This document shows positions 1-64,000 of a DNA stretch of 64,000 bases, one piece after another (positions within the stretch are counted from its first letter, which is position 1; each line of letters opens with the position of its first letter). The stretch comes from Owenia fusiformis (taxonomy: Eukaryota; Annelida; Polychaeta; Sabellida; Oweniidae), in NCBI GenBank assembly GCA_903813345.2, contig CAIIXF020000005.1:14201375-14265374 (forward strand), written 5' to 3'. A program made the translations under genes and the position numbers. The notes beneath the pieces are model-generated. The model was not told where the DNA came from and did not search any database. It was given only the letters and a program-made list of their open reading frames with translations.

Positions 1-205
1 TGATTCCACTTTGATATCTAGAGAAATAAGAACTCTTTGAACATTTAGATAATCCACTTTTGAAAAGTGTCATTCAATTGTAAAAGTCAAAATTCATCAT
101 TTGGTGCTCTCACCTAATGATAAATAAAATAGTTATACAGAACAATGTGGTCATGATTAGATTAACCTTTAAGGCTTATCAATTTTGAAAAGAAATCAGG
201 TGTAC

Positions 206-506
206 CTTTAATAGAGTTAAGTATACTTGTCATTCCATCTTTAAGAGCAGTTATATCCTTTTTGAGTTCTTTTTGGATAGTGACCGAATCAATTTTAAAT
301 GTGGCCAAATCATTTTTCAATGCAGCAATGTCTTCTTCAAGTGTCTGCTCCAAAGCATCAAAATTGGATTTTTGTTCTTCCATCATTTGAACGATATCAG
401 CTCTTTTACATAGCATAATCTTGGACTTTTGACAGGTGTCAGAGGTCTCATTATACTCCAGGTATGAGCCAAATATAATTAGAAAAAGAAATCCCAAATG
501 ACGCAT
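206..506 (-). CDS. Secreted coiled-coil protein, first coding exon (partial)
   Basis: The exon starts at the ATG at 506 on the minus strand. It encodes a hydrophobic signal peptide (MRHLGFLFLIIFGSYLE) and then about 75 residues of charged, heptad-like sequence rich in L, I, D, E and K, which looks like a coiled coil. A good 5' splice site (AAAG/GTACAC) lies at 205-206 and leaves phase 1, the phase used by most exons in this window. I prefer splicing there to reading on to the stop at 162, which would give 114 residues. Later exons would lie left of the window. The layout of signal peptide plus coiled-coil stalk is common in secreted C1q-domain and fibrinogen-related proteins, but no such domain is visible here, so the family is unknown. 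Confidence 0.5.
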
Positions 507-654
507 TTTTATACCTTATCCTTATGATGGATTTAATTCCGGGTGTTGATCTAATTTATTTGATTCACTGAGATGCTTTATTATTCCATGAATATAATCA
601 TGAGGATCGTACATATTTGTAACCTCAGGGTTTCATATTTTTCAATATATTGAA

Positions 655-831
655 TACAGTAAAACCTGTTTAAGTAGAACACCTTTGATACCTCTAAAAA
701 GTGTTCAACTTTTGGAGGTGTTCTACTTATAGAGGTTTGTTTAACATTAAGTTAGATAGGTCTTAGATAAGTGTTCAACTAACAGAAGTGTTCTACTTCT
801 AGAGGTGTTCAACTTTACAGGTTTCACTGTA
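655..831. mobile_element. Short inverted-repeat element (MITE), family TACAGTAAAACCTGT
   Basis: The two ends are inverted copies (TACAGTAAAACCTGT and the complement of ACAGGTTTCACTGTA), with TA at each border as expected for Tc1/mariner-type insertion. The interior has no coding capacity and consists of degenerate repeats of a 'gtgttctactt..agaggtgttcaac' type. Relatives lie at 7569-7736 and 30059-30559. Confidence 0.7.
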
Positions 832-1613
832 TTTATTGTATTCTATATCCTTCAGCTGAAAACATCATAATAATGATAGAATATCACAAATGGAGGTGGT
901 TCTCTTAGGAATAACTGTACATATAATTATGCTTTATTTGGTCTCATATCAGGTCATTCTTATCTTTCACATTCATGAAAACTCGATTAGACTTGCTATG
1001 GAGTTGCTGTTTTTAATTTGCTTTTTGCTGTGACTTCTAGCATTGGATTTTACGTAATTCCTTATTCATTAATCAGTTATAACATTCAGCTCATATTGAT
1101 GATGATTTGTTCATATTAATGTAAAACCAAGTTGGTTCCCTTTAACGACTGTATGAACAGAAGTGCATGGTTTTGTATATAAACATTGTGGTTGTTATTA
1201 GTAATGCAAAATAGAGTAAATGAAATTATTCACATGAATATAACAATGATGTATTGCATCGGCAATGGACATTTGCATTGTTGTAAGCTATTCTCTTTTA
1301 TCGTGTTTGTTCAGCACATGCATATTAAATTCTACGAATCGCCTCTCATGATCCTATGGAATCACCTACTCTTTAATATTTCTTCTATTTGTGTATCCAT
1401 CTACAATTTTTTAGACTAAGGAAAACTGCCATTCAACTCACTGAACTATGCTGTAGAATATCATCTGTAGACTAAATGTCAGGCAAAAAATAAAGTGTAG
1501 TGTCTGGTACTGTATGGCCTTGAGAAACTTAAAAACTTTGATTTTACCTAGATTTTGACCTTGACTGTGATGAGATTGCACACTGCTCCATTATTCAAAA
1601 GGGAACACTTATT
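832..1613. other. No feature recognised
   Basis: AT-rich DNA between two repeats. A 77-codon open frame on plus (1186-1419) has no recognisable domain or flanking splice sites. I see nothing else here. Confidence 0.5.
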
Positions 1614-1835
1614 ATCCCATCGAATGAAGTTCGGAGGAATATAGGGAATTCCTCCGCTGTAACTTGAAAAGTGGTAGAGCGATTTTGTTCATATTTGATA
1701 TTTGAATACTGTACCCATAAGCATGGCACAATGTTTTATGACACTTTGGCAAGAAGGCAGCCATTTTGAAAATGGCCGCCATTTTTACGTTTTTATTTTA
1801 TGCTCTGTACCATAACTCAAAAACTAAGAGCAGTT
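1614..1835 (+). repeat. Fragment of the ATCCCATCGAAC repeat family
   Basis: It starts with the family terminus (ATCCCATCGAATGAAGTTCG), followed by the unit 'gtagagcgattttgttcatatt' and the 'ggccgccattt' palindrome. Longer copies lie at 32620-33215, 39870-41146 and 52813-54125. This copy keeps one terminus and a single internal unit. Confidence 0.75.
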
Positions 1836-2075
1836 GTATTTATAATTGATATAAGATAAGATACTCTAAGATAATCATATAAAAAATGCTGAGATGTATG
1901 AGCTTCATACTCGCATACTATACAATTATTGTCATTATCATCATTGGAATTAGCACACAGGAATGATGTACCCAAAGAATTCAAATGATGCCATTTTTTA
2001 TTATTCTTGGATTGGATTAACATTTGCTCTGTATTAAAAAACAAAGTATGACAATATATATGCTTTTAACAATCA

Positions 2076-2081
2076 TTTATT
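2076..2081 (-). terminator. Poly(A) signal AATAAA of the 10-cysteine gene
   Basis: AATAAA on the minus strand lies about 85 bp past the stop codon at 2163, a normal distance for an animal 3' UTR. Confidence 0.5.
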
Positions 2082-2162
2082 TCATGTAAACTGTTTGTCA
2101 CGGTACACATAAATATTGCTTTATCAGATATATTCTGATTCTATTTTTTGGCCATCTTTGCT

Positions 2163-4869
2163 TTAGTCACCACTGGAGCCACCACTTTGCTGGCATTTTT
2201 CCATTAAATCTGCAAAGAAAATTCATATGAATTTTAAATATATGTGACAATCTTTCAAGATACAATTATGAGATATGATAATATATAAAGTTCATGTACT
2301 AGCTACAGGCCCGCAGCCAGGATTTACCTGGGGGAGCGGTTTTACCAAGGGGGAAGCTTTTGCCAAGGGGGGAGGAATTTTGACAGTTCCCCCTGGCTAA
2401 GGGCCTGAGCTACTCATATATTCAACTCTGTTTTGTTGGTAGTAACATTTTTATGATGCACTTGTTCTGTACTTTTGTTCATATCATATATGTTGGGATC
2501 AGCTGTGGATATTGAAGAACTTTTACCACGTTATAAAATGGTGATAATTTTGCCATTTTTCCACAAAACTCAACAAGAGAAGAGTTAATTTTAACACCAT
2601 GTACAGGGTGGGCCAAAATTTTTTTTTTCAAAATGCTATAACTTTTTTAATTTTTGATATTAAATCATAATTTGCATACCAAATGAAACTCCCAGTGAGT
2701 ATAGGGTATGGGAAGGTCTCCAGGAAATTGTATGAAGGCACACAATCTAGAAAATTGCTAAACTAAAGCTGGCAATTAAGACAGGTTGAAAAAAACTTAA
2801 CTAACATTTCATTGATACTGCAATATCAGCAAGGCGACTAAAGCTAAAATTTATCATCAATTAGGGTGGCGGACCAATTGAACTCCCCTTTTAGATCAAA
2901 TATAATCCAAGTTGAAGGACTTGTTACATTATATTATTACTAAGAACCCTTGGCACTATATAACTGCAAAATTTGGGGTGTGTAGGTTGGAAAATAAAAA
3001 AGTTGTAGTGTCTAGAAAAAAAAGTGGCATTTTTTTTGGCCCACCCTGTAGATATACAGGAACAGATTCTGCCAAAATACTATTTTGAACTACTCACCAA
3101 TTGGTGCAAAGTCTCCTTTGTGGCAGTACACCTGATTGAATATCGCCACTCCCATTCCAATGTGTGGAAGGCTCTCTTTGTTACACTCTCTGTCTTTTGC
3201 CTCCTTCAGTACTCTGCAACCAATATCTACAGAAAAAAAATTATCCTAAAGGTCCATCCTAATACCCCAGTCACATTTGTCGTACGGCTGTCGTCCGTCG
3301 ACCCAAATCAATTAAATCATGTGAAATTCTGTGGCGAGCGTAGGAGAACTATCATATCCAGTTTTTTACAGGTCACAGAAATGTGACTGTGGTGTTAATG
3401 TTCATTTGACATACATGTAGATTAGATTAAATGAAGTCTTTCTTTATATAAATGAAGAACATAGTCATATACCAATTACGGTCTGTGGATTCTCACAGAT
3501 TTTCTCGGGTGCATCGTCAAATTCACTAGGTCTGTAGTCAAAATCCCCAGTTCCTTCACATTCCATTCCAAACCACACCTTTTCTGAGAGGACCTACATA
3601 ATTATTAAGTTTCATTTAGGTAAGTAAAGTTATGTGAATTGACCTAAAATTTGTATATTATACCATTGTTATACAAAAAATGAACTGCGAATAATGTAAT
3701 GTTTCTAACTTTGATATATTTGTTGTATACATGTATATTTGTATTTTTATTTGTACTTTAATTAAGAGACTGGTCAAAAAAGGACTAAAGTATACTTTGG
3801 TTTATTTCTTTACTTACATGGTCACAAATACCTGATACATGTTCATCATAGAAAACTATAATTTCCTCAGTATCACACTCATGGCGGATAGATTCATTCC
3901 TCAGCACCTCACGACCATAATCTATTCAGATAAAATGAAAAGATTATTCATGTTTTTAGCTCACAATTATGGTGAGCTTTTGCAATCACTCTCTTATTAA
4001 AGTGTGCATTAAATCTTGCAGCATTTAGCACCAAGTTTATATTAGTGGATTTACAACAGTTGATCATCATATGATTGTATAAGCTATATTTATTTCTAAG
4101 TTGTTTATGGTAGTATGGTTTAGTAACAATCGCCTGGTAATATTACTGGTGTAAAATAATTACAGTACTGGGTATGTATTCACTGACAAATATACTGCAC
4201 ACACAATAAGGTTAATCAACATTCATGTCAGTGTTGCAGGATAATTTTGATATGTAATGGTAAAAGGAGACATTGTGTTTTGCTTGCAGTTTTGTTACCA
4301 TGTTGTCATGTTGCTATGGTAACCAGACACCTATGTTACTGGTCAAATTTATTGCTTATTTTTACACAAAATGAAACTGTTATATATGGGGTGGTTGTGG
4401 CCAAATATGAATAATATTCATAAAGTATTCAGAACATTTGGATCAACCCTCGTATGTCGTATTCTACCTTGAAAAAATAAACCATAATTGTACCTGCATA
4501 TGGACAGATGTCAGCCCATTTCACGTTATATGCTCCATCCTCCAGATGTTTGTAGAAAACATCATCAATATCCTTCGAACAATTCAGGTATTCCTTGAAC
4601 TGGGCTTTAGTAATTCTATACTAAAATGATAAATAAAAGAATTCAAAAATTTGTTCAAAAATTCTTCAATCTCAGCTTTTTTGATAAAATTTGGACTGAG
4701 TCTTCTTGGATCTGACAATACAAATTCAATTTTGAACATAAATAAAGATAGATACAGTATATATAATACTCACTGGTTGTTCCTCTCGCTTGAAGATTTT
4801 CTTCTCCAGATTTGCCTCTGCTGCGAGGACAACTATGGCCAGTAGACAAACGATTAACACAGACTTCAT
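2163..4869 (-). CDS. Secreted 10-cysteine protein, 207 aa, six coding exons
   Basis: Coding exons on the minus strand are 4869-4774, 4620-4494, 3921-3818, 3593-3473, 3226-3098 and 2209-2163. All have GT-AG borders and consistent phases, and they join to 208 codons including TAA. The product begins with a clear signal peptide (MKSVLIVCLLAIVVLAAEA) and then a basic stretch. About 175 residues with ten cysteines follow, enough for five disulfides, and the protein ends in a short Gly/Ser tail. There is no transmembrane segment or GPI signal, so it is probably exported. A non-coding first exon with donor CAAAG/GTAAGT at 5541/5542 and a TATA box just upstream define the promoter. The acceptor for the ATG exon lies about 20 bp before the start codon. 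I do not recognise the family. Intron 5 carries two inverted-repeat elements (2306-2407 and 2602-3050). Confidence 0.85.
2306..2407. mobile_element. Short element with CAGGCCC..AGCCAGG inverted ends
   Basis: The ends CAGGCCCGCAGCCAGG and the complement of CCTGGCTAAGGGCCTG are inverted. The interior is G-rich. It belongs to the same family as 42517-42726 and has an end-less relative at 48838-48920. Confidence 0.6.
2602..3050. mobile_element. Inverted-repeat element, family TACAGGGTGGGCC
   Basis: The ends TACAGGGTGGGCCAAAA and the complement of TTTTGGCCCACCCTGTA are inverted copies with TA at the outer edge. There is no coding potential. It lies in the last intron of the 10-cysteine gene. Family members or relatives lie at 10201-10349, 22317-22362 and 51465-51879. 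Confidence 0.7.
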
Positions 4870-5541
4870 GGTGATTGGTGGGGATGAAACTGAAATGCAA
4901 TGTAGAATTCAGTCCATTTGTAGTTATCAGTAGACAGCAGTGTTTTACCTGGGACCTTATGGATGCCAAATTCTAATTATCTAAATTACCTGATTCTGTT
5001 ACATTTTCCATGAATTTTTTCTCACAAGTATGTATCCATGTATTTATGTATACCTCTTCCAAAGTTTGATGAAAAAAATATTGTACACTGTAAATGAAAT
5101 CTTTAAGTATGTTATGCTATTTAAATGACAATATTACAGAAAAAATAAATTATATAATTACACACATACGAGAAGTACAAGAGAAATTAATCAAATTAAA
5201 ATTAATTACTTCATACGCTTTTTAAAAGTTGTTAATATAGTATAGAGGCAACTTTCGATATATTTAAATTGAGAAAATAAGATCCTCTTTTTTTTGAAAT
5301 TAAGCCTGACATTTTTAGAAAATGACATGGTAGGGTCTTAATCCATTATTTTCAGAGAGTTTAATTTTATTGAAAACCACTATTTATAGCCAAAAAGTAC
5401 TCATGGTCCAAATTTACTTGCCATACTAACCTGATCTTTTTTAATTATTAAACTCCTCTGTATATAAAACTTCTTAATAATACAATAATAAATTTTCTTA
5501 TTAAAAAAGTTTAATTCAGAAAAAATTTAATACTGACTTAC

Positions 5542-5566
5542 CTTTGTACTCGTACAAAATTGTGAA
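5542..5566 (-). other. Non-coding first exon of the 10-cysteine gene
   Basis: A strong donor (CAAAG/GTAAGT) at 5541/5542 closes a short leader exon. The expected transcription start is about 25-30 bp downstream of the TATA box, near 5560-5566. The exon would splice to the acceptor at about 4890, just ahead of the ATG at 4869. Confidence 0.55.
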
Positions 5567-5587
5567 GAAACATCAAAAAACCATCGC

Positions 5588-5596
5588 TTTATATAC
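5588..5596 (-). promoter_or_regulatory. TATA box of the 10-cysteine gene
   Basis: GTATATAAA on the minus strand lies about 25-45 bp upstream of the donor-bounded leader exon. Spacing and strand fit a core promoter for the gene at 2163-4869. Confidence 0.55.
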
Positions 5597-5910
5597 TAAA
5601 ATGACCAAAGCTAAATCAACAACATTTTAATATTTAATTTCATTTATTGGTCTATATTTATCCATGGACATGTATTTCCGAAATTACTTAACAACTAAGT
5701 GCCGCTTATGTTCATTTTGTGTTCAGCTTTTAGTATATTTAGGCTCATATTTAAATTATGTAGATAAAGTGTGAAACGTTTAAAATTGTAGGTGGGTGTT
5801 GATTTTGAATATAACAAATTTATATTGTTTCGCATATCCTATTCCCTTATGCAATATATGCTAAATTAATATTATATTTTAAAGGTAGCAATGTGTTTTA
5901 ACAAAGCACC

Positions 5911-6062
5911 AGTGGATCTAGACGGGGGCGTGGGGGGCGCATGCCCCCCCCTAAAAAGTCGGAAAATTCATCTTTTTCCTTTATCGCTTTTTACAAAATT
6001 TGACTCTTCGGTCACAGTTATTATCACACGCCCCCCCCTAACACAAAATCTTGGATCCGCCC
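5911..6062. mobile_element. Short GC-rich inverted-repeat element
   Basis: The ends AGTGGATCTAGA and the complement of TCTTGGATCCGCC form an imperfect inverted pair, each followed inward by a G-run and GGGCGTG. It is an island of C and G runs in AT-rich DNA. Coding potential is nil. Confidence 0.5.
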
Positions 6063-6524
6063 ATGCAAAGTGACAAGCTATTCCCATTTCCAGTCTCAGA
6101 AACTGTACAAATGACATCATAATCGATATGTTGCATGATTTGCTGGACTGGCCTAGTGAATAACGGCAGTGTAGAAATCAAGTATTATACCACCCAAAGA
6201 AAGGGCATCTTTGTATAATTCTGTAAAGAAAACCAAACATATTAATGCTATTGAAAAGTAAAAAATGCTCTTGATTTGCTGGACTTACTTAAAAGGTTGA
6301 GGATGCTGAAGAAACATAATTTTTGAGATGGATTTCAAAAATCTAATAATAGGATGTGACTTTGTTATGGCAATATGTAATCAGGAGTCCTGAATAACTA
6401 AATATTAGCTTTAATGAGAAGCCAGCTTTATTTATTTATTAAATGTGCAACAATTAGTGCAGGGCTTTGCGCCCCCCCCCCCCCTTCAACTATATCTACA
6501 AAAGTAGAGATATTGAGAAGTAGA

Positions 6525-6660
6525 GGTGCTATGACATATTGTTATGGTTTCCAACCGTTTTGTGGACAGTGTTTTATGGTTGGTTTTTGGTGTATGACAG
6601 TTGGGGTCTGTAACAAATTGCTGGTGGTGAACATATTGCATGTTAATGCCTTGTTTGTCT
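6525..6660 (+). repeat. Copy of the GTGGTGACATATTG interspersed repeat
   Basis: This shares the order 'gacatattgttat', 'ttttgtggac', 'gtaacaaat' and 'gcatgttaatgcc' with copies at 19634-19735, 49946-50045 and 50468-50605, plus a fragment at 22218-22250. This copy lies immediately 5' of a DDX56 exon. Confidence 0.6.
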
Positions 6661-6696
6661 TTGTTTCGCTGATTTTTTGGTTTTATTATTTTCTAG

Positions 6697-9600
6697 ATGT
6701 GAAGAGGAAGACAAATTTGTGTTGATCTACACATTGTTGAAACTGAGGCTGGTTAGGGGTAAAACCTTGCTGTTTGTCAACACAATCGACAGGTGCTACA
6801 GGTATGTCAACATTTGCCTTTTAAGGGACGATGTCAGTATTTTAGAGTTGTGCCAAAATACAATTATTTGCATTGTAGACTGTCCACCCTCCCTTTCCAT
6901 GTAATTGAGCATAAGATGATTTTTTATGAATTAAATTATGATTCCCTTTGCCAATTACAGTAAAACCTAATGTCTAGTGAACACCAGAATATACTCCACG
7001 GACTTATGTATAGAAATTTCAGATCGGGTATTATATCGAGTAATAAATACCATAGGACTAGGCACTAAAGCTTTCAAACCACTCACTCTCTTCGGTCTTT
7101 CAGGGTACAGAAAACGTTTGTGCCGAGCCCTGTGGTATATATTCATTGATATAATACCTGCTCTTCGGTCTATACTGTATATCTTAAATAACAACATCTT
7201 ATTACGATGTCATCATTGTTCTAAGAGAACATATAATACATAACATCACTTGATCACTTAAATCACATATGCATTTGGGTTCTATTTAAAATGCTGTCTC
7301 ACTTTACTTATCATTAAATAAGAATAGAATTGAATATGAAACGTTTGACATCACCTGATGCGAAAATGTATTTCATGGCATTGACAAAACATCATTATAA
7401 GCCTTGCCCCCTTAAACATACATTTGGAAGTTATTTTTTGACATAAAGGTGAGTTTAAAGATTAAACAATGTTTGTATATTTCTTTAGAATGACTGTGAT
7501 CGATAACTAGATTGTTTTCTACAGGTACTAAGTACTTATTGAATCGTTTACCTGAGAATCATTTTACAATATGACCTGTTTAATCCAAATGCTACTGGGA
7601 CTGGCAAAAAGTATTCAGAATAGGAGTTTTTCAAATTTCAAGTTTTAACATGGAAGTCAATGGGAGAATACAAAATTGTGATAGGTTAAAGGTGTTAAAA
7701 TTGAGAGGTGTTCAGATTACAGATTTTATTGTAGTAATTGTACTATTGATAGCATAATAGAGAGACCTATGCACAGTGAAGCAACTTGAACAATGAATGC
7801 ATCTTTAAGTTCAACACCTTTGTAATCAAAGGGTTTGATTTATTCCTGGAATTGTCCCTCCTATATCTCTAATTTTCTTAAAAAAGTCAAAATAAGTACA
7901 GTACTTGAACACTGCTTGGCTTCAAAGGAAAGTTTTTTCATTCCATTACAAAAAATGTTGTTATTAGTTTTCCTCAAGACTATTTGCTGATTAAGTTTTT
8001 TTTCCCTTTCTCATCATTATGTCACCACAAAAGGGGGGGGGGTATTGTATAGCCAACATTATTATGATGGGTGTTCAGCAATTGTTGCGCCATGTGGTGA
8101 CATTTTTTGTTAACCCATTGTGTTCCATTTTATTTTATTCAACATAATACTATATAAACTTCTTGATTCTCTTATACTTCATAAGCAGAATAATCAGTGT
8201 TACTTCATGAGGATAGTCTTTAATCTGTTGATACAACAAAAGCAACATAGGATAGCATCATCCCTAATGCTAGCAGTGAAGTCGATCCATATGAAACTGT
8301 TCCTACATTTGATGGTTTTGTGGGTGTTGCGGTGGCTGATGGGATAGATGGGGTGCCAGTGCCCAAATCACGGTTTCTATAGTTACACAGATTGCCTTGG
8401 TTACAAATCCAGTAACATGTCTGGAAAAGTCGGTCTTCATCTCCGGAACATTGCTCTTTGTATGGGGCATCATTACATCCCCTGCCAAATGTCCTTAAAG
8501 TGCCATCACCTGAAGTTACGATAGAAAAACTAGGATAAGAAAATGAGTGTCATTTTCATCATTTGTATACTGGTATTTACATATGATTTCATGCCATCAT
8601 TTTCAAATCAATTTCGTTAAAAATATCAAAATCAGATTTCCTCTTACCTTTTTGGAACTGTCTGTAACTATAGCAACTTGTTGTTTCATTTTTACAATTT
8701 GCAATGTTTGCTGTGGTTACATTAGCTGGATCTATTACACAAGCTTTATCCTGTCCTATAGCGTATGTACAACTGTAACATTGCAGACCCTCTGAAACAT
8801 TATACATGCATTTCACTCATTTTCTGTCTGTGAATTGTAAATATATTTTAAGTATGATCATTATTGAAACTGATAATACTTTTCTAAATACAGTTGCTTG
8901 CTTCAATGATATCTGACTACAAGCAATTTTGGACATTCTCCTTTTGGTATTGCGTTTTCTCCATTTCTCCGCCTCTATAAGGAAAGTCTTTTTGGTCCCA
9001 AATTTTCTCTTTTTCAATTAATTTTTTTCAGTAATTGAAAATATCTCAAGACAAATATTGATGAAATGTTTTTATTATTGAATTGTATTAAGTCTTACCT
9101 GTAGCACCAATAACAATGTATCCCAGGATGAAAAATAACAGCATATTGTTTGACATGCTTGTGGTTCAGAAAGCTGATATCACAAGTCTTTTATCACAAG
9201 ATAATTCACTTAATCAAAGTGTTTTTTGGTTTTCTCTTTAATTAGTCACTAGTCACAAGTATTTACAAGCCACCTAATGTCATTTGAAGAATTCAACAAT
9301 GGTCTTGATATTTATTTGCCCATCATTTCAAGAGAAAATAATAAATTAAATTACATGGCTGGAGATTTCAACATTGATCTCTATAATTTTTTTGTTTCTT
9401 TAACACATTGGCTGTAAACAATCTTTTACCTGTGATTTAGAATAACTTCAACATCTGCTACTTCAGTTGAAAATATTTTCACTAACAACCCCAATGAATC
9501 TTATGATAAATTTGTCAGGTCAGTTAAATCTGTTAAAACACAATAAAATTGTCTCAAAAACCGTATTACAATAATTTTGAACATATTCGGGGCAATATAA

Positions 9601-12600
9601 AGGCAAATTGATAAATAATTAATTCAATACTCCCTAAAAGGAAAAATAAAAATAACAACATTTCAGATTCTTTCATTCAAAATAATATTAAAATAACTGA
9701 TAAACAGGAAATAGCTATCCAATTTAATATTTTTTTCGTAAGTAACAGAGATGACATACACTTTTTCGCAAATTAATTGGAAACTTTGGTGAATATTAGT
9801 GTTGAAGGAGAGATACCAAAATTTAAATTTCCATCTTAGTGCAGTAGACTGATGAACTCTTTTCTGCAAACTGAGACTTTTATTGAATTAGTCTACTGCA
9901 TGGTACTCCTGATTCAGACAATTTTGATATTTTTACATATTGTAGATTTAAATGTCCTCTTTTGAATATTCATAATATAATTGGGGTGTTATTTCTTTAT
10001 TTTTCATAAAAAGATTATTAGCCCAGTAGACTGTTCTCTAAAGTGAGACCTGTCCTCTCAAATGAAGAAGTTTTGTGTCTATAAAAATACTATAATTTTG
10101 ATAACATATTCTTTTTCAATCAAATCCTATTTCAGTAATCAGAAATTCTCAAATCATAAGATGAATGTTTTTTTATTATTATTATACAATCAACGGTTTG
10201 TACAAAAAGTGTCACCCACATTATGTTACATAAATTTTTTATGTATAATTTCTGTCTTATTCTTTAGTTTTAATATGCCAAAGATAAAGATAGAAATCTC
10301 AAAAATTATGCAACATAATAAGAGTGGCACTTTTTAGTCTCACCCTGTAGGTATTTAGTCTTACCTGTAGCATGAAAGAAAATAAATCCTAGGACAAAAA
10401 ACAACAGCATCTTGCGGTTCAAAAAACTCTTTGTAATATGTTTATGAATTTGGTTATACTTACTTTTATCATAACGTTATCACTGACATTAAAGTGTCTT
10501 GTTGAATTTTGATGATGGTTTTCTGTTTATTTATTTAATTCTAGAGAAATCGTCATTTACATCTATTAATTAAAGTGATAACTCAAAAGCTGTCAAATCT
10601 CTTAATATTTTATCGTGAAATTGACCAATGAAAAAATGATGTTGAAATACTGACCTTGTGATTTTGAAATATTTTGTTTTCTGTTTATTTTATTCTACTT
10701 CAGTATGAACTTTAAAATGTAATTTTTACAGCATTCAATTCTACTTATTTGACATTTGGAGGCTACTTGAAAAGATAGTAAAGGATGGATACTGTTTAAA
10801 ATGTTGTTATTTTTAAGGTTATTTGGTTATATTTTGTATACTATTATTTATTTTCGTGTGACGAGGTGTGGCAAAAATGAATGTTTTTTTTGCAATAGCA
10901 TCATAGCCAAACAGTCTAGAATTGTGATCTAAATTGTCTTGTATATCTAAATGTTACATTGATCCGAATAGATGAAACTTTTATTAATAGCAATTAACAA
11001 ATACATGTATGTATTCGTCAGACTACATCTATATGTCATTTCTATCTATATACATATATACATACTACTACTTTGCCATGTTAAGGCCATTCGCCGTTAC
11101 ATAACATAGTGCAGAATGTACTGGATGACCCCAACCTTTATTGTTCAAATTCTTAGACATTTTAAAAACTTCTAGAATCTAGATTAGTAGAGAATAAATA
11201 AGAAGAAATGTTAAGTTGCTGTTTTTTAGTTTCATCAAGAAATGTTTAATATATTGGAACCTGCCAAATTAGTTATGTGGTCCTTTATAAAATCCTGGTT
11301 CAAAGACATGTACATGTTTATTCAGTCTTTATGTTACATATCCAATGATCCCCCACATTTAGAGCAACCAGGTGCTCCAACCTGCTGAAAATTCAGGAAA
11401 TATATGCCACCCTGTGAAAAATCTGTTTCCATCTTGCCAAAAGGGTGAAGTATTGAGATATTTTAACTTTAAATATGTATTATTAGGATTAGGAAGACAT
11501 TGAAAAGCAATACTCCTTATCAGAGTGGTCTGCCCATTCTTGTATTGTCAGGTAGAAAACTGACTTCCAAAATGTCCAGTGACGTTATGGCTATCAATTA
11601 TTCCTAGTTATGAATCTATAGAGGTCTCTGTGAGGATGATAAAGAGAATGTGGTACATGTGGAAATGTTCCTCCGTTATCTACATTAACAAAATGGCTGA
11701 TAATATAGTCCCGATTGTGAGTAAAACTGCTGGTACATGTGTCTCTGTGCTGCTGGGGGCTGGTGTCCCTGTCCCGAGGTCATGATTGTCTTTATTACAG
11801 AAGTCCCCATCTTCACATATCCAGTAGCATGACTGGAATAGTTGGTCCTCTTCACCCGTGCATCCTTGTTTGTAAGGAGTGTCGTTACATCCTCGCCCGA
11901 ATGACCGCAGAGTATTATCTCCTGTAATTTTAGAACTGCTCAATTAGATCCTCTATTGGACAATAGCAACCAAAGGACCATGGTGAAAATCGCGACACTT
12001 TTATTATTTGGAGAAGTGTGAACTAAGAAATATAGTGAAATATAGGAAATATAGACAGCTGTGATCTATTTATCATAAGAATGTGTACTTAAAATTCCAT
12101 TTCAGCAGAAGCTTAATGTCATATATATATTCGGGGTTATTTATCATGTATACACTGTACAAAAAGGTAAAGCCAGATGGCTTTATGGTGGTCAATGATT
12201 AACTTTTAACACTTGAATTTATATGCACTAGTATAATAATATGTTCAGGTTACCGACTATGTTAGCACCCCTCCCCATCCTGATTAAGCTTATTAAAAAT
12301 ACCATTATAGATATCAGAAAAAGTTGCATCGAAATGTTATCTATTAACAAGGAACTCATCTGAAAACGTTTACGCAGTCCAAGAACATGTGAATATAATC
12401 AAGCAAATATTTTTAAGTCTCTTATAAGATAAAGGGATTGGACAACCATAAGGTTAATAGTATCACCTCTTTGAAGAGGTTGCGTCATTTTCAATGTATT
12501 TATTTTGTTTTTGAATTTTTATCAGAATAAATAAGATACTCAAATTACATCATATCAGAGGTATTCTTTCATCGAAATGAAGGACCAACATACATGGCTG

Positions 12601-15600
12601 TTGTCTTTATGCTTACGTCAAGAAATCTAGACTTGCTTTAGACCCTGGACCTCCCCCCCCTAATCTACTTCATGTGTTGTGTTGATGAATGTACAGTGTA
12701 AGTGCATGTGGCGGAGGGGTAAAATCCTGAAGTAAGACTGCAAGAAATCTTACCCTTTTGGTACTGTCTGAAGCTGTAACAGCTTGTTGTCCCTGTCTTG
12801 CATTGTACCTTATTGGCAGTAGCCACACTATCTGGGTCCGTGACACATTCCTTAGGTCCCACTCCACCAAATGTACAGCTGTAGCATTGAATAGCATCTG
12901 GAAACAAGTAATATAATTTTACAATGGTCTCTTGTAGTTTTATAGTTATTTTCCAAATGCCTCATATTATATTGTTTATTATTAATATTTATTTATTTTC
13001 CCTCGGCATCATCTTCTACTTAAGTTTTTTTCCCAATCTACTTTATGCTCTTGTTAGGAACCTGGAGTGGAGTTCCCAAAAAACTTTTTTATCAAGGTCA
13101 AGGTCAAACATCAATTTCAAATTGAAATCAGCAATTAAGTTGCTGAAGTGGTTGAAAATTTCTTGCATAGACTTGTATAGAATTGTATTTTCCTCGAAGA
13201 ATTCTCTACGATTCCTCCAAAAAGGCTTCATTAAAAAAAATTTTATCAATAGTCAATATTTATTTTTCAATCAGTAATTATTGTATATAACAGCTTGCCA
13301 ATCACCAAATAGGAGAAAAAATGCTAGACTCATATCAAGGTTTATACCTTTCTTGAAATCACATTTTGTATTAATTGCTTTGTCTTAAACTTATTACATA
13401 TTCAGGTAAATAAACCTTTATGTTTGTGTTCCTTTTTTGCCAATGTTTTCTCCTGATGAACATTGTGAAAAGAATGAGTGTTTACCCTTTGATATATGCT
13501 GAACTTGGAAATGCTTCGAAATTGGATTTTGTCTGTCCCACATCATTTGAGACTGAATGCTCTATCTTGTATGAATACTATATATCTTTTGTTGTGGTTA
13601 TCATGTTATAGTGATATTGGTACTTGAATGGTGGGGGAAAGGGGAATTATACACTTTTTTCACAATACATTGTGATTTGGGATAATTGGGGTTTAATTTC
13701 CTTATGACTTGTGTACTATTTTTTCTTGATCACCATCCTCTCAATAAAAATTGAAAGATAGAGATCATCAAAATGTGAAATTATAGAATATTCCTTAATT
13801 TAATAAAGTCTATAATAATGATTTCAATCTTGGCAATGAACTTGGAAAAACAGTTGCCTATTGGGCAATACACTGAATGCCAATATGGTGAATTGGGGCA
13901 GTTTAGTTCCCTGACTGTCATTAATTTATTTTGGTGAAAATATCTATCTACTACTAATATCAACTTACCTGCTACACCTACCACCAAGGCTCCTACAAAG
14001 AAATATAAAAGCCTCATTTCATTCAATATATATGTTTTTATATTTCTTCTTTTATTTTATTTTAAAATTTCCTGTTTGTCCTTTAGAGATGGGAGTAAGA
14101 ATTATCAATCTACGTTTTTGACAATGATAAGGTATATGCACTAGAGTCAATCTGACGTCGCCAATTGTAAATTCAGTTGTAAAATGTTTCTTGCGCCTTA
14201 AAATTTCTCTCACGTTCTTTTGAGAATTTGAATAAGTATCTGATTTCCTTTTATTTTTGTATTATTAATAGTTTAAACTTGGTGTCTGTCTATTTTATTC
14301 CTTGCTGATTCCTCTTGTTTTAGCTATTTTCGTGACGAGACAATTGGTGACTTGATATCTTAGTTGTAGGTCTGTTATCGGCTGTGTAATAAATTCAATT
14401 GTTTTATATGTTTAAACAATCATAGGCGTTGATAGATAAAATTTCAAGATGGCAAATATTTTATAGATTATAAAATTTGCTAGAAAGAATGAAATTTAGT
14501 TGGGAGGGCATTACGTAAATAGGCATGTAATACACTAAATTATAAAAAGATAACAGAGAATTTTTTATTCAAATTTTAGAGAGAAAGTGTAATTGAATCA
14601 TGAGGAGGCAGAACTTTTATTTAAGGACACGTAATCCACAAACAATATTTTTTGTTTGTTTTCCCAATGTTCAAAAAGGTATTCATTCCAATAAATGCCA
14701 GTAGAATGAACTTATAACTGATTGTTTCAAAGATATTTTTTGATTGAACTTGTAAAAGGCTATATGGAGACAAACCGGTGAAAATTTGGTTAATTTGAAT
14801 ATGGGTTCATAGAACAATATATGTCTCAGTATGTTTTATGACAGCTCAAAAGTTTCATATTAACTTCTGATAAACTTAACTCGAAGGTGATACCAGTTCA
14901 TATGTTCAAGTCAAGTGCTTGTCATAAAAGTTCAGTTCCCTGTCACAAGAATTTAACAGTACTCAGCAACTTGAACATTTTACAGTGATTTTTACATGTG
15001 ATATTCTCTCCTTAACTCCTTGATGTTACAGATGTTGTTACAGATGTGTTACATTTAAGCAAATTCTTTAGATTAATTACAATAAATACCTTGTTTTGAA
15101 AATTTTTGTTGCAATTTACAATAACAGAGAGGGATCAATATTATAACTGAATTTAAAAATTTCAAGATCATTATATTGCATTTTTATGTTTAGTATATGC
15201 AGAATTTGTTTAACCTGTATTTAATATATTCTATAGATTAAAGGCCCCTTGTAAAAAGTCATTCAAGATCAACTTTTTGAAATTAAATTCAAAAGTATCA
15301 CATAGCATACATGTATTTTGATAATATTGGGCAGGAGTATAATATAAGTCGAAGTGGTTTAAACTTCATTTGGGGCCTTTAAAAATGTGTTTGTTGTTTA
15401 TAATCTTTTATAAATAAGTCAGGTTCCTATTTATTGAGATTAATTTTCAGCATTTTATTTTATTTTTTAATTCATTTTTGAAGTAGATAAAATATGCTGT
15501 CTATAAACATTTCCTTAAAAATGTCAATATTTGTATGTACAGATACATGACGTATATTAACTTATCAGTGTTTTAAATGCTTATCTGGTTAGTTTATCAT

Positions 15601-18600
15601 TGGGGTCCGAATTTTTTATTACATGTGTCGAAAAGTACATTATTTGATTCTAAAATGTAAGAAATAAATGATCGTTGATAATCATGAATTTCTTCGTAAC
15701 GGTACAGGTTCAATTTGTTCTCACATGTTTTCATATTAAGACAAATTCAAGCATGTTGAAGTAGACTTAAGAATGACGTCTAATTGAAAACAATTCTGTT
15801 TTTGTGATTTATCAAATTCAATTGGTTCTAACAGGTACAACTTGACTTAAGTGATCTGTTTGTTTATTTTGAAGATGACATCATATATACCGTAAATATG
15901 TTGACTCAAGAACGCATATGCGCATGTTTAAAACACTTGACAATTTGGTGTAATTTATGACATTTTGGGTGAACCTAAAATGTTGCAACGTTGATGGATG
16001 ACCATGCATTTAATATAACAACATCCTTTTTATTCCTCAAGACACAAAGGAGATTATTGAAAGTATTTTGTTAATTAAAAAGCATTTTGTTAGATGAGTT
16101 TAAAAAATATATACTTTTGATTTCCTAAAAATATCTTTCAATTTCAATGTCTTTCGACTTTGGCAATTGTTTAGTTTGTTAATATGTATTTCTGGAATAA
16201 ATTAATGTTGATAAATAAAAAAAATTCCCCAAATTGTTCAAATCTGAATCTTAAGCTAGAATGCCACTTTGATTTTGACAAAACGTGGTATTTTTGCGTT
16301 TTTCCAAAAGCTCCTGGGTCAGTTTTAATAGAAATGTTCAACACATATTTCTGATGTTTTCCAGATTGAAGCTCTTCCTTGAACAGTTTGGTATTTCATC
16401 ATGCGTTCTCAACTCTGAACTACCCCTGAACTCAAGGTAAGTCTCAAATCTGTACTACCCCTTAACTTAAAGTTAAACTCAAATCTGAACTCTGTAAATC
16501 TCAACTCTAAAGTACCCCTTATCTCAAGGTAAATTTCAACTCAGAACTACCCCTTAACTCAAGGTAATTCTCAAATCTGAAGCCAAAGTAAGTATCAACA
16601 CTAAAGTACCCCTTAACTCAAGTTAAATTTCAACTCAGAACTACCCCTTAACTCAAGGTAAATCTCAAATCTGAAGTCAAAGTAAGTATCAACACTAAAG
16701 TACCCCTTAACTCAAGGTAAATTTCAACTCAGAACTACCCCTTAATTCAAGGTGAAACTCAAATCTGAACTTCCCCTGAAATTGTGATATATCTATAAAT
16801 GGGCACATAATTTTAACATTCTCTATTTGTCTACTTGTTTAGGGTCCACATCGTGAACCAGTTCAATGAAGGACTATACGACTACATCATTGCATCTGAC
16901 GAGAATGTTCTCTTTGACCCTGGTGCAGCTAAAAAACCAACAGGCAAAAATAAAGGGTAAGTTGATCTATATGAGACATGTGGCCCCTGGCTTTAGCTTT
17001 ACTGATGTATCATAGCTTTATGCTTAACAAATTCAAAATGGGAAAAGGAAATAGGAAATTGGAAAAGGTTTCACATTTCCAATGATGAATAAACACAAGG
17101 AGCACATGTGTCTCAAACTCGCCATGACATAGTTCTTTCGATGGGATTAGCTACTTATTTGTTATGAAATGATGAATAAGCATCACTATATTACTTTTCA
17201 GAGGAAAACGTAAGAAAGACAAAGAATATGGTGTGTCTCGTGGAATTGATTTCCAGCATGTTTCCAATGTCATCAATTTTGATTTCCCGCCAAATCCTAA
17301 TGCTTATATCCATCGTGTGGGTCGTACAGCACGTGGAGACAACACAGGAACTGCACTGTCATTCGTCAGCATAAAGGAGATGGAGCTTCTAAAGGAAGTT
17401 GAAAATGAACTAGATTCAAATGAAGGTAATGATATATTCACCCTATTCACATTGATGTCTTAAAATAGAAAGTGCCCATGCAAAAAATACTTGTAATCTA
17501 GAAGAATTATTAATCACTTGAATTCTGAAATTTAAACTTCAATTTATATTTTCCCTTTGGCTTTTCTCAGTGCCAAAATTTTGGTAGAAAGACTAAGGAG
17601 TCTTAAAGGAGCACGTGGGTTATCGCAAACAATTTCAGAAGGTTATATCTTGGATTATGACTTTTTTCTGACAATGAAGACAAGTTTATTTTTTAGATCA
17701 ATTCATTATCTCAAAGAAAATTATGCACAGTAATAATAAATTCAAACAAACTCGGTGATATTTAACTAGCAATTAACCCATCAACACACTTTTTGACCCC
17801 ATTTTGAAGATGTTGACCCCATTTTCACCAAAAATGCAATCATTTTTTACAATGTTTAATGCATTACTATTCTTTATTTTGATGTATCAAATAGTTCTTG
17901 AAAGAAAAACTTAATTGCATTAAGATAAGTGTTCCCCATGTTATTTCTCCATTGAAAAATCTCATGCTATCCATTGGTTTCAGTTCATTTTGGTCATCCA
18001 AATTGAATATCTTTAAAGTCCCTGGAGCAATCACATTTTCCTTTTAGGAAATCGAACATGTCTCAAAGCACATTCTAATTATGCATTCAACAATATAATA
18101 ATAGGTTGCATTTTTGGTGAAAATTAGGTCAACATTTTTGAAAAAGTATGTTGATTGGTCCATTGCCCCTTCAATATCACTAAGGTCTGATTAACTAAAT
18201 TATCATTATATATACTTTTCTTGAAGATAATGAATGGATCTAAAAGATACACCCATGTACATGATCAGAAAATATTTATAATTCAAGTTAGAATCGTTTG
18301 AAATTGTTTGCGATAACCTACGTGCTCCTTTAGAAATTTGAGGACCTCCTATACACCATCCCCCTCCCCCACTTGATTTAAAAGGATGGTAAATGTTCAA
18401 AAATAGAAAAAAAATATTGGGACACCTTAACTTTTTAGATGGGGATTCATCAGTGTTCAAACCATACCAGTTCAAGATGGAAGAGATCGAGGGATTCCGT
18501 TACAGAGCTAAAGATGCCATGAGGGCTGTAACAAGTGTAGCAGTTAGGGAGGCCAGATTAAAAGAAATAAAATCAGAAATATTTAATTCACAAAAACTAA

Positions 18601-20991
18601 AGGTACTTAAAGATGGGATATTTCAGTGTAAACTCTGGCTAATGAAATAGCTTTGAAAATGCTGATTAGATAGCTCTAACATTAAAGGTTTCTATTCGAT
18701 TTTGCCACAGGAAATAAGTAATATTATGATGGGTTTAAATGATAGGACAATAGGATTTGATTTTGGTTAGATTTCAAATCAAATAGAAACTAATAAAAAA
18801 GATATCCCAAGTGTCAAAATATTAGTGCAATCAAATCGTATCCACCATGTTAAATTTGGCACCAATTGCTCTATATGGTCATGCAGCAAAACTCCTTCTG
18901 ATAAGACCCTCTGATAAGAGTGCTATCTTTTGGCAGTGTGAGATTTTAAAAGCATGAAATCTGGAAATATGTAGTCTACTGTTATGTGTGATGGAAAATG
19001 ATAGAAAAAGTGAATATTAGTACATTGCACTACTCTAGCCAATATATCAAAGCTGATATATTGAATTATCGTATGATCTGTAAAATAAAGCCCTCTGATT
19101 GGTCAGTTCTTGTGCTGTATCAATCTGTATTGCTACTGAGCTTGCCCCCTTTGATCATCTTTGGAGCAATACAGAAAATATTGGTAAGGAGAGGACAATC
19201 TCAGTAGCAATACAGGGAATACAGAATATTTCTAAGTGATTACCTCCTAGGTAAAATGTATTGGCCTAAGATCACACAATAAAGACGTTATAGAATGCTT
19301 TGAAGTGCAATACAGTGTATATATTCTGCTCTCGATATTCTGTATTGGGGCTCGACTTCCTCTCGTTCCAATACAGAATTTCTCGAGCACAATACATCCT
19401 GTATTGCACTTCAAATTATTAAATAACTTATATCATTGGAGTAGAGTAGTGCAGTGTACTAATATTGGTGTGGGTAACAAACTGTCCAAGCAAAAATGGG
19501 ATTACCTTATTGCTAAACAACCTATGCCATCATCAATCTAGCCAATATATGGTAGCTTCTTTGATATACCAAAAGGTGACATTACTGATTGGAAAGGTCT
19601 ATTATGAAGGGCCCAGGCAGAAAGTATTTGTATGTCACCACCACAAGTAGTGACATATTGTAATAACTTTTTTGTGGCGATGGTTGGTGTTCGGCATCTG
19701 TAATAAATGGCAGGTGGTGACAATATGCATGTTGATATTATTATTTACTGGTACATGTATTATAATGTTATTTTCAGTCATATTTTGAGGATAATCCACG
19801 TGATCTGCAAGTCTTAAGACACGACAAGTCTTTGCATACAGTTAAACTACAAGAACATCTGAAGAACGTACCAGAATATCTAGGTAAAAGTTTTGTCAGT
19901 ACCCATCAGTTCATTCAGTTTACCTGTCTAATAAAGCAATTGTAAACTTGTGTTATATTTCTAGTTAGTGGGCTAATTTTTTTAATTTCCCTGATTATTT
20001 TTTACATTAGAGATACAATGTAGTCAGTCCACTTATAGAAAGGTCAACAGTAAAATATACGACGTAAACTGACGATGTGAGTGTGACAAATGATATACTG
20101 TGTTAGTATTGTTATATCCATGGTTATAGTCATTATCCTACTCGTTTGGGGGGATATACTATAGAGATGCCATCTTTCCACCCGATTGTTCGTCTGTCCA
20201 GGCGATAACTCAAATACCGGTTGACTTGATTTGACTCAAATCTTAAAGGCTTATGCTTGAATATTTAATAACATTCCTCCCTTGTTTTCAGTTCCAAAGA
20301 CATTGAAGAACATGCGTGGTGGCATGCGATCAAGGAAGCAACCTCGGCAGAGTGTGAAAGCACCAGTAACAAAAGGTCAAATGAAATATAGGGTGAGTAA
20401 TACAGTTATACCCTTACATTACATACAGCATGTACATGTCTTTGTGTCTCCTTAGTAGGAGATCAACTACGTGACAGGACATTGAAAGAAGTAAAAAGGA
20501 GGATCCTTATGATTTTCATAGATTTAAAATTGGTGTAATACCATTGTGGAGTTATCACAAAATAACCTACATTCTTTTCCAGTTTTTTTTATCAGAGTAC
20601 ATGCTAGTAGTAAAAAATTATAAACAGAGATATGTAAAAGAATATTTTCTATTTAAGACACAATTGGCTAGATGGGTTTAGTCAAAGTTATCACCAAATA
20701 CCTCACATTATTTTTCTATCTCAAATGGGAATGGTGGTAAACAGAAACATACACAAAACAATTGTTTAAAATAGCTTTCCAATGGTACAAAATTCACCCA
20801 CATGTCGTAAATGTACATTGATGGAGTACTTTTCTGGTGCTTTTGTGCCATAGTTTCTGCAGCTTATTTATGAAATGCCACATTAAGATGATAACATTAT
20901 TTATATTTTTATTTTTCAGAAAAGAAAAGCAGATCCACTAAAGAGCTTTGAATTTGTGGGACTGAAGAAATCAAAGAAGAAAAAACATTAA
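6697..20991 (+). CDS. DDX56: ATP-dependent RNA helicase DDX56, C-terminal half (8 exons)
   Basis: Coding exons are 6697-6801, 16365-16436, 16843-16956, 17202-17425, 18439-18602, 19778-19883, 20292-20392 and 20920-20991. All have GT-AG borders and phases that match, giving about 319 residues to TAA. The first exon ([20 protein letters not shown]) and second ([16 protein letters not shown]) form the start of the RecA-like domain 2. Motif V ([16 protein letters not shown]) and motif VI (HRVGRTAR) follow. Next comes the DDX56-specific block [20 protein letters not shown], and the protein ends in a Lys-rich tail (KKSKKKKH) suited to nucleolar targeting. DDX56 (yeast Dbp9) acts in assembly of the 60S ribosomal subunit. 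Domain 1, with the Walker A and DEAD motifs, is not in the window, so the gene should start left of position 1 with another intron of at least 6.7 kb. The 9.6 kb intron after the first visible exon contains two genes on the other strand. Confidence 0.93.
7020..7165. repeat. Imperfect palindrome of about 145 bp
   Basis: The left arm (gggtattatatcgagtaata ... ccataggactaggcac) pairs with the complement of the right arm (gtgccgagccctgtgg ... gatataatacct). The centre is near 7090. No terminal motif or target duplication is clear. Confidence 0.45.
7569..7736. mobile_element. Worn copy of the TACAGTAAAACCTGT MITE family
   Basis: Shares 'acctgtttaatccaaa', 'aacatggaagtcaatggga' and 'gaggtgttcagatta' with the longer element at 30059-30559. 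The terminal repeats are degraded. It lies in the large DDX56 intron. Confidence 0.55.
8220..9156 (-). CDS. Ly6/uPAR-family GPI-anchored protein 1, 163 aa
   Basis: Exons on minus are 9156-9099 (signal peptide, [20 protein letters not shown]), 8791-8648 and 8509-8220. Both introns are phase 1, and the total is 164 codons including TAA. The mature part has ten cysteines in Ly6 order: it begins LQCYSC and closes with CYWIC and LCN, the usual end of the three-finger fold. A Thr/Pro/Ser-rich stalk and a hydrophobic C-terminus ([16 protein letters not shown]) follow, as expected for GPI attachment at the cell surface. The gene lies wholly inside a DDX56 intron on the opposite strand. Its nearest relative is the gene at 11680-14017, which has the same exon layout and an identical exon 2 length of 144 bp. 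Ligand or partner is unknown. Related invertebrate proteins include ion-channel modulators such as Quiver/Sleepless, but nothing here proves that role. Confidence 0.9.
9283..9765 (+). mobile_element. Decayed LINE fragment (endonuclease end and RT-linker)
   Basis: One frame reads [16 protein letters not shown], the conserved GDFNIDL motif of the APE-type endonuclease in Jockey/CR1/RTE-like LINEs. It is followed by [18 protein letters not shown], also typical. A shifted frame farther on reads [20 protein letters not shown], the block just before the reverse transcriptase. Stops and internal loss separate the parts, so it is inactive. It lies between the two Ly6 genes in the DDX56 intron. Confidence 0.75.
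10201..10349. mobile_element. Palindromic MITE of the TACAGGGTG family
   Basis: The right end complements to TACAGGGTGAGACTAAAAAG. The left arm (aaaaagtgtcacccacatta) matches the complement of the right arm well, but the outer left terminus is lost. It ends 15 bp from the solitary Ly6 exon. Confidence 0.5.
10365..10410 (-). pseudogene. Solitary Ly6 signal-peptide exon
   Basis: On minus, 46 bp encode [17 protein letters not shown] and end in a phase-1 donor (CTACAG/GTAAGA), exactly like exon 1 of the Ly6 gene at 9156-9099. The sequence just upstream (GAACCGCAAG) also matches that gene (GAACCACAAG). No matching exon 2 or 3 is visible between 9160 and 10360, so this is the remnant of a third tandem Ly6 gene. 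It could instead be an alternative first exon spliced to the 8791 exon; the donor and phase would permit that. Confidence 0.7.
10411..11679. other. No feature recognised (DDX56 intron)
   Basis: AT-rich intronic DNA between the solitary Ly6 exon and the second Ly6 gene. I see no exon, repeat end or RNA gene in it. Confidence 0.5.
11680..14017 (-). CDS. Ly6/uPAR-family GPI-anchored protein 2, 144 aa
   Basis: Exons on minus are 14017-13969 (signal peptide, [17 protein letters not shown]), 12897-12754 and 11921-11680. Both introns are phase 1, and the total is 145 codons including TAG. The start is the ATG of MRLLYFF; the codons before it include no in-frame ATG. Ten cysteines have the same spacing as in the first Ly6 gene: CYSC near the start, then [16 protein letters not shown] and DFCN. 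A short Pro/Ser/Thr stalk and a hydrophobic end ([15 protein letters not shown]) suggest GPI anchoring. It is a tandem duplicate of the gene at 8220-9156, with a shorter stalk, nested in the same DDX56 intron on the opposite strand. Its first intron is 1.07 kb with no recognised insert. Confidence 0.9.
14018..16364. other. No feature recognised (DDX56 intron)
   Basis: About 2.3 kb of AT-rich intron between the second Ly6 gene and the DDX56 exon at 16365. I see no open frame with domain content, no paired termini and no tandem array. Confidence 0.5.
16411..16775 (+). repeat. Tandem array containing a DDX56 5' splice site
   Basis: Units of about 26-36 bp read 'tctgaactacccctgaactcaag/gtaagtctcaaa'. 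The first unit is the real end of the exon at 16365-16436 plus its donor. About nine further copies follow in the intron, with at least four exact AAG/GTAA junctions (near 16527, 16563, 16658 and 16716). The exon tail was therefore copied together with its splice site. Confidence 0.85.
17606..18330. mobile_element. Inverted-repeat element with about 31-bp ends
   Basis: The ends start AAGGAGCACGTGGGTTATC and the complement of GATAACCTACGTGCTCCTT, differing at one base over about 31 bp, and are flanked by TA at 17604-17605 and 18331-18332. The 725-bp interior has no transposase. It lies between two DDX56 exons, its right end 108 bp before the exon at 18439. Confidence 0.85.
19013..19466. mobile_element. 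Inverted-repeat element with AATATTAGTACA ends
   Basis: The left end (aatattagtacattgcacta) and the complement of the right end (aatattagtacactgcacta) match over about 30 bp. The interior repeats 'caatacag' on both strands. It lies in a DDX56 intron. Confidence 0.75.
19634..19735 (+). repeat. Copy of the GTGGTGACATATTG interspersed repeat
   Basis: Contains 'gtcaccaccacaagtagtga', 'ttttttgtgg', 'gtaataaatggcaggtggtg' and 'gcatgttgat', matching the copy at 50468-50605. It lies 42 bp before the acceptor of the exon at 19778. Confidence 0.65.
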
Positions 20992-21236
20992 TGCACTGAC
21001 AAACAAACTTAGTGCTATTTTACTGTAAAGATGAAGACTATTAACACAGATATGTGAAATATGTGAAAATATATGTGAATATAACTATTGTTTTGAAATA
21101 CCATTCAGATGTCTGTTGAATCATTGTATAAAAGGTACTCATCCAAAACAAAAGAGCCAAAGCAAAAGGCATGAATGCCCTCTCAATGTGGTGATTTTGG
21201 AAGTGTTCACAGCAGGATGATACTAATAGATTGAGT

Positions 21237-21447
21237 TGCTATCATCCAAGAGAGCTTTCATCCAAGAGGGCTATCATCCAAGAGGGCTATCATCCAAGTG
21301 GGCTTTCATCCAAGAGGGCTTTCATCCAAGAGGGCTTTCATCCAAGAGGGCTATCATCCAAGAGGGCTATTATCCAAGAGGGCTATCATCCAAGAGGGCT
21401 ATCATCCAAGAGGGCTATCATCCTAGAGGGCTATCATCCAAGATGGT
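21237..21447 (+). repeat. 16-bp minisatellite, about 13 copies
   Basis: The unit is 'gggctatcatccaaga' with T/A variation at one site (ctatc/ctttc). It starts about 245 bp past the DDX56 stop codon and is probably in its 3' UTR. Because 16 is not a multiple of 3, all frames stay open and give apparent small proteins; these are not genes. Confidence 0.9.
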
Positions 21448-21646
21448 AGCCAAAATTGAAAAACCTTCAATATCAGCATAACAAGTAAAATCTGGATTCC
21501 AAATATTGCAAAGAAATAGTAAAGAATAGTTCAAAGTAATGTTCAAAATATCTCAGAAATTGGAGAAATTTAAAGAAACAGCTTCACTTATATTAGGATG
21601 ACATTTTAATCTTCTCTGACATGTCATTAAAAAATTAATAGGGCTG

Positions 21647-22024
21647 AGACTAAGGGGAGGCATGAAAAGATCAATGTCTGACAGGAATCTAAATAAATCT
21701 CGTTAGGGGGGGGGGGTCAAACCCATTTCAGTTTGCTATCCGACAAATTTCAACATTTTAATTTTGTTGTAATTTTGACTCAGAATGCCTTGGAGTGGTT
21801 TAAAACTAAAGATTTTACCTGATGCTTTCTTTATCAAGATGCATGGAATTATGGTAATGGCGCCACGAAAGTCCACGTCCAAGTCCAAGAAAACATGTGA
21901 AGTCAGCGATCAACTTTCATGGTATTTAGTTTTTTTGGGGGGAGGGGGGCGTGTCAAACTAAAAACTAGATTTATTTAGTTTCCTATCAGACATTTAACT
22001 TTTCATGGCTCCCTAAGAGGCCAT
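21647..22024. mobile_element. Inverted-repeat element with G-run flanks
   Basis: The left arm (catgaaaagatcaatgtctg) matches the complement of the right arm (catgaaaagttaaatgtctg), then gaatctaaataaatct on both sides, then a long G run. The outer ends are near 'gactaagggga' and 'ccctaagaggcc'. Confidence 0.6.
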
Positions 22025-22087
22025 GGGTTTATTGCATATAAAAATAATTCATCTGAAATATTGCAATTTACGTGTAGAATATAAATG

Positions 22088-22160
22088 TACACTCCTTTCC
22101 ATAAGTTTGGCAATTGAAATTGGATAAATTCCGGTTGCCAAACTTATGAAGGGGAGTGTA
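22088..22160. mobile_element. 73-bp hairpin MITE
   Basis: Two arms of about 26 bp (TACACTCCTTTCCATAAG and the complement of CTTATGAAGGGGAGTGTA, both running on to TTTGGCAA) with a loop of about 20 bp. The TA edges suggest a mariner-type insertion. Confidence 0.7.
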
Positions 22161-22316
22161 TTTTTTCCATATATTTTACACCATTATGTAATGATTGCTT
22201 ATTACTAGTATGTCATTGCCAGAAGTGGTGACATATTGTCATAGTCCGTCCAAATCTTTTGTTTCAATGCAGAAATCATTGATTCGGGACTGGGATAAAT
22301 AAATCTGCATAAAAAA

Positions 22317-22362
22317 TACAGGGTGGGAAAAAAAACGTCCATACTTTTTGTCCCACCTTTAT
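22317..22362. mobile_element. 46-bp mini-copy of the TACAGGGTGGG family
   Basis: The left end TACAGGGTGGGAAAAAA and the complement of the right end (TTTTTGTCCCACC) form a tiny inverted pair with almost no interior. Confidence 0.5.
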
Positions 22363-23254
22363 ATATTTATATATTGTTATATATGCAGAGATTTCTATAA
22401 AATTGTCTCGTGGGTGCAGAAATCACTTTTTAGAGAAATAGCCTTGAGAAAATCTTTGACGTTAGAGCCCATCCCCCTGTGTTCATAGAGCACATCCCTC
22501 AAAATAGTTGTACAAAGGTAAGCGACCTAAGGTTAAAGGGTTGTTCCTATCATTTAGGAAGAGGTGGACAAGTGATAGATTAGACAAATAAAGGACAGGT
22601 AAAACGTTAAGTAATAATTGAAACATCCGAAGAGTTATTATTCAAATGAAAGTAAATTATTAAAGGTAGGACCATGGAATGCATCATTATGTATTGTTAT
22701 AGAACAAAATTTAATCAAAAACCTCTACCACGAATCATTATGACTATATCTAGTATCTATTTGATATCTATATATGTTACCCTTTTATATTGATGGAGAT
22801 CCTTGTCAATATTTTGTGACATACTCTTTTGATCAATATATCTTGGCTGCCTTTTGTCTTCTCATAAAATACTAAATGTATATCTAGCAAGACCATTCAT
22901 CATTCTTTGGTGTGGAGAGCTCATTCTAGTATATATCACCATATGATGATATTGTAATGTCATCGTGTGCCGCAAGTTCTTTGAATCATGATCAAAACTT
23001 AATCCCGGGAATACTCGAACGTACAACACATTGTGTTTCGTTCAGTGTAAAGACCGCTGAAGCTCTTAACTGTGTGAAAGACGATGTTAGATTAAGAATA
23101 AAACTGTATTTAGAACAATAGGCTAATTGCTTTCGAATGAGCAAAGTACACTGTACATATTATTGGATACATATATGTGTTGTTCATAAATGATAAATGA
23201 TAAAAAATGTTTGCCTTTTGCATTACTGAAGGGGTCTGTGTAGCAGAAGTCAAC
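22363..23254. other. Upstream flank of BCCIP, no element recognised
   Basis: About 0.9 kb of AT-rich DNA ahead of the BCCIP start codon. I see no TATA box at a useful distance, no second gene and no repeat. Confidence 0.45.
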
Positions 23255-26200
23255 ATGGCGGCTGAGAAAAAACGTGCGGTTGAAAAACAAATGGAACTTT
23301 TGGAGAAAAATGAGGTTCCAGAAGAGTTCGAAGATGATAATGACAGTTCCAACGATAGCGAGGAATTTGATGATGACGTTGACAGCGATGCTGAAGCCAT
23401 GGAAGGCATCAATCAGGTGCGTTTTCCAACATTTCAAAATGTTGTGAAATATCTCTTTGCTGCAAATGCAAGTTGCACTTGAGGTGGCTGAAGCTGTTCA
23501 GTTCACTTTATCGAGCTGGCGACACATCTGAGTTCAGTAAATCATATTTAATTCAAATGTAATGAGCCCTTATATTTCTTGAAACAGTTTGGAACAAAAT
23601 AAATGACAGGTGAATTTTCTATCACCATATCCAAACCATGGTGTTTTGAAACACAGTCAGCACTATCAATGGTATATTCTAAAAATATAGGGAATAGTAT
23701 ATAGAGACTAAAAGTCCAAAAGGCTTTTGTGACAATATTTCCCGGAAGTGTTATATTTCCATTTATCCTTCAAACTGTGACATTTAAGCTAATAACTCGA
23801 CATGTATATGATTCTTACATACCCAATACGATCAAAAACGTTACTAACATACCAAATGAAAGGTGATTTCCTGGTCAAACTTGCAAAAGTTTGTCCAAAT
23901 TCGCACTTGAACCGAATATTTACCGGAAGTGTTTATATTTCCATTTAGGTGTCACTACGGTAAATCATTGAAAAATATTGAAAAAATCACAAAATTCAAG
24001 TTTGGGATACATATCGCCATTTTCGAACGAATTAGCATTTAGAAAGTAATTGGCCTCAGCTTTACATACATACCTCAAATGGCCACAATGCATATACTTA
24101 AAGTGCCATGGAAGTTAACAGGAAATGACAAAACAGGAATTGACAATTTTATTTGTATTTTTAGACATTTTTTGAACAAAGATAACAGAGTTCTGTTTTG
24201 ACCTCCAGTCAATTCAACTAGTTCCAAATACCATTTACAGGTCCAGGATCACAATGTTCATGGTCAGAATGACCCTAAACATGATGAAGTAACCTTTTCC
24301 GCCCTATGAAAATGTGACTGAAAAATAGCTAAAAGTAGGTGCTCAGGAAAGGTCAATGAACAGAATCTTGTGATTTTTCCAGTAAATGTGTCCAATGTAT
24401 TGCTCTAATGATACAATCTTTGAAAATTTGATATCATTCATAGAAAAAGAAAAAAATTGAAAAAAAATGATTTGAAAAGCAATCTATTTTCCTTTTTATG
24501 ACCGCCATTTTTGTTTAAGAAAATTTTCTAAAATTTCAAAGATTGTATCAGTTAGAGCATTATATTGGGCACGTTTTCTGAAAAATTCAAAAGATTCTGT
24601 TCAGTGACCTTCCCTAGCTCCTACTTTTAGCTTTTTTTCAGTCACACTTTCAAAGGGCTAAAAAGGTTATTTCATCATGTTTAGGGTCATTCTGACCATG
24701 CACATTGTGATCCTGGTCATGTAAATGATATGTGGAAATAGTTAAATTGACTCGAGGTCAAACCAGAACTCTGTTATCTTTGTTCAAAAAATGTCTAAAA
24801 ATGCAAAAAAAATTCACTTCCTGTTTCGTCATTTCCTGTTAACTTCAATGGCACCTTAAACCTACTATGCACACCATTGAAGTTGGCATGGCTTCGTTTT
24901 TAAGTATTAAAAAACACTGTCCTACCCGGAAGTGGTATTTACCGTAGTAACACCTTAATATCCAAAAATGGAAAAATTTTACCATGATAATTTATGCTCA
25001 TTCAGCATTTTTTCAAACAATTGAGTTATTTCATGCTCAAAACAACTGGATTTTCAAACTTTTAACACATTTTCTACAAAATCTAGTCATATTTGGGGAA
25101 ATAGGTGAGGGCTGAGTCTCTAAAAACTGGCCAAAATGACCTAAAATTGGGTCATCAACTTCAGACATCTCATGCAAAAAATTTAGATGCAAAATCCCCG
25201 AGATTATCTCATTTTGTAAATCATTATAGCAATGCCTTTCAAGTATTACACAGAATGTACTGAAATGTATGTTGCTAAATGCAAATATTTTGAGTCAAAT
25301 GTGGTCCCCATGTGGAAAATCTGCCCTTTTTCTCCCCTTTACGCCAGTTAGGCCCCAGTGTATTGTGACATCATACTCATACCATTGCTACAATGTAGCA
25401 TTTCACAAATTAATCATGATTACTCTTCCTGTGATACACAGTTGAACACTGTTTTTGCATCGTGATATTCCCCAGTGTGTTGACTGATTACACGCCAGCT
25501 TACTTAGTTACTTACTAAGTACGCAATAACCACCATCAAAGACCTGCCGGCACGGTGGCACCTATTTATTTTTGGGTTGGTAATGGAATTTTACAAGGGC
25601 AATACGAGAAGAATTCAATTTTTCAGAATTTCATGATAATTACGGTAGATTTTACGGTAGTTTGAACAAGAATACTTTAAATTCCAGCAGAAATATTGTA
25701 GTTTTCAAATATTTACGGTATATTTTTAGGCTGTTCTTATAGAAAAAATCGAATTATAATAAAATATTTTACGGTAGATTTTGGTAAAATTACAGTAGAT
25801 TTTTTACGGTCGTGTTTACAGGAAAAAACAGTAATTTTTACGGTATTTGTGTTTTTTTACCGAAAAACGAATATTTTATGGTAGATGCCGGTAAAAATAC
25901 GGTAGGTTGGCAGGTATGAGTTACCATGGCAACCGTGGAAATGGGTAAAAATGAGAGCAAAAAACACCCAGACCTGCCATAATGGCACTTATTTTCAAAA
26001 TATTTCGAGACATACACATTTTCTTAAACTTTGATATCATCTAGAACACTTCTAGACAACAAAAATATCAAAAATTGGGGGAAGGTTTATCACTTCAATT
26101 TTTTGCAAGCCTTGGTCAAAGTAAAGCTACGAAAAAAGCACTCATTTTCACTTTAGAATCACCTATTATCGCCCAAATGGCTATATGTTGTCCAGGTCGC

Positions 26201-29200
26201 CATGTTAAAAGTAGAATTAGAATGCTCTTCAGACAATGTTAGATAGCTTTCCTTTATCACGGAACAAAGATCTTTGCACTGGTATGCCCATTTCCATGAG
26301 ATAATGCACGTGACCCACCATGGTTTGGGACCATTATTTTTTAAACATTGGATTGAAAATGATGTAATTTATATAAATGATATTGTTAAAGATGGAATGT
26401 TATGTTCATATAATGTCATAGTTCAAAAAGTACAGCGCAATTGACAAACCATGCTGCAGTATAATATTTTAAAAGCATGTGTTAAACAAGAGTTAATTAA
26501 AAAGTATGGAGATGAAGAGAATAATAACAACTTGAGATTTGTAAATAGAGAATTATGTAAATCAGATTCAAAGTATATACGATCAGAGTTAGTCTTGGCA
26601 AGAAAATGTGATATTAAATATGATAATACATTGATAAGTAAGGATGTGTGGAACACACTTTTTAATTGTACAAAAGATAATAAGCTCAAAATTATCCAAT
26701 GGAAGATTATCCATAAAATTTATCCAAGTGGCAAATATCTAAAACAGTGTAAAATACAAGATTCAGATAAATGTAAATATTGTGATAATGAAATTGATGA
26801 TGATATGCACTATTTCATGTATTTTGTGAAGTGTAAAGAAGTTTTAAATATTTGGAACACCTGTGATTGTAATTGTCTCAGTGATAAACAAAAACTTGGT
26901 ATTGAAAATTTCGCACAATAAAAATATTTTAAAAGTGTGATTATAAAAATAGCTATCCATATGTTTAAATGTGATCTGCTGAATGAGCAGGAAACTTTGA
27001 AAATGATAGATAATAGGGAAAAATCATTTTACAACATGTAACCCTTATATGTAAATGTATTAATTGTACTGTATATATGTTTTTGATTTGAAATATAGTT
27101 TTTTAATAAAAAAAATGGTGGGTTTGGGTGTTTTTTTGCTCCCATTTTTTACCCCATTTCTACGGTTGCCATGGCAACTATTAGGCTTTGGTAACCATGC
27201 CAACTTGATTTTTGAAGGACATCCACCTGATAGTAGTTGGGCCAGGTTTGATGGAAAATGGGCCTGGTTTGATATGCTGGCAGTGAGGCTGATTGTGGCA
27301 AGTAGTGAAACGGCAAAACAATGGTGGAGTCTTATACTATAATTTTAAATTAGAGCTCTCCAAGAGAAATATTATCATGTAATGCAACAGGTAACTTATG
27401 TAAACAAATTTTTAAATTTATGTAATCTTTTTTGAATTATCTGAAATAAAAAAAATTTTAAATATAAAAAAAGGAATGCAATACAAAGAGAGAATTGTGT
27501 AATAATCACAAACTTTTAATAAATACAAAAACAAAAAAAAAAGGTGGAGTTATACCATACCGCAGTTGTGAAACAAAATGGCAAAAAGCTTTTGAACTTT
27601 TAGGATTATATCTAAAGGTAGAGTATACCATTGATAGTGCTGACTTTGTTTTGAAAGCCCTATAGTCTGAAATCTTGTCTAGATACATATCCCTTAGAAT
27701 TTGTATATTCTACATTTTCTATACTCTCATCCAATGATGTATGACCTCTAAAAATTCCCTTATTTTTAACGTGGGAAATCCTCACTTCAGCTAATCCATG
27801 TCATTATTTTTGTTCCAAACTGTAGACCTCGTTTTTTATCCATTTTCTAGTCCTACTTCTAGGCTAGGGTAAGCTAACAGACAAAGTCATATGTAAACTA
27901 CGAAGTTGAAAAATGAGGAAATCAAATGATATTACGACATATTTTCTAACCAGTACGTGATATGTCTTCCAGTACTCGAAGTTATATTATCATGAAACTC
28001 ATCTTCTCATGAGAATAATTTTCGCCATTTTGTAAGTGTATCCTGATAGTCATGAGCTTTCAAGAAGCCCACGTATCACTTAACAGTTCAAATTTCTAAC
28101 GTCTTACTGCCTTTGATATTCAGGAGGTGAACGTTGAATTTGAGGCTCGTGAGGCCCAAGACAGTGATTTCCATGGGGTGAGGAAGCTTCTCCAGCAACT
28201 ATTCCTGAAGGCTAGCGTGAACATATCTGACTTGACAGATACTATATTGACACAGAACTATGTTGGAAGTGTGATCAAGGTTAGTTTGTTGACTGGCGAG
28301 AGATCTATCCAGTCTACATTTTAAATGGCTCCAATGTCTATTTCTGATCTAAGTGAAATCTAAAATTGTTGGGTATTTTTAATCATTACCCAGGACCCGT
28401 TTCCTGTACTTTCAAATATTTGCAAAACTATCTGAACTTGAGTCTTCTATGTCTAACTTTAATTATATTTTCTACTTAAATCATACAGTATATCAGTTAA
28501 GAAAGTCCAGACTCTTGATAGTTCAATATTGAATCTATCAAATTGTATCAGTTCATGCTAAAGGATAGATATATTTGCAGCAAAGTGATATCCTTGAAGA
28601 TGACGAGGAAGACATGGGAGATGACGATGAGGTCTTCGGTGTTATATCTGTCGTAAACATAACAGAGAAAAAGGTATGTGTCCTTGTTAAATATCACCAT
28701 GTTCCCAGTTTATTTATGGCCAGACTATGAAGAATAGGAGATTACAGACATTCTTGTGAATGTGATTTGCATATATATATATATAAAGAAAAATTGTTAT
28801 GGTTATGTCTATGTCAGAAATCTGCAAAAGGCTAATAAGAAAAATTGTTATTGTGAAAAATCCATTGAAAAAATTAAAATTATGCATACCAGCATAAACC
28901 TATTTGGCTATACCTTTTTTAAGCATCTTGATTTTGGGAAATTTAGTATTTTTATCAAAAAATAATTATTTGAGGATGTATGATATACTTTCTGATTCTT
29001 ATGGGCATTGCACATATCGTGATGTTACTTTCAGATTACAAGAGGAATAGATCTTATATTTTAAAAAGGGACAACAAATTGACGTCAAATGTTTTAAATG
29101 TATAATGATTATGAATACAGTAAAATTTTATGAATATTTGATTGCAGGACAATGAGAGTCATAAACTAATAAAAAAATATGTGCTGGATAAATGCAAGGA

Positions 29201-32200
29201 ATGTTCCGACGCTCAAACATATAAAACATTTGAAGAAACCCTGTGTGGAGAGTCTCAGATCGGTCTGTTGCTAAGCGAGCGATTCATCAACATTCCTCCA
29301 CAGATTGCGCCACCTATGTATGACAGTTTAATGTAAGTAGTAATGTATAGTCAACTCGTGGGCTGCTCTTTTGATATTTTGTTGTTGAAATATAGGTTTT
29401 TTGAAATTTCAATCTGAAGGTTTGGTTTATTTTGACATGAAGATGAGTATATGAAGCTATATTGTAAGTTAGTGTATAAGTTAACTCGTGGCTTTTTCTA
29501 TTGACCTATAACAATAAGAAATGAATGAGATATTACACTGGATACAACGAATTTTGTCCAGCAACTTGGATGATACAAACTCCAGTTGTTGACCAGGCAA
29601 AAATTGAAGGATGTTTTTCCTGTTGTGAATTAAGTGATGGGACCTGGCTGGTTTAAATATTATCTAAGTTAATGACACCATAATTATAGTTCTTATTAAA
29701 TGATGTCAAGGATGAATCCTAGATGATGGTAATACATCGTCGGTTCCAATGCTCAATCACAGGTATAAGCTTGATGAAGCAAGATGAAACCCTGGGATGA
29801 AACAGCAAGCCATTTACGATATGAACTACTTGGCACATACAACAATAATGTCAGTGTGTAGCCAGAGATATATGACATTAAAAGTTAAATGTAATATATG
29901 TGGTACCATGGTGTGCAGGGTATGTCCTAGTATTTTAACATTGGCTAAAAGCCACATTCGTATTGACTTAAAAGTGTCCTCCTACATAGCCAGTCTTTTG
30001 GTTATAGAGATAGTGACCTTAAACGAATGGATATAGGATATAGGAGCCAATAAGTATATACAGTAAAACCTGTCTAATTCAAACGCCATTGCGACCACCT
30101 TAAAGCGTTCAGATTAGGAGATGTTCACATTTCGTTTTTTTGCATTCTTGAGATTCCGGATTCTAAAGAAATGTGAAGACATTCTAGGTACATATTTATA
30201 GTTCATTTGACCACATAGCTTTACGACATTTCAGAAATTTGAAAATTCAATTTGAATCTAGTCATGCTGGAAAGCCCTATTATAATCAAGACCATTCAAG
30301 TTTTTTCCCATAGTTTTGATATCATAACAATATTTGAGCAATTTTGTATGAAACATTTGAAATTTTATGAAAAGTGTTCAGATTAGACAGGTTAATTTTT
30401 TTTTCAAATATGACTGTTGACTGTTTAAATTGAGAGGTGTTGACATTTCAATTTTTTTAACATGGAAGTCAATGGGAGGAAAAAATGGGACCGAAAAAAG
30501 TGTTCAGATTTGGAGGTGCTTGGATTACCCAGGTATTCAGATATACAGGTTCTACTGTACAGTGTATATTACATAGGAAATATTACTGTGAATATCTTTT
30601 ACTCTGAAAGAAAGCAAATAAATAATAGAAAATATTAAGAATCTCTCAGATAAATTAGGATCATCAAATTTTGAGGAATTTTGATGGGGGGTTTGCATGA
30701 ACCCCTCAAACCCCTGTCGCTACAGGCATGCTCTTTACTATTCACTCAACTCTGATGAGAATTTAGAAAATCATGAAGTTGTCTATTTCAATAAAATGAG
30801 GACATTTGTAGCCTTGCCTCATGTCTCTGGACCCCAAGCCCTTATCTACTTCACCAGAGTTGGTAGTGGGGGGGGGGTTACAAAGGCTTGTAGCTAGACT
30901 ATTTGCTAGGCCATTTGCTGTCAATGTTAGTTAAAAAATGTTGTTGAAAAATCTTGCAAAGAACCCTGACGCATGTGATGTTCATTTTTCACTCTACTAT
31001 ACCTAACACCTAGAAATGCATAAGATACTTTGTTTGTCTAATTGTATTGTTTAGTATATTTTTGAAAGGGCCTTAGTAACATCTAACATTCAACCGATAA
31101 ACCATTAATAAGGAACAGACAAATAAAAACAAATACATAATCATTACTAATAAGCCAAATGTGTTGCTCATGAACACCAAATGCAAGGTATAGTAGAGTG
31201 TTTTTGCATTTCAGAAAAGACATCGATAAAGCAAATAAAAACAAGATGAAGTACAACTTTGATTACTACCTAATGTTCATAAAAACCTACAGGATGACAG
31301 TTTATCAAGGAATGTCAAAGAAAAAGAAGAAAGGCCAGGGTGTTTTACAAACCACCTATGTCAATGTGGAGGAAGAATTCTTCGTCGAGGTAAGGGCTTC
31401 ACTCTTCAGATTTGAGGGGTACATCCAAAGTGATATACTTTTTTCAAGATTTTACTCTCTTGTCACACAACTTGTTCAAAATTAGAAGAAACTTATTTTT
31501 ATGTCTTACATGTTTTATCTTATTGTATAGTAGAGAGGGGGGAAGTTATCTATTTTGGTCAGTTTGGAATAGTGGATAACTCAGTTAGTAAATAAATTAT
31601 CTGTTGTCGACGAATCTTCCACATTTTTACATTGAGAATATGATGCTGAATATTGTTTCTCAAAACAGAATTAATGATAAAATTGATATATTATTCTATA
31701 AGAGAACAAGTCGAAGAAATTCTTAAATTCAGTATGAGTATTGTGCGTCAAGAATCATATCATATATCAATCAATAAAAAAACTATCAACCAAATAGAAA
31801 ATAAAAATGCAATTTCATGTTCGACTTTCATTTTCAAAAAAGAGGTGACAGTGTTAGAGCTAACATCTTCTGTGACCAGGATCTGTAACATTTGTTACAC
31901 TTTCCCAGGATCTGTAACATTTGTTACACTTAACCAGGATCTGTAACATTTGTTACACTTTACCAGGATCTGTAACATTTGTTACACTTTACCAGGATAT
32001 GTAACATTTGTTACACTTTACCAGGATCTGTAACATTTGTTACACTTTACCAGGATCTGTAACATTTGTTACACTTTACCAGGATCTGTAACATTTGCTA
32101 CACTTTACCAGGATCTGTAACATTTTTACACTTTACCAGGATCTGTAACATTTGTTACACTTTACCAGGTGAGGTGACATATTACACTAATGCTTTGTTT

Positions 32201-32377
32201 TTTCAGGAGGCTGACCTTAAGTTTGAATACAGCGTAGAACATGAACACGATTCAGTAGTTGATGGGAAATGGGATGATGAGGACAATGAAATGAAACCAT
32301 ATAGAACTGTTATATTATTAAAAGCTGATAAACTGAACACAGTCGTTACAAAGACTAGAGACGAATTTTCACAATAG
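23255..32377 (+). CDS. BCCIP: BRCA2 and CDKN1A-interacting protein, complete, 313 aa
   Basis: Exons are 23255-23416, 28124-28279, 28581-28673, 29148-29332, 31215-31389 and 32207-32377. All have GT-AG borders and matching phases, giving 314 codons including TAG, almost the length of human BCCIP. The N-terminus is a long acidic tract (EEFEDDNDSSNDSEEFDDD). The folded part follows with family blocks: FHGVRKLLQQLF, DDDEVFGVISVVNITEKK, LLLSERFINIPPQIAPP, VEEEFFVEEADLKFEYSV and PYRTVILLKADKLN. The chosen ATG has a strong context (CAACATGGCGG); an in-frame ATG at 23207 is weaker. BCCIP binds BRCA2 and p21 and acts in homologous repair, cell-cycle control and, as yeast Bcp1, in chaperoning ribosomal protein uL14 and nuclear export. 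Intron 1 (4.7 kb) is filled by nested inverted repeats and a LINE fragment. Confidence 0.95.
23940..24965. repeat. Long foldback (arms about 400-500 bp)
   Basis: Blocks such as 'gtcactacggtaaat', 'aagataacagagttctg', 'ggtcagaatgaccctaaaca' and 'agctaaaagtagg' recur in reverse order and orientation across a centre near 24490. Pairing is imperfect but runs nearly the whole length. A transcript of BCCIP intron 1 could fold into a very long hairpin. Confidence 0.8.
25630..25910. repeat. Cluster of degenerate TACGGTA motifs
   Basis: About nine copies of 'tacggtaga' or close variants recur at irregular spacing, several followed by a T run. This is simple sequence without an obvious element boundary. 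Confidence 0.5.
26320..27113 (+). mobile_element. LINE 3' fragment (L1/Tx1-like C-terminus)
   Basis: Upstream frame GPLFFKHWIENDVIYINDIV, then after a stop a 156-codon frame (26451-26921). That frame ends KIIQWKIIHKIYPSGKYL, then CKYC, a His and a Cys: the zinc-knuckle region found after the reverse transcriptase of L1/Tx1-type LINEs. A 3' UTR of about 190 bp ends in an A-rich tail at 27105-27113. The element is 5'-truncated, as is normal for LINE insertions. Only the region after the RT remains. Confidence 0.8.
30059..30559. mobile_element. Full-length MITE, family TACAGTAAAACCTGT, 501 bp
   Basis: The ends TACAGTAAAACCTGTCTAA and the complement of ACAGGTTCTACTGTA are inverted and start and end in TA. 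The interior has repeated 'gttcagatta' motifs and no open frame. It lies in BCCIP intron 4. Confidence 0.8.
30990..31200. mobile_element. MITE with CACTCTACTATACCT ends beside a splice acceptor
   Basis: Ends CACTCTACTATACCT and AGGTATAGTAGAGTG are perfect inverted copies of 15 bp, each bordered by TTTTT. The right end lies 14 bp before the AG of BCCIP exon 5 (exon starts 31215). Confidence 0.8.
31876..32170 (+). repeat. 29-bp minisatellite in BCCIP intron 5, 10 copies
   Basis: The unit is 'ctgtaacatttgttacac' plus 'tttaccaggat'. Its core TGTAAC..GTTACA is palindromic, so each unit can form a small hairpin. The array ends 36 bp before the acceptor of the last BCCIP exon. Confidence 0.9.
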
Positions 32378-32619
32378 TTTTAGATGCAGTATTTCTTCAA
32401 ATGATTAATTTTTTTGTGCTTATATAAAATATATATAAAACTATGAAATATAAAGGATCAATATTTATAAAAATCTTGTGCAAATAATGATGTTGTGTCT
32501 ATGTTGTAGACTTGATATTTTATGGGGTAGATGAAGCACTCATTATTTTTGCTGTAACTTCATTATCATAATTATGTTCCTGTACTTAATACAAGTCTGG
32601 AACTTACCAGATTCAATCA

Positions 32620-33215
32620 AAACTAGACAACAGCAATGCCAAAGTGTAGCAAATCCCATCGGACAGCAATGGCTGGCATTTTTACAAACGAAATATATAG
32701 CAAATATCGTAAAGTAAAACACATAAGAAAGGTCACCATTTTCAAAATGGTTGCTCACTAGACAAGTTGTCATCAGAAAAAGTAATATGCTTTTAAGTAG
32801 GCACATATAAAAATATGAACAAAATCGCTCCACTACTTTTCAAGTTACAGCAAAAATCGTAAGATGGCGTGTAAAGGCAGCCATTTTTCAAGATGGCTGC
32901 CACTTATTTCTTAAATATTTACAAATCTAGCTTTATTAATGTCCGATATAACTTTTTTACATTGAAAACATATTGCTATTACAGTTTTATATACAGTACC
33001 TAAATTACTGTAAAATCGGTACTAAAATGGCTGCCATTTTTTAACGAGCAGGCATTTTAAAAAAATCTGCTTTCAAGCAGAACTTGTACTCCCACGGGGC
33101 ACATGTGTACAAAGTATGAACAAATTTCGGCGAGCGGTATTTGAGTTATCGTCCGGACAAAGAGATGGACGGAGGCGTTCCCTATATCCCTCCAAACTTC
33201 GTTCGATGGGATAAT
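32620..33215 (-). repeat. Copy of the ATCCCATCGAAC satellite-bearing family
   Basis: One end reads 'gacaacagcaatgccaaagt' then 'caaatcccatcgga'. The other ends 'cttcgttcgatgggataat'. The interior carries the 'gctccactacttttcaagtt' and 'aagatggctgccat' motifs. It has about one internal unit only and is more diverged than the copies at 39870 and 52813. Confidence 0.75.
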
Positions 33216-35463
33216 TATTTTTTGCCATATTTTAAGAAACATAAAAATATCAAAATCTATTTCATAAACGAAACTCTTTATTACTCTTTTTAATAGATTC
33301 ATATTTTTGAAAGTTAAACATTTCAATCAATTGAGAGCTATAAACACTGATAAGTTGATTTTTCAGCACTCATTTTCCAATAAAATGGCACTTATCTCTT
33401 GGATTTTCAGCACTCATTTTTCAATAAAATGACACTGGCAATTGGCACTCATGATTATTTTTAGAGCACAAACTTAGAACTAATTATTTACTCATTTAGA
33501 ACTATTTACTCATTTAGAACTAACTATTTACTTATTGAGTACTGTAGATACACTCAATTTGTTACTGTGTTAATTTGACAGATTGGCGGATTGAAAAAAT
33601 CGGCAAATTAAAAATACACCAATTTTCAAATCTATTTTGCAAAATCCCAAGGGAATTTGTGTTTAGCAATTATTTCACCTGTGTATTCCTGAAGATTTAC
33701 TGTAAGTAGAACACATGAATCTCAAATGCTTATTTACAGATTAATGATAAAACTTGAGCTCAGTCCTAACTCCTCCAAATTAAATAGCCACCAATATTTG
33801 AAATTGAGCAAATCCACCAAATTAAGTAGTGTCAAATTTAGTTTTATCTACAGTACTCGATATATTACCTTGTGTATCACAATGTATTTTATAAAGTAAA
33901 TCACTTTCGGTACTCAAAAAATAGTACTACATAAAAATGAAAACAGTCAGAAAATACAATAGGAGCTCAGAGAAAGTACAGAACATCAGTCCTGAAATTA
34001 TCTTTGCACAATATAAGACCTTTAATACTCAACTGGGAAACTTATGCACAAATGCAAAATTTACAATATATGGGTCCCTAATATATACAACTTTAAGTTA
34101 CCACTCAAGAAAAAAAATATATGTATAAATTTCTACTTTATTATCTACATAATTATCCCCTTTATGTCACGTTTGATGGAAGCATTATTTTTTTCTTTAT
34201 ACTTAAGTACAATAATCTGAAATATTATAAAGAGAAATCACACAATGACCCAAATCTCTAGTACAGTATTGTATTATGCCTCTTGTCCCTCCTTTATATA
34301 TTTTCAGTGTTCTTCAAAGGATTTTTTCACAAGTGGGTGCAAAATTCTGTTTTCACAATTCAGGCCAAAATTGTTAAAATAATGGCCATTTTTCATGAAT
34401 TTTCTAATTTTCAAGTGGGTGCGAATGGATTTTCAGGTGGTTGGAAGCCTGTTTTCAAAATCTCAGGCGGGTGATTCACCCACTTGGTTTAATGCTGAGG
34501 AGATCACTATTTTCCTACCCTTGTTTAAGTATTTGTTACAGAAAAGGGGTACACAAGGGCTTGATGTAAGAATTTTACTACAGACTAGATGAAAGTTACA
34601 TGATAACTGGTCCCTAATTCAGTTTTGATGCGTAGGTCTAAAATTCTAATTACACACCCTGCATCTGAGAAAATGAGATCTGATTTTGATGAATTTTTAT
34701 CACAATCGTAAATAAAACATATGAATTGGAACTTAATAAACTGTCAGTAATGTTATATGTACACTTATTTTATATATAGTTTTTAATTATACATCATATT
34801 TGCAGGGCTCTTGCTAGGCTTTTAGACTGTGGCGCAGCACCACAGTCTATTTAGCTTCCACCACAACCTATTGGCAAATCATGATTGTTTCCACAATCTA
34901 AAATTGATTAAATACACAATAATAGCATGTACATGTAATAAAAAGGATAAAATATAACAAAAATATGATTTATCACGACTGAATGGTGTCCACCACACCC
35001 TTAATATTTCCTGGTGAGAACCCTGTATATGACATGTATGATAATCTATATCTATCCACAACCTTAGAGAGTAAGGGAGTGAAAGATAATTTGCATTGAC
35101 AAAAAAATAATATCAATCGATAAATTAATGGCTCACTGTACAAAGTCATTTGTTCTGACAAGTACTCTTACAATATGAACGTTGGAGAAAAATATCCAAA
35201 ACAAAGACCAAAACATTCAATACTCTTTGTTTTGAAGTACAGACCTATCTCAAGCTTCAGAAAAGTTTCATTGTCATTTCTCTCAATGTCTATCGGAACA
35301 AAACAAATTCTCTACCTCAAGTTAGGGGGATTATTTCCAATATTCTTGTGATTTCCCCAGAATTATTGCATAACAGGTGATACATACTTTTCAGATTTTC
35401 AATATAGTGCAGCGCCATCTGGTGGTCTAATGCTTGGGAGATCACTGATTATTGTTATTTCAT
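33216..35463. other. Intergenic DNA between BCCIP and the ASB gene (convergent ends)
   Basis: Mostly AT-rich. A short direct duplication 'ttttcagcactcatttt' lies near 33361-33425 and 'catttagaacta' repeats lie near 33490-33530. 'caagtgggtgc' repeats lie near 34332 and 34412. No gene is seen. The left part should hold the BCCIP 3' UTR and the right part the ASB 3' UTR. Confidence 0.5.
34803..35025. mobile_element. Probable short inverted-repeat element
   Basis: The ends CAGGGCTCTTGCTAGG and the complement of CCTGGTGAGAACCCTG are imperfect inverted copies. The interior contains 'ccaccaca' motifs on both sides and no open frame. Confidence 0.4.
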
Positions 35464-38400
35464 CTATAATCGTAGGTCCTCACCCTGCAGAAGTATATAT
35501 CCAGAAAGTGTTGGTGGTAAATTTAAATCACTCACACGTCGTAATCTGGAAGCTCCCATAGATTTACGAATTGTGTACCGACAGTAATGGTGCAGAGAAA
35601 ATGGCGATTGTGTTACATTTTTGTACCATTCATGTTTTTCACGAAGATATGTGGCTTCCGGAAGTTTATGTACACCAGGATTAATTCCATGGGAAACTGA
35701 AAGCAATGCATCAATAAAGATGTCATCTTGATCCATATAAACATGATCCCCTTGACCACCCATTGCTTGCCTATTTTGATTTCCTTGACCACCCATTGCT
35801 TGTCCATTCTGACCACCCATTGGTTGTTCATTCTGACCACCTATTGCTTGCCCATGCTGATCCCCTATTGCTTGCCCATTCTGACCACCAATTGCTTGCC
35901 CATTCTGACCACCCATTCCTTGCCCATTCTGGCCACCCATTGCTCGCCCATTTTGGATTCTTAATAATGCTTGCCTGTTCTGACCACCCATTGCTTGCCC
36001 ATTCTGGATTCCTATTGCTTGCCCATTCTGGCCACCCATTGCTTGCCCATTCTGAACACCCATTCCTTGCCCATTCTGGCCACCCATTGCTCGCCCATTT
36101 TGGATTCCTAATGCTTGCCCATTCTGACCACCCATTCCTTGCCCATTCTGGATTCCTATTGCTTGCCCGTTCTGACCACCCATTGCTTGCCCATTCTGGA
36201 TTCCTATTGCTTGCCCATTCTGACCACCCATTGCTTGCCCATTCTGGATTCCTATTGCTTGCCCATTCTGACCACCCATGGCTTGTCCATTCTGATTACC
36301 TTGACCACCAATTGCTTGCCCAAAATCACAAAGGTCCACTAATCCCTCATCCTCCGAATCAGAGTCTAATACAGGTCTATATATAGGTGGCGCAATGGCT
36401 GGTACAGGTGGTTGCCCATGAGTAGCCAAAGGTAGGTTTGGCACACGCTGTGCACTGTTTATCCCATGTGATTGGAAATCGTCATGAAATTGGAGAATTT
36501 GCGCTAACTCAGGAAGACCATTTTGTCGAAGTATTACTTGGGCGGCTGCTGAATCACTTGACGGATGTGGAATAAAGTTTAGTCCAGCCATATAAGCTCT
36601 GAGATCTGCAGCAGGACCTGGATAGCCTGCAGAATGTAGCAGCCTAACTGCTCTATGAACACTACCATATGATAACATCTGCATGAGGGAATTGTGATCT
36701 CTTTGCTGATTTGGGGGCATATTTGGTTGATTGAGACGTACCATTGGATTGGAGTTCATTTGTGTTCCCCCTGGTTGTGCTGGTTGTGACTGATTATGAT
36801 ACTGAGTCAGCGGTGTATTCGTGTTCACAATCGTCTCTAAAGCTGGAATGTTGACCTCTGATTGCACAATAGCCTGGAGAATCATATCATCCATTGTTTC
36901 GCATCTCAGTTCATGCTCAAGTAAATTTGAATATCTGCGGTCCTGAACTTTGCGATAATCAGCTCCATAAGCTATGAGAAGAGCAGCTAATTTAGGTTGA
37001 CGATCTCGATTTGTTTTTTCGACGAGATGTGATCCAATAGTTGCATACTTGAGAGGTGTATTGCCTGAAATACAAATGCTTTAATTAGTCTTATAGTAAT
37101 AGTGATTTGTGTGGGTTAAACCTGCACATCGCTCCAAAACGCAATATGTTGACATATATTGTTTATACATTTTTATGCTCTAATATAAAGTTTATGTAAA
37201 TAAAAATTGTTTTTTCTGCGTAATATCAAAGAACAATTATTTAGTTAAAAAAATAAAAAAGTGAGTACGGGATTCAAACACGGAACGCCTGCGCACTGAG
37301 CGAGCATTTTACCGCAAGGCTACCATGTTATTATGGATGATGGGAGTAATTAAACGCTACTTATGTTGAATGCTATAATTCGGAAGTGACGTCACGTTCT
37401 TAATTTAGAAACCTTCCAAAAATCATATCATCGTTGACAATCGAAGCAATTCAATGAACAAGCTTCGAAATGACACATTTATCTTAAGTATTTGTACACA
37501 AGATTTGCCCCATTTGTTCATCATTCTATAATCTTTCATTAAAATCAAAATGATAAAGTTCTCCCCCAAAACAACCCAAGATTGCGTTTCGGGGCAAACA
37601 GCAGCTTTAAACAGGGCTTAGGTAACTTTGTGTTTTCAATGCACCATTTGTGCTTTTATAAAGACAGGGAAACAAGGAGTTCATTTTCATAGGATAAAAC
37701 CTGTATATAAAAATCAATAGGATATCCTTTGTATCCCATATCTACTAAGGTTCTAGGTAGATAACATGTAGGAATATATGTTGCATCCATTTATTAGTAA
37801 TTGCAAAAATGTGGATGTGGGATACATCCGTTATGTTTGTTCAGTTTTTGATACAGACAATATCCAGAGGGAAATACCTATATCTTAGACTTCCATGTAC
37901 AAAACCCTTATATACCAACCTCTTATATCGGGTACATCCACTTTAACATCGAACCCTTTCTTCAGCATAAGCTCTAGAATCTCTAAGTTAGAACACTGCA
38001 GAGTACAAGCAAGGTGTAAAGGGGAGACTCCTGCATTGTTTAGTATATTAACATCAGAGCCATGCTGTAATAGGAGATCTACTGCATCATACATGCCATG
38101 GAGCACACAACAGTGGAGTGGGGTGTTCCCTGCAATGATAAATGTTTTTAGCAAAGGCAAACAACAACTGAACAATGGAGCAGGGTGTTCCCTGCAATGA
38201 AGAATGTTTTTAGCAAATGCACACAACAGTGGAGTGGGGTGTTCCCTGCAATGATAAATGTTTTTAATAAATGCACACAACAGTGGAGTGGAGTGTTCCC
38301 TGCAATGATAAATGTTTTTAGCAAAGGCACACAACAACTGAACAATGGAGCGGGGTGTTCCCTGCAATGAAGAATGTTTTTAGCAAATGCACACAACAGT

Positions 38401-41400
38401 GGAGTGGGGTGTTCCCTGCAATGATAAATGTTTTTAATAAATGCACACAACAGTGGAGTGGGGTGTTCCCTGCAATGATAAATGTTTTTAATAAATGCAC
38501 ACAACAGTGGAGTGGGGTGTTCCCTGCAATGATAAATGTTTTTAATAAATGCACACAACAGTGGAGTGGGGTGTTCCCTGCAATGATAAATGTTTTTAGC
38601 AAAGGCACACAACAGTGGAGTGGGGTGTTCCCTGCAATGAAAACTGATTTTAGAAAAGGCACACAACAATGGAGCGGGGTGTTCCCTGCAATGATAAATG
38701 TTTTTAGCAAAGGCACACAACAGTGGAGTGGGGTGTTCCCTGCAATGAAAACTGATTTTGGAAAAGGCACACAACAATGGAGGCGTGTTCCCTGCAATGG
38801 AGAATGTTTTTAGCAAAGGCACACAACTGTGGAGTGGGGTGTTCCCTGCAATAAAGAATGATTTTAGAAAAGGCACACAACAATGGAGGGGGGTGTTCCC
38901 TGCAATAAAGAATGATTTTAGAAAAGGCACACAACAGTATAACTGTGTAGCAGGGTGTTCCCTCAACACTACTTGAACAAGAAGACGCGTATTTTTCAGA
39001 ATTTTTGCTGAATAAACACAGCATTTTCATTTAAATAAAGTCAGAACGAGAACAACAAATGCCATGAGCCAAAATATTGTAAAATTGTCATCCCTTGTAT
39101 TTTTGTTTTTAACCAATAACATTGACATTCTCACCTGTTTTTTTAGTAGGTAAAGAGAGAATATCTTTGCTGATTGCGTTACGAAGCTGTATGGTAACAC
39201 ATTCTTCTAGCCCCAATGTTGCCGCTATGTTTAGACTTGTCTCACCTTGAAATCATCGAAACAATGAATGGTTTAATCATTGAAACAATGGATGGTTTAA
39301 TCATTGAAACAATGGATGATTTAATCTTTGGTACAATGGATGGTTTTATCATTGGAGCGATTACAATTTAATCATTGAAACAATGGATAAACAATGAATG
39401 GATTAATCATTGGAACGATGGATAGTTTGATTTGGAACAATGGATGGTTAAATAATTGGAACAAGGGATGGTTTAATCTTTGGAACCATGGATTGTTTAA
39501 TCATTGAAACAATGGATGGTTTAATCATTGAGACAATGGATGGTTTAATCATTGAGACAATGGATGGTTTAATCATTGAGACAATGGATGGTTTAATCAT
39601 TGAAACAACGGATGGTTTAACCATTGAAACATTGGATGGTTTAATCATTGAAACAATGAAACTATGATGCAATAGTAGAACTCATACATACCTAATTCGT
39701 TAACTTTATTGTAATCAGCGCCATTAACAATGAGTTCCTTGATACAATGTATCCGGTTGTTCTGCACGGCTAAATGCAATGGAGTTGTATCGCCAACATA
39801 TTCAGACTCTGAAAAACAACATTTTATCCCTTATTCGACAATAAAATGATATAAGGTGAATATTGAAGGTCAACCAGAACAACGGCAACGCCAAAGCGTA
39901 GCGAATCCCATCGAACATTTTTCAAAAGGGGCACCTTCTACCAAAAGTGTCATTAGACAGTGTGCCATGCTTATAATATTCACATACCAAATATGAACAA
40001 AATCGCTCTACTACTTTTCGAGTTATAGTAAAATACGTTAAAATGGTGGCCATTTTGAAAAATGGCCGCCTTCTACTAAAAGTCTCATTAGACAGTGTGC
40101 CATGCTTATAGTATTCACATACCAAATATGAACAAAATCGCTCCACTACTTTTCGAGTTATAGTAAAATACGTTAAAATGGCGGCCATTTTGAAAAATGG
40201 CCGCCTTCTACCAAAAATGTCATTAGACAGTGTGCCATGCTTATACGTATTCACGTACCAAATATGAACAAAATCGCTCCACTACTTTTCGAGTTATAGT
40301 AAAATAAGTTAAAATGGTAGCCATTTTTCAAAATGTCCACCATTTTTCAAAATGGCCGCCTTCTACCAAAAGTGTCATTAGACAGTGTGCCATGCTTACA
40401 GTATTCACATACCGAATATGAACAAAATCGCTCCACTACTTTTCGAGTTATAGTAAAATACGTTAAAATGGCGGCCATTTTGAAAAATGACCGCCCTCTA
40501 CCAAAAGTGTCATTAGACAGTGTGCCATGCTTATACGTATTTACATACCAAATATGAACAAAATCGCTCCACTACTTTTCGAGTTTTAGTAAAATAAGTT
40601 AAAATAGCGGCCATTTTTCAAAATGTCCGCCATTTTTCAAAATGGCCACCTTCTACCAAAAGTGTCATTAGACAGTGTGCCATGCTTATAGTATTCACAT
40701 ACCAAATATGAACAAAATCGCTCCACTACTTTTCAAGTTACAGCAAAAATCGTAAAATAACGAGAAAAGGCCGCCATTTTTCAAGATGGCTGCCATGTGC
40801 TTTTTTAATATCTACATTTCTAGCTTTATTAATGTCCTATATAATATATTTTACATTTGAAACATATTGCTATTACAGTTTTACATATTGCAACTAAATT
40901 ACTGTAAAATCGGCACTAAAATGGCCGCCATTTTGAAATGAGTGGCCATTTTGAAAATCGGCTTTCGAGCAGAACTTCTACCCCCATAGGGTATATGTAT
41001 ACAAAATATGAATAAAATCAGGCCAACGGTATTTGAGTTATTGCCCGGACGGACGTACGGACGGACGGACGTACGTACGGACGGACGGACGGACGGACGG
41101 AGGCGTTCCCTATATCCCTCCGAACTTCGTTCGATGGGATAATAAAAACATTATTAGAGGAATTAAATATCATCCTGAATTTGATCATAATGCATGCTGT
41201 CCATGAGAGTCATTCGGCATCAAGCCCCGATATTACAAAAAAATCAGAATTTATCAAAAAATGTTCAAAAAGAAACCTTTCTGACAGACATCAAAACTCT
41301 ACCCAGGATTTTTTGTGTGGAGGATTTTGTTATTTTTCTAGTGTAACATTTTCTTATTTTTGTAACTTTTTGCGCAACATTTTACGATTTTGTAAGTTTT

Positions 41401-44400
41401 TGTGCAACATTTTGGTTTTGTAAAGTACATGGAAGTGCTGCGCCTCAGAGATTTCAATGTGGGGAGAGCAGTGAACCCAGTTCACTGTATACAAAATTTG
41501 GCTGGGGTCCTAGGCTGAACCCTCAGATATCAATATATTCCCATACAAATCTGTCAAATTTCAATGTGTTCCCATACCAACCAAAATAACGCCCAAAAGC
41601 CATACCACAAGTGAGATGTAACATATTTTCTATGACTATTCTCATACCAGAAAGTGGAAAAATCCAACCATTGCCATACCTCAAGTCATAATTTGGGGGG
41701 GGGGCATTCCCATACCAGATCCTAAAATTTGGGTCCATTGCCATACAAAATGTCAAAAAAGGTACCCCGTGTGCGCCGAGGATCCCCATCAAGGTTTATA
41801 TACAGTGAACCCCCGGAGCAGCGGACATGTGATAAAAATGACATACGTTAGTTGGGACAGTATGTGTCTATTTTCTACTTTATTTGAGGAGAATTAAAGA
41901 TTTTTACTAATAATATGTTCATTTCTCTATAAATGTGGTCACCACACACCACACATTTGTTGCAAATTGTGCACTTTCAATCTAAATGACTTCACCAATT
42001 GATAACATACTGGAGATACTACATTGAAGATGGTAAAGAATATATTGGTAAGCCACTTATATATGTTGATTGCACTTTTGTCACCTCCTGTAGCTTAGTT
42101 TCTGCCCTTAACAATGTTAATTATGTGAGAAGCCCAATACGAGGGGTGATCAATAAGTAATGGACGCTTTTTTACACAGATGCTTTTTATAGACCAATCT
42201 CTTCGATTTTCTTACCAGTGATACATCATTCAATTATCTATCAACTCTGAAGATTTGAAGACAATATATATATTACATGTTGATATATCCTTATTTCCGT
42301 GAAGGAGGTACAGGTACCCCGGGACCGACATTTACGTTACATATTCTGAAGCTATTTTAGATTGTTTAACATGCAATGCAGTTGAATGCAGGCTGAACAA
42401 AATAAACCATAATGGTCATGAATTACCCCATTTTGTTATGCCATAGTTGATTTTGAATATTTTATCATCACTACATGTATGTGGTATTCATGCCACATTC
42501 ATTCCACAGGGCCCCAGGCCTGTAGCCAGGATTTGCCAAGGGGGGGTTCAGTTTTCAAAAATTTCCAGGGGGGGTTCACATTTGACAATTTAGGCCCTAA
42601 TATGGTCAAAATCACTTGAAAAGTGCTCAAAATGGTGAAAAACTGCATGATTTTGAAAGAATTTTTGGCCAGGGGGGGGGGGGGTTCGCCCGAACCCTGC
42701 GAACCCCCCCTGGCTACGGGCCTGGGGCCCTCTACATAGGTTCCATCAAGTGCTACATGTACACAATTCCTCATATCCTCTAAACTCAAGATTGTTAGAC
42801 AAGGCTGAATTCATTCTCTGACATGGTAGCAAGATGCAATTGCACGGGTTGTTTTATTTCATCGATGTCAATAAACCTGCGTCCTTTCTCTATAGAGAAA
42901 TAAGTAGTATAGAAAAAATAAACAAGTCACATGTGAGCAGATCTGGACAAAATGGTGCATTGGCCAAGGGCTCAATTTTGAGGTCCATGGATATTGTTTT
43001 CTGAACATTTTGAGATCTGTGGGCAGGTGCATTGTTCATATGTAGTAGGGTGTTCCCTTCTCTCACCACCCCTTTCTTCCACAATGCTTTCTCAAATTGA
43101 CCTGCAAACCCCTTCCATACAACACTCTGACATTACAATACTTTCTGTTTGTGTGTTACCAATCAGCAAAAATGTTTAAATAACACAACACGTGTTGCAT
43201 ATAAAAAGTTCAAATCTAACTGAAATTTACCAAACTGGCTAAAAACTGAATATGTTAGGTAAATGTCGGTCCCGGGGTACCTGTACCTCCTTCATGGAAA
43301 TAAGGATATATCAATATGTATTACATACCCAGCGAAGCATTTGTATTGAAGTCAATGGAGCTGAAGGTCGGCTAAATATTCCTGTATAGCCGCCAAACCC
43401 TTTACCATGACAATCTTATGATGTCATCGGGACGTCATGTTTCATTTCTTCCTAATTTCACTCGCACACAGACATGTGGCGTCATTGATATAACGTAGCC
43501 ATGATATAAAAGTATGTAATACAACAGTTATGTCCGTATCATTGAATATATGCCTTCGGTCTGTCGTAATATAACCCTCGCAAGCTCGGGCTATATTGGT
43601 GACAGACCTTAGGCATATATTCAATGATAGGGACATAACTGCTAAGTATTATATATTTTGTCTTCAAATCTTCAGAATTGATAGATAATTGGATGATGTA
43701 TCACTAGTTGGAAAATCAAAGGGATTGGTCTATAAAAAGTATCTGTGTAAAAAGCGTCTATTACTTATTGATCACCCCTCGTATTAGAACAATTTTAAGT
43801 AAAGAAACATGAACTCAGATGTGCTTTTTTAATACCATTATAAACTTAAGGCTCTTAAGGCATAATCAGATCTATAGGGGGTGACAAAATTGCAAGCAAC
43901 GTGTACAATCTGACCTACCTGCATAATATCTATTCCATATTATCTCAAATGTAATATCTCTCATGTTGTGAATTGGTGAGATTATCAAGGATTCAAAATG
44001 CAAAAATGGTAGAAAGGTGCTCTCTCCCAAATACTCAAAACATGGTAACCATTCAAAATAAAAATTGTAAAAATCTTTATATTTCCTGGAGTAAAATATG
44101 CACTTTGGGAATTTTTTGAAAACAGGCATCAAGACAAGGAATGGTATGAGCCAAAAATATTTTTTAATTGAATTTTTTTGCTTTCTTACTCGCAAGATTT
44201 TATTCTCTCTTTAATAAATGTCTTGAAAGCCCATGATGTAACATACCTCCATTTGGGCACCATTTTGGTGTTTTGGTGCCTTTATTAGGATCTGCTTCAT
44301 TGTCTAAAAGCAACTTCATACATTGGAAATGTCCTTCCTCCGCGGCGATGTGCAGAGCTGTAATTCCATATCTGTCTTCAAAGTCAAGATCCGCTGAAAC

Positions 44401-45727
44401 AGACAATTCGTATTCTGTGTTATTGTTCACTTTTGATCCACTTAGGTCGTAATCATCACTATCTTTTAAATCATATAGAGAGACTGACAGTCTGACAGTA
44501 AATACCAAGATCTGGTAGACAAGGCCATGACAAGGGGGTGGCATGCAATGCAGTACCCAATAGAAGTGCGATGTAGGGGGTTCCCAACCTCCTCAATGCG
44601 CTACCTTCTATCTCAGCTAGGATTAACACCATCCAAGCTGAAGTCAGCAGATAAAGCAGTAGGTGCCATGGCAGAGTCCAGCTCACGGTTGCTCTGGCTC
44701 AAGAAGAACGACAAGTGGTGTCCTTCAGTGAGCGATGTTTAAGACCAAACAATCGCTGCCCCGCTCAGATTATGCATACAGGCTAAGGGGCGAAATGTGA
44801 CGATCTGAGATGCCTGCTGATGACGCAGCAAAGGACACTCACTAAATTTTCCTACGAAGACATCCGCCAGTAATAGTTCCTTTTCGATTTATACAGAGTG
44901 ACTGATTATGAGAAAACGTTCATCTATTCCTATTTTTACCCACAATTCAATGTTGTTTATCACTATACATAAAGTCCATTTCACTGCTTCAGTTCGTCAG
45001 TAGAACGGCAAAAATAAGAAATTGGGAGACCATTGTGCAATAATATATGGAAAAGTATATTCATAATGTACATGAATGACATTGGTATATCTTGGATTGC
45101 TTCTAGTTTGGCTTATAAAGTGTGTGGCCTCTTATATTTGGATGTTTCTCTGCCATGTTATTTTCAATAAGATTAACATGGCTGAAATTCTTCAAATTAC
45201 AAGACGGCACAAGCTTATTGCACAAAAAACTAAAAAATCTGAAATATACAAATGTCATTCATGTACATTATGAATATACTTTTCCATATATTATTGCACA
45301 ATGGTCTCCCAATTTCTTATTTTTGCCGTTCTACTGACGAACTGAAGCAGTGAAATGGACTTTAGTCTAATGAGGATGAATTTGAGGAGTTGTGACATGG
45401 ACTATGGTAATTCACTCTATTATAATATATAAAATGACTAAATCTCGATAATAAATAATGTGACATAAAATACATACCTCCATTTTCGATCAGAATATTT
45501 ACAACGTCGATATGGCCATTTTTCACCGCACTTTGAAGAGGGGACTTGAAATTCAGTGACGAATAAAACAGATCTTTCGTGTATTCTCGGGCATTGACAG
45601 ACAAACCTCCGTCGAGTAATTCTTTAACATCTTTGATGTTTCCTACACCAGCTTGTTCGACCAGTCGTTTCCCCGATTGAATCTGTTTTTGGAGAGCTTG
45701 GCTTCCGCGGAATTTTTGAAATGCCAT
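35464..45727 (-). CDS. Ankyrin-repeat SOCS-box protein (ASB-type), 811 aa
   Basis: Exons on minus are 45727-45478, 44393-44247, 39808-39692, 39245-39135, 38129-37920 and 37064-35464. Every intron is phase 1, and the total is 812 codons including the stop. About eight ankyrin repeats fill the first 400 residues (for example GITALHIAAEEGHFQCMKLL and TTPLHLAVQNNRIHC). A disordered Gln/Asn/Pro-rich part follows, then about 23 octapeptide repeats (NGQAMGGQ). Near the C-terminus lies a SOCS box: SLHHYCRYTIRKSMG fits the Elongin B/C-binding BC box (SLxxxCxxxI) and NLPPTLSGYIL the Cullin-5 box. ASB proteins are substrate receptors of Cullin-5 ubiquitin ligases, with the ankyrin part choosing the substrate. 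The octapeptide insert is unlike vertebrate ASB proteins. The ATG has a good context and lies 38 bp from the divergent MUS81-like start codon. Confidence 0.88.
35749..36330 (-). repeat. Coding 24-bp minisatellite, about 23 copies
   Basis: Each unit encodes NGQAMGGQ or NGQAIGIQ. The two forms alternate over much of the array, so a 48-bp higher-order unit is visible. It lies between the ankyrin repeats and the SOCS box, with one unit carrying a small length change (NRQALLRIQ). The opposite strand is also open for 207 codons because of the repeat; that is a shadow. Confidence 0.9.
37262..37328 (-). repeat. tRNA-derived SINE head or tRNA pseudogene
   Basis: On minus the sequence reads GGTAGCCTTGCGGTAAAATG, then GCTCGCTC, then GTGTTTGAATCCC, followed by CACTTTTTTA. 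These resemble the A box and B box of RNA polymerase III tRNA promoters, with a T-run terminator. The ends do not pair as an acceptor stem, so it is not a working tRNA. It lies in an ASB intron. Confidence 0.45.
38130..38965 (-). repeat. Tandem array containing an ASB-gene 3' splice site
   Basis: Units of 52-62 bp, about 14 copies, abut the exon at 38129-37920. On minus each reads 'aaaacatttatcattgcag/ggaacacc' and continues with the first 27 bp of the exon (coding GNTPLHCC). Nearly every copy keeps TTGCAG or an AG equivalent and a partial pyrimidine tract. The real acceptor is the last copy in the direction of transcription. Many units are 54 or 57 bp long, so both strands show long open frames that are not genes. 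Confidence 0.88.
39247..39665 (-). repeat. 24-bp tandem array abutting an ASB-gene acceptor
   Basis: The unit on plus is 'tggtttaatcattgaaacaa' plus 'tgga', about 16 copies of uneven quality. The array starts right at the 3' splice site of the exon 39245-39135. The real tract (TTTCGATGATTTCAAG) looks like a variant of the unit (TTTCAATGATTAAACC). Confidence 0.8.
39870..41146 (-). repeat. Long copy A of the ATCCCATCGAAC satellite-bearing family
   Basis: Starts 'ccagaacaacggcaacgcca' then 'gaatcccatcgaac', and ends 'ctccgaacttcgttcgatgg'. Inside are about five tandem units of roughly 175-240 bp, each with 'acagtgtgccatgcttata', 'tcgctccactacttttcgag' and the palindrome 'aatggcggccatt'. A GGAC/GTAC microsatellite lies near 41044-41101. 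It occupies intron 2 of the ASB gene and is the inverted partner of 52813-54125. Confidence 0.85.
41044..41101. repeat. GGAC/GTAC microsatellite
   Basis: Runs of 'ggacggacgtacgg' of about 58 bp inside the long repeat copy. A matching run lies at 52861-52945 in the inverted partner. Confidence 0.85.
41520..41795. repeat. Degenerate 'ttcccatacc' repeat region
   Basis: The motif 'cccatacca' and near variants recur about seven times at 25-45 bp spacing. The minus strand is open for 89 codons with repeated WYGN/RYGN, but there is no other sign of a gene. Confidence 0.4.
42517..42726. mobile_element. MITE nested in the mariner (CAGGCC..AGCCAGG family)
   Basis: Ends CCAGGCCTGTAGCCAGG and the complement of CCTGGCTACGGGCCTGG form the inverted pair, with long G runs inside. 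It sits just past the end of the transposase C-terminus. The sister copy is at 2306-2407. Confidence 0.75.
43326..43650. mobile_element. Insertion inside the right mariner terminus, with a hairpin
   Basis: The right mariner arm lacks this stretch when compared with the left arm. Inside, 40-bp arms (agttatgtccgtatcattga and the complement of tcaatgatagggacataact) form a near-perfect hairpin at about 43525-43640. Confidence 0.65.
44470..44850 (+). mobile_element. Retroelement-like ORF fragment, family uncertain
   Basis: A plus frame (44527-44742) reads YPIEVRCRGFPTSSMRYLLS and later AESSSRLLWLKK. From memory this resembles a block found downstream of reverse transcriptase in some animal retroelements, probably non-LTR. 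It is a broken fossil fragment in intron 1 of the ASB gene. No ends are recognised. Confidence 0.4.
44972..45362. mobile_element. 391-bp inverted-repeat element with near-perfect 110-bp ends
   Basis: The ends start AAGTCCATTTCACTGCTTCA and match their inverted partner over about 110 bp with almost no differences, flanked by TA on both sides (44970-44971 and 45363-45364). The interior has no coding content. The match between arms suggests a recent insertion or arm homogenisation. It lies in intron 1 of the ASB gene, 114 bp from its first exon. Confidence 0.9.
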
Positions 45728-45765
45728 CTTCCCGGAACATGTTCTTCAAATGAAGAGGCTTGAAA
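45728..45765. promoter_or_regulatory. 38-bp divergent spacer between ASB and MUS81-like start codons
   Basis: The ASB ATG (45727, minus) and the MUS81-like ATG (45766, plus) are separated by 38 bp. The spacer contains TTCCCGGAA (45729-45737), which fits the STAT-type TTCN3GAA palindrome and also holds two ETS-like GGAA cores. Each strand has one out-of-frame ATG in the spacer (45750 on plus, 45740 on minus). There is no TATA box. Transcription starts must lie in the spacer or in the coding exon of the neighbour. Confidence 0.7.
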
Positions 45766-48700
45766 ATGGCCGGGAAATCCGGACGGACTAAGCGCTATCC
45801 CGATTTGGTAAATATGCTCTTATTCCTGATGCAATCTTCATAAATATATGTCCCACAAATACTCTAGATAATAAGTAAGATAATGAGCTAAAAATTAGTT
45901 CAGATGGCGTTCCATTTATATGGCAATCGTAGCACAAAGTTGATCATGAAAATTTAAAGTTTTCAAGTTCCTGCGCTTGAACACATTCCACTTTTGTTGG
46001 TTCTCTATGAAGAACAATAAAGTGTTCTTGTAATCCTAGACTATTTATATGAATTTCACATTTGTTTTAAATTAGTATGGAACCAGCTGGCATTTAGGGT
46101 ATATCATTTTGAATATGTATTGTTTCTCGAAACCCTTCTTGAAAAGTTTGTTATTGAACACATTCCAATTAGTAAGGTTTCACTTTCACTATTTTTATTC
46201 ATTCAAACATTTTGTGACAAAAATATTGAAGTACATGTTTGCCTAATATAGATAGATAGCCATAACTATCAAATTTGTGAGGAATGACTACGTTACATCT
46301 GGAAACCTGGTAGTGTTATCGTGAAAGCCTGGTATAACTGTGACAATGCTATATTATATTGCAAGGCATGTCATGACTGTGGTAATGTTAAAGCCTGATA
46401 TGATCATGACAATGCTATGTTATATTGCAAGGCCTGCCATGACCGTGGTAATGTTAAAGCCTGATATAACATTTTTCATTACAGTATTCTCATGCTACTA
46501 AATGTCATTTAATATAACCATTGTCACGGTCATATTGTGCTTTAATATTACCTATTACCACGGTCGTGACAGGCCTTGAAACCATTGTCACGGTCATATC
46601 AGGCTTTAACATTACCATGGTCATGACAGGCCTTGCAACCATTGTCACGGTCATATCAGGCTTTAACATTACCACCGTTATGACAGGCCTTGCAATATAA
46701 TATATCAATGTCATGGTCATATCAGGCTTTAACATTACCATGGTCATGACATGCCTTGCAATATAATAATGCATTGTCACAGTCATATCAGGCTTTAACA
46801 TTACCATGGTCATAACAGGCCTTGCAACCATTGTCATGGTCATATCAGGCTTTAACATTACCATGGTCATAACAGGCCTTGCAACCATTGTCACGGTCAT
46901 ATCAGGCTTTAACATTACCATGGTCATGACAGGCATTGCAATATAATATAGCATTGTCACGGCTATACCAGGTATTACAATATCACTCCCACAGTCATGG
47001 CAGGATCCTTGGTCACATTAAAAACACTTAATAAGAACATGGTGTCACGGTTGTGCCAGGCATAAGTCTTGCAACAGATAGGGACTCAATCTGATTGGTT
47101 GGCTTTCACATTAACCCTTATCACTGGATTTCTTCTGTGTTTTCATTCACTTAGATAGCCCGGTATAGATTGTTTAGCTGTGACTTATTCTGTGCCAGGA
47201 CACAATAGACTATTGTCCTGGTACTCAGGGTAAACTGTAACAATTTCAGTAAGTACTTCCTATTGGATGCTGCCTAAATCAAGTTCACATTTTAGGCTTT
47301 TGATTGACTGAGACTATCTCTACATATTTCAGCGCTACAAGTTTATTCGGTCTCTTATTTCTTTGGAACACTGGCAGCGTCAAAGGCAATATCTGAAGCA
47401 AGCTGCTGACTGGACGTCAAAGGCAATTGTGTCGCTGGATCTACATGGAGAGTCAGTCAAGTCTATAAAGCAAGCCTCACAACTTGAAGGGGTGAGTTTA
47501 GTAGCACATAACATGTTATTTTCAACTAAGTACAAGTTTCACACTGGAATAGCCTGACAACGGCAAAGTCAGATACCGTTGTCACAAATGGCTGACATAA
47601 CCGTCGCTTCAACTGTTTAATCACTTGCAGGTCCTCATTTCATGAGATTTTATTGTCCCTAATTCTGTGCATGTATTAAGCTCTTGTGATAATGTATCAT
47701 ATGAAATCCCATTTTCGATCAAATTGGGTCGTTAATCGCCACAATATAGCGTCTTCAATATCGTCAATGACAACGGAATCTGATTTTGACTAATTTTAAA
47801 AGACAATGGCATATGGAAAAAATTACAGTGTCCGTTGTCCCGTATCTCAAATCTAATTGAAGCGACTGTTATGTCCGCCATTTGTGACAACGGTATCTGA
47901 CTTTACCATTGTCAGGCTATTCTGGGTTGACTTTGGGCTTCTTGCAATTTCTGACTCAAGTTAACTTTGATTGTGAACCCTATCACTCGTTGATAACATA
48001 CCTTTTATAATATTCAGATTGGGCGTCTTATTGGGTCAAGGCTGAAAGACCATGAGACTGCGGAGACATACAGTCTAGAACCACCAGCTATTGGAAAGTG
48101 TGCCAGTTCTGCATCAGCGATACTTGTGGCGATTATTAACAAGCAAGATGAGATGGTGGCCCAGGGTGCGAAGTAAGTATTTTCATCTAAACATATCTCT
48201 GACTGTCAAAGATCATCTCAAAATGACATGATGTTGTTTTCAGTTTTACGAATTTAAAGCTGAATATATTGTTACTCACGTGTTTATATCAAAGTTATTG
48301 AAATATCTGCAAATATACTTCTATGCACCATCAATCCATCTCCGAACTTTAATATATGAGATTTATACAGAAGTTCATCCTTCTTCAAAGGACTTCATTT
48401 ATGCTTAAATTCATATATATATACATATATATGTGTAAAATACCCTTGCAGCAAGGATGACAGAAGTTTGTTATAATCTCTTTAATATATTATATTTTTT
48501 TCAGTGCAGGTGACAAGCTGTGCATTGAGGAAGATGTTATAAAGGACACAGCTGCGCAGATGTGTGAAGAAACATTCATCGACACTTCCACAAATAATGG
48601 TGCTTGTTTATTTTATTTTTTTGTGAGTCGTTGCAAAATCTAGATGATTTTATTCTTCTATTGAAACATACAATGATTTGTTTATGCTTTTGTTGCTCAG

Positions 48701-50447
48701 TTTTCACAAAAAAAGTAAATCATGAAAAAATTCATGGTTGTTTCATAAATCAGATTTTCTTTATTCATACCTCAAAGATATGTAATATCAACCGAATAGC
48801 TACAATGCCCATCCTAACAATGAAATGTTTTTAAAATCCAGGGGGGTTCACATTTGACAACTATGGACCAAAATCATGTGAAATGTGCTCAGAATGGTAA
48901 AAAAACTCCCCTTCCCACTATGTGCCTGGATTTTGTCATACTGCTTCGTAGACAAAATACTTTTTTTTAGGTTTGATGTTTTCAAAAAAGAAGATCTATT
49001 AATTTTGTAAGCTCATTATGCTTAGAAACAGTTTAGGGTTACAGCCCTTTGAATATGACTTTTAAAGAAATATTAATGATTTCCAGCATTTTGTCCTGCA
49101 TGGCAAAGAATCACTGCCCTTGTTAGTAGAGGATTTGTGAAGAAGCGCCAAATGAACAGAAAGCCAGTTTATCAGCTGTTGCCATTAGGAGAGGACCTTG
49201 CAAAGAGGCTAAGGGATAAGATAAATGGTAAAAATCTGTTTATATTTTTTTTAATCAATATGTTTTTTTCATGAATACAAGCATACAGTGAATAAACAGG
49301 GTCTGGTCAAATGTTCTTCCGTCCCCATCTGTTTATGCAGTTCTGTTTGATATTATTCCATTCCCGACTTCATAAATTAAGCATGGTGAATCATATGGTG
49401 AATCATATGGGGATATAATCTGTCTGCTGATAATGAAATTGATAATAAAGCAGTTTCATGTATCCATAGTCTAAGTAGCATCCTCAAGTATTCTTGTAAA
49501 GGTGAATAAGGTGGGGGGGGGCTGAGCTGGGGAGGATATGGGGGGAATAGAGTAGATTACCAATCTAATCTTATGTAAGATTTACTTTTTATGCCGCTGC
49601 TTATACAGGACACTTGATTGTAAAACCAACTTTTGACATTTGTATCAACAGCAACAGCACAGACTGACACTAAACCCCCCTCTACAGCACAAAGGAAAAC
49701 TCCAGCTTCTAAACCAAAACCTAAGGAATCTGTTAATGCTAGTGCCACCAAACCAAAACGTGGACGGCCAAAGCCTGATGATATTAAGGTCCCAACAGCC
49801 AGAGAGAGAGATGAGGAGGCCCTGTACACCAACGACAAGGGAGAAGATGGGATTGTGCTGATTGTGGACACCCAGGAATGGGGTGGAGACAATGTTGGAC
49901 TCGGAGAGGTGACCTTCTTGATTTTTGTCACTTATGTCACGGTTGTCACCACCAAATGACAAATGTGGTGACTTATTGTTATTGTCTCCAACTTTTTGTG
50001 GACTGTGTTCAGTGGTGACATTTTGCATGTTAATGCAGAGGAAAGGCAATCTTGTTTAACTCTTTGAACTCATGGTATAACTAAACTATACTCAGCAAAA
50101 TGGAAAGTGCTAGCTCTATAATAAAGAAGACCCTCATGGCATTTTCCTGAAACATGAACCAACTTTTTTTTCATCCTACCAAATCCAAGATATATTTTTC
50201 CCAACAATCTTACATGATAAATAAACCTTAAAAAGTTGCTTGGTAATTTATAGTTTACGCTTAGCCCTAATGAGAACCCTTCTAACTAGTTATACCAATG
50301 TGGTGTATTTACAGTTGATACGTCTACTGCAGCAGCAAGGCATAGTGTATAAGACTAAGAGACTGAAATGCGGGGACTACAACTGGATCTGGAGATGTGC
50401 AGGAGAGGAGAGAACGTTGCCATTAGTGATCGAGAGAAAAAGAGCAG
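45766..50447 (+). CDS. MUS81: MUS81-like structure-specific endonuclease subunit, 5' part (7 exons)
   Basis: Exons are 45766-45807, 47333-47491, 48018-48172, 48505-48599, 49087-49227, 49652-49908 and 50315-50447. Splice sites and phases fit and give 327 residues so far. The N-terminus has a helix-hairpin-helix region (AIVSLDLHGESVKSIKQASQ, then EGIGRLIGSRLKDH). A winged-helix block follows (ITALVSRGFVKKRQMNRKPV), then a Ser/Thr/Lys linker with an AT-hook-like KRGRPKP. The ERCC4 nuclease domain begins GIVLIVDTQEWGG and reaches IERKRA, the start of the catalytic ERKxxxD motif. MUS81 with EME1 cuts stalled forks and recombination intermediates. The exon ends in a phase-1 donor. The rest of the nuclease and the second HhH are not found up to 64000, so the next intron is over 13 kb or the gene is truncated. 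Confidence 0.82.
46310..46990. repeat. About 55-65-bp minisatellite in MUS81 intron 1, orientation flips
   Basis: The right block (46510-46990) repeats 'ttgtcacggtcatatcaggc' then 'tttaacattaccatggtcat' then 'gacaggccttgcaa'. The left block (46310-46470) holds about two units in the opposite orientation (gcctgatatgatcatgacaa). The junction lies near 46480-46510. The 151-codon open frame on minus is a by-product of the repeat. Confidence 0.85.
47550..47919. mobile_element. Inverted-repeat element with about 65-bp ends
   Basis: TAGCCTGACAACGGCAAAGT on the left and TAGCCTGACAATGGTAAAGT on the complement of the right continue as inverted copies to 'acataac.gtcgcttcaa'. TA edges. It lies in MUS81-like intron 2, 58 bp past the exon end at 47491. 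Confidence 0.85.
48838..48920. repeat. End-less fragment of the CAGGCC..AGCCAGG family
   Basis: Shares 'ccaggggggttcacatttga' and 'gtgctcagaatggtaaaaaa' with 42565-42640. No termini remain. Confidence 0.5.
49946..50045 (+). repeat. Copy of the GTGGTGACATATTG interspersed repeat
   Basis: Contains 'gtggtgacttattgttattg', 'actttttgtggactgtgttc' and 'ttttgcatgttaatgc'. It starts 37 bp after the exon end at 49908. This is a shorter form, missing the middle of the 50468 copy. Confidence 0.6.
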
Positions 50448-50467
50448 GTAGCCAATACTTTAAACTA

Positions 50468-50605
50468 GTATTATGTCACCAACACAAGTGGTGACATATT
50501 GTTATAGTCTCTAACTTTTTTGTGGACGGTGTTCAGTGTTCGGTTGTTGGTGTTTGTAACAAATGGCAGGTGGTGACATTTTGCATGTTATTGCCTTGTT
50601 TACTT
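50468..50605 (+). repeat. Best copy of the GTGGTGACATATTG interspersed repeat
   Basis: Reads 'tatgtcaccaacacaagtgg', 'tgacatattgttatagtctc', 'gtggacggtgttcagtgttc', 'taacaaatggcaggtggtga' and 'ttgcatgttattgccttgtt'. A small hairpin (GTCACCA..TGGTGAC) opens it. It lies 20 bp after the last visible MUS81-like exon. Confidence 0.65.
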
Positions 50606-50635
50606 TTTATCACACCATCGGTGGGATATAGTCGT

Positions 50636-50702
50636 CATACTGGTCGTGGTCGTGATCATGGTCGTGGTCGTGGTCGTGATCGTTGTCGTGATCGTGATCA
50701 TC
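50636..50702 (+). repeat. TCGTGG/TCGTGATCG simple repeat
   Basis: About ten hexamer-like units (tggtcg, tgatcg). Both strands remain open but nothing suggests coding. Confidence 0.85.
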
Positions 50703-50724
50703 CCGCTTTTTGTCATCGCTGTTT

Positions 50725-51240
50725 AAGGAAAACTGCTCATCAGATTTTCTCCAAATTCGCAGAGATGATAGAGCATATGAAGTAGAGCTGATTAACTTTT
50801 GGGTGGCCATCTTGTTTTCTGGCGGCCATTTTGAAGGTTTTTCGAAAAATCTTGTCATCGCCATTTCAGGAAAACCGCTCATTGGATTTCCTTCAAATTT
50901 ACACAAATGATAGAGGATATCAAGTACTAGAGCTGATTAACTTTTGGGCGGCCATCTTGTTTTCTGGCAGCCATTTTGAAGATTTTTCGAAAAATCTTGT
51001 CATCGCCATTTCAGAAAATCCGCTCATCGGATTTCCTTCAAATTTTCACACATGATAGAGGATATCAAGTACTAGAGCTGATTAACTTTTGGGCGGCCAT
51101 CTTGTTTTCTGATGGCCATTTTGAAGGTTTTTCGAAAAATCTTGTCATCGCCATTTCAGGAAAACCGCTCATCGGATTTCCTTGAAATTTACACAAATGA
51201 TAGAGGATATCAAGTACTAGAGCTGATTAACTTGTTTTCT
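50725..51240 (+). repeat. 145-bp tandem repeat, about 3.5 copies
   Basis: The unit contains 'tgtcatcgccatttcaggaa', 'atgatagaggatatcaagta', 'ctagagctgattaacttttg' and 'ggcggccatcttgttttctg'. The copies are close to each other. The 'ggccattttgaa' part recalls the satellite units at 52813-54125 but the rest is different. Confidence 0.85.
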
Positions 51241-51464
51241 TGTTCTTGAAATTTGTAAACATAATAGGAGAACAGTTTTCCTGGTTCATAGTGTCTGCCT
51301 ATTTGATGGTGTGATCTTGTTCACGTCCTGTGCCTTGTTAATTTTTTTTACATTTTTTAAATTCATTAAATGTTTAATGCACCAATCATCCGTAAATGCC
51401 AAAATTCACAGGGATTAAAATTGTTTGAAAAAATTCAGTTGGTCAAAATTCCATAAAATACATG

Positions 51465-51879
51465 TACAGGGTGGTAAAAACGGAAACCCTGCATTTTCCT
51501 TATATCTTTGTCATTTTAAAACATTACTCCCTTATATTTGATATATTTGTACATCATTCAATTTCCTTCTACCCTACTGTATTTCATGACCATCAGACTG
51601 ATAGTCACAATTTTACAGCACTTTGAACAACATGGTTCACTCTATCTCTGCTATATACCCACAGGTAGGGACATTTTGGACGACATGTGAAGGTTTCCCT
51701 ACAGGGCAATAGTGGCCACTGCGGCATGTTGTTTAAAGTGCTGTAACATTGAAATAAAGTAGGCTGGTAAGAAATTGAATGATGTACTAATGTGTAAAAT
51801 ATCAGGTAGTTATTTCTTGAAATGACAAAGCTATGAGGAAAATGGTATAAGGCTTTCTAGTTTTTTTGACCACCCTGTA
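51465..51879. mobile_element. Inverted-repeat element, family TACAGGGTGG, 415 bp
   Basis: The ends TACAGGGTGGTAAAAAC and the complement of TTTTTTTGACCACCCTGTA are inverted. The match extends inward ('ttgtcatttt..acattactccc' against its complement near 51780-51840), so most of the element is a long palindrome. TA edges. Confidence 0.8.
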
Positions 51880-52056
51880 TTTAGTGCTCAGCTTTGGAGT
51901 GATCTGCCAAACATTTTCAGAGACATCACCATCCATCTCTTATTTTTAAAAGAATTTTAAAAGGAAATGTACATAAAATTACTCATAATTCTTTATTCTC
52001 TTATATCTGAATTTATACAATGAACTTTCACTCACATGGGACTCATATTTACCCCC

Positions 52057-52626
52057 CTATCACACCAAACTAGTTCTTACCCGTTCTTGCCAGTCCTACG
52101 AAAATGTCGTAAAACGGGCTCAATCTGGCTGCGGTCGGGATATATGTCTAAAATAATTAGCTACTTCGTTAATAAACAGTCTTCAATACATTAATCTCAT
52201 TCGCAGTTCGTTCAGGTCGCACCACGTCGGTGTGCAACGTAGTATAAACCGTCCCTTAGTCTAGAAGGTCATCATGACCTGATTACAGAACGGTATGGTC
52301 GCCATCGAATTTTGAATCGATTCAAAATTCTAAATCACATACCCCGTTCTGGAAAGTCCATGAAGTTCTTAAACAGACCGTTGAACGTTGTAGCTATGTT
52401 CATTCAGTTCGCACACAGTTTAAAACCGATTTGGTAACGTTTTGATGATCACCAGAAAATTTTGAGCATGCTCTAAGTGCTGGAGGACCTACTCGTTCTA
52501 GTAGTTCCATGAAGTTTGTAAACAGATCCCAAACGGTTCTTAGTGGGTTCTTAGTACGTCAAATCCGTTCGTGCACAGTTTAAGCCCGTTTTCGAGAACG
52601 TAGTGAGAACTAGTTTGGTGTGATAG
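52057..52626. mobile_element. Inverted-repeat element, CTATCACACCAAACTAG ends, 570 bp
   Basis: CTATCACACCAAACTAGTTC occurs at the left and, complemented, at the right. The interior is less AT-rich than its surroundings and rich in 'cgttct' and 'gttcgt' motifs on both strands. There is no open frame of note. Confidence 0.8.
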
Positions 52627-52812
52627 TAGGGTTATGAGTTCTTTCACATATAACATATTTACAGCGGTTTCCTAGCATCATTTACTTTATGAATTTATTT
52701 GAAATTTTATAATCAGAAATACACATATACACTCAAAAACATAAAACATGGGTTAAATATTTTTTCCATATATCATGAAGCTCTTTACATTGTTAGGACA
52801 TTAAAAAGCTAT

Positions 52813-54125
52813 TTATTATTATCCCATCGAACGAAGTTCGGAGGGATATAGGGAACGCCTCCGTCCGTCCGTCCGTCCGTACGTACGTCCGTCCGTCCGT
52901 CCGTACGTACGTCTGTCCGTCCGTACGTACGTCCGTCCGTCCGTCTGTCCGGGCAATAACTCAAATACCGTTGGCCCGATTTTATTCATATTTTGTACAC
53001 ATATACCCTATGGGGGTAGAAGTTCTGCTCGAAAGCCGATTTTCAAAATGGCCGCTCATTTAAAAATTGCGGCCATTTTAGTGCCGATTTTACAGTAATT
53101 TAGGTGCAATATGTAAAACTGTAATAGCAATATGTTTTAAATGTAAAAAAAACTATATAGGACATTAATAAAGCTAGAAATGTAGATATTAAAAAAGCAC
53201 ATGGCAGCCATCTTGAAAAATGGCGGCCTTTACTCGTTATTTTACGATTTTTGCTGTAACTCGAAAAGTAGTGGAGCGATATTGTTCATATTTGGTATGT
53301 GAATACTATAAGCATGGTACACTGTCTAAAGACACTTTTGGTAGAAGGCGGCCATTTTGAAAAATGGCGGACATTTTGAAAAATGGCCGCCGTTTTAACT
53401 TATTTTACTAAAACTCGAAAAGTAGTGGAGCGATTTTGTTCATATTTGGTACGTGAATACGTATAAGAATGGCACACTGTCTAATGACACTTTTGGTAGA
53501 GGGCGGTCATTTTTCAAAATTGCCGCCATTTTAACGTATTTTACTATAACTCGAAAAGTAGTGGAGCGATTTTGTTCATATTTGGTATGTGAATACTGTA
53601 AGCATGGCACACTGTCTAATGACACTTTTGGTAGAAGGCGGCCATTTTGAAAAATGGCGGACATTTTGAAAAATGGCTGCCATTTTAACTTATTTTACTA
53701 TAACTCGAAAAGTAGTTGAGCGATTTTGTTCATATTTGGTACGTGAATACGTATAAGCATGGCACACTGTCTAATGACACTTTTGGTAGAAGGCGGCTAT
53801 TTTTCAAAATGGCCGCCATTTTAACGCATTTTACTATAACTCGAAAAGTAGTGGAGCGATTTTGTTCATATTTGGTATGTGAATACTATAAGCATGGCAC
53901 ACTGTCTAATGAGACTTTTGGTAGAAGGCGGCCATTTTTCAAAATGGCCACCATTTTAACATATTTTACTATAACTCGAAAAGTAGTAGAGCGATTTTGT
54001 TCATATTTGGTATGTGAATATTATAAGCATGGCACACTGTCTAATGACACTTTTGGTAGAAGGTGCCCCTTTTGAAAAATGTTCGATGGGATTCGCTAGG
54101 CTTTGGCGTTGCCGTTGTTCTGGTT
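52813..54125 (+). repeat. Long copy B of the ATCCCATCGAAC satellite-bearing family
   Basis: Starts 'ttatcccatcgaacgaagtt', then a long CCGT/ACGT microsatellite (52861-52945), then about five units with 'gtggagcgattttgttcata', 'agcatggcacactgtctaat' and 'aatggcggccatt' palindromes. It ends 'gttcgatgggattcgctagg' and 'gccgttgttctgg'. Structure and sequence closely match copy A (39870-41146) in the opposite orientation. The open frames inside are not supported as genes. Confidence 0.85.
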
Positions 54126-55127
54126 GTTTAATGTGACCGCCATGTAAAATACACTTCAAAAATCACAATTATTGCTTGTATATACAATAAAACCTGTGTA
54201 CATTGAATACATTTGGAGCCACAAAAATGTTACCTATAAGGTGTGCAAAGAGAGTCTTTTATATACAGTATGTAAAACACACTTCAAAAATCACAATTAT
54301 TGCTTGTATATACAATAAAACCTTTGTACATTGAATAAATTTGGAGCCACAAAAATGTTACCTATAAGGTGTACGAAGAGAGTCTTTTATATACAGTTGG
54401 AAGTATATATTACATTCAGAGAAAGTATGCATGCAAGAACTTTTCACAAGGATAGGCTAATTCATTGTAGTTCAAATTTTAACATATTTTGAATACTGTA
54501 GTTACTTAGAACATGGTATTGATGGAAACATGGCCCTCTTCTCCCTTCGACCCCCTCCTGTCAGTGCTTAATGCTTCATGGAAGTATCTCTTCAGGGCCC
54601 CTATGTCCTGTGAAAGTATGTCTTTAAGAGGTCATTGCCCCTGCAAACATAATGCCACTATCTGGTGCTTTATCAGAATTAAAACTATTATCAATTGAGT
54701 TTTTTTATCGCACTTTTTCAAAGTGCTATATTATCATGGTATTTTGTTAATGGGGATGCATGTATCCATTTGTGTGAATGGATTGATTAGATCTGATACC
54801 ATGTAGTTTAGAAATTATATGAGATAATCTGTGGCTCACTGTTGAGTCACTATAATGGCTCAATGTCTCCTTCAGGCATCCATTGACCATGAACTAAGAT
54901 TAAATAACTAATAATATCACAATAAGTACACCTTTCATGTTAAACATAGTCTTAATAATATAGAATCATTTCTTTTCGTATTTGCACTTCATATTCATAA
55001 AATGAGTGTTGTGCTGATGTAACCTGTACATAATCCCATCAAACAACTTTTGAGGGGGATATAAAGAAGCTGTCCATCCATTGTCTTTAGACTGGACTCA
55101 CTCGGTATCTTTTGTCATTTGCTCAAT
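54126..55127. other. Intergenic DNA with a 127-bp tandem duplication and a repeat relic
   Basis: Two copies of a 127-bp unit ('cacttcaaaaatcacaatta' to 'agagtcttttatatacag') lie at about 54148-54270 and 54275-54400. A worn terminus of the satellite-bearing family ('aatcccatcaaacaactttt') lies at 55032-55085. The right end should include the 3' UTR of the EGF gene. No gene is recognised. Confidence 0.6.
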
Positions 55128-58100
55128 CTATTTGGTTGTGGTCTCCAATGGTGGTGTTGTGTTTTTGTTTGCTTCTTCAGAACTCACATTTTCACATTTG
55201 TCTCCATAGTAACTAGGGGGGCAGATACATATTAGATCTCCATAACTATTTACAGTGCAAGTTCCACCATTTTTGCAATATGGATTGCCACCCCTTCCTG
55301 CTCTTCTACACAGTCTCTCTGAAACAGTAATGTAATACATATGATTGAAATAGATAATAACTACATAACCTTCATTTTAACATTTTTGCAATATGGATTG
55401 CCACCCCTTCCTGCTCTTCTACACAGTCTCTCTGAAACAGTAACATGTGATACATATGATTGAAATAGATAACTACATAACCTTCATTTTAACATTTTTG
55501 CAATATGGATTGCCACCCCTTCCTGCTCTTCTACACAGTCTCTCTGAAACAGTAACATGTGATACATATGATTGAAATAGATAACTACATAACCTTCATT
55601 TTAACATTTTTGCAATATGGATTGCCACCCCTTCCTGCTCTTCTACACAGTCTCTCTGAAACAGTAACATGTGATACATATGATTGAAATAGATAACTAC
55701 ATAACCTTCATTTTAACATTTTTGCAATATGAATTGCCACCCCTTCCTGCTCTTCTACACAGTCTCTCTGAAACAGTAACATGTGATACATATGATTGAA
55801 ATAGATAACTACATAACCTTCATTTTAACATTTTTGCAATATGGATTGCCACCCCTTCCTGCTCTTCTACACAGTCTCTCTGAAACAGTAACATGTGATA
55901 CATATGATTGAAATAGATAACTACATAACCTTCATTTTAACATTTTTGCAATATGGATTGCCACCCCTTCCTGCTCTTCTACACAGTCTCTCTGAAACAG
56001 TAACATGTGATAAACGTGATTGAAATAGATAACTACATAACCTTCATTTTAACATTTTTGCAATATGGATTGCCACCCCTTCCTGCTCTTCTACACATGC
56101 AGTCTCTCTGAAACAGTAACATGTGATATACGTGATTGAAATAGATAACTACATAACCTTCATTTTAACATTTTTGCAATATGGATTGCCACCCCTTCCT
56201 GCTCTTCTACACAGTCTCTCTGAAACAGTAACATGTGATACATATGATTGAAATAGATAACTACATAACCTTCATTTTAACATTTTTGCAATATGGATTG
56301 CCAACCCTTCCTGCTCTTCTACACAGTCTCTCTGAAACAGTAACATGTGATACATATGATTGAAATAGATAATAACTACATAACCTTCATTTTAACATTT
56401 TTGCAATATGGATTGCCAACCCTTCCTGCTCTTCTACACAGTCTCTCTGAAACAGTAACATGTGATACATATGATTGAAATAGATAATAACTACATAACC
56501 TTCATTTTAACATTTTTGCAATATGGATTGCCAACCCTTCCTGCTCTTCTACACAGTCTCTCTGAAACAGTAACATGTGATACATATGATTGAAATAGAT
56601 AATAACTACATAACCTTCATTTTAACATTTTTGCAATATGGATTGCCAACCCTTCCTGCTCTTCTACACAGTCTCTCTGAAACAGTAACATGTGATATAC
56701 GTGATTGAAATAGATCACTACATAACCTTTATTAAACTGTTACTCCTAATGAATTCTCCATATTCTCTCTATGCTGATACTTATTTTATGGGTTTCCATA
56801 TTGGTTATACGAGTATACACCATTGGCCCTGTTTCCCCCTGCCTCATAAAAATTGGTGCGTTTGTCCAAAATCACCATGTAAGCCCACCAAATGGTGCTA
56901 TTCTTTATTGAGACTTACCTATGTTGACTTCACATTCTTTTCCCGCATATCCAGGCTCGCAAACACAAGAGAAATAGTGTTGCGTGGTTTCATCATTAAA
57001 TGTACAATTTCCATGCTGACAGTCTAGCATAGAGCAAAACGCATCTGAAATAAATAAAGTTGAAGTTGATGTTCAGTTGATTTCTATACTTCTCTTGAAT
57101 GGTATCTCAGAGACAAGTTCATTAATGAAGAAATATTTTTGATTCAAGTGGTTGGTAAATCTACATGTCATAATATGGAGAAGCGGGTTAACCATTACGA
57201 AGGGTGTCAAAAAACCAAACCAGTTGTTTTAGGTGTTATGTAAATTGTGTATTAACATGTAAAATCCTGTTTTTTTTTATAAAACTCCAGGCTGTAATAT
57301 ATACTTGGTGGCAAAACTCATAACTGGCAATATGTAATAAATTCTACATTTACTGCCTGTATAAACTTACCAGATGGTTCATCACAGAAGCGACCTTTGA
57401 AGTATGGCTTACATTGACATTGGGCATCAGATGTTTCGCCATCTATTGTGCACCAAGAACCCTCCTTGCAGAGATCTCTTATCACAAACTCCTCGCATGG
57501 GCTCTCTGGTGATAATTAGGATACATATATGGGATAATACATCCGTACACATTTATATACTATCAGAGCTTTTTTGGTAAATAACAATATCTGAATTTTA
57601 ATTTCTTTTATGATGTTTGAGTGGAACTCTTGCGGATCAATTTGCACAAAAAATGTTTTCATGAAAATGATTATAAAGATATTTTTAGCAAAAATAAACA
57701 TGTAGTCAATACATTTTGTTTAAACTGTTCTTTGTGATATCAAAGATGGTGGCAATGAATTTTGTTTTCTAGATTTAATTAGCAAATGAAAAGCCTAGTT
57801 TCCGTTTATATTACTACGAGTGTCTGAGTGTCATCTGATATGATACTGTGAGAGAAGTTTTCAAAACTTCTCGAGATATTTCTTTGACTGTTGTCACTGT
57901 CAGTTGAAATCAAATGAATGGGTATACTTTTTTTGATACTCGATTTAGACTGACAACATATACATACATACAAAAATATACTGTACCTTTTGTGTAAAAC
58001 ACACACCAAGGATCTCCTTCAAATTCAGGCTCCCATCTGCCATTTACACATATCTGTTCTTTCACTGGTTCTACAAATACTGGATATGTCTTATTAGAGC

Positions 58101-61100
58101 AACTCCAGTCGACTTTGGAACCACAGTTCATTCCATTTGATATAGCAGTATCACCCTCTCGTCTGTCTATAGCTTTATTGGGAGGACATGAGCATGAAGG
58201 TTCTTCACAGTTTGGTCCTGTGAAGTTTGCTGGACACAAGCACATGGCTCTATTTAGGTCGATTTTATCAACAGTACATGTTCCTCCATTTTGGCAAAAG
58301 GGAGCGCTACCTGTGCTTGCTGCAGTGCAAATATTTTCTAGAAATCACATAAAATGATCAATAATATTTTGTGAAATAAAAATTTCGAACCAGGACAGTC
58401 TTCTCTTTTGTCTTATTGCTCAATTTTACCCAATCTCTGTTCCACAACTAGTTACTTTGACGAAACGTCAATGTAACAAAATGGATGAACTTCCTAGATA
58501 CGAGTTTTTTGGTTTAAGTCATGTTGCGGGTTATCATTTGACAAAAAATTAGGTAATATAGTCTAGCTTTTAGAAATGCTCTCGGTTCCGAATTTGATTT
58601 TTGAATAAACTGTTATTCATGCATTTAGACCATCGCTTTTGTTACATTGACATAAGTCATCAAAGTAACATACATTGGTAATGACTTTTGTCAATGTAAC
58701 AAAAGCGAGGAGCTAAGTATATGAATTGCAACTTCATGCAAATTCCAAATTGAAGAAACTTGTTAAAACTAGACTATATTTTCTACCTTTGTGCTAATTG
58801 ATAATCTGCAACTTGACTTATAAGTAGGTTTAAATCGAGAAATTAAAAAACTTGTAACCAGGAAGTTCATCCACTTTGTAACATTGACGTTTCATCAAAG
58901 TAAATAGTTGTAGAACAATGCCAATGAAGTAAGACATTAGAAACACGACATGAAAGCTGAAAAAATATAGACAAACTTTCTATCTTACACATTTGATTTA
59001 AAAATCTATACTGTGTTCCCAAATAGAAACTGATTTGCAATTTTAAAATTGCCATGCATTAATACCTTAAAGTATTTCCTCACCATTTATCAATATATTA
59101 AAGAAAAAAACCTACCAATGTCGACATTACAACTTGGACCTCCATATCCTGGCTCACATTCACAGTAGAAGTAGTGATCGGGATCCTTGTCATGAAATAT
59201 GCAGTTGCCATGGACACAATTTATCATCGAGCAATACTTGTCTGGAATTGAAATTCGATCAGCATTAATGTGCATTAAAGGAAGAATATTGTGAGTGTAA
59301 TACAATTGAATACATTGAACAATGAATTTACATACTTTTTGTTGCTTGGTTGAATGGCTATGGATCTCAAGTGTTCCCAAGAGGAAGATAAAATTACAAG
59401 AAATGGGTCAAGCCAAGTTGGGAATATTTGTGCAAATTTCCTTCATGGATCGAAAAATATCATTTAACTCAATATAGGTGGCGATGTGTTTAAAGGTACA
59501 TTGTAGGTCAGTTGACAAAACTGAAACATCTTTTGTCAATATCTGGGTGGGTGCTTTTTTTCAGGCTCGGGTATTTTGACAAAAGTAAATTGGGGTCATA
59601 GTCATTCTTCAGGGCAGGTTTGAGGCACCAACGATTGATTTTGGAGTTTTTCTAAGGAATGAACCAACAAAACATGTTTATACAAGATAAGATTAGATAA
59701 TGATAAGATAATATTAGATAAGATAATGTAGAAACTCCCATTTGACTACCTCTTCAATGAATTCCCATATAAACTCACCAGATGGTTCATCACAGAACTC
59801 GCCTGTGAAGTATGGCCTACATTGACATTGGGCATCAGATGTTTCTCCGTCTACTGTGCACCAAGAACCCTCCTTGCAGAGATCTCTCTTAACAAACTCA
59901 TCACAGGGGTTCACTAGTAATAAACATACCATCGGTTTAAATGTTGTGTGGTTTATGATATTCTCAAGATAATGTCATAGTTCAGAAGAATTAATTTTTA
60001 TCAATGAAAAAACAATTTGAGAAAAAACAATTAGTTACTATAGCAACAATAAAATGTTACATTAAGCTGTCAAATTTTGATGAAACTTGGCATCATATTG
60101 AAAGGTTTGTGTTTGCATACCTTTTGTATAGTCAGCGCACCAAGGATCTCCTTCAAATTCTGGCTCCCATTTGCCATTCACACACGTTTGCTTTTTCACT
60201 GGTTCTATAAATACTGGATAGTTCCTTTGAGAGCAACTCCATTCAACTGTGGATTCACAATCCATTCCATCTGATAATCTAGTAACCCCCTCTTGCCTGT
60301 CCAAAGCTTTATTAGGGGGACATGCACATCCAGGTTTTTCACAATATGCTCCAGTGAAGTTAGCAGGACACAGACAGACAGCTATTGATGGGTTATCTAT
60401 ATCAACAGTACATGATCCTCCGTTTTGACAAAAGGGAGCACCACCCCTACTTGCTCTTTGGCAGATACGCTCTGTAAATCAATGAAACTATACAGTAAAC
60501 TTATGTTACCTTCATGGGCTTTTTATTTTAATTCATTAACCATGTTTTTGAAAATGCAATTTGACATTATACTAGTTTCTTCGATTTTCAAGAAACTTAT
60601 ACTGAAACATCTTTTTATAAGAGGTATATCAGCATCCTCCGTCGCAGGTGTCCAGATTCAGTACCTCCTTCTTCCCCCCTGCTATCACCAACTTGGAAGC
60701 GCCCGATTAAACTGAGTAACGTGATCTAATTATGCAACGGACAACGAATCAAATTGCGTGTTCTTAATCGGGGAAATGCTAACTGCTTATAGCAGGGTGT
60801 AAAAAGAAAGAAAATATTCTGGATTTTGAAGACCCGTGATCAGAGGATGGTATATCAGTAGTAGATAGATTTTAATCTATCTTCATTTTCATCCATTTGG
60901 TCACATGTTTTAAAATCATTCTCTTTGAATTAAAAGTAAGAAAACCCCTACCTATATTGATGTTACAATATGTACCGCCATATCCTGCCTCACATTCACA
61001 TGAGAAGTAATGATCTGGATCCTTGTCATGAAAGGTACAGTTGCCATGGTGACAATCTATCATTGAGCAATAGTTGTCTGGAATTGAAAATCATTTTCCA

Positions 61101-63657
61101 AAATATGACATGCTATTGTCTGAGTGTTTCGAAAGGCATGTAAAATCTGTCATTGATTTATGGTAAGTGAGATGTAGAAATATTCATGATCTTTAGAGAA
61201 AACCTTAGTGATTTAGATAAAAAAAAGTCAGTGAAATGTTTAGAATTGTGTGATTTCCTTCACTTTTGACTGCTCTATATAATGTCATCTTTCTTTTGAT
61301 ATGAATGCATATTTACCAGTTGGTTCATCACAGAAGCGACCTCTGAAGTATGGCCTACATTGACATTGGGCATTGGATGTTTCTCCGTCTACCGTGCACC
61401 AAGAACCCTCCTTGCAGAGATCTCTTTTCACAAATTCCTCACATGGGTTCTCTATTGATAATTGGCATACATGGGGTAAAATGAGATGTAAATGTACATT
61501 TATATATTGACAGGCATTAGATCAATAGATAAATATTTCTTCATTTTAATTTTGTATTTACGTAAAGTAGTTCTCTGAGAATTAATTTGCAGACAACAAT
61601 ATTCTTTCTTTAGAACACCATTATATCAAACATTAAGACAAAGAAAGATCCACAATTGATTTTCTATATCTGGTAGGTCTATACAACATTATGTAACACA
61701 TTGCATGAAACATGTCTTGGGAAATTTAATGAAATAATTGTCAGAGAAACTAGATGAAACCAGGCAAAACATATGATGATTAAAATAAAGAGGCCCTTAT
61801 CTACGTTGAAGCAACGTCTGAGTTGAAAATGATTGAGTTTAATTTTTTTTTTCATTTTAATATATCTGACTTATGTTCCTATTGTGTATTATTGAGTGAT
61901 CTACTATATTGTTAAAGTCTCAGTAGTGTACAATATTTGCAGTAATATGTAAGATTTACAATTACATCAACTTGATGCTTCAAGAAATGCAGTTTTGAAA
62001 ATCGTGAACGACATTGTGGGAAAACACAAGAATTCTGAATCTTCAAACCTTAATTGACAATGTTTTTGACAAAAAGCTCCAGACTGAAAACATATGTATC
62101 ATATACTGTACCTTTTGTGTAAAACACACACCACGGATCTCCTTCAAATTCAGGCTCCCATCTGCCATTTACACATATTTGTTCTCTCACTGGTGCTACA
62201 AATACTGGATATGTCTTATTAGAGCAACTCCAGTCAACTTTGGAACCACAGTTCATTCCATTTGATATAGCAGTATCCCCCTCTCGTCTGTCTATAGCTT
62301 TATTGGGAGGACATGAGCATGAAGGTTCTTCACAGTTTGGTCCTGTGAAGTTTGCTGGACACAAGCATATGGCTCTATATGGGTCGATTTTATCAACAGT
62401 ACATGTTCCCCCATTTTGGCAAAAGGGAGCGCTACCTGTGCTTGCTGCAGAGCAAAGATTTTCTGTAAATCAAGTAAATTAATCATTTATATTTTGTAAA
62501 GTTCAAATTTTGAACCAGAGCTTTTAGTCTACTCTTTTATCTTATTACTCAGTTTTTCCAATTAAGTAACAAGAAACAAGACAAGTTATACTTAATATTT
62601 TACATAGAGAGCCACCAAACTTACAAGCTTAAACATTTTGAAAACTCAATTGTGTTCAAAAATAGAAACTGGTTTGCAATTTTGAAGTTGCACCTAAACA
62701 GCATTTCCTCACCATTCAACAATATATTGAAGATAAACCTACCGATATCAACATTGCAATTTGGTCCTCCGTATCCTGGCTCACATTCACAGTAGAAGTA
62801 GTGATCGGGATCCTTGTCATGAAATATGCAGTTGCCATGGACACAATTTATCATTGAGCAATACTTGTCTGGAATTGAAATTTGATCAACATTAATGTTA
62901 TTACTGACAAGATAATGCAGAAAACTCTCCTTTGCACTACTTCTCCAATGAATTCCCATATGAACTTACCAGATGGTTCATCACAGAAGCGACCTCTGAA
63001 GTTTGGCCTACATTGACATTGGGCATCAGATGTTTCTCCGTCTACTGTGCACCAGGAACCCTCCTTGCAGAGATCTCTCTTGACAAACTCTTCACAGGGG
63101 TTCACTATTAATAAACGTACCATTGGTTTAAATGCTGTGTGGTTTATGATACTTATTGTTATTCTATAGATAAGTTCATAGATCAAAAGAATTTAATATT
63201 AAAATATTGTTTACAATTAGTAACTATAGCAACAATAAAATATTACTTAAAGCTGACGAATTTGGATGAAACTCGGCATCATATTGAAAGTTTTGTGTTT
63301 GCATACCTTTTGTGTAGGCAGCACACCAAGGATCTCCTTCAAATTCTGGCTCCCATTTGCCATTCACACACGTTTGCTTTTTCACCGGTTCTATAAATAC
63401 TGGATAGTTCCTTTGAGAGCAACTCCATTCAACTGTGGATTCACAATCCATTCCATCTGATAATCTAGTAACCCCCTCTTGCCTGTCCAAAGCTTTATTA
63501 GGGGGACATGCACATCCAGGTTTTTCACAATGTGGTCCAGTGAAATTGGCAGGACACAGACAGACAGCTATTGATGGGTTATCTATATCAACAGTACATG
63601 TTCCTCCATTTTGGCAAAAGGGAGCATCACTGCCACTTGCTCTTTGGCAGATGCGTT
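55128..63657 (-). CDS. Modular EGF / sushi-like protein, 3' part (13 exons)
   Basis: Exons on minus are 63657-63307, 63104-62970, 62868-62743, 62462-62112, 61451-61317, 61077-60952, 60471-60121, 59913-59779, 59241-59116, 58337-57987, 57505-57371, 57044-56919 and 55318-55128. Introns are all phase 1. They form four cassettes with exon lengths of 351, 135 and 126 bp, about 879 residues in all. The 351-bp exon encodes an EGF (FCQNGGTCTVD, CPANFTGPHCE) and a sushi-like module (CVNGKWEPEFEGDPWC). The other two encode one six-cysteine EGF each (DLCKEGSWCTVDGETSDAQC; CSMINCVHGNCIFHDKDPDH). The last exon holds one more EGF (YCKNGGTCTV) and a Thr-rich tail to TAG. Its GTGAGT at about 55178 could instead be a donor to a further exon. 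No membrane anchor is seen. The N-terminus lies beyond 64000. Probably a secreted or matrix protein; partner unknown. Confidence 0.88.
55376..56703 (-). repeat. 112-bp tandem array containing an EGF-gene 3' splice site
   Basis: About 12 copies lie in the last intron, upstream of the real exon in transcription. On minus each reads 'ttactgtttcag/agagactg' and continues with about the first 55 bp of the exon (coding RLCRRAGRGGNPYCKN), then intron sequence (ttaaaatgaaggttatgtag). The copies differ by only a few bases. Using a decoy acceptor would read into a stop within about 10 codons of the copied exon end. Confidence 0.92.
58445..58910. mobile_element. Inverted-repeat element with a second palindrome at its centre
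   Basis: The outer ends (caactagttactttgacgaa and the complement of ttcatcaaagtaaatagttg) match over about 57 bp. The centre (58631-58712) is another inverted pair (cgcttttgttacattgacat / gtcaatgtaacaaaagcg). It lies in an EGF-gene intron and is absent from the equivalent intron of the neighbouring cassette, so it inserted after the cassette duplication. Confidence 0.8.
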
Positions 63658-64000
63658 CTGTAAATCAATGAAACAATATGCAGTAATATGCTTGTAGTAA
63701 ATTCATGTCACATGGAACATTGGCCATGTTTTTAGGACACATTATATGAATTTATTTTCTCAGATAAAAATATATACTGAAACATTTTTTTGTTAGAGTT
63801 AGTATGGATGGATTTTTACCATCTTCATCCAGATTCCCTCCTTCATATGTTTTCAAACCATTCTTCTATAGAATTACCCTGTACTAGCGTTTATAGATAT
63901 AAACTACCCTCTGCCTAGTGTAGACTAAATTAAGGTTCAGTAGCCCCACTCCCAGAACCTATGCCTGTTATAGGCCGGGTCATAAATAATTTCAAACCTA
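63658..64000. other. Intron of the EGF gene, nothing recognised
   Basis: AT-rich sequence upstream of the first visible EGF exon, with no further exon or repeat end before the window edge. Confidence 0.5.

Follow-up and report, generated by a model that had tools for sequence, protein, structure and literature searches.

Splice junctions repeated in tandem arrays of three Owenia fusiformis genes: probable mirage-type minisatellites

Why should several genes in one stretch of DNA carry tandem arrays that repeat their own splice junctions, and at which copy would such genes be spliced? We addressed this question in a 64-kb window of Owenia fusiformis DNA, the window being the whole stretch that was analysed, which has 34.6% G+C, contains no N and carries intron-rich, animal-like genes.

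Three arrays that contain a splice junction

With human proteins as tblastn queries, we located on the forward strand a DDX56-like helicase gene (exons 6697-6801, 16365-16436, 16843-16956, 17202-17425, 18439-18602 and 19778-19883), the 5′ half of which was not found in the 64-kb window with this query, and a BCCIP-like gene (23.2-32.4 kb), the C-terminal piece of which had no Pfam match, its assignment resting on tblastn with the human protein. The reverse strand carries an ankyrin-repeat and SOCS-box gene (ASB; 45.7-35.5 kb), recognized by Pfam Ank and SOCS_box matches on separate pieces, and a cluster of EGF-like exons (64-55.1 kb), with a Pfam EGF match on the last exon. A MUS81/ERCC4-like fragment at about 49.6-50.5 kb matched Pfam ERCC4 (E 1.3e-5) and, weakly, Mus81 in the PDB (E 0.22, ranked below antibody chains), and a joined Ly6-like piece had no Pfam match. 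Within the window, ARAGORN run with bacterial settings detected no tRNA, and nothing reached the gathering score of any Rfam family. A dispersed repeat, searched for as one 24-base pattern, gave no matches in the genome contigs and none in the viral contigs.

TRF returned 56 rows, which were merged by hand into 13 arrays (short low-score rows omitted) covering 7251 bp, or 11.3% of the window. A mapped splice junction (n = 52) was contained in three of them, those of the DDX56, ASB and EGF genes. The other ten, one of which lies within a coding exon of the ASB gene, contain no mapped junction, as general minisatellite birth predicts. A previous sequence-only reading had described five arrays, all of which TRF recovered, and had claimed that three of them repeat a splice junction of their own gene. 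Homology supports this for the DDX56 donor and for the ASB and EGF acceptors, whose junctions lie within the repeated unit, and the three arrays are, as also claimed, unrelated in sequence and different in unit (34-35, 54 and 112 bp).

The DDX56 array (16407-16777, forward strand; TRF and copy scan) is built of 34-35 bp units containing ...CTCAAG|GTAA, with a higher-order period of 94 bp and TRF rows of 76-88% matches. Its first copy is the final ~30 bp of the exon at 16365-16436 (tblastn with human DDX56; phmmer against PDB helicases), and the functional donor, placed by homology, is 16436|16437, with 16436 as the last exon base. The exon end GAACTACCCCTGAACTCAAG|GTAAGT recurs in 34-35 bp steps across the intron, 84% of which is array, producing decoy donors at 16528, 16563, 16587, 16657, 16681, 16716 and 16751; the copies at 16471, 16493 and 16621 are degraded. 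The joined protein aligned by phmmer with the DEAD-box helicases SrmB and DeaD without a gap at the join, a later gap in this alignment corresponding to a query that lacks the end of the next exon; it also aligned with human DDX56.

In the ASB gene, the array (38103-38965, reverse strand) has a 54-bp unit made of 27 bp of intron end and 27 bp of exon start. TRF delimited it at 38171-38938 (54 bp, 14.1 copies), and its ends were set by eye, homology reaching to about 38103 inside the exon. The first 27 bp of the ankyrin exon GNTPLHCC... (37920-38129, reverse strand; Pfam, join check) form the exon-side copy. There are 15 copies of the acceptor ATTGCAG|GGAACAC, among which the functional one, placed by homology, is 38129|38130 on the reverse strand (first exon base 38129), and joining at 38129 rebuilds the ankyrin repeat TGNTPLHCCVLHGMYDAVDLLLQHGSDVN. 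The outermost copy, near 38953, is degraded, and the array makes up 80-83% of the intron, depending on whether it is ended at 38938 or at 38965.

Over 56 bp, the functional ASB copy does not differ from the unit at 38577, which suggests that exchange includes this copy and would thus extend to the functional splice site and the first nine codons behind it. When the degraded outermost copy was dropped, 14 consecutive columns spanning the junction were invariant in 15 units, and 19 of the 56 columns varied. Shuffling of the columns gave P 0.021 for such a run at any place and P 0.006 for one that covers the junction, in a post hoc test on tandem units that are not independent. As a counterpoint, this invariant core could point to some reason for the retention of the decoys.

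The EGF array (55268-56733, reverse strand; TRF, 13.0 copies) consists of 112-bp units of about 61 bp of intron end and 51 bp of exon start that are about 97% alike (mean pairwise identity 97.5%); it begins at 55268 and not, as previously given, at 55376. Its exon-side copy is the first 51 bp of the last EGF-like exon (ERLCRRAGRGGNPYCKNGGTC..., 55128-55318, reverse strand; Pfam EGF, paralogue comparison). The acceptor GTTTCAG|AGAGAC is present in 13 copies, the functional one, again placed by homology, being 55318|55319 with 55318 as the first exon base. Its phase and its place in an E-x-x-C motif are common to four paralogous exons of the cluster, where the acceptor itself is present and TRF detected no array, so that one of five homologous acceptors bears an array. 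The array accounts for 88% of its intron and leaves 185 bp when subtracted, whereas the three paralogous introns in the window, of 278, 480 and 778 bp, are longer than this. Since the intron is present at four paralogous exons without an array, the sequence comparison indicates that the EGF intron is older than its array, which grew inside it. In all three junction arrays, the junction that homology identifies as functional is the copy at the exon-side edge.

The two further arrays had been read as abutting or nearly abutting acceptors. Both are indeed close, but neither contains its acceptor. A 24-bp array (39251-39658, reverse strand; TRF) fills 91% of the ASB intron at 39246-39691 and ends 5 bp before the non-CAG acceptor TTTCAAG|GTGAG, and a 29-bp array of 10.2 copies (31875-32169, forward strand; TRF, tblastn) lies in the final intron of the BCCIP-like gene, 37 bp upstream of the acceptor 32206|32207. 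Neither acceptor has a nearby copy of its junction in the 24-base recurrence test described below.

Decoy splice sites and their expected transcripts

That the arrays supply decoy splice sites, as had been claimed, is borne out by the donor and acceptor copies in the DDX56, ASB and EGF arrays. Sites were scored with a simple weight matrix that is based on a splice-site consensus and not trained on this organism, and which separates poorly, since mapped acceptors spread from -3.0 to 7.2. On this poorly separating scale, the functional DDX56 donor scored 7.8 and no further GT of the array exceeded 3.7, every decoy being without the G at -1 or the one at +5; seven of the 14 ASB decoys scored above the functional acceptor (maximum 7.1 vs. 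3.9) and the remaining seven equalled it; and all 12 EGF decoys scored 2.3, against 2.2 for the functional acceptor. The CAG|GG core was kept in every one of the 14 scored ASB decoys.

The decoys had also been credited with possible alternative isoforms. Read-through from each of 33 decoys (14 ASB, 12 EGF and 7 DDX56) met an in-frame stop in all cases, which leads us to expect transcripts for decay rather than new proteins; judged from the reading frames, decoy use would mostly feed decay, and useful isoforms look unlikely. This tally is of read-through only, small internal exons with an in-unit donor falling outside it together with the copies at DDX56 16471, 16493 and 16621 and at ASB ~38953.

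Placement of arrays relative to splice junctions

The set of 52 junctions omits three EGF donors for which no motif was found, the EGF exon at 57342-57526, and the Ly6-like and MUS81-like pieces. As a position test, the 24 bases with a junction at their centre were searched for recurrence within 1500 bases at match limits of 16 to 22 of 24. A nearby copy was found for 3 of the 52 junctions at limits of at least 18, 20 and 22 matches alike, compared with 15.1, 12.0 and 10.7%, respectively, of 3000 random positions; the values for 3000 noncoding positions were 13.4 and 11.1% at limits of at least 18 and 20. At the laxer limit of 17, the counts were 5 of 52 junctions vs. 20.8% of random positions, and at 16 they were 20 of 52 (38%) vs. 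36.9%, with no clear excess. Array cover after subtraction of two dispersed-element arrays and a microsatellite is 8.6% of the window, also above 3/52 (5.8%).

Rotating the 13 arrays against the 52 junctions gave a mean of 3.36 arrays that contain a junction, compared with the 3 observed (P 0.73). A junction lay at most one unit away from the end of an array in 3 cases, with 1.22 expected (P 0.093), and 6 array edges lay no further than 60 bp from a junction, with 2.5 expected (P 0.046). A Poisson calculation with randomly placed seed units gave 0.54 to 0.98 expected junction-bearing units against the 3 present (P 0.017 to 0.077), the range being set by the number of junctions (55 or 70) and by the omission of the dispersed-element arrays and the microsatellite. 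The pattern was first noticed in this same window, and even the small P values are therefore post hoc.

The sequence-only reading had proposed that tandem duplication starting at splice junctions is favoured in this genome. The window does not sustain that proposal, with 3 of 52 junctions copied vs. 11-15% of random positions and array tests whose P values run from 0.017 to 0.73; in the comparison with random placement, the nearness of array edges to junctions agreed with it, but the number of arrays containing a junction did not. The closeness of arrays to junctions is thus not clearly beyond chance, and the P values leave room for a mild bias, toward which the edge test and the Poisson calculation lean, post hoc and in one window. 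The slight surplus of array edges close to junctions and that of junction-bearing seed units are a counterpoint to be kept in view.

Origin of the arrays and their known counterparts

Junction-bearing minisatellites have counterparts elsewhere. The human interferon-induced 6-16 gene reportedly contains a minisatellite, ascribed to Turri and others in 1995, whose unit includes a splice donor, so that there are multiple donors. The closest counterparts are the mirage minisatellites of amphioxus, described for Adh3, the globins BflGb6 and BflGb9, troponin C and PGBD5 (PMC3087553, PMC3902484), the second report adding PGBD5 and citing Adh and troponin C. They are found at 5′ and 3′ boundaries, RT-PCR suggests that splicing is undisturbed, and 6 vs. 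3 units were seen between haplotypes (PMC3087553, PMC3902484). As described there, tandem units of 10 to ~160 bp lie across a 5′ or 3′ intron-exon boundary, the authentic junction stands beside its copies, units differ from gene to gene and many copies keep splice signals, all of which resembles the present arrays, whereas the number of units is larger here (15 and 13 acceptors) and three such arrays occur within 64 kb. In the window, a minisatellite-like unit spans the intron-exon boundary in all three arrays, both boundary types are represented (one donor, in DDX56, and two acceptors, in ASB and EGF), and the homology-placed authentic junction lies at the array edge with its copies in the intron. 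On these three anatomical features the arrays can be classed with the mirages.

Other reports touch on parts of this picture. In genes of human segmental duplications, tandem repeats led to 27 intron changes with transcript support (PMC2812944); there too a minisatellite over an exon-intron border is proposed to alter introns, but those repeats vary between paralogues, and the EGF intron described here predates its array. Earthworm metallothionein genes have intronic minisatellites and duplications of exon 4, the available text describing no junction-spanning unit (PMC12783039), and minisatellites of C. elegans have been linked to alternative splicing, junction copies not being mentioned in the available part of the report (PMC4039745). 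Among the matches listed, as titles and starts of abstracts, none reported junction-spanning arrays in a mollusc, which is not proof of absence.

We consider it likely that the three arrays are mirage-type minisatellites which arose by chance duplication over exon-intron borders. In a minisatellite-rich genome, a short tandem duplication, by slippage or unequal exchange, would by chance have spanned the border in three genes. As the exon has to remain intact, the outermost copy on the exon side would be the only one able to stay functional, and growth would go wholly into the intron. The copies would then evolve as a minisatellite through turnover and exchange, possibly including the functional copy, and splicing would continue at the first donor in DDX56 and at the last acceptor in ASB and EGF, the choice of the last acceptor presumably depending on sequence outside the unit (the rest of the exon, the next donor or the poly(A) site). 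Both this mutational mechanism and the normal splicing of the three genes are what we infer.

A chance origin has to be weighed against a mechanistic preference for tandem duplication at splice junctions, for instance through co-transcriptional structures at exon borders. The six array edges and the three junction-bearing units speak for such a preference, which we nevertheless regard as unlikely, given that nearby copies are rarer at junctions than at random positions, that rotation yields as many junction-containing arrays, that a single one of the five homologous EGF acceptors bears an array, and that every test was post hoc in a single window. It also seems improbable that the decoys are functional, as poison sites or as stepwise (dual-specific AG|GT) sites that tune gene expression. 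The retained ASB cores, the scores of the ASB and EGF decoys and the stop behind each tested decoy would suit decay-coupled control; five DDX56 decoys (16528, 16563, 16657, 16716 and 16751) read AG|GT, so that stepwise splicing could proceed without harm, and the human polyubiquitin gene UBC does use an array of tandem dual-specific sites (PMC10809524). The DDX56 array shares tandem AG|GT sites with UBC, but the sites used in UBC border each coding monomer, whereas the DDX56 copies are intronic and have in-frame stops. Moreover, the amphioxus parallels are reported as normally spliced (PMC3087553, PMC3902484), every DDX56 decoy is weaker than the functional donor, and recent amplification accounts for the near-identity of the EGF copies, whose core can thus be retained without selection.

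The birth of new introns, also raised by the sequence-only reading, would make the arrays remnants of introns formed when AG|GT exon sequence was duplicated in tandem. Arrays do make up 80-91% of four introns, and such an origin has been argued for some introns of Drosophila, as gain through tandem duplication (PMC2891723), and of human duplicated genes (PMC2812944). We judge it highly improbable here: at four paralogous exons the EGF intron lacks an array, which counts against the proposal for that gene, and the model needs copies at the intron ends, where DDX56 gave chance-level similarity (4 of 20 matches between the first 20 bases of the intron and the start of the next exon, 6 of 20 between its last 20 bases and the end of the previous exon). 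There is next to no likelihood of an assembly or collapse artefact, as units differ from one another (19 of 56 columns in ASB; the TRF match rates in DDX56) and the window is free of N.

At the acceptor arrays, an intron has probably grown several-fold through minisatellite growth from its border. A broader reading, which we regard as rather unlikely, is that the spliceosome of this genome routinely passes over as many as 14 acceptors that equal or exceed the functional one in strength and resemble it for tens of bases on either side, relying only on exon sequence beyond the unit, and that minisatellite exchange drives the evolution of splice borders and first codons in many genes. The acceptor arrays would amount to natural competition experiments, with near-identical acceptors in series of which, if the gene works, perhaps only the last is used; their interest lies in this choice of the last among 13 to 15 acceptors, the others being equal or stronger.

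Tandem arrays and a non-CAG acceptor in the ankyrin/SOCS gene

The minus-strand ankyrin-repeat gene with a SOCS box alone carries three arrays. Its last coding exon includes a minisatellite (35786-36295) in which a 24 bp unit recurs about 21 times and encodes GQAMGGQN/GQAIGIQN repeats. The acceptor at 39245 has AAG in place of CAG (TTTCAAG|GTGAG) and adjoins the edge of the intronic 24 bp array (39251-39658), which makes up 91% of its intron.

Additional exon-like sequences

Within the span of the minus-strand cluster of EGF-like exons, resemblance to 61313-61472, among others, revealed a further EGF-class exon at 57342-57526, which was left out of the list of mapped splice junctions used in the array tests. 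MUS81/ERCC4-like exon pieces lie on the plus strand at 49650-50450, and the rest of that gene's exons were not seen among the ORFs listed up to 55 kb. Inside the 9.5 kb intron of the DDX56-like helicase gene (6802-16364), cysteine-rich exon-like ORFs were found on the opposite strand at about 8.2-8.8 kb and 11.7-12.9 kb, which have a Ly6-like appearance; the single joined piece tested gave no Pfam match.

A reverse-transcriptase-associated fragment and a dispersed element

An intron of the BCCIP-like gene contains a reverse-transcriptase-associated zinc-binding fragment (26445-26921; Pfam zf-RVT, E 1.8e-6). A dispersed element is present as a partial copy (32710-33215) and as two long copies of about 1.3 kb in opposite orientation (39871-41148, plus strand; 52813-54126, minus strand), which are 94.6% alike and each of which includes its own 135/290 bp tandem array.
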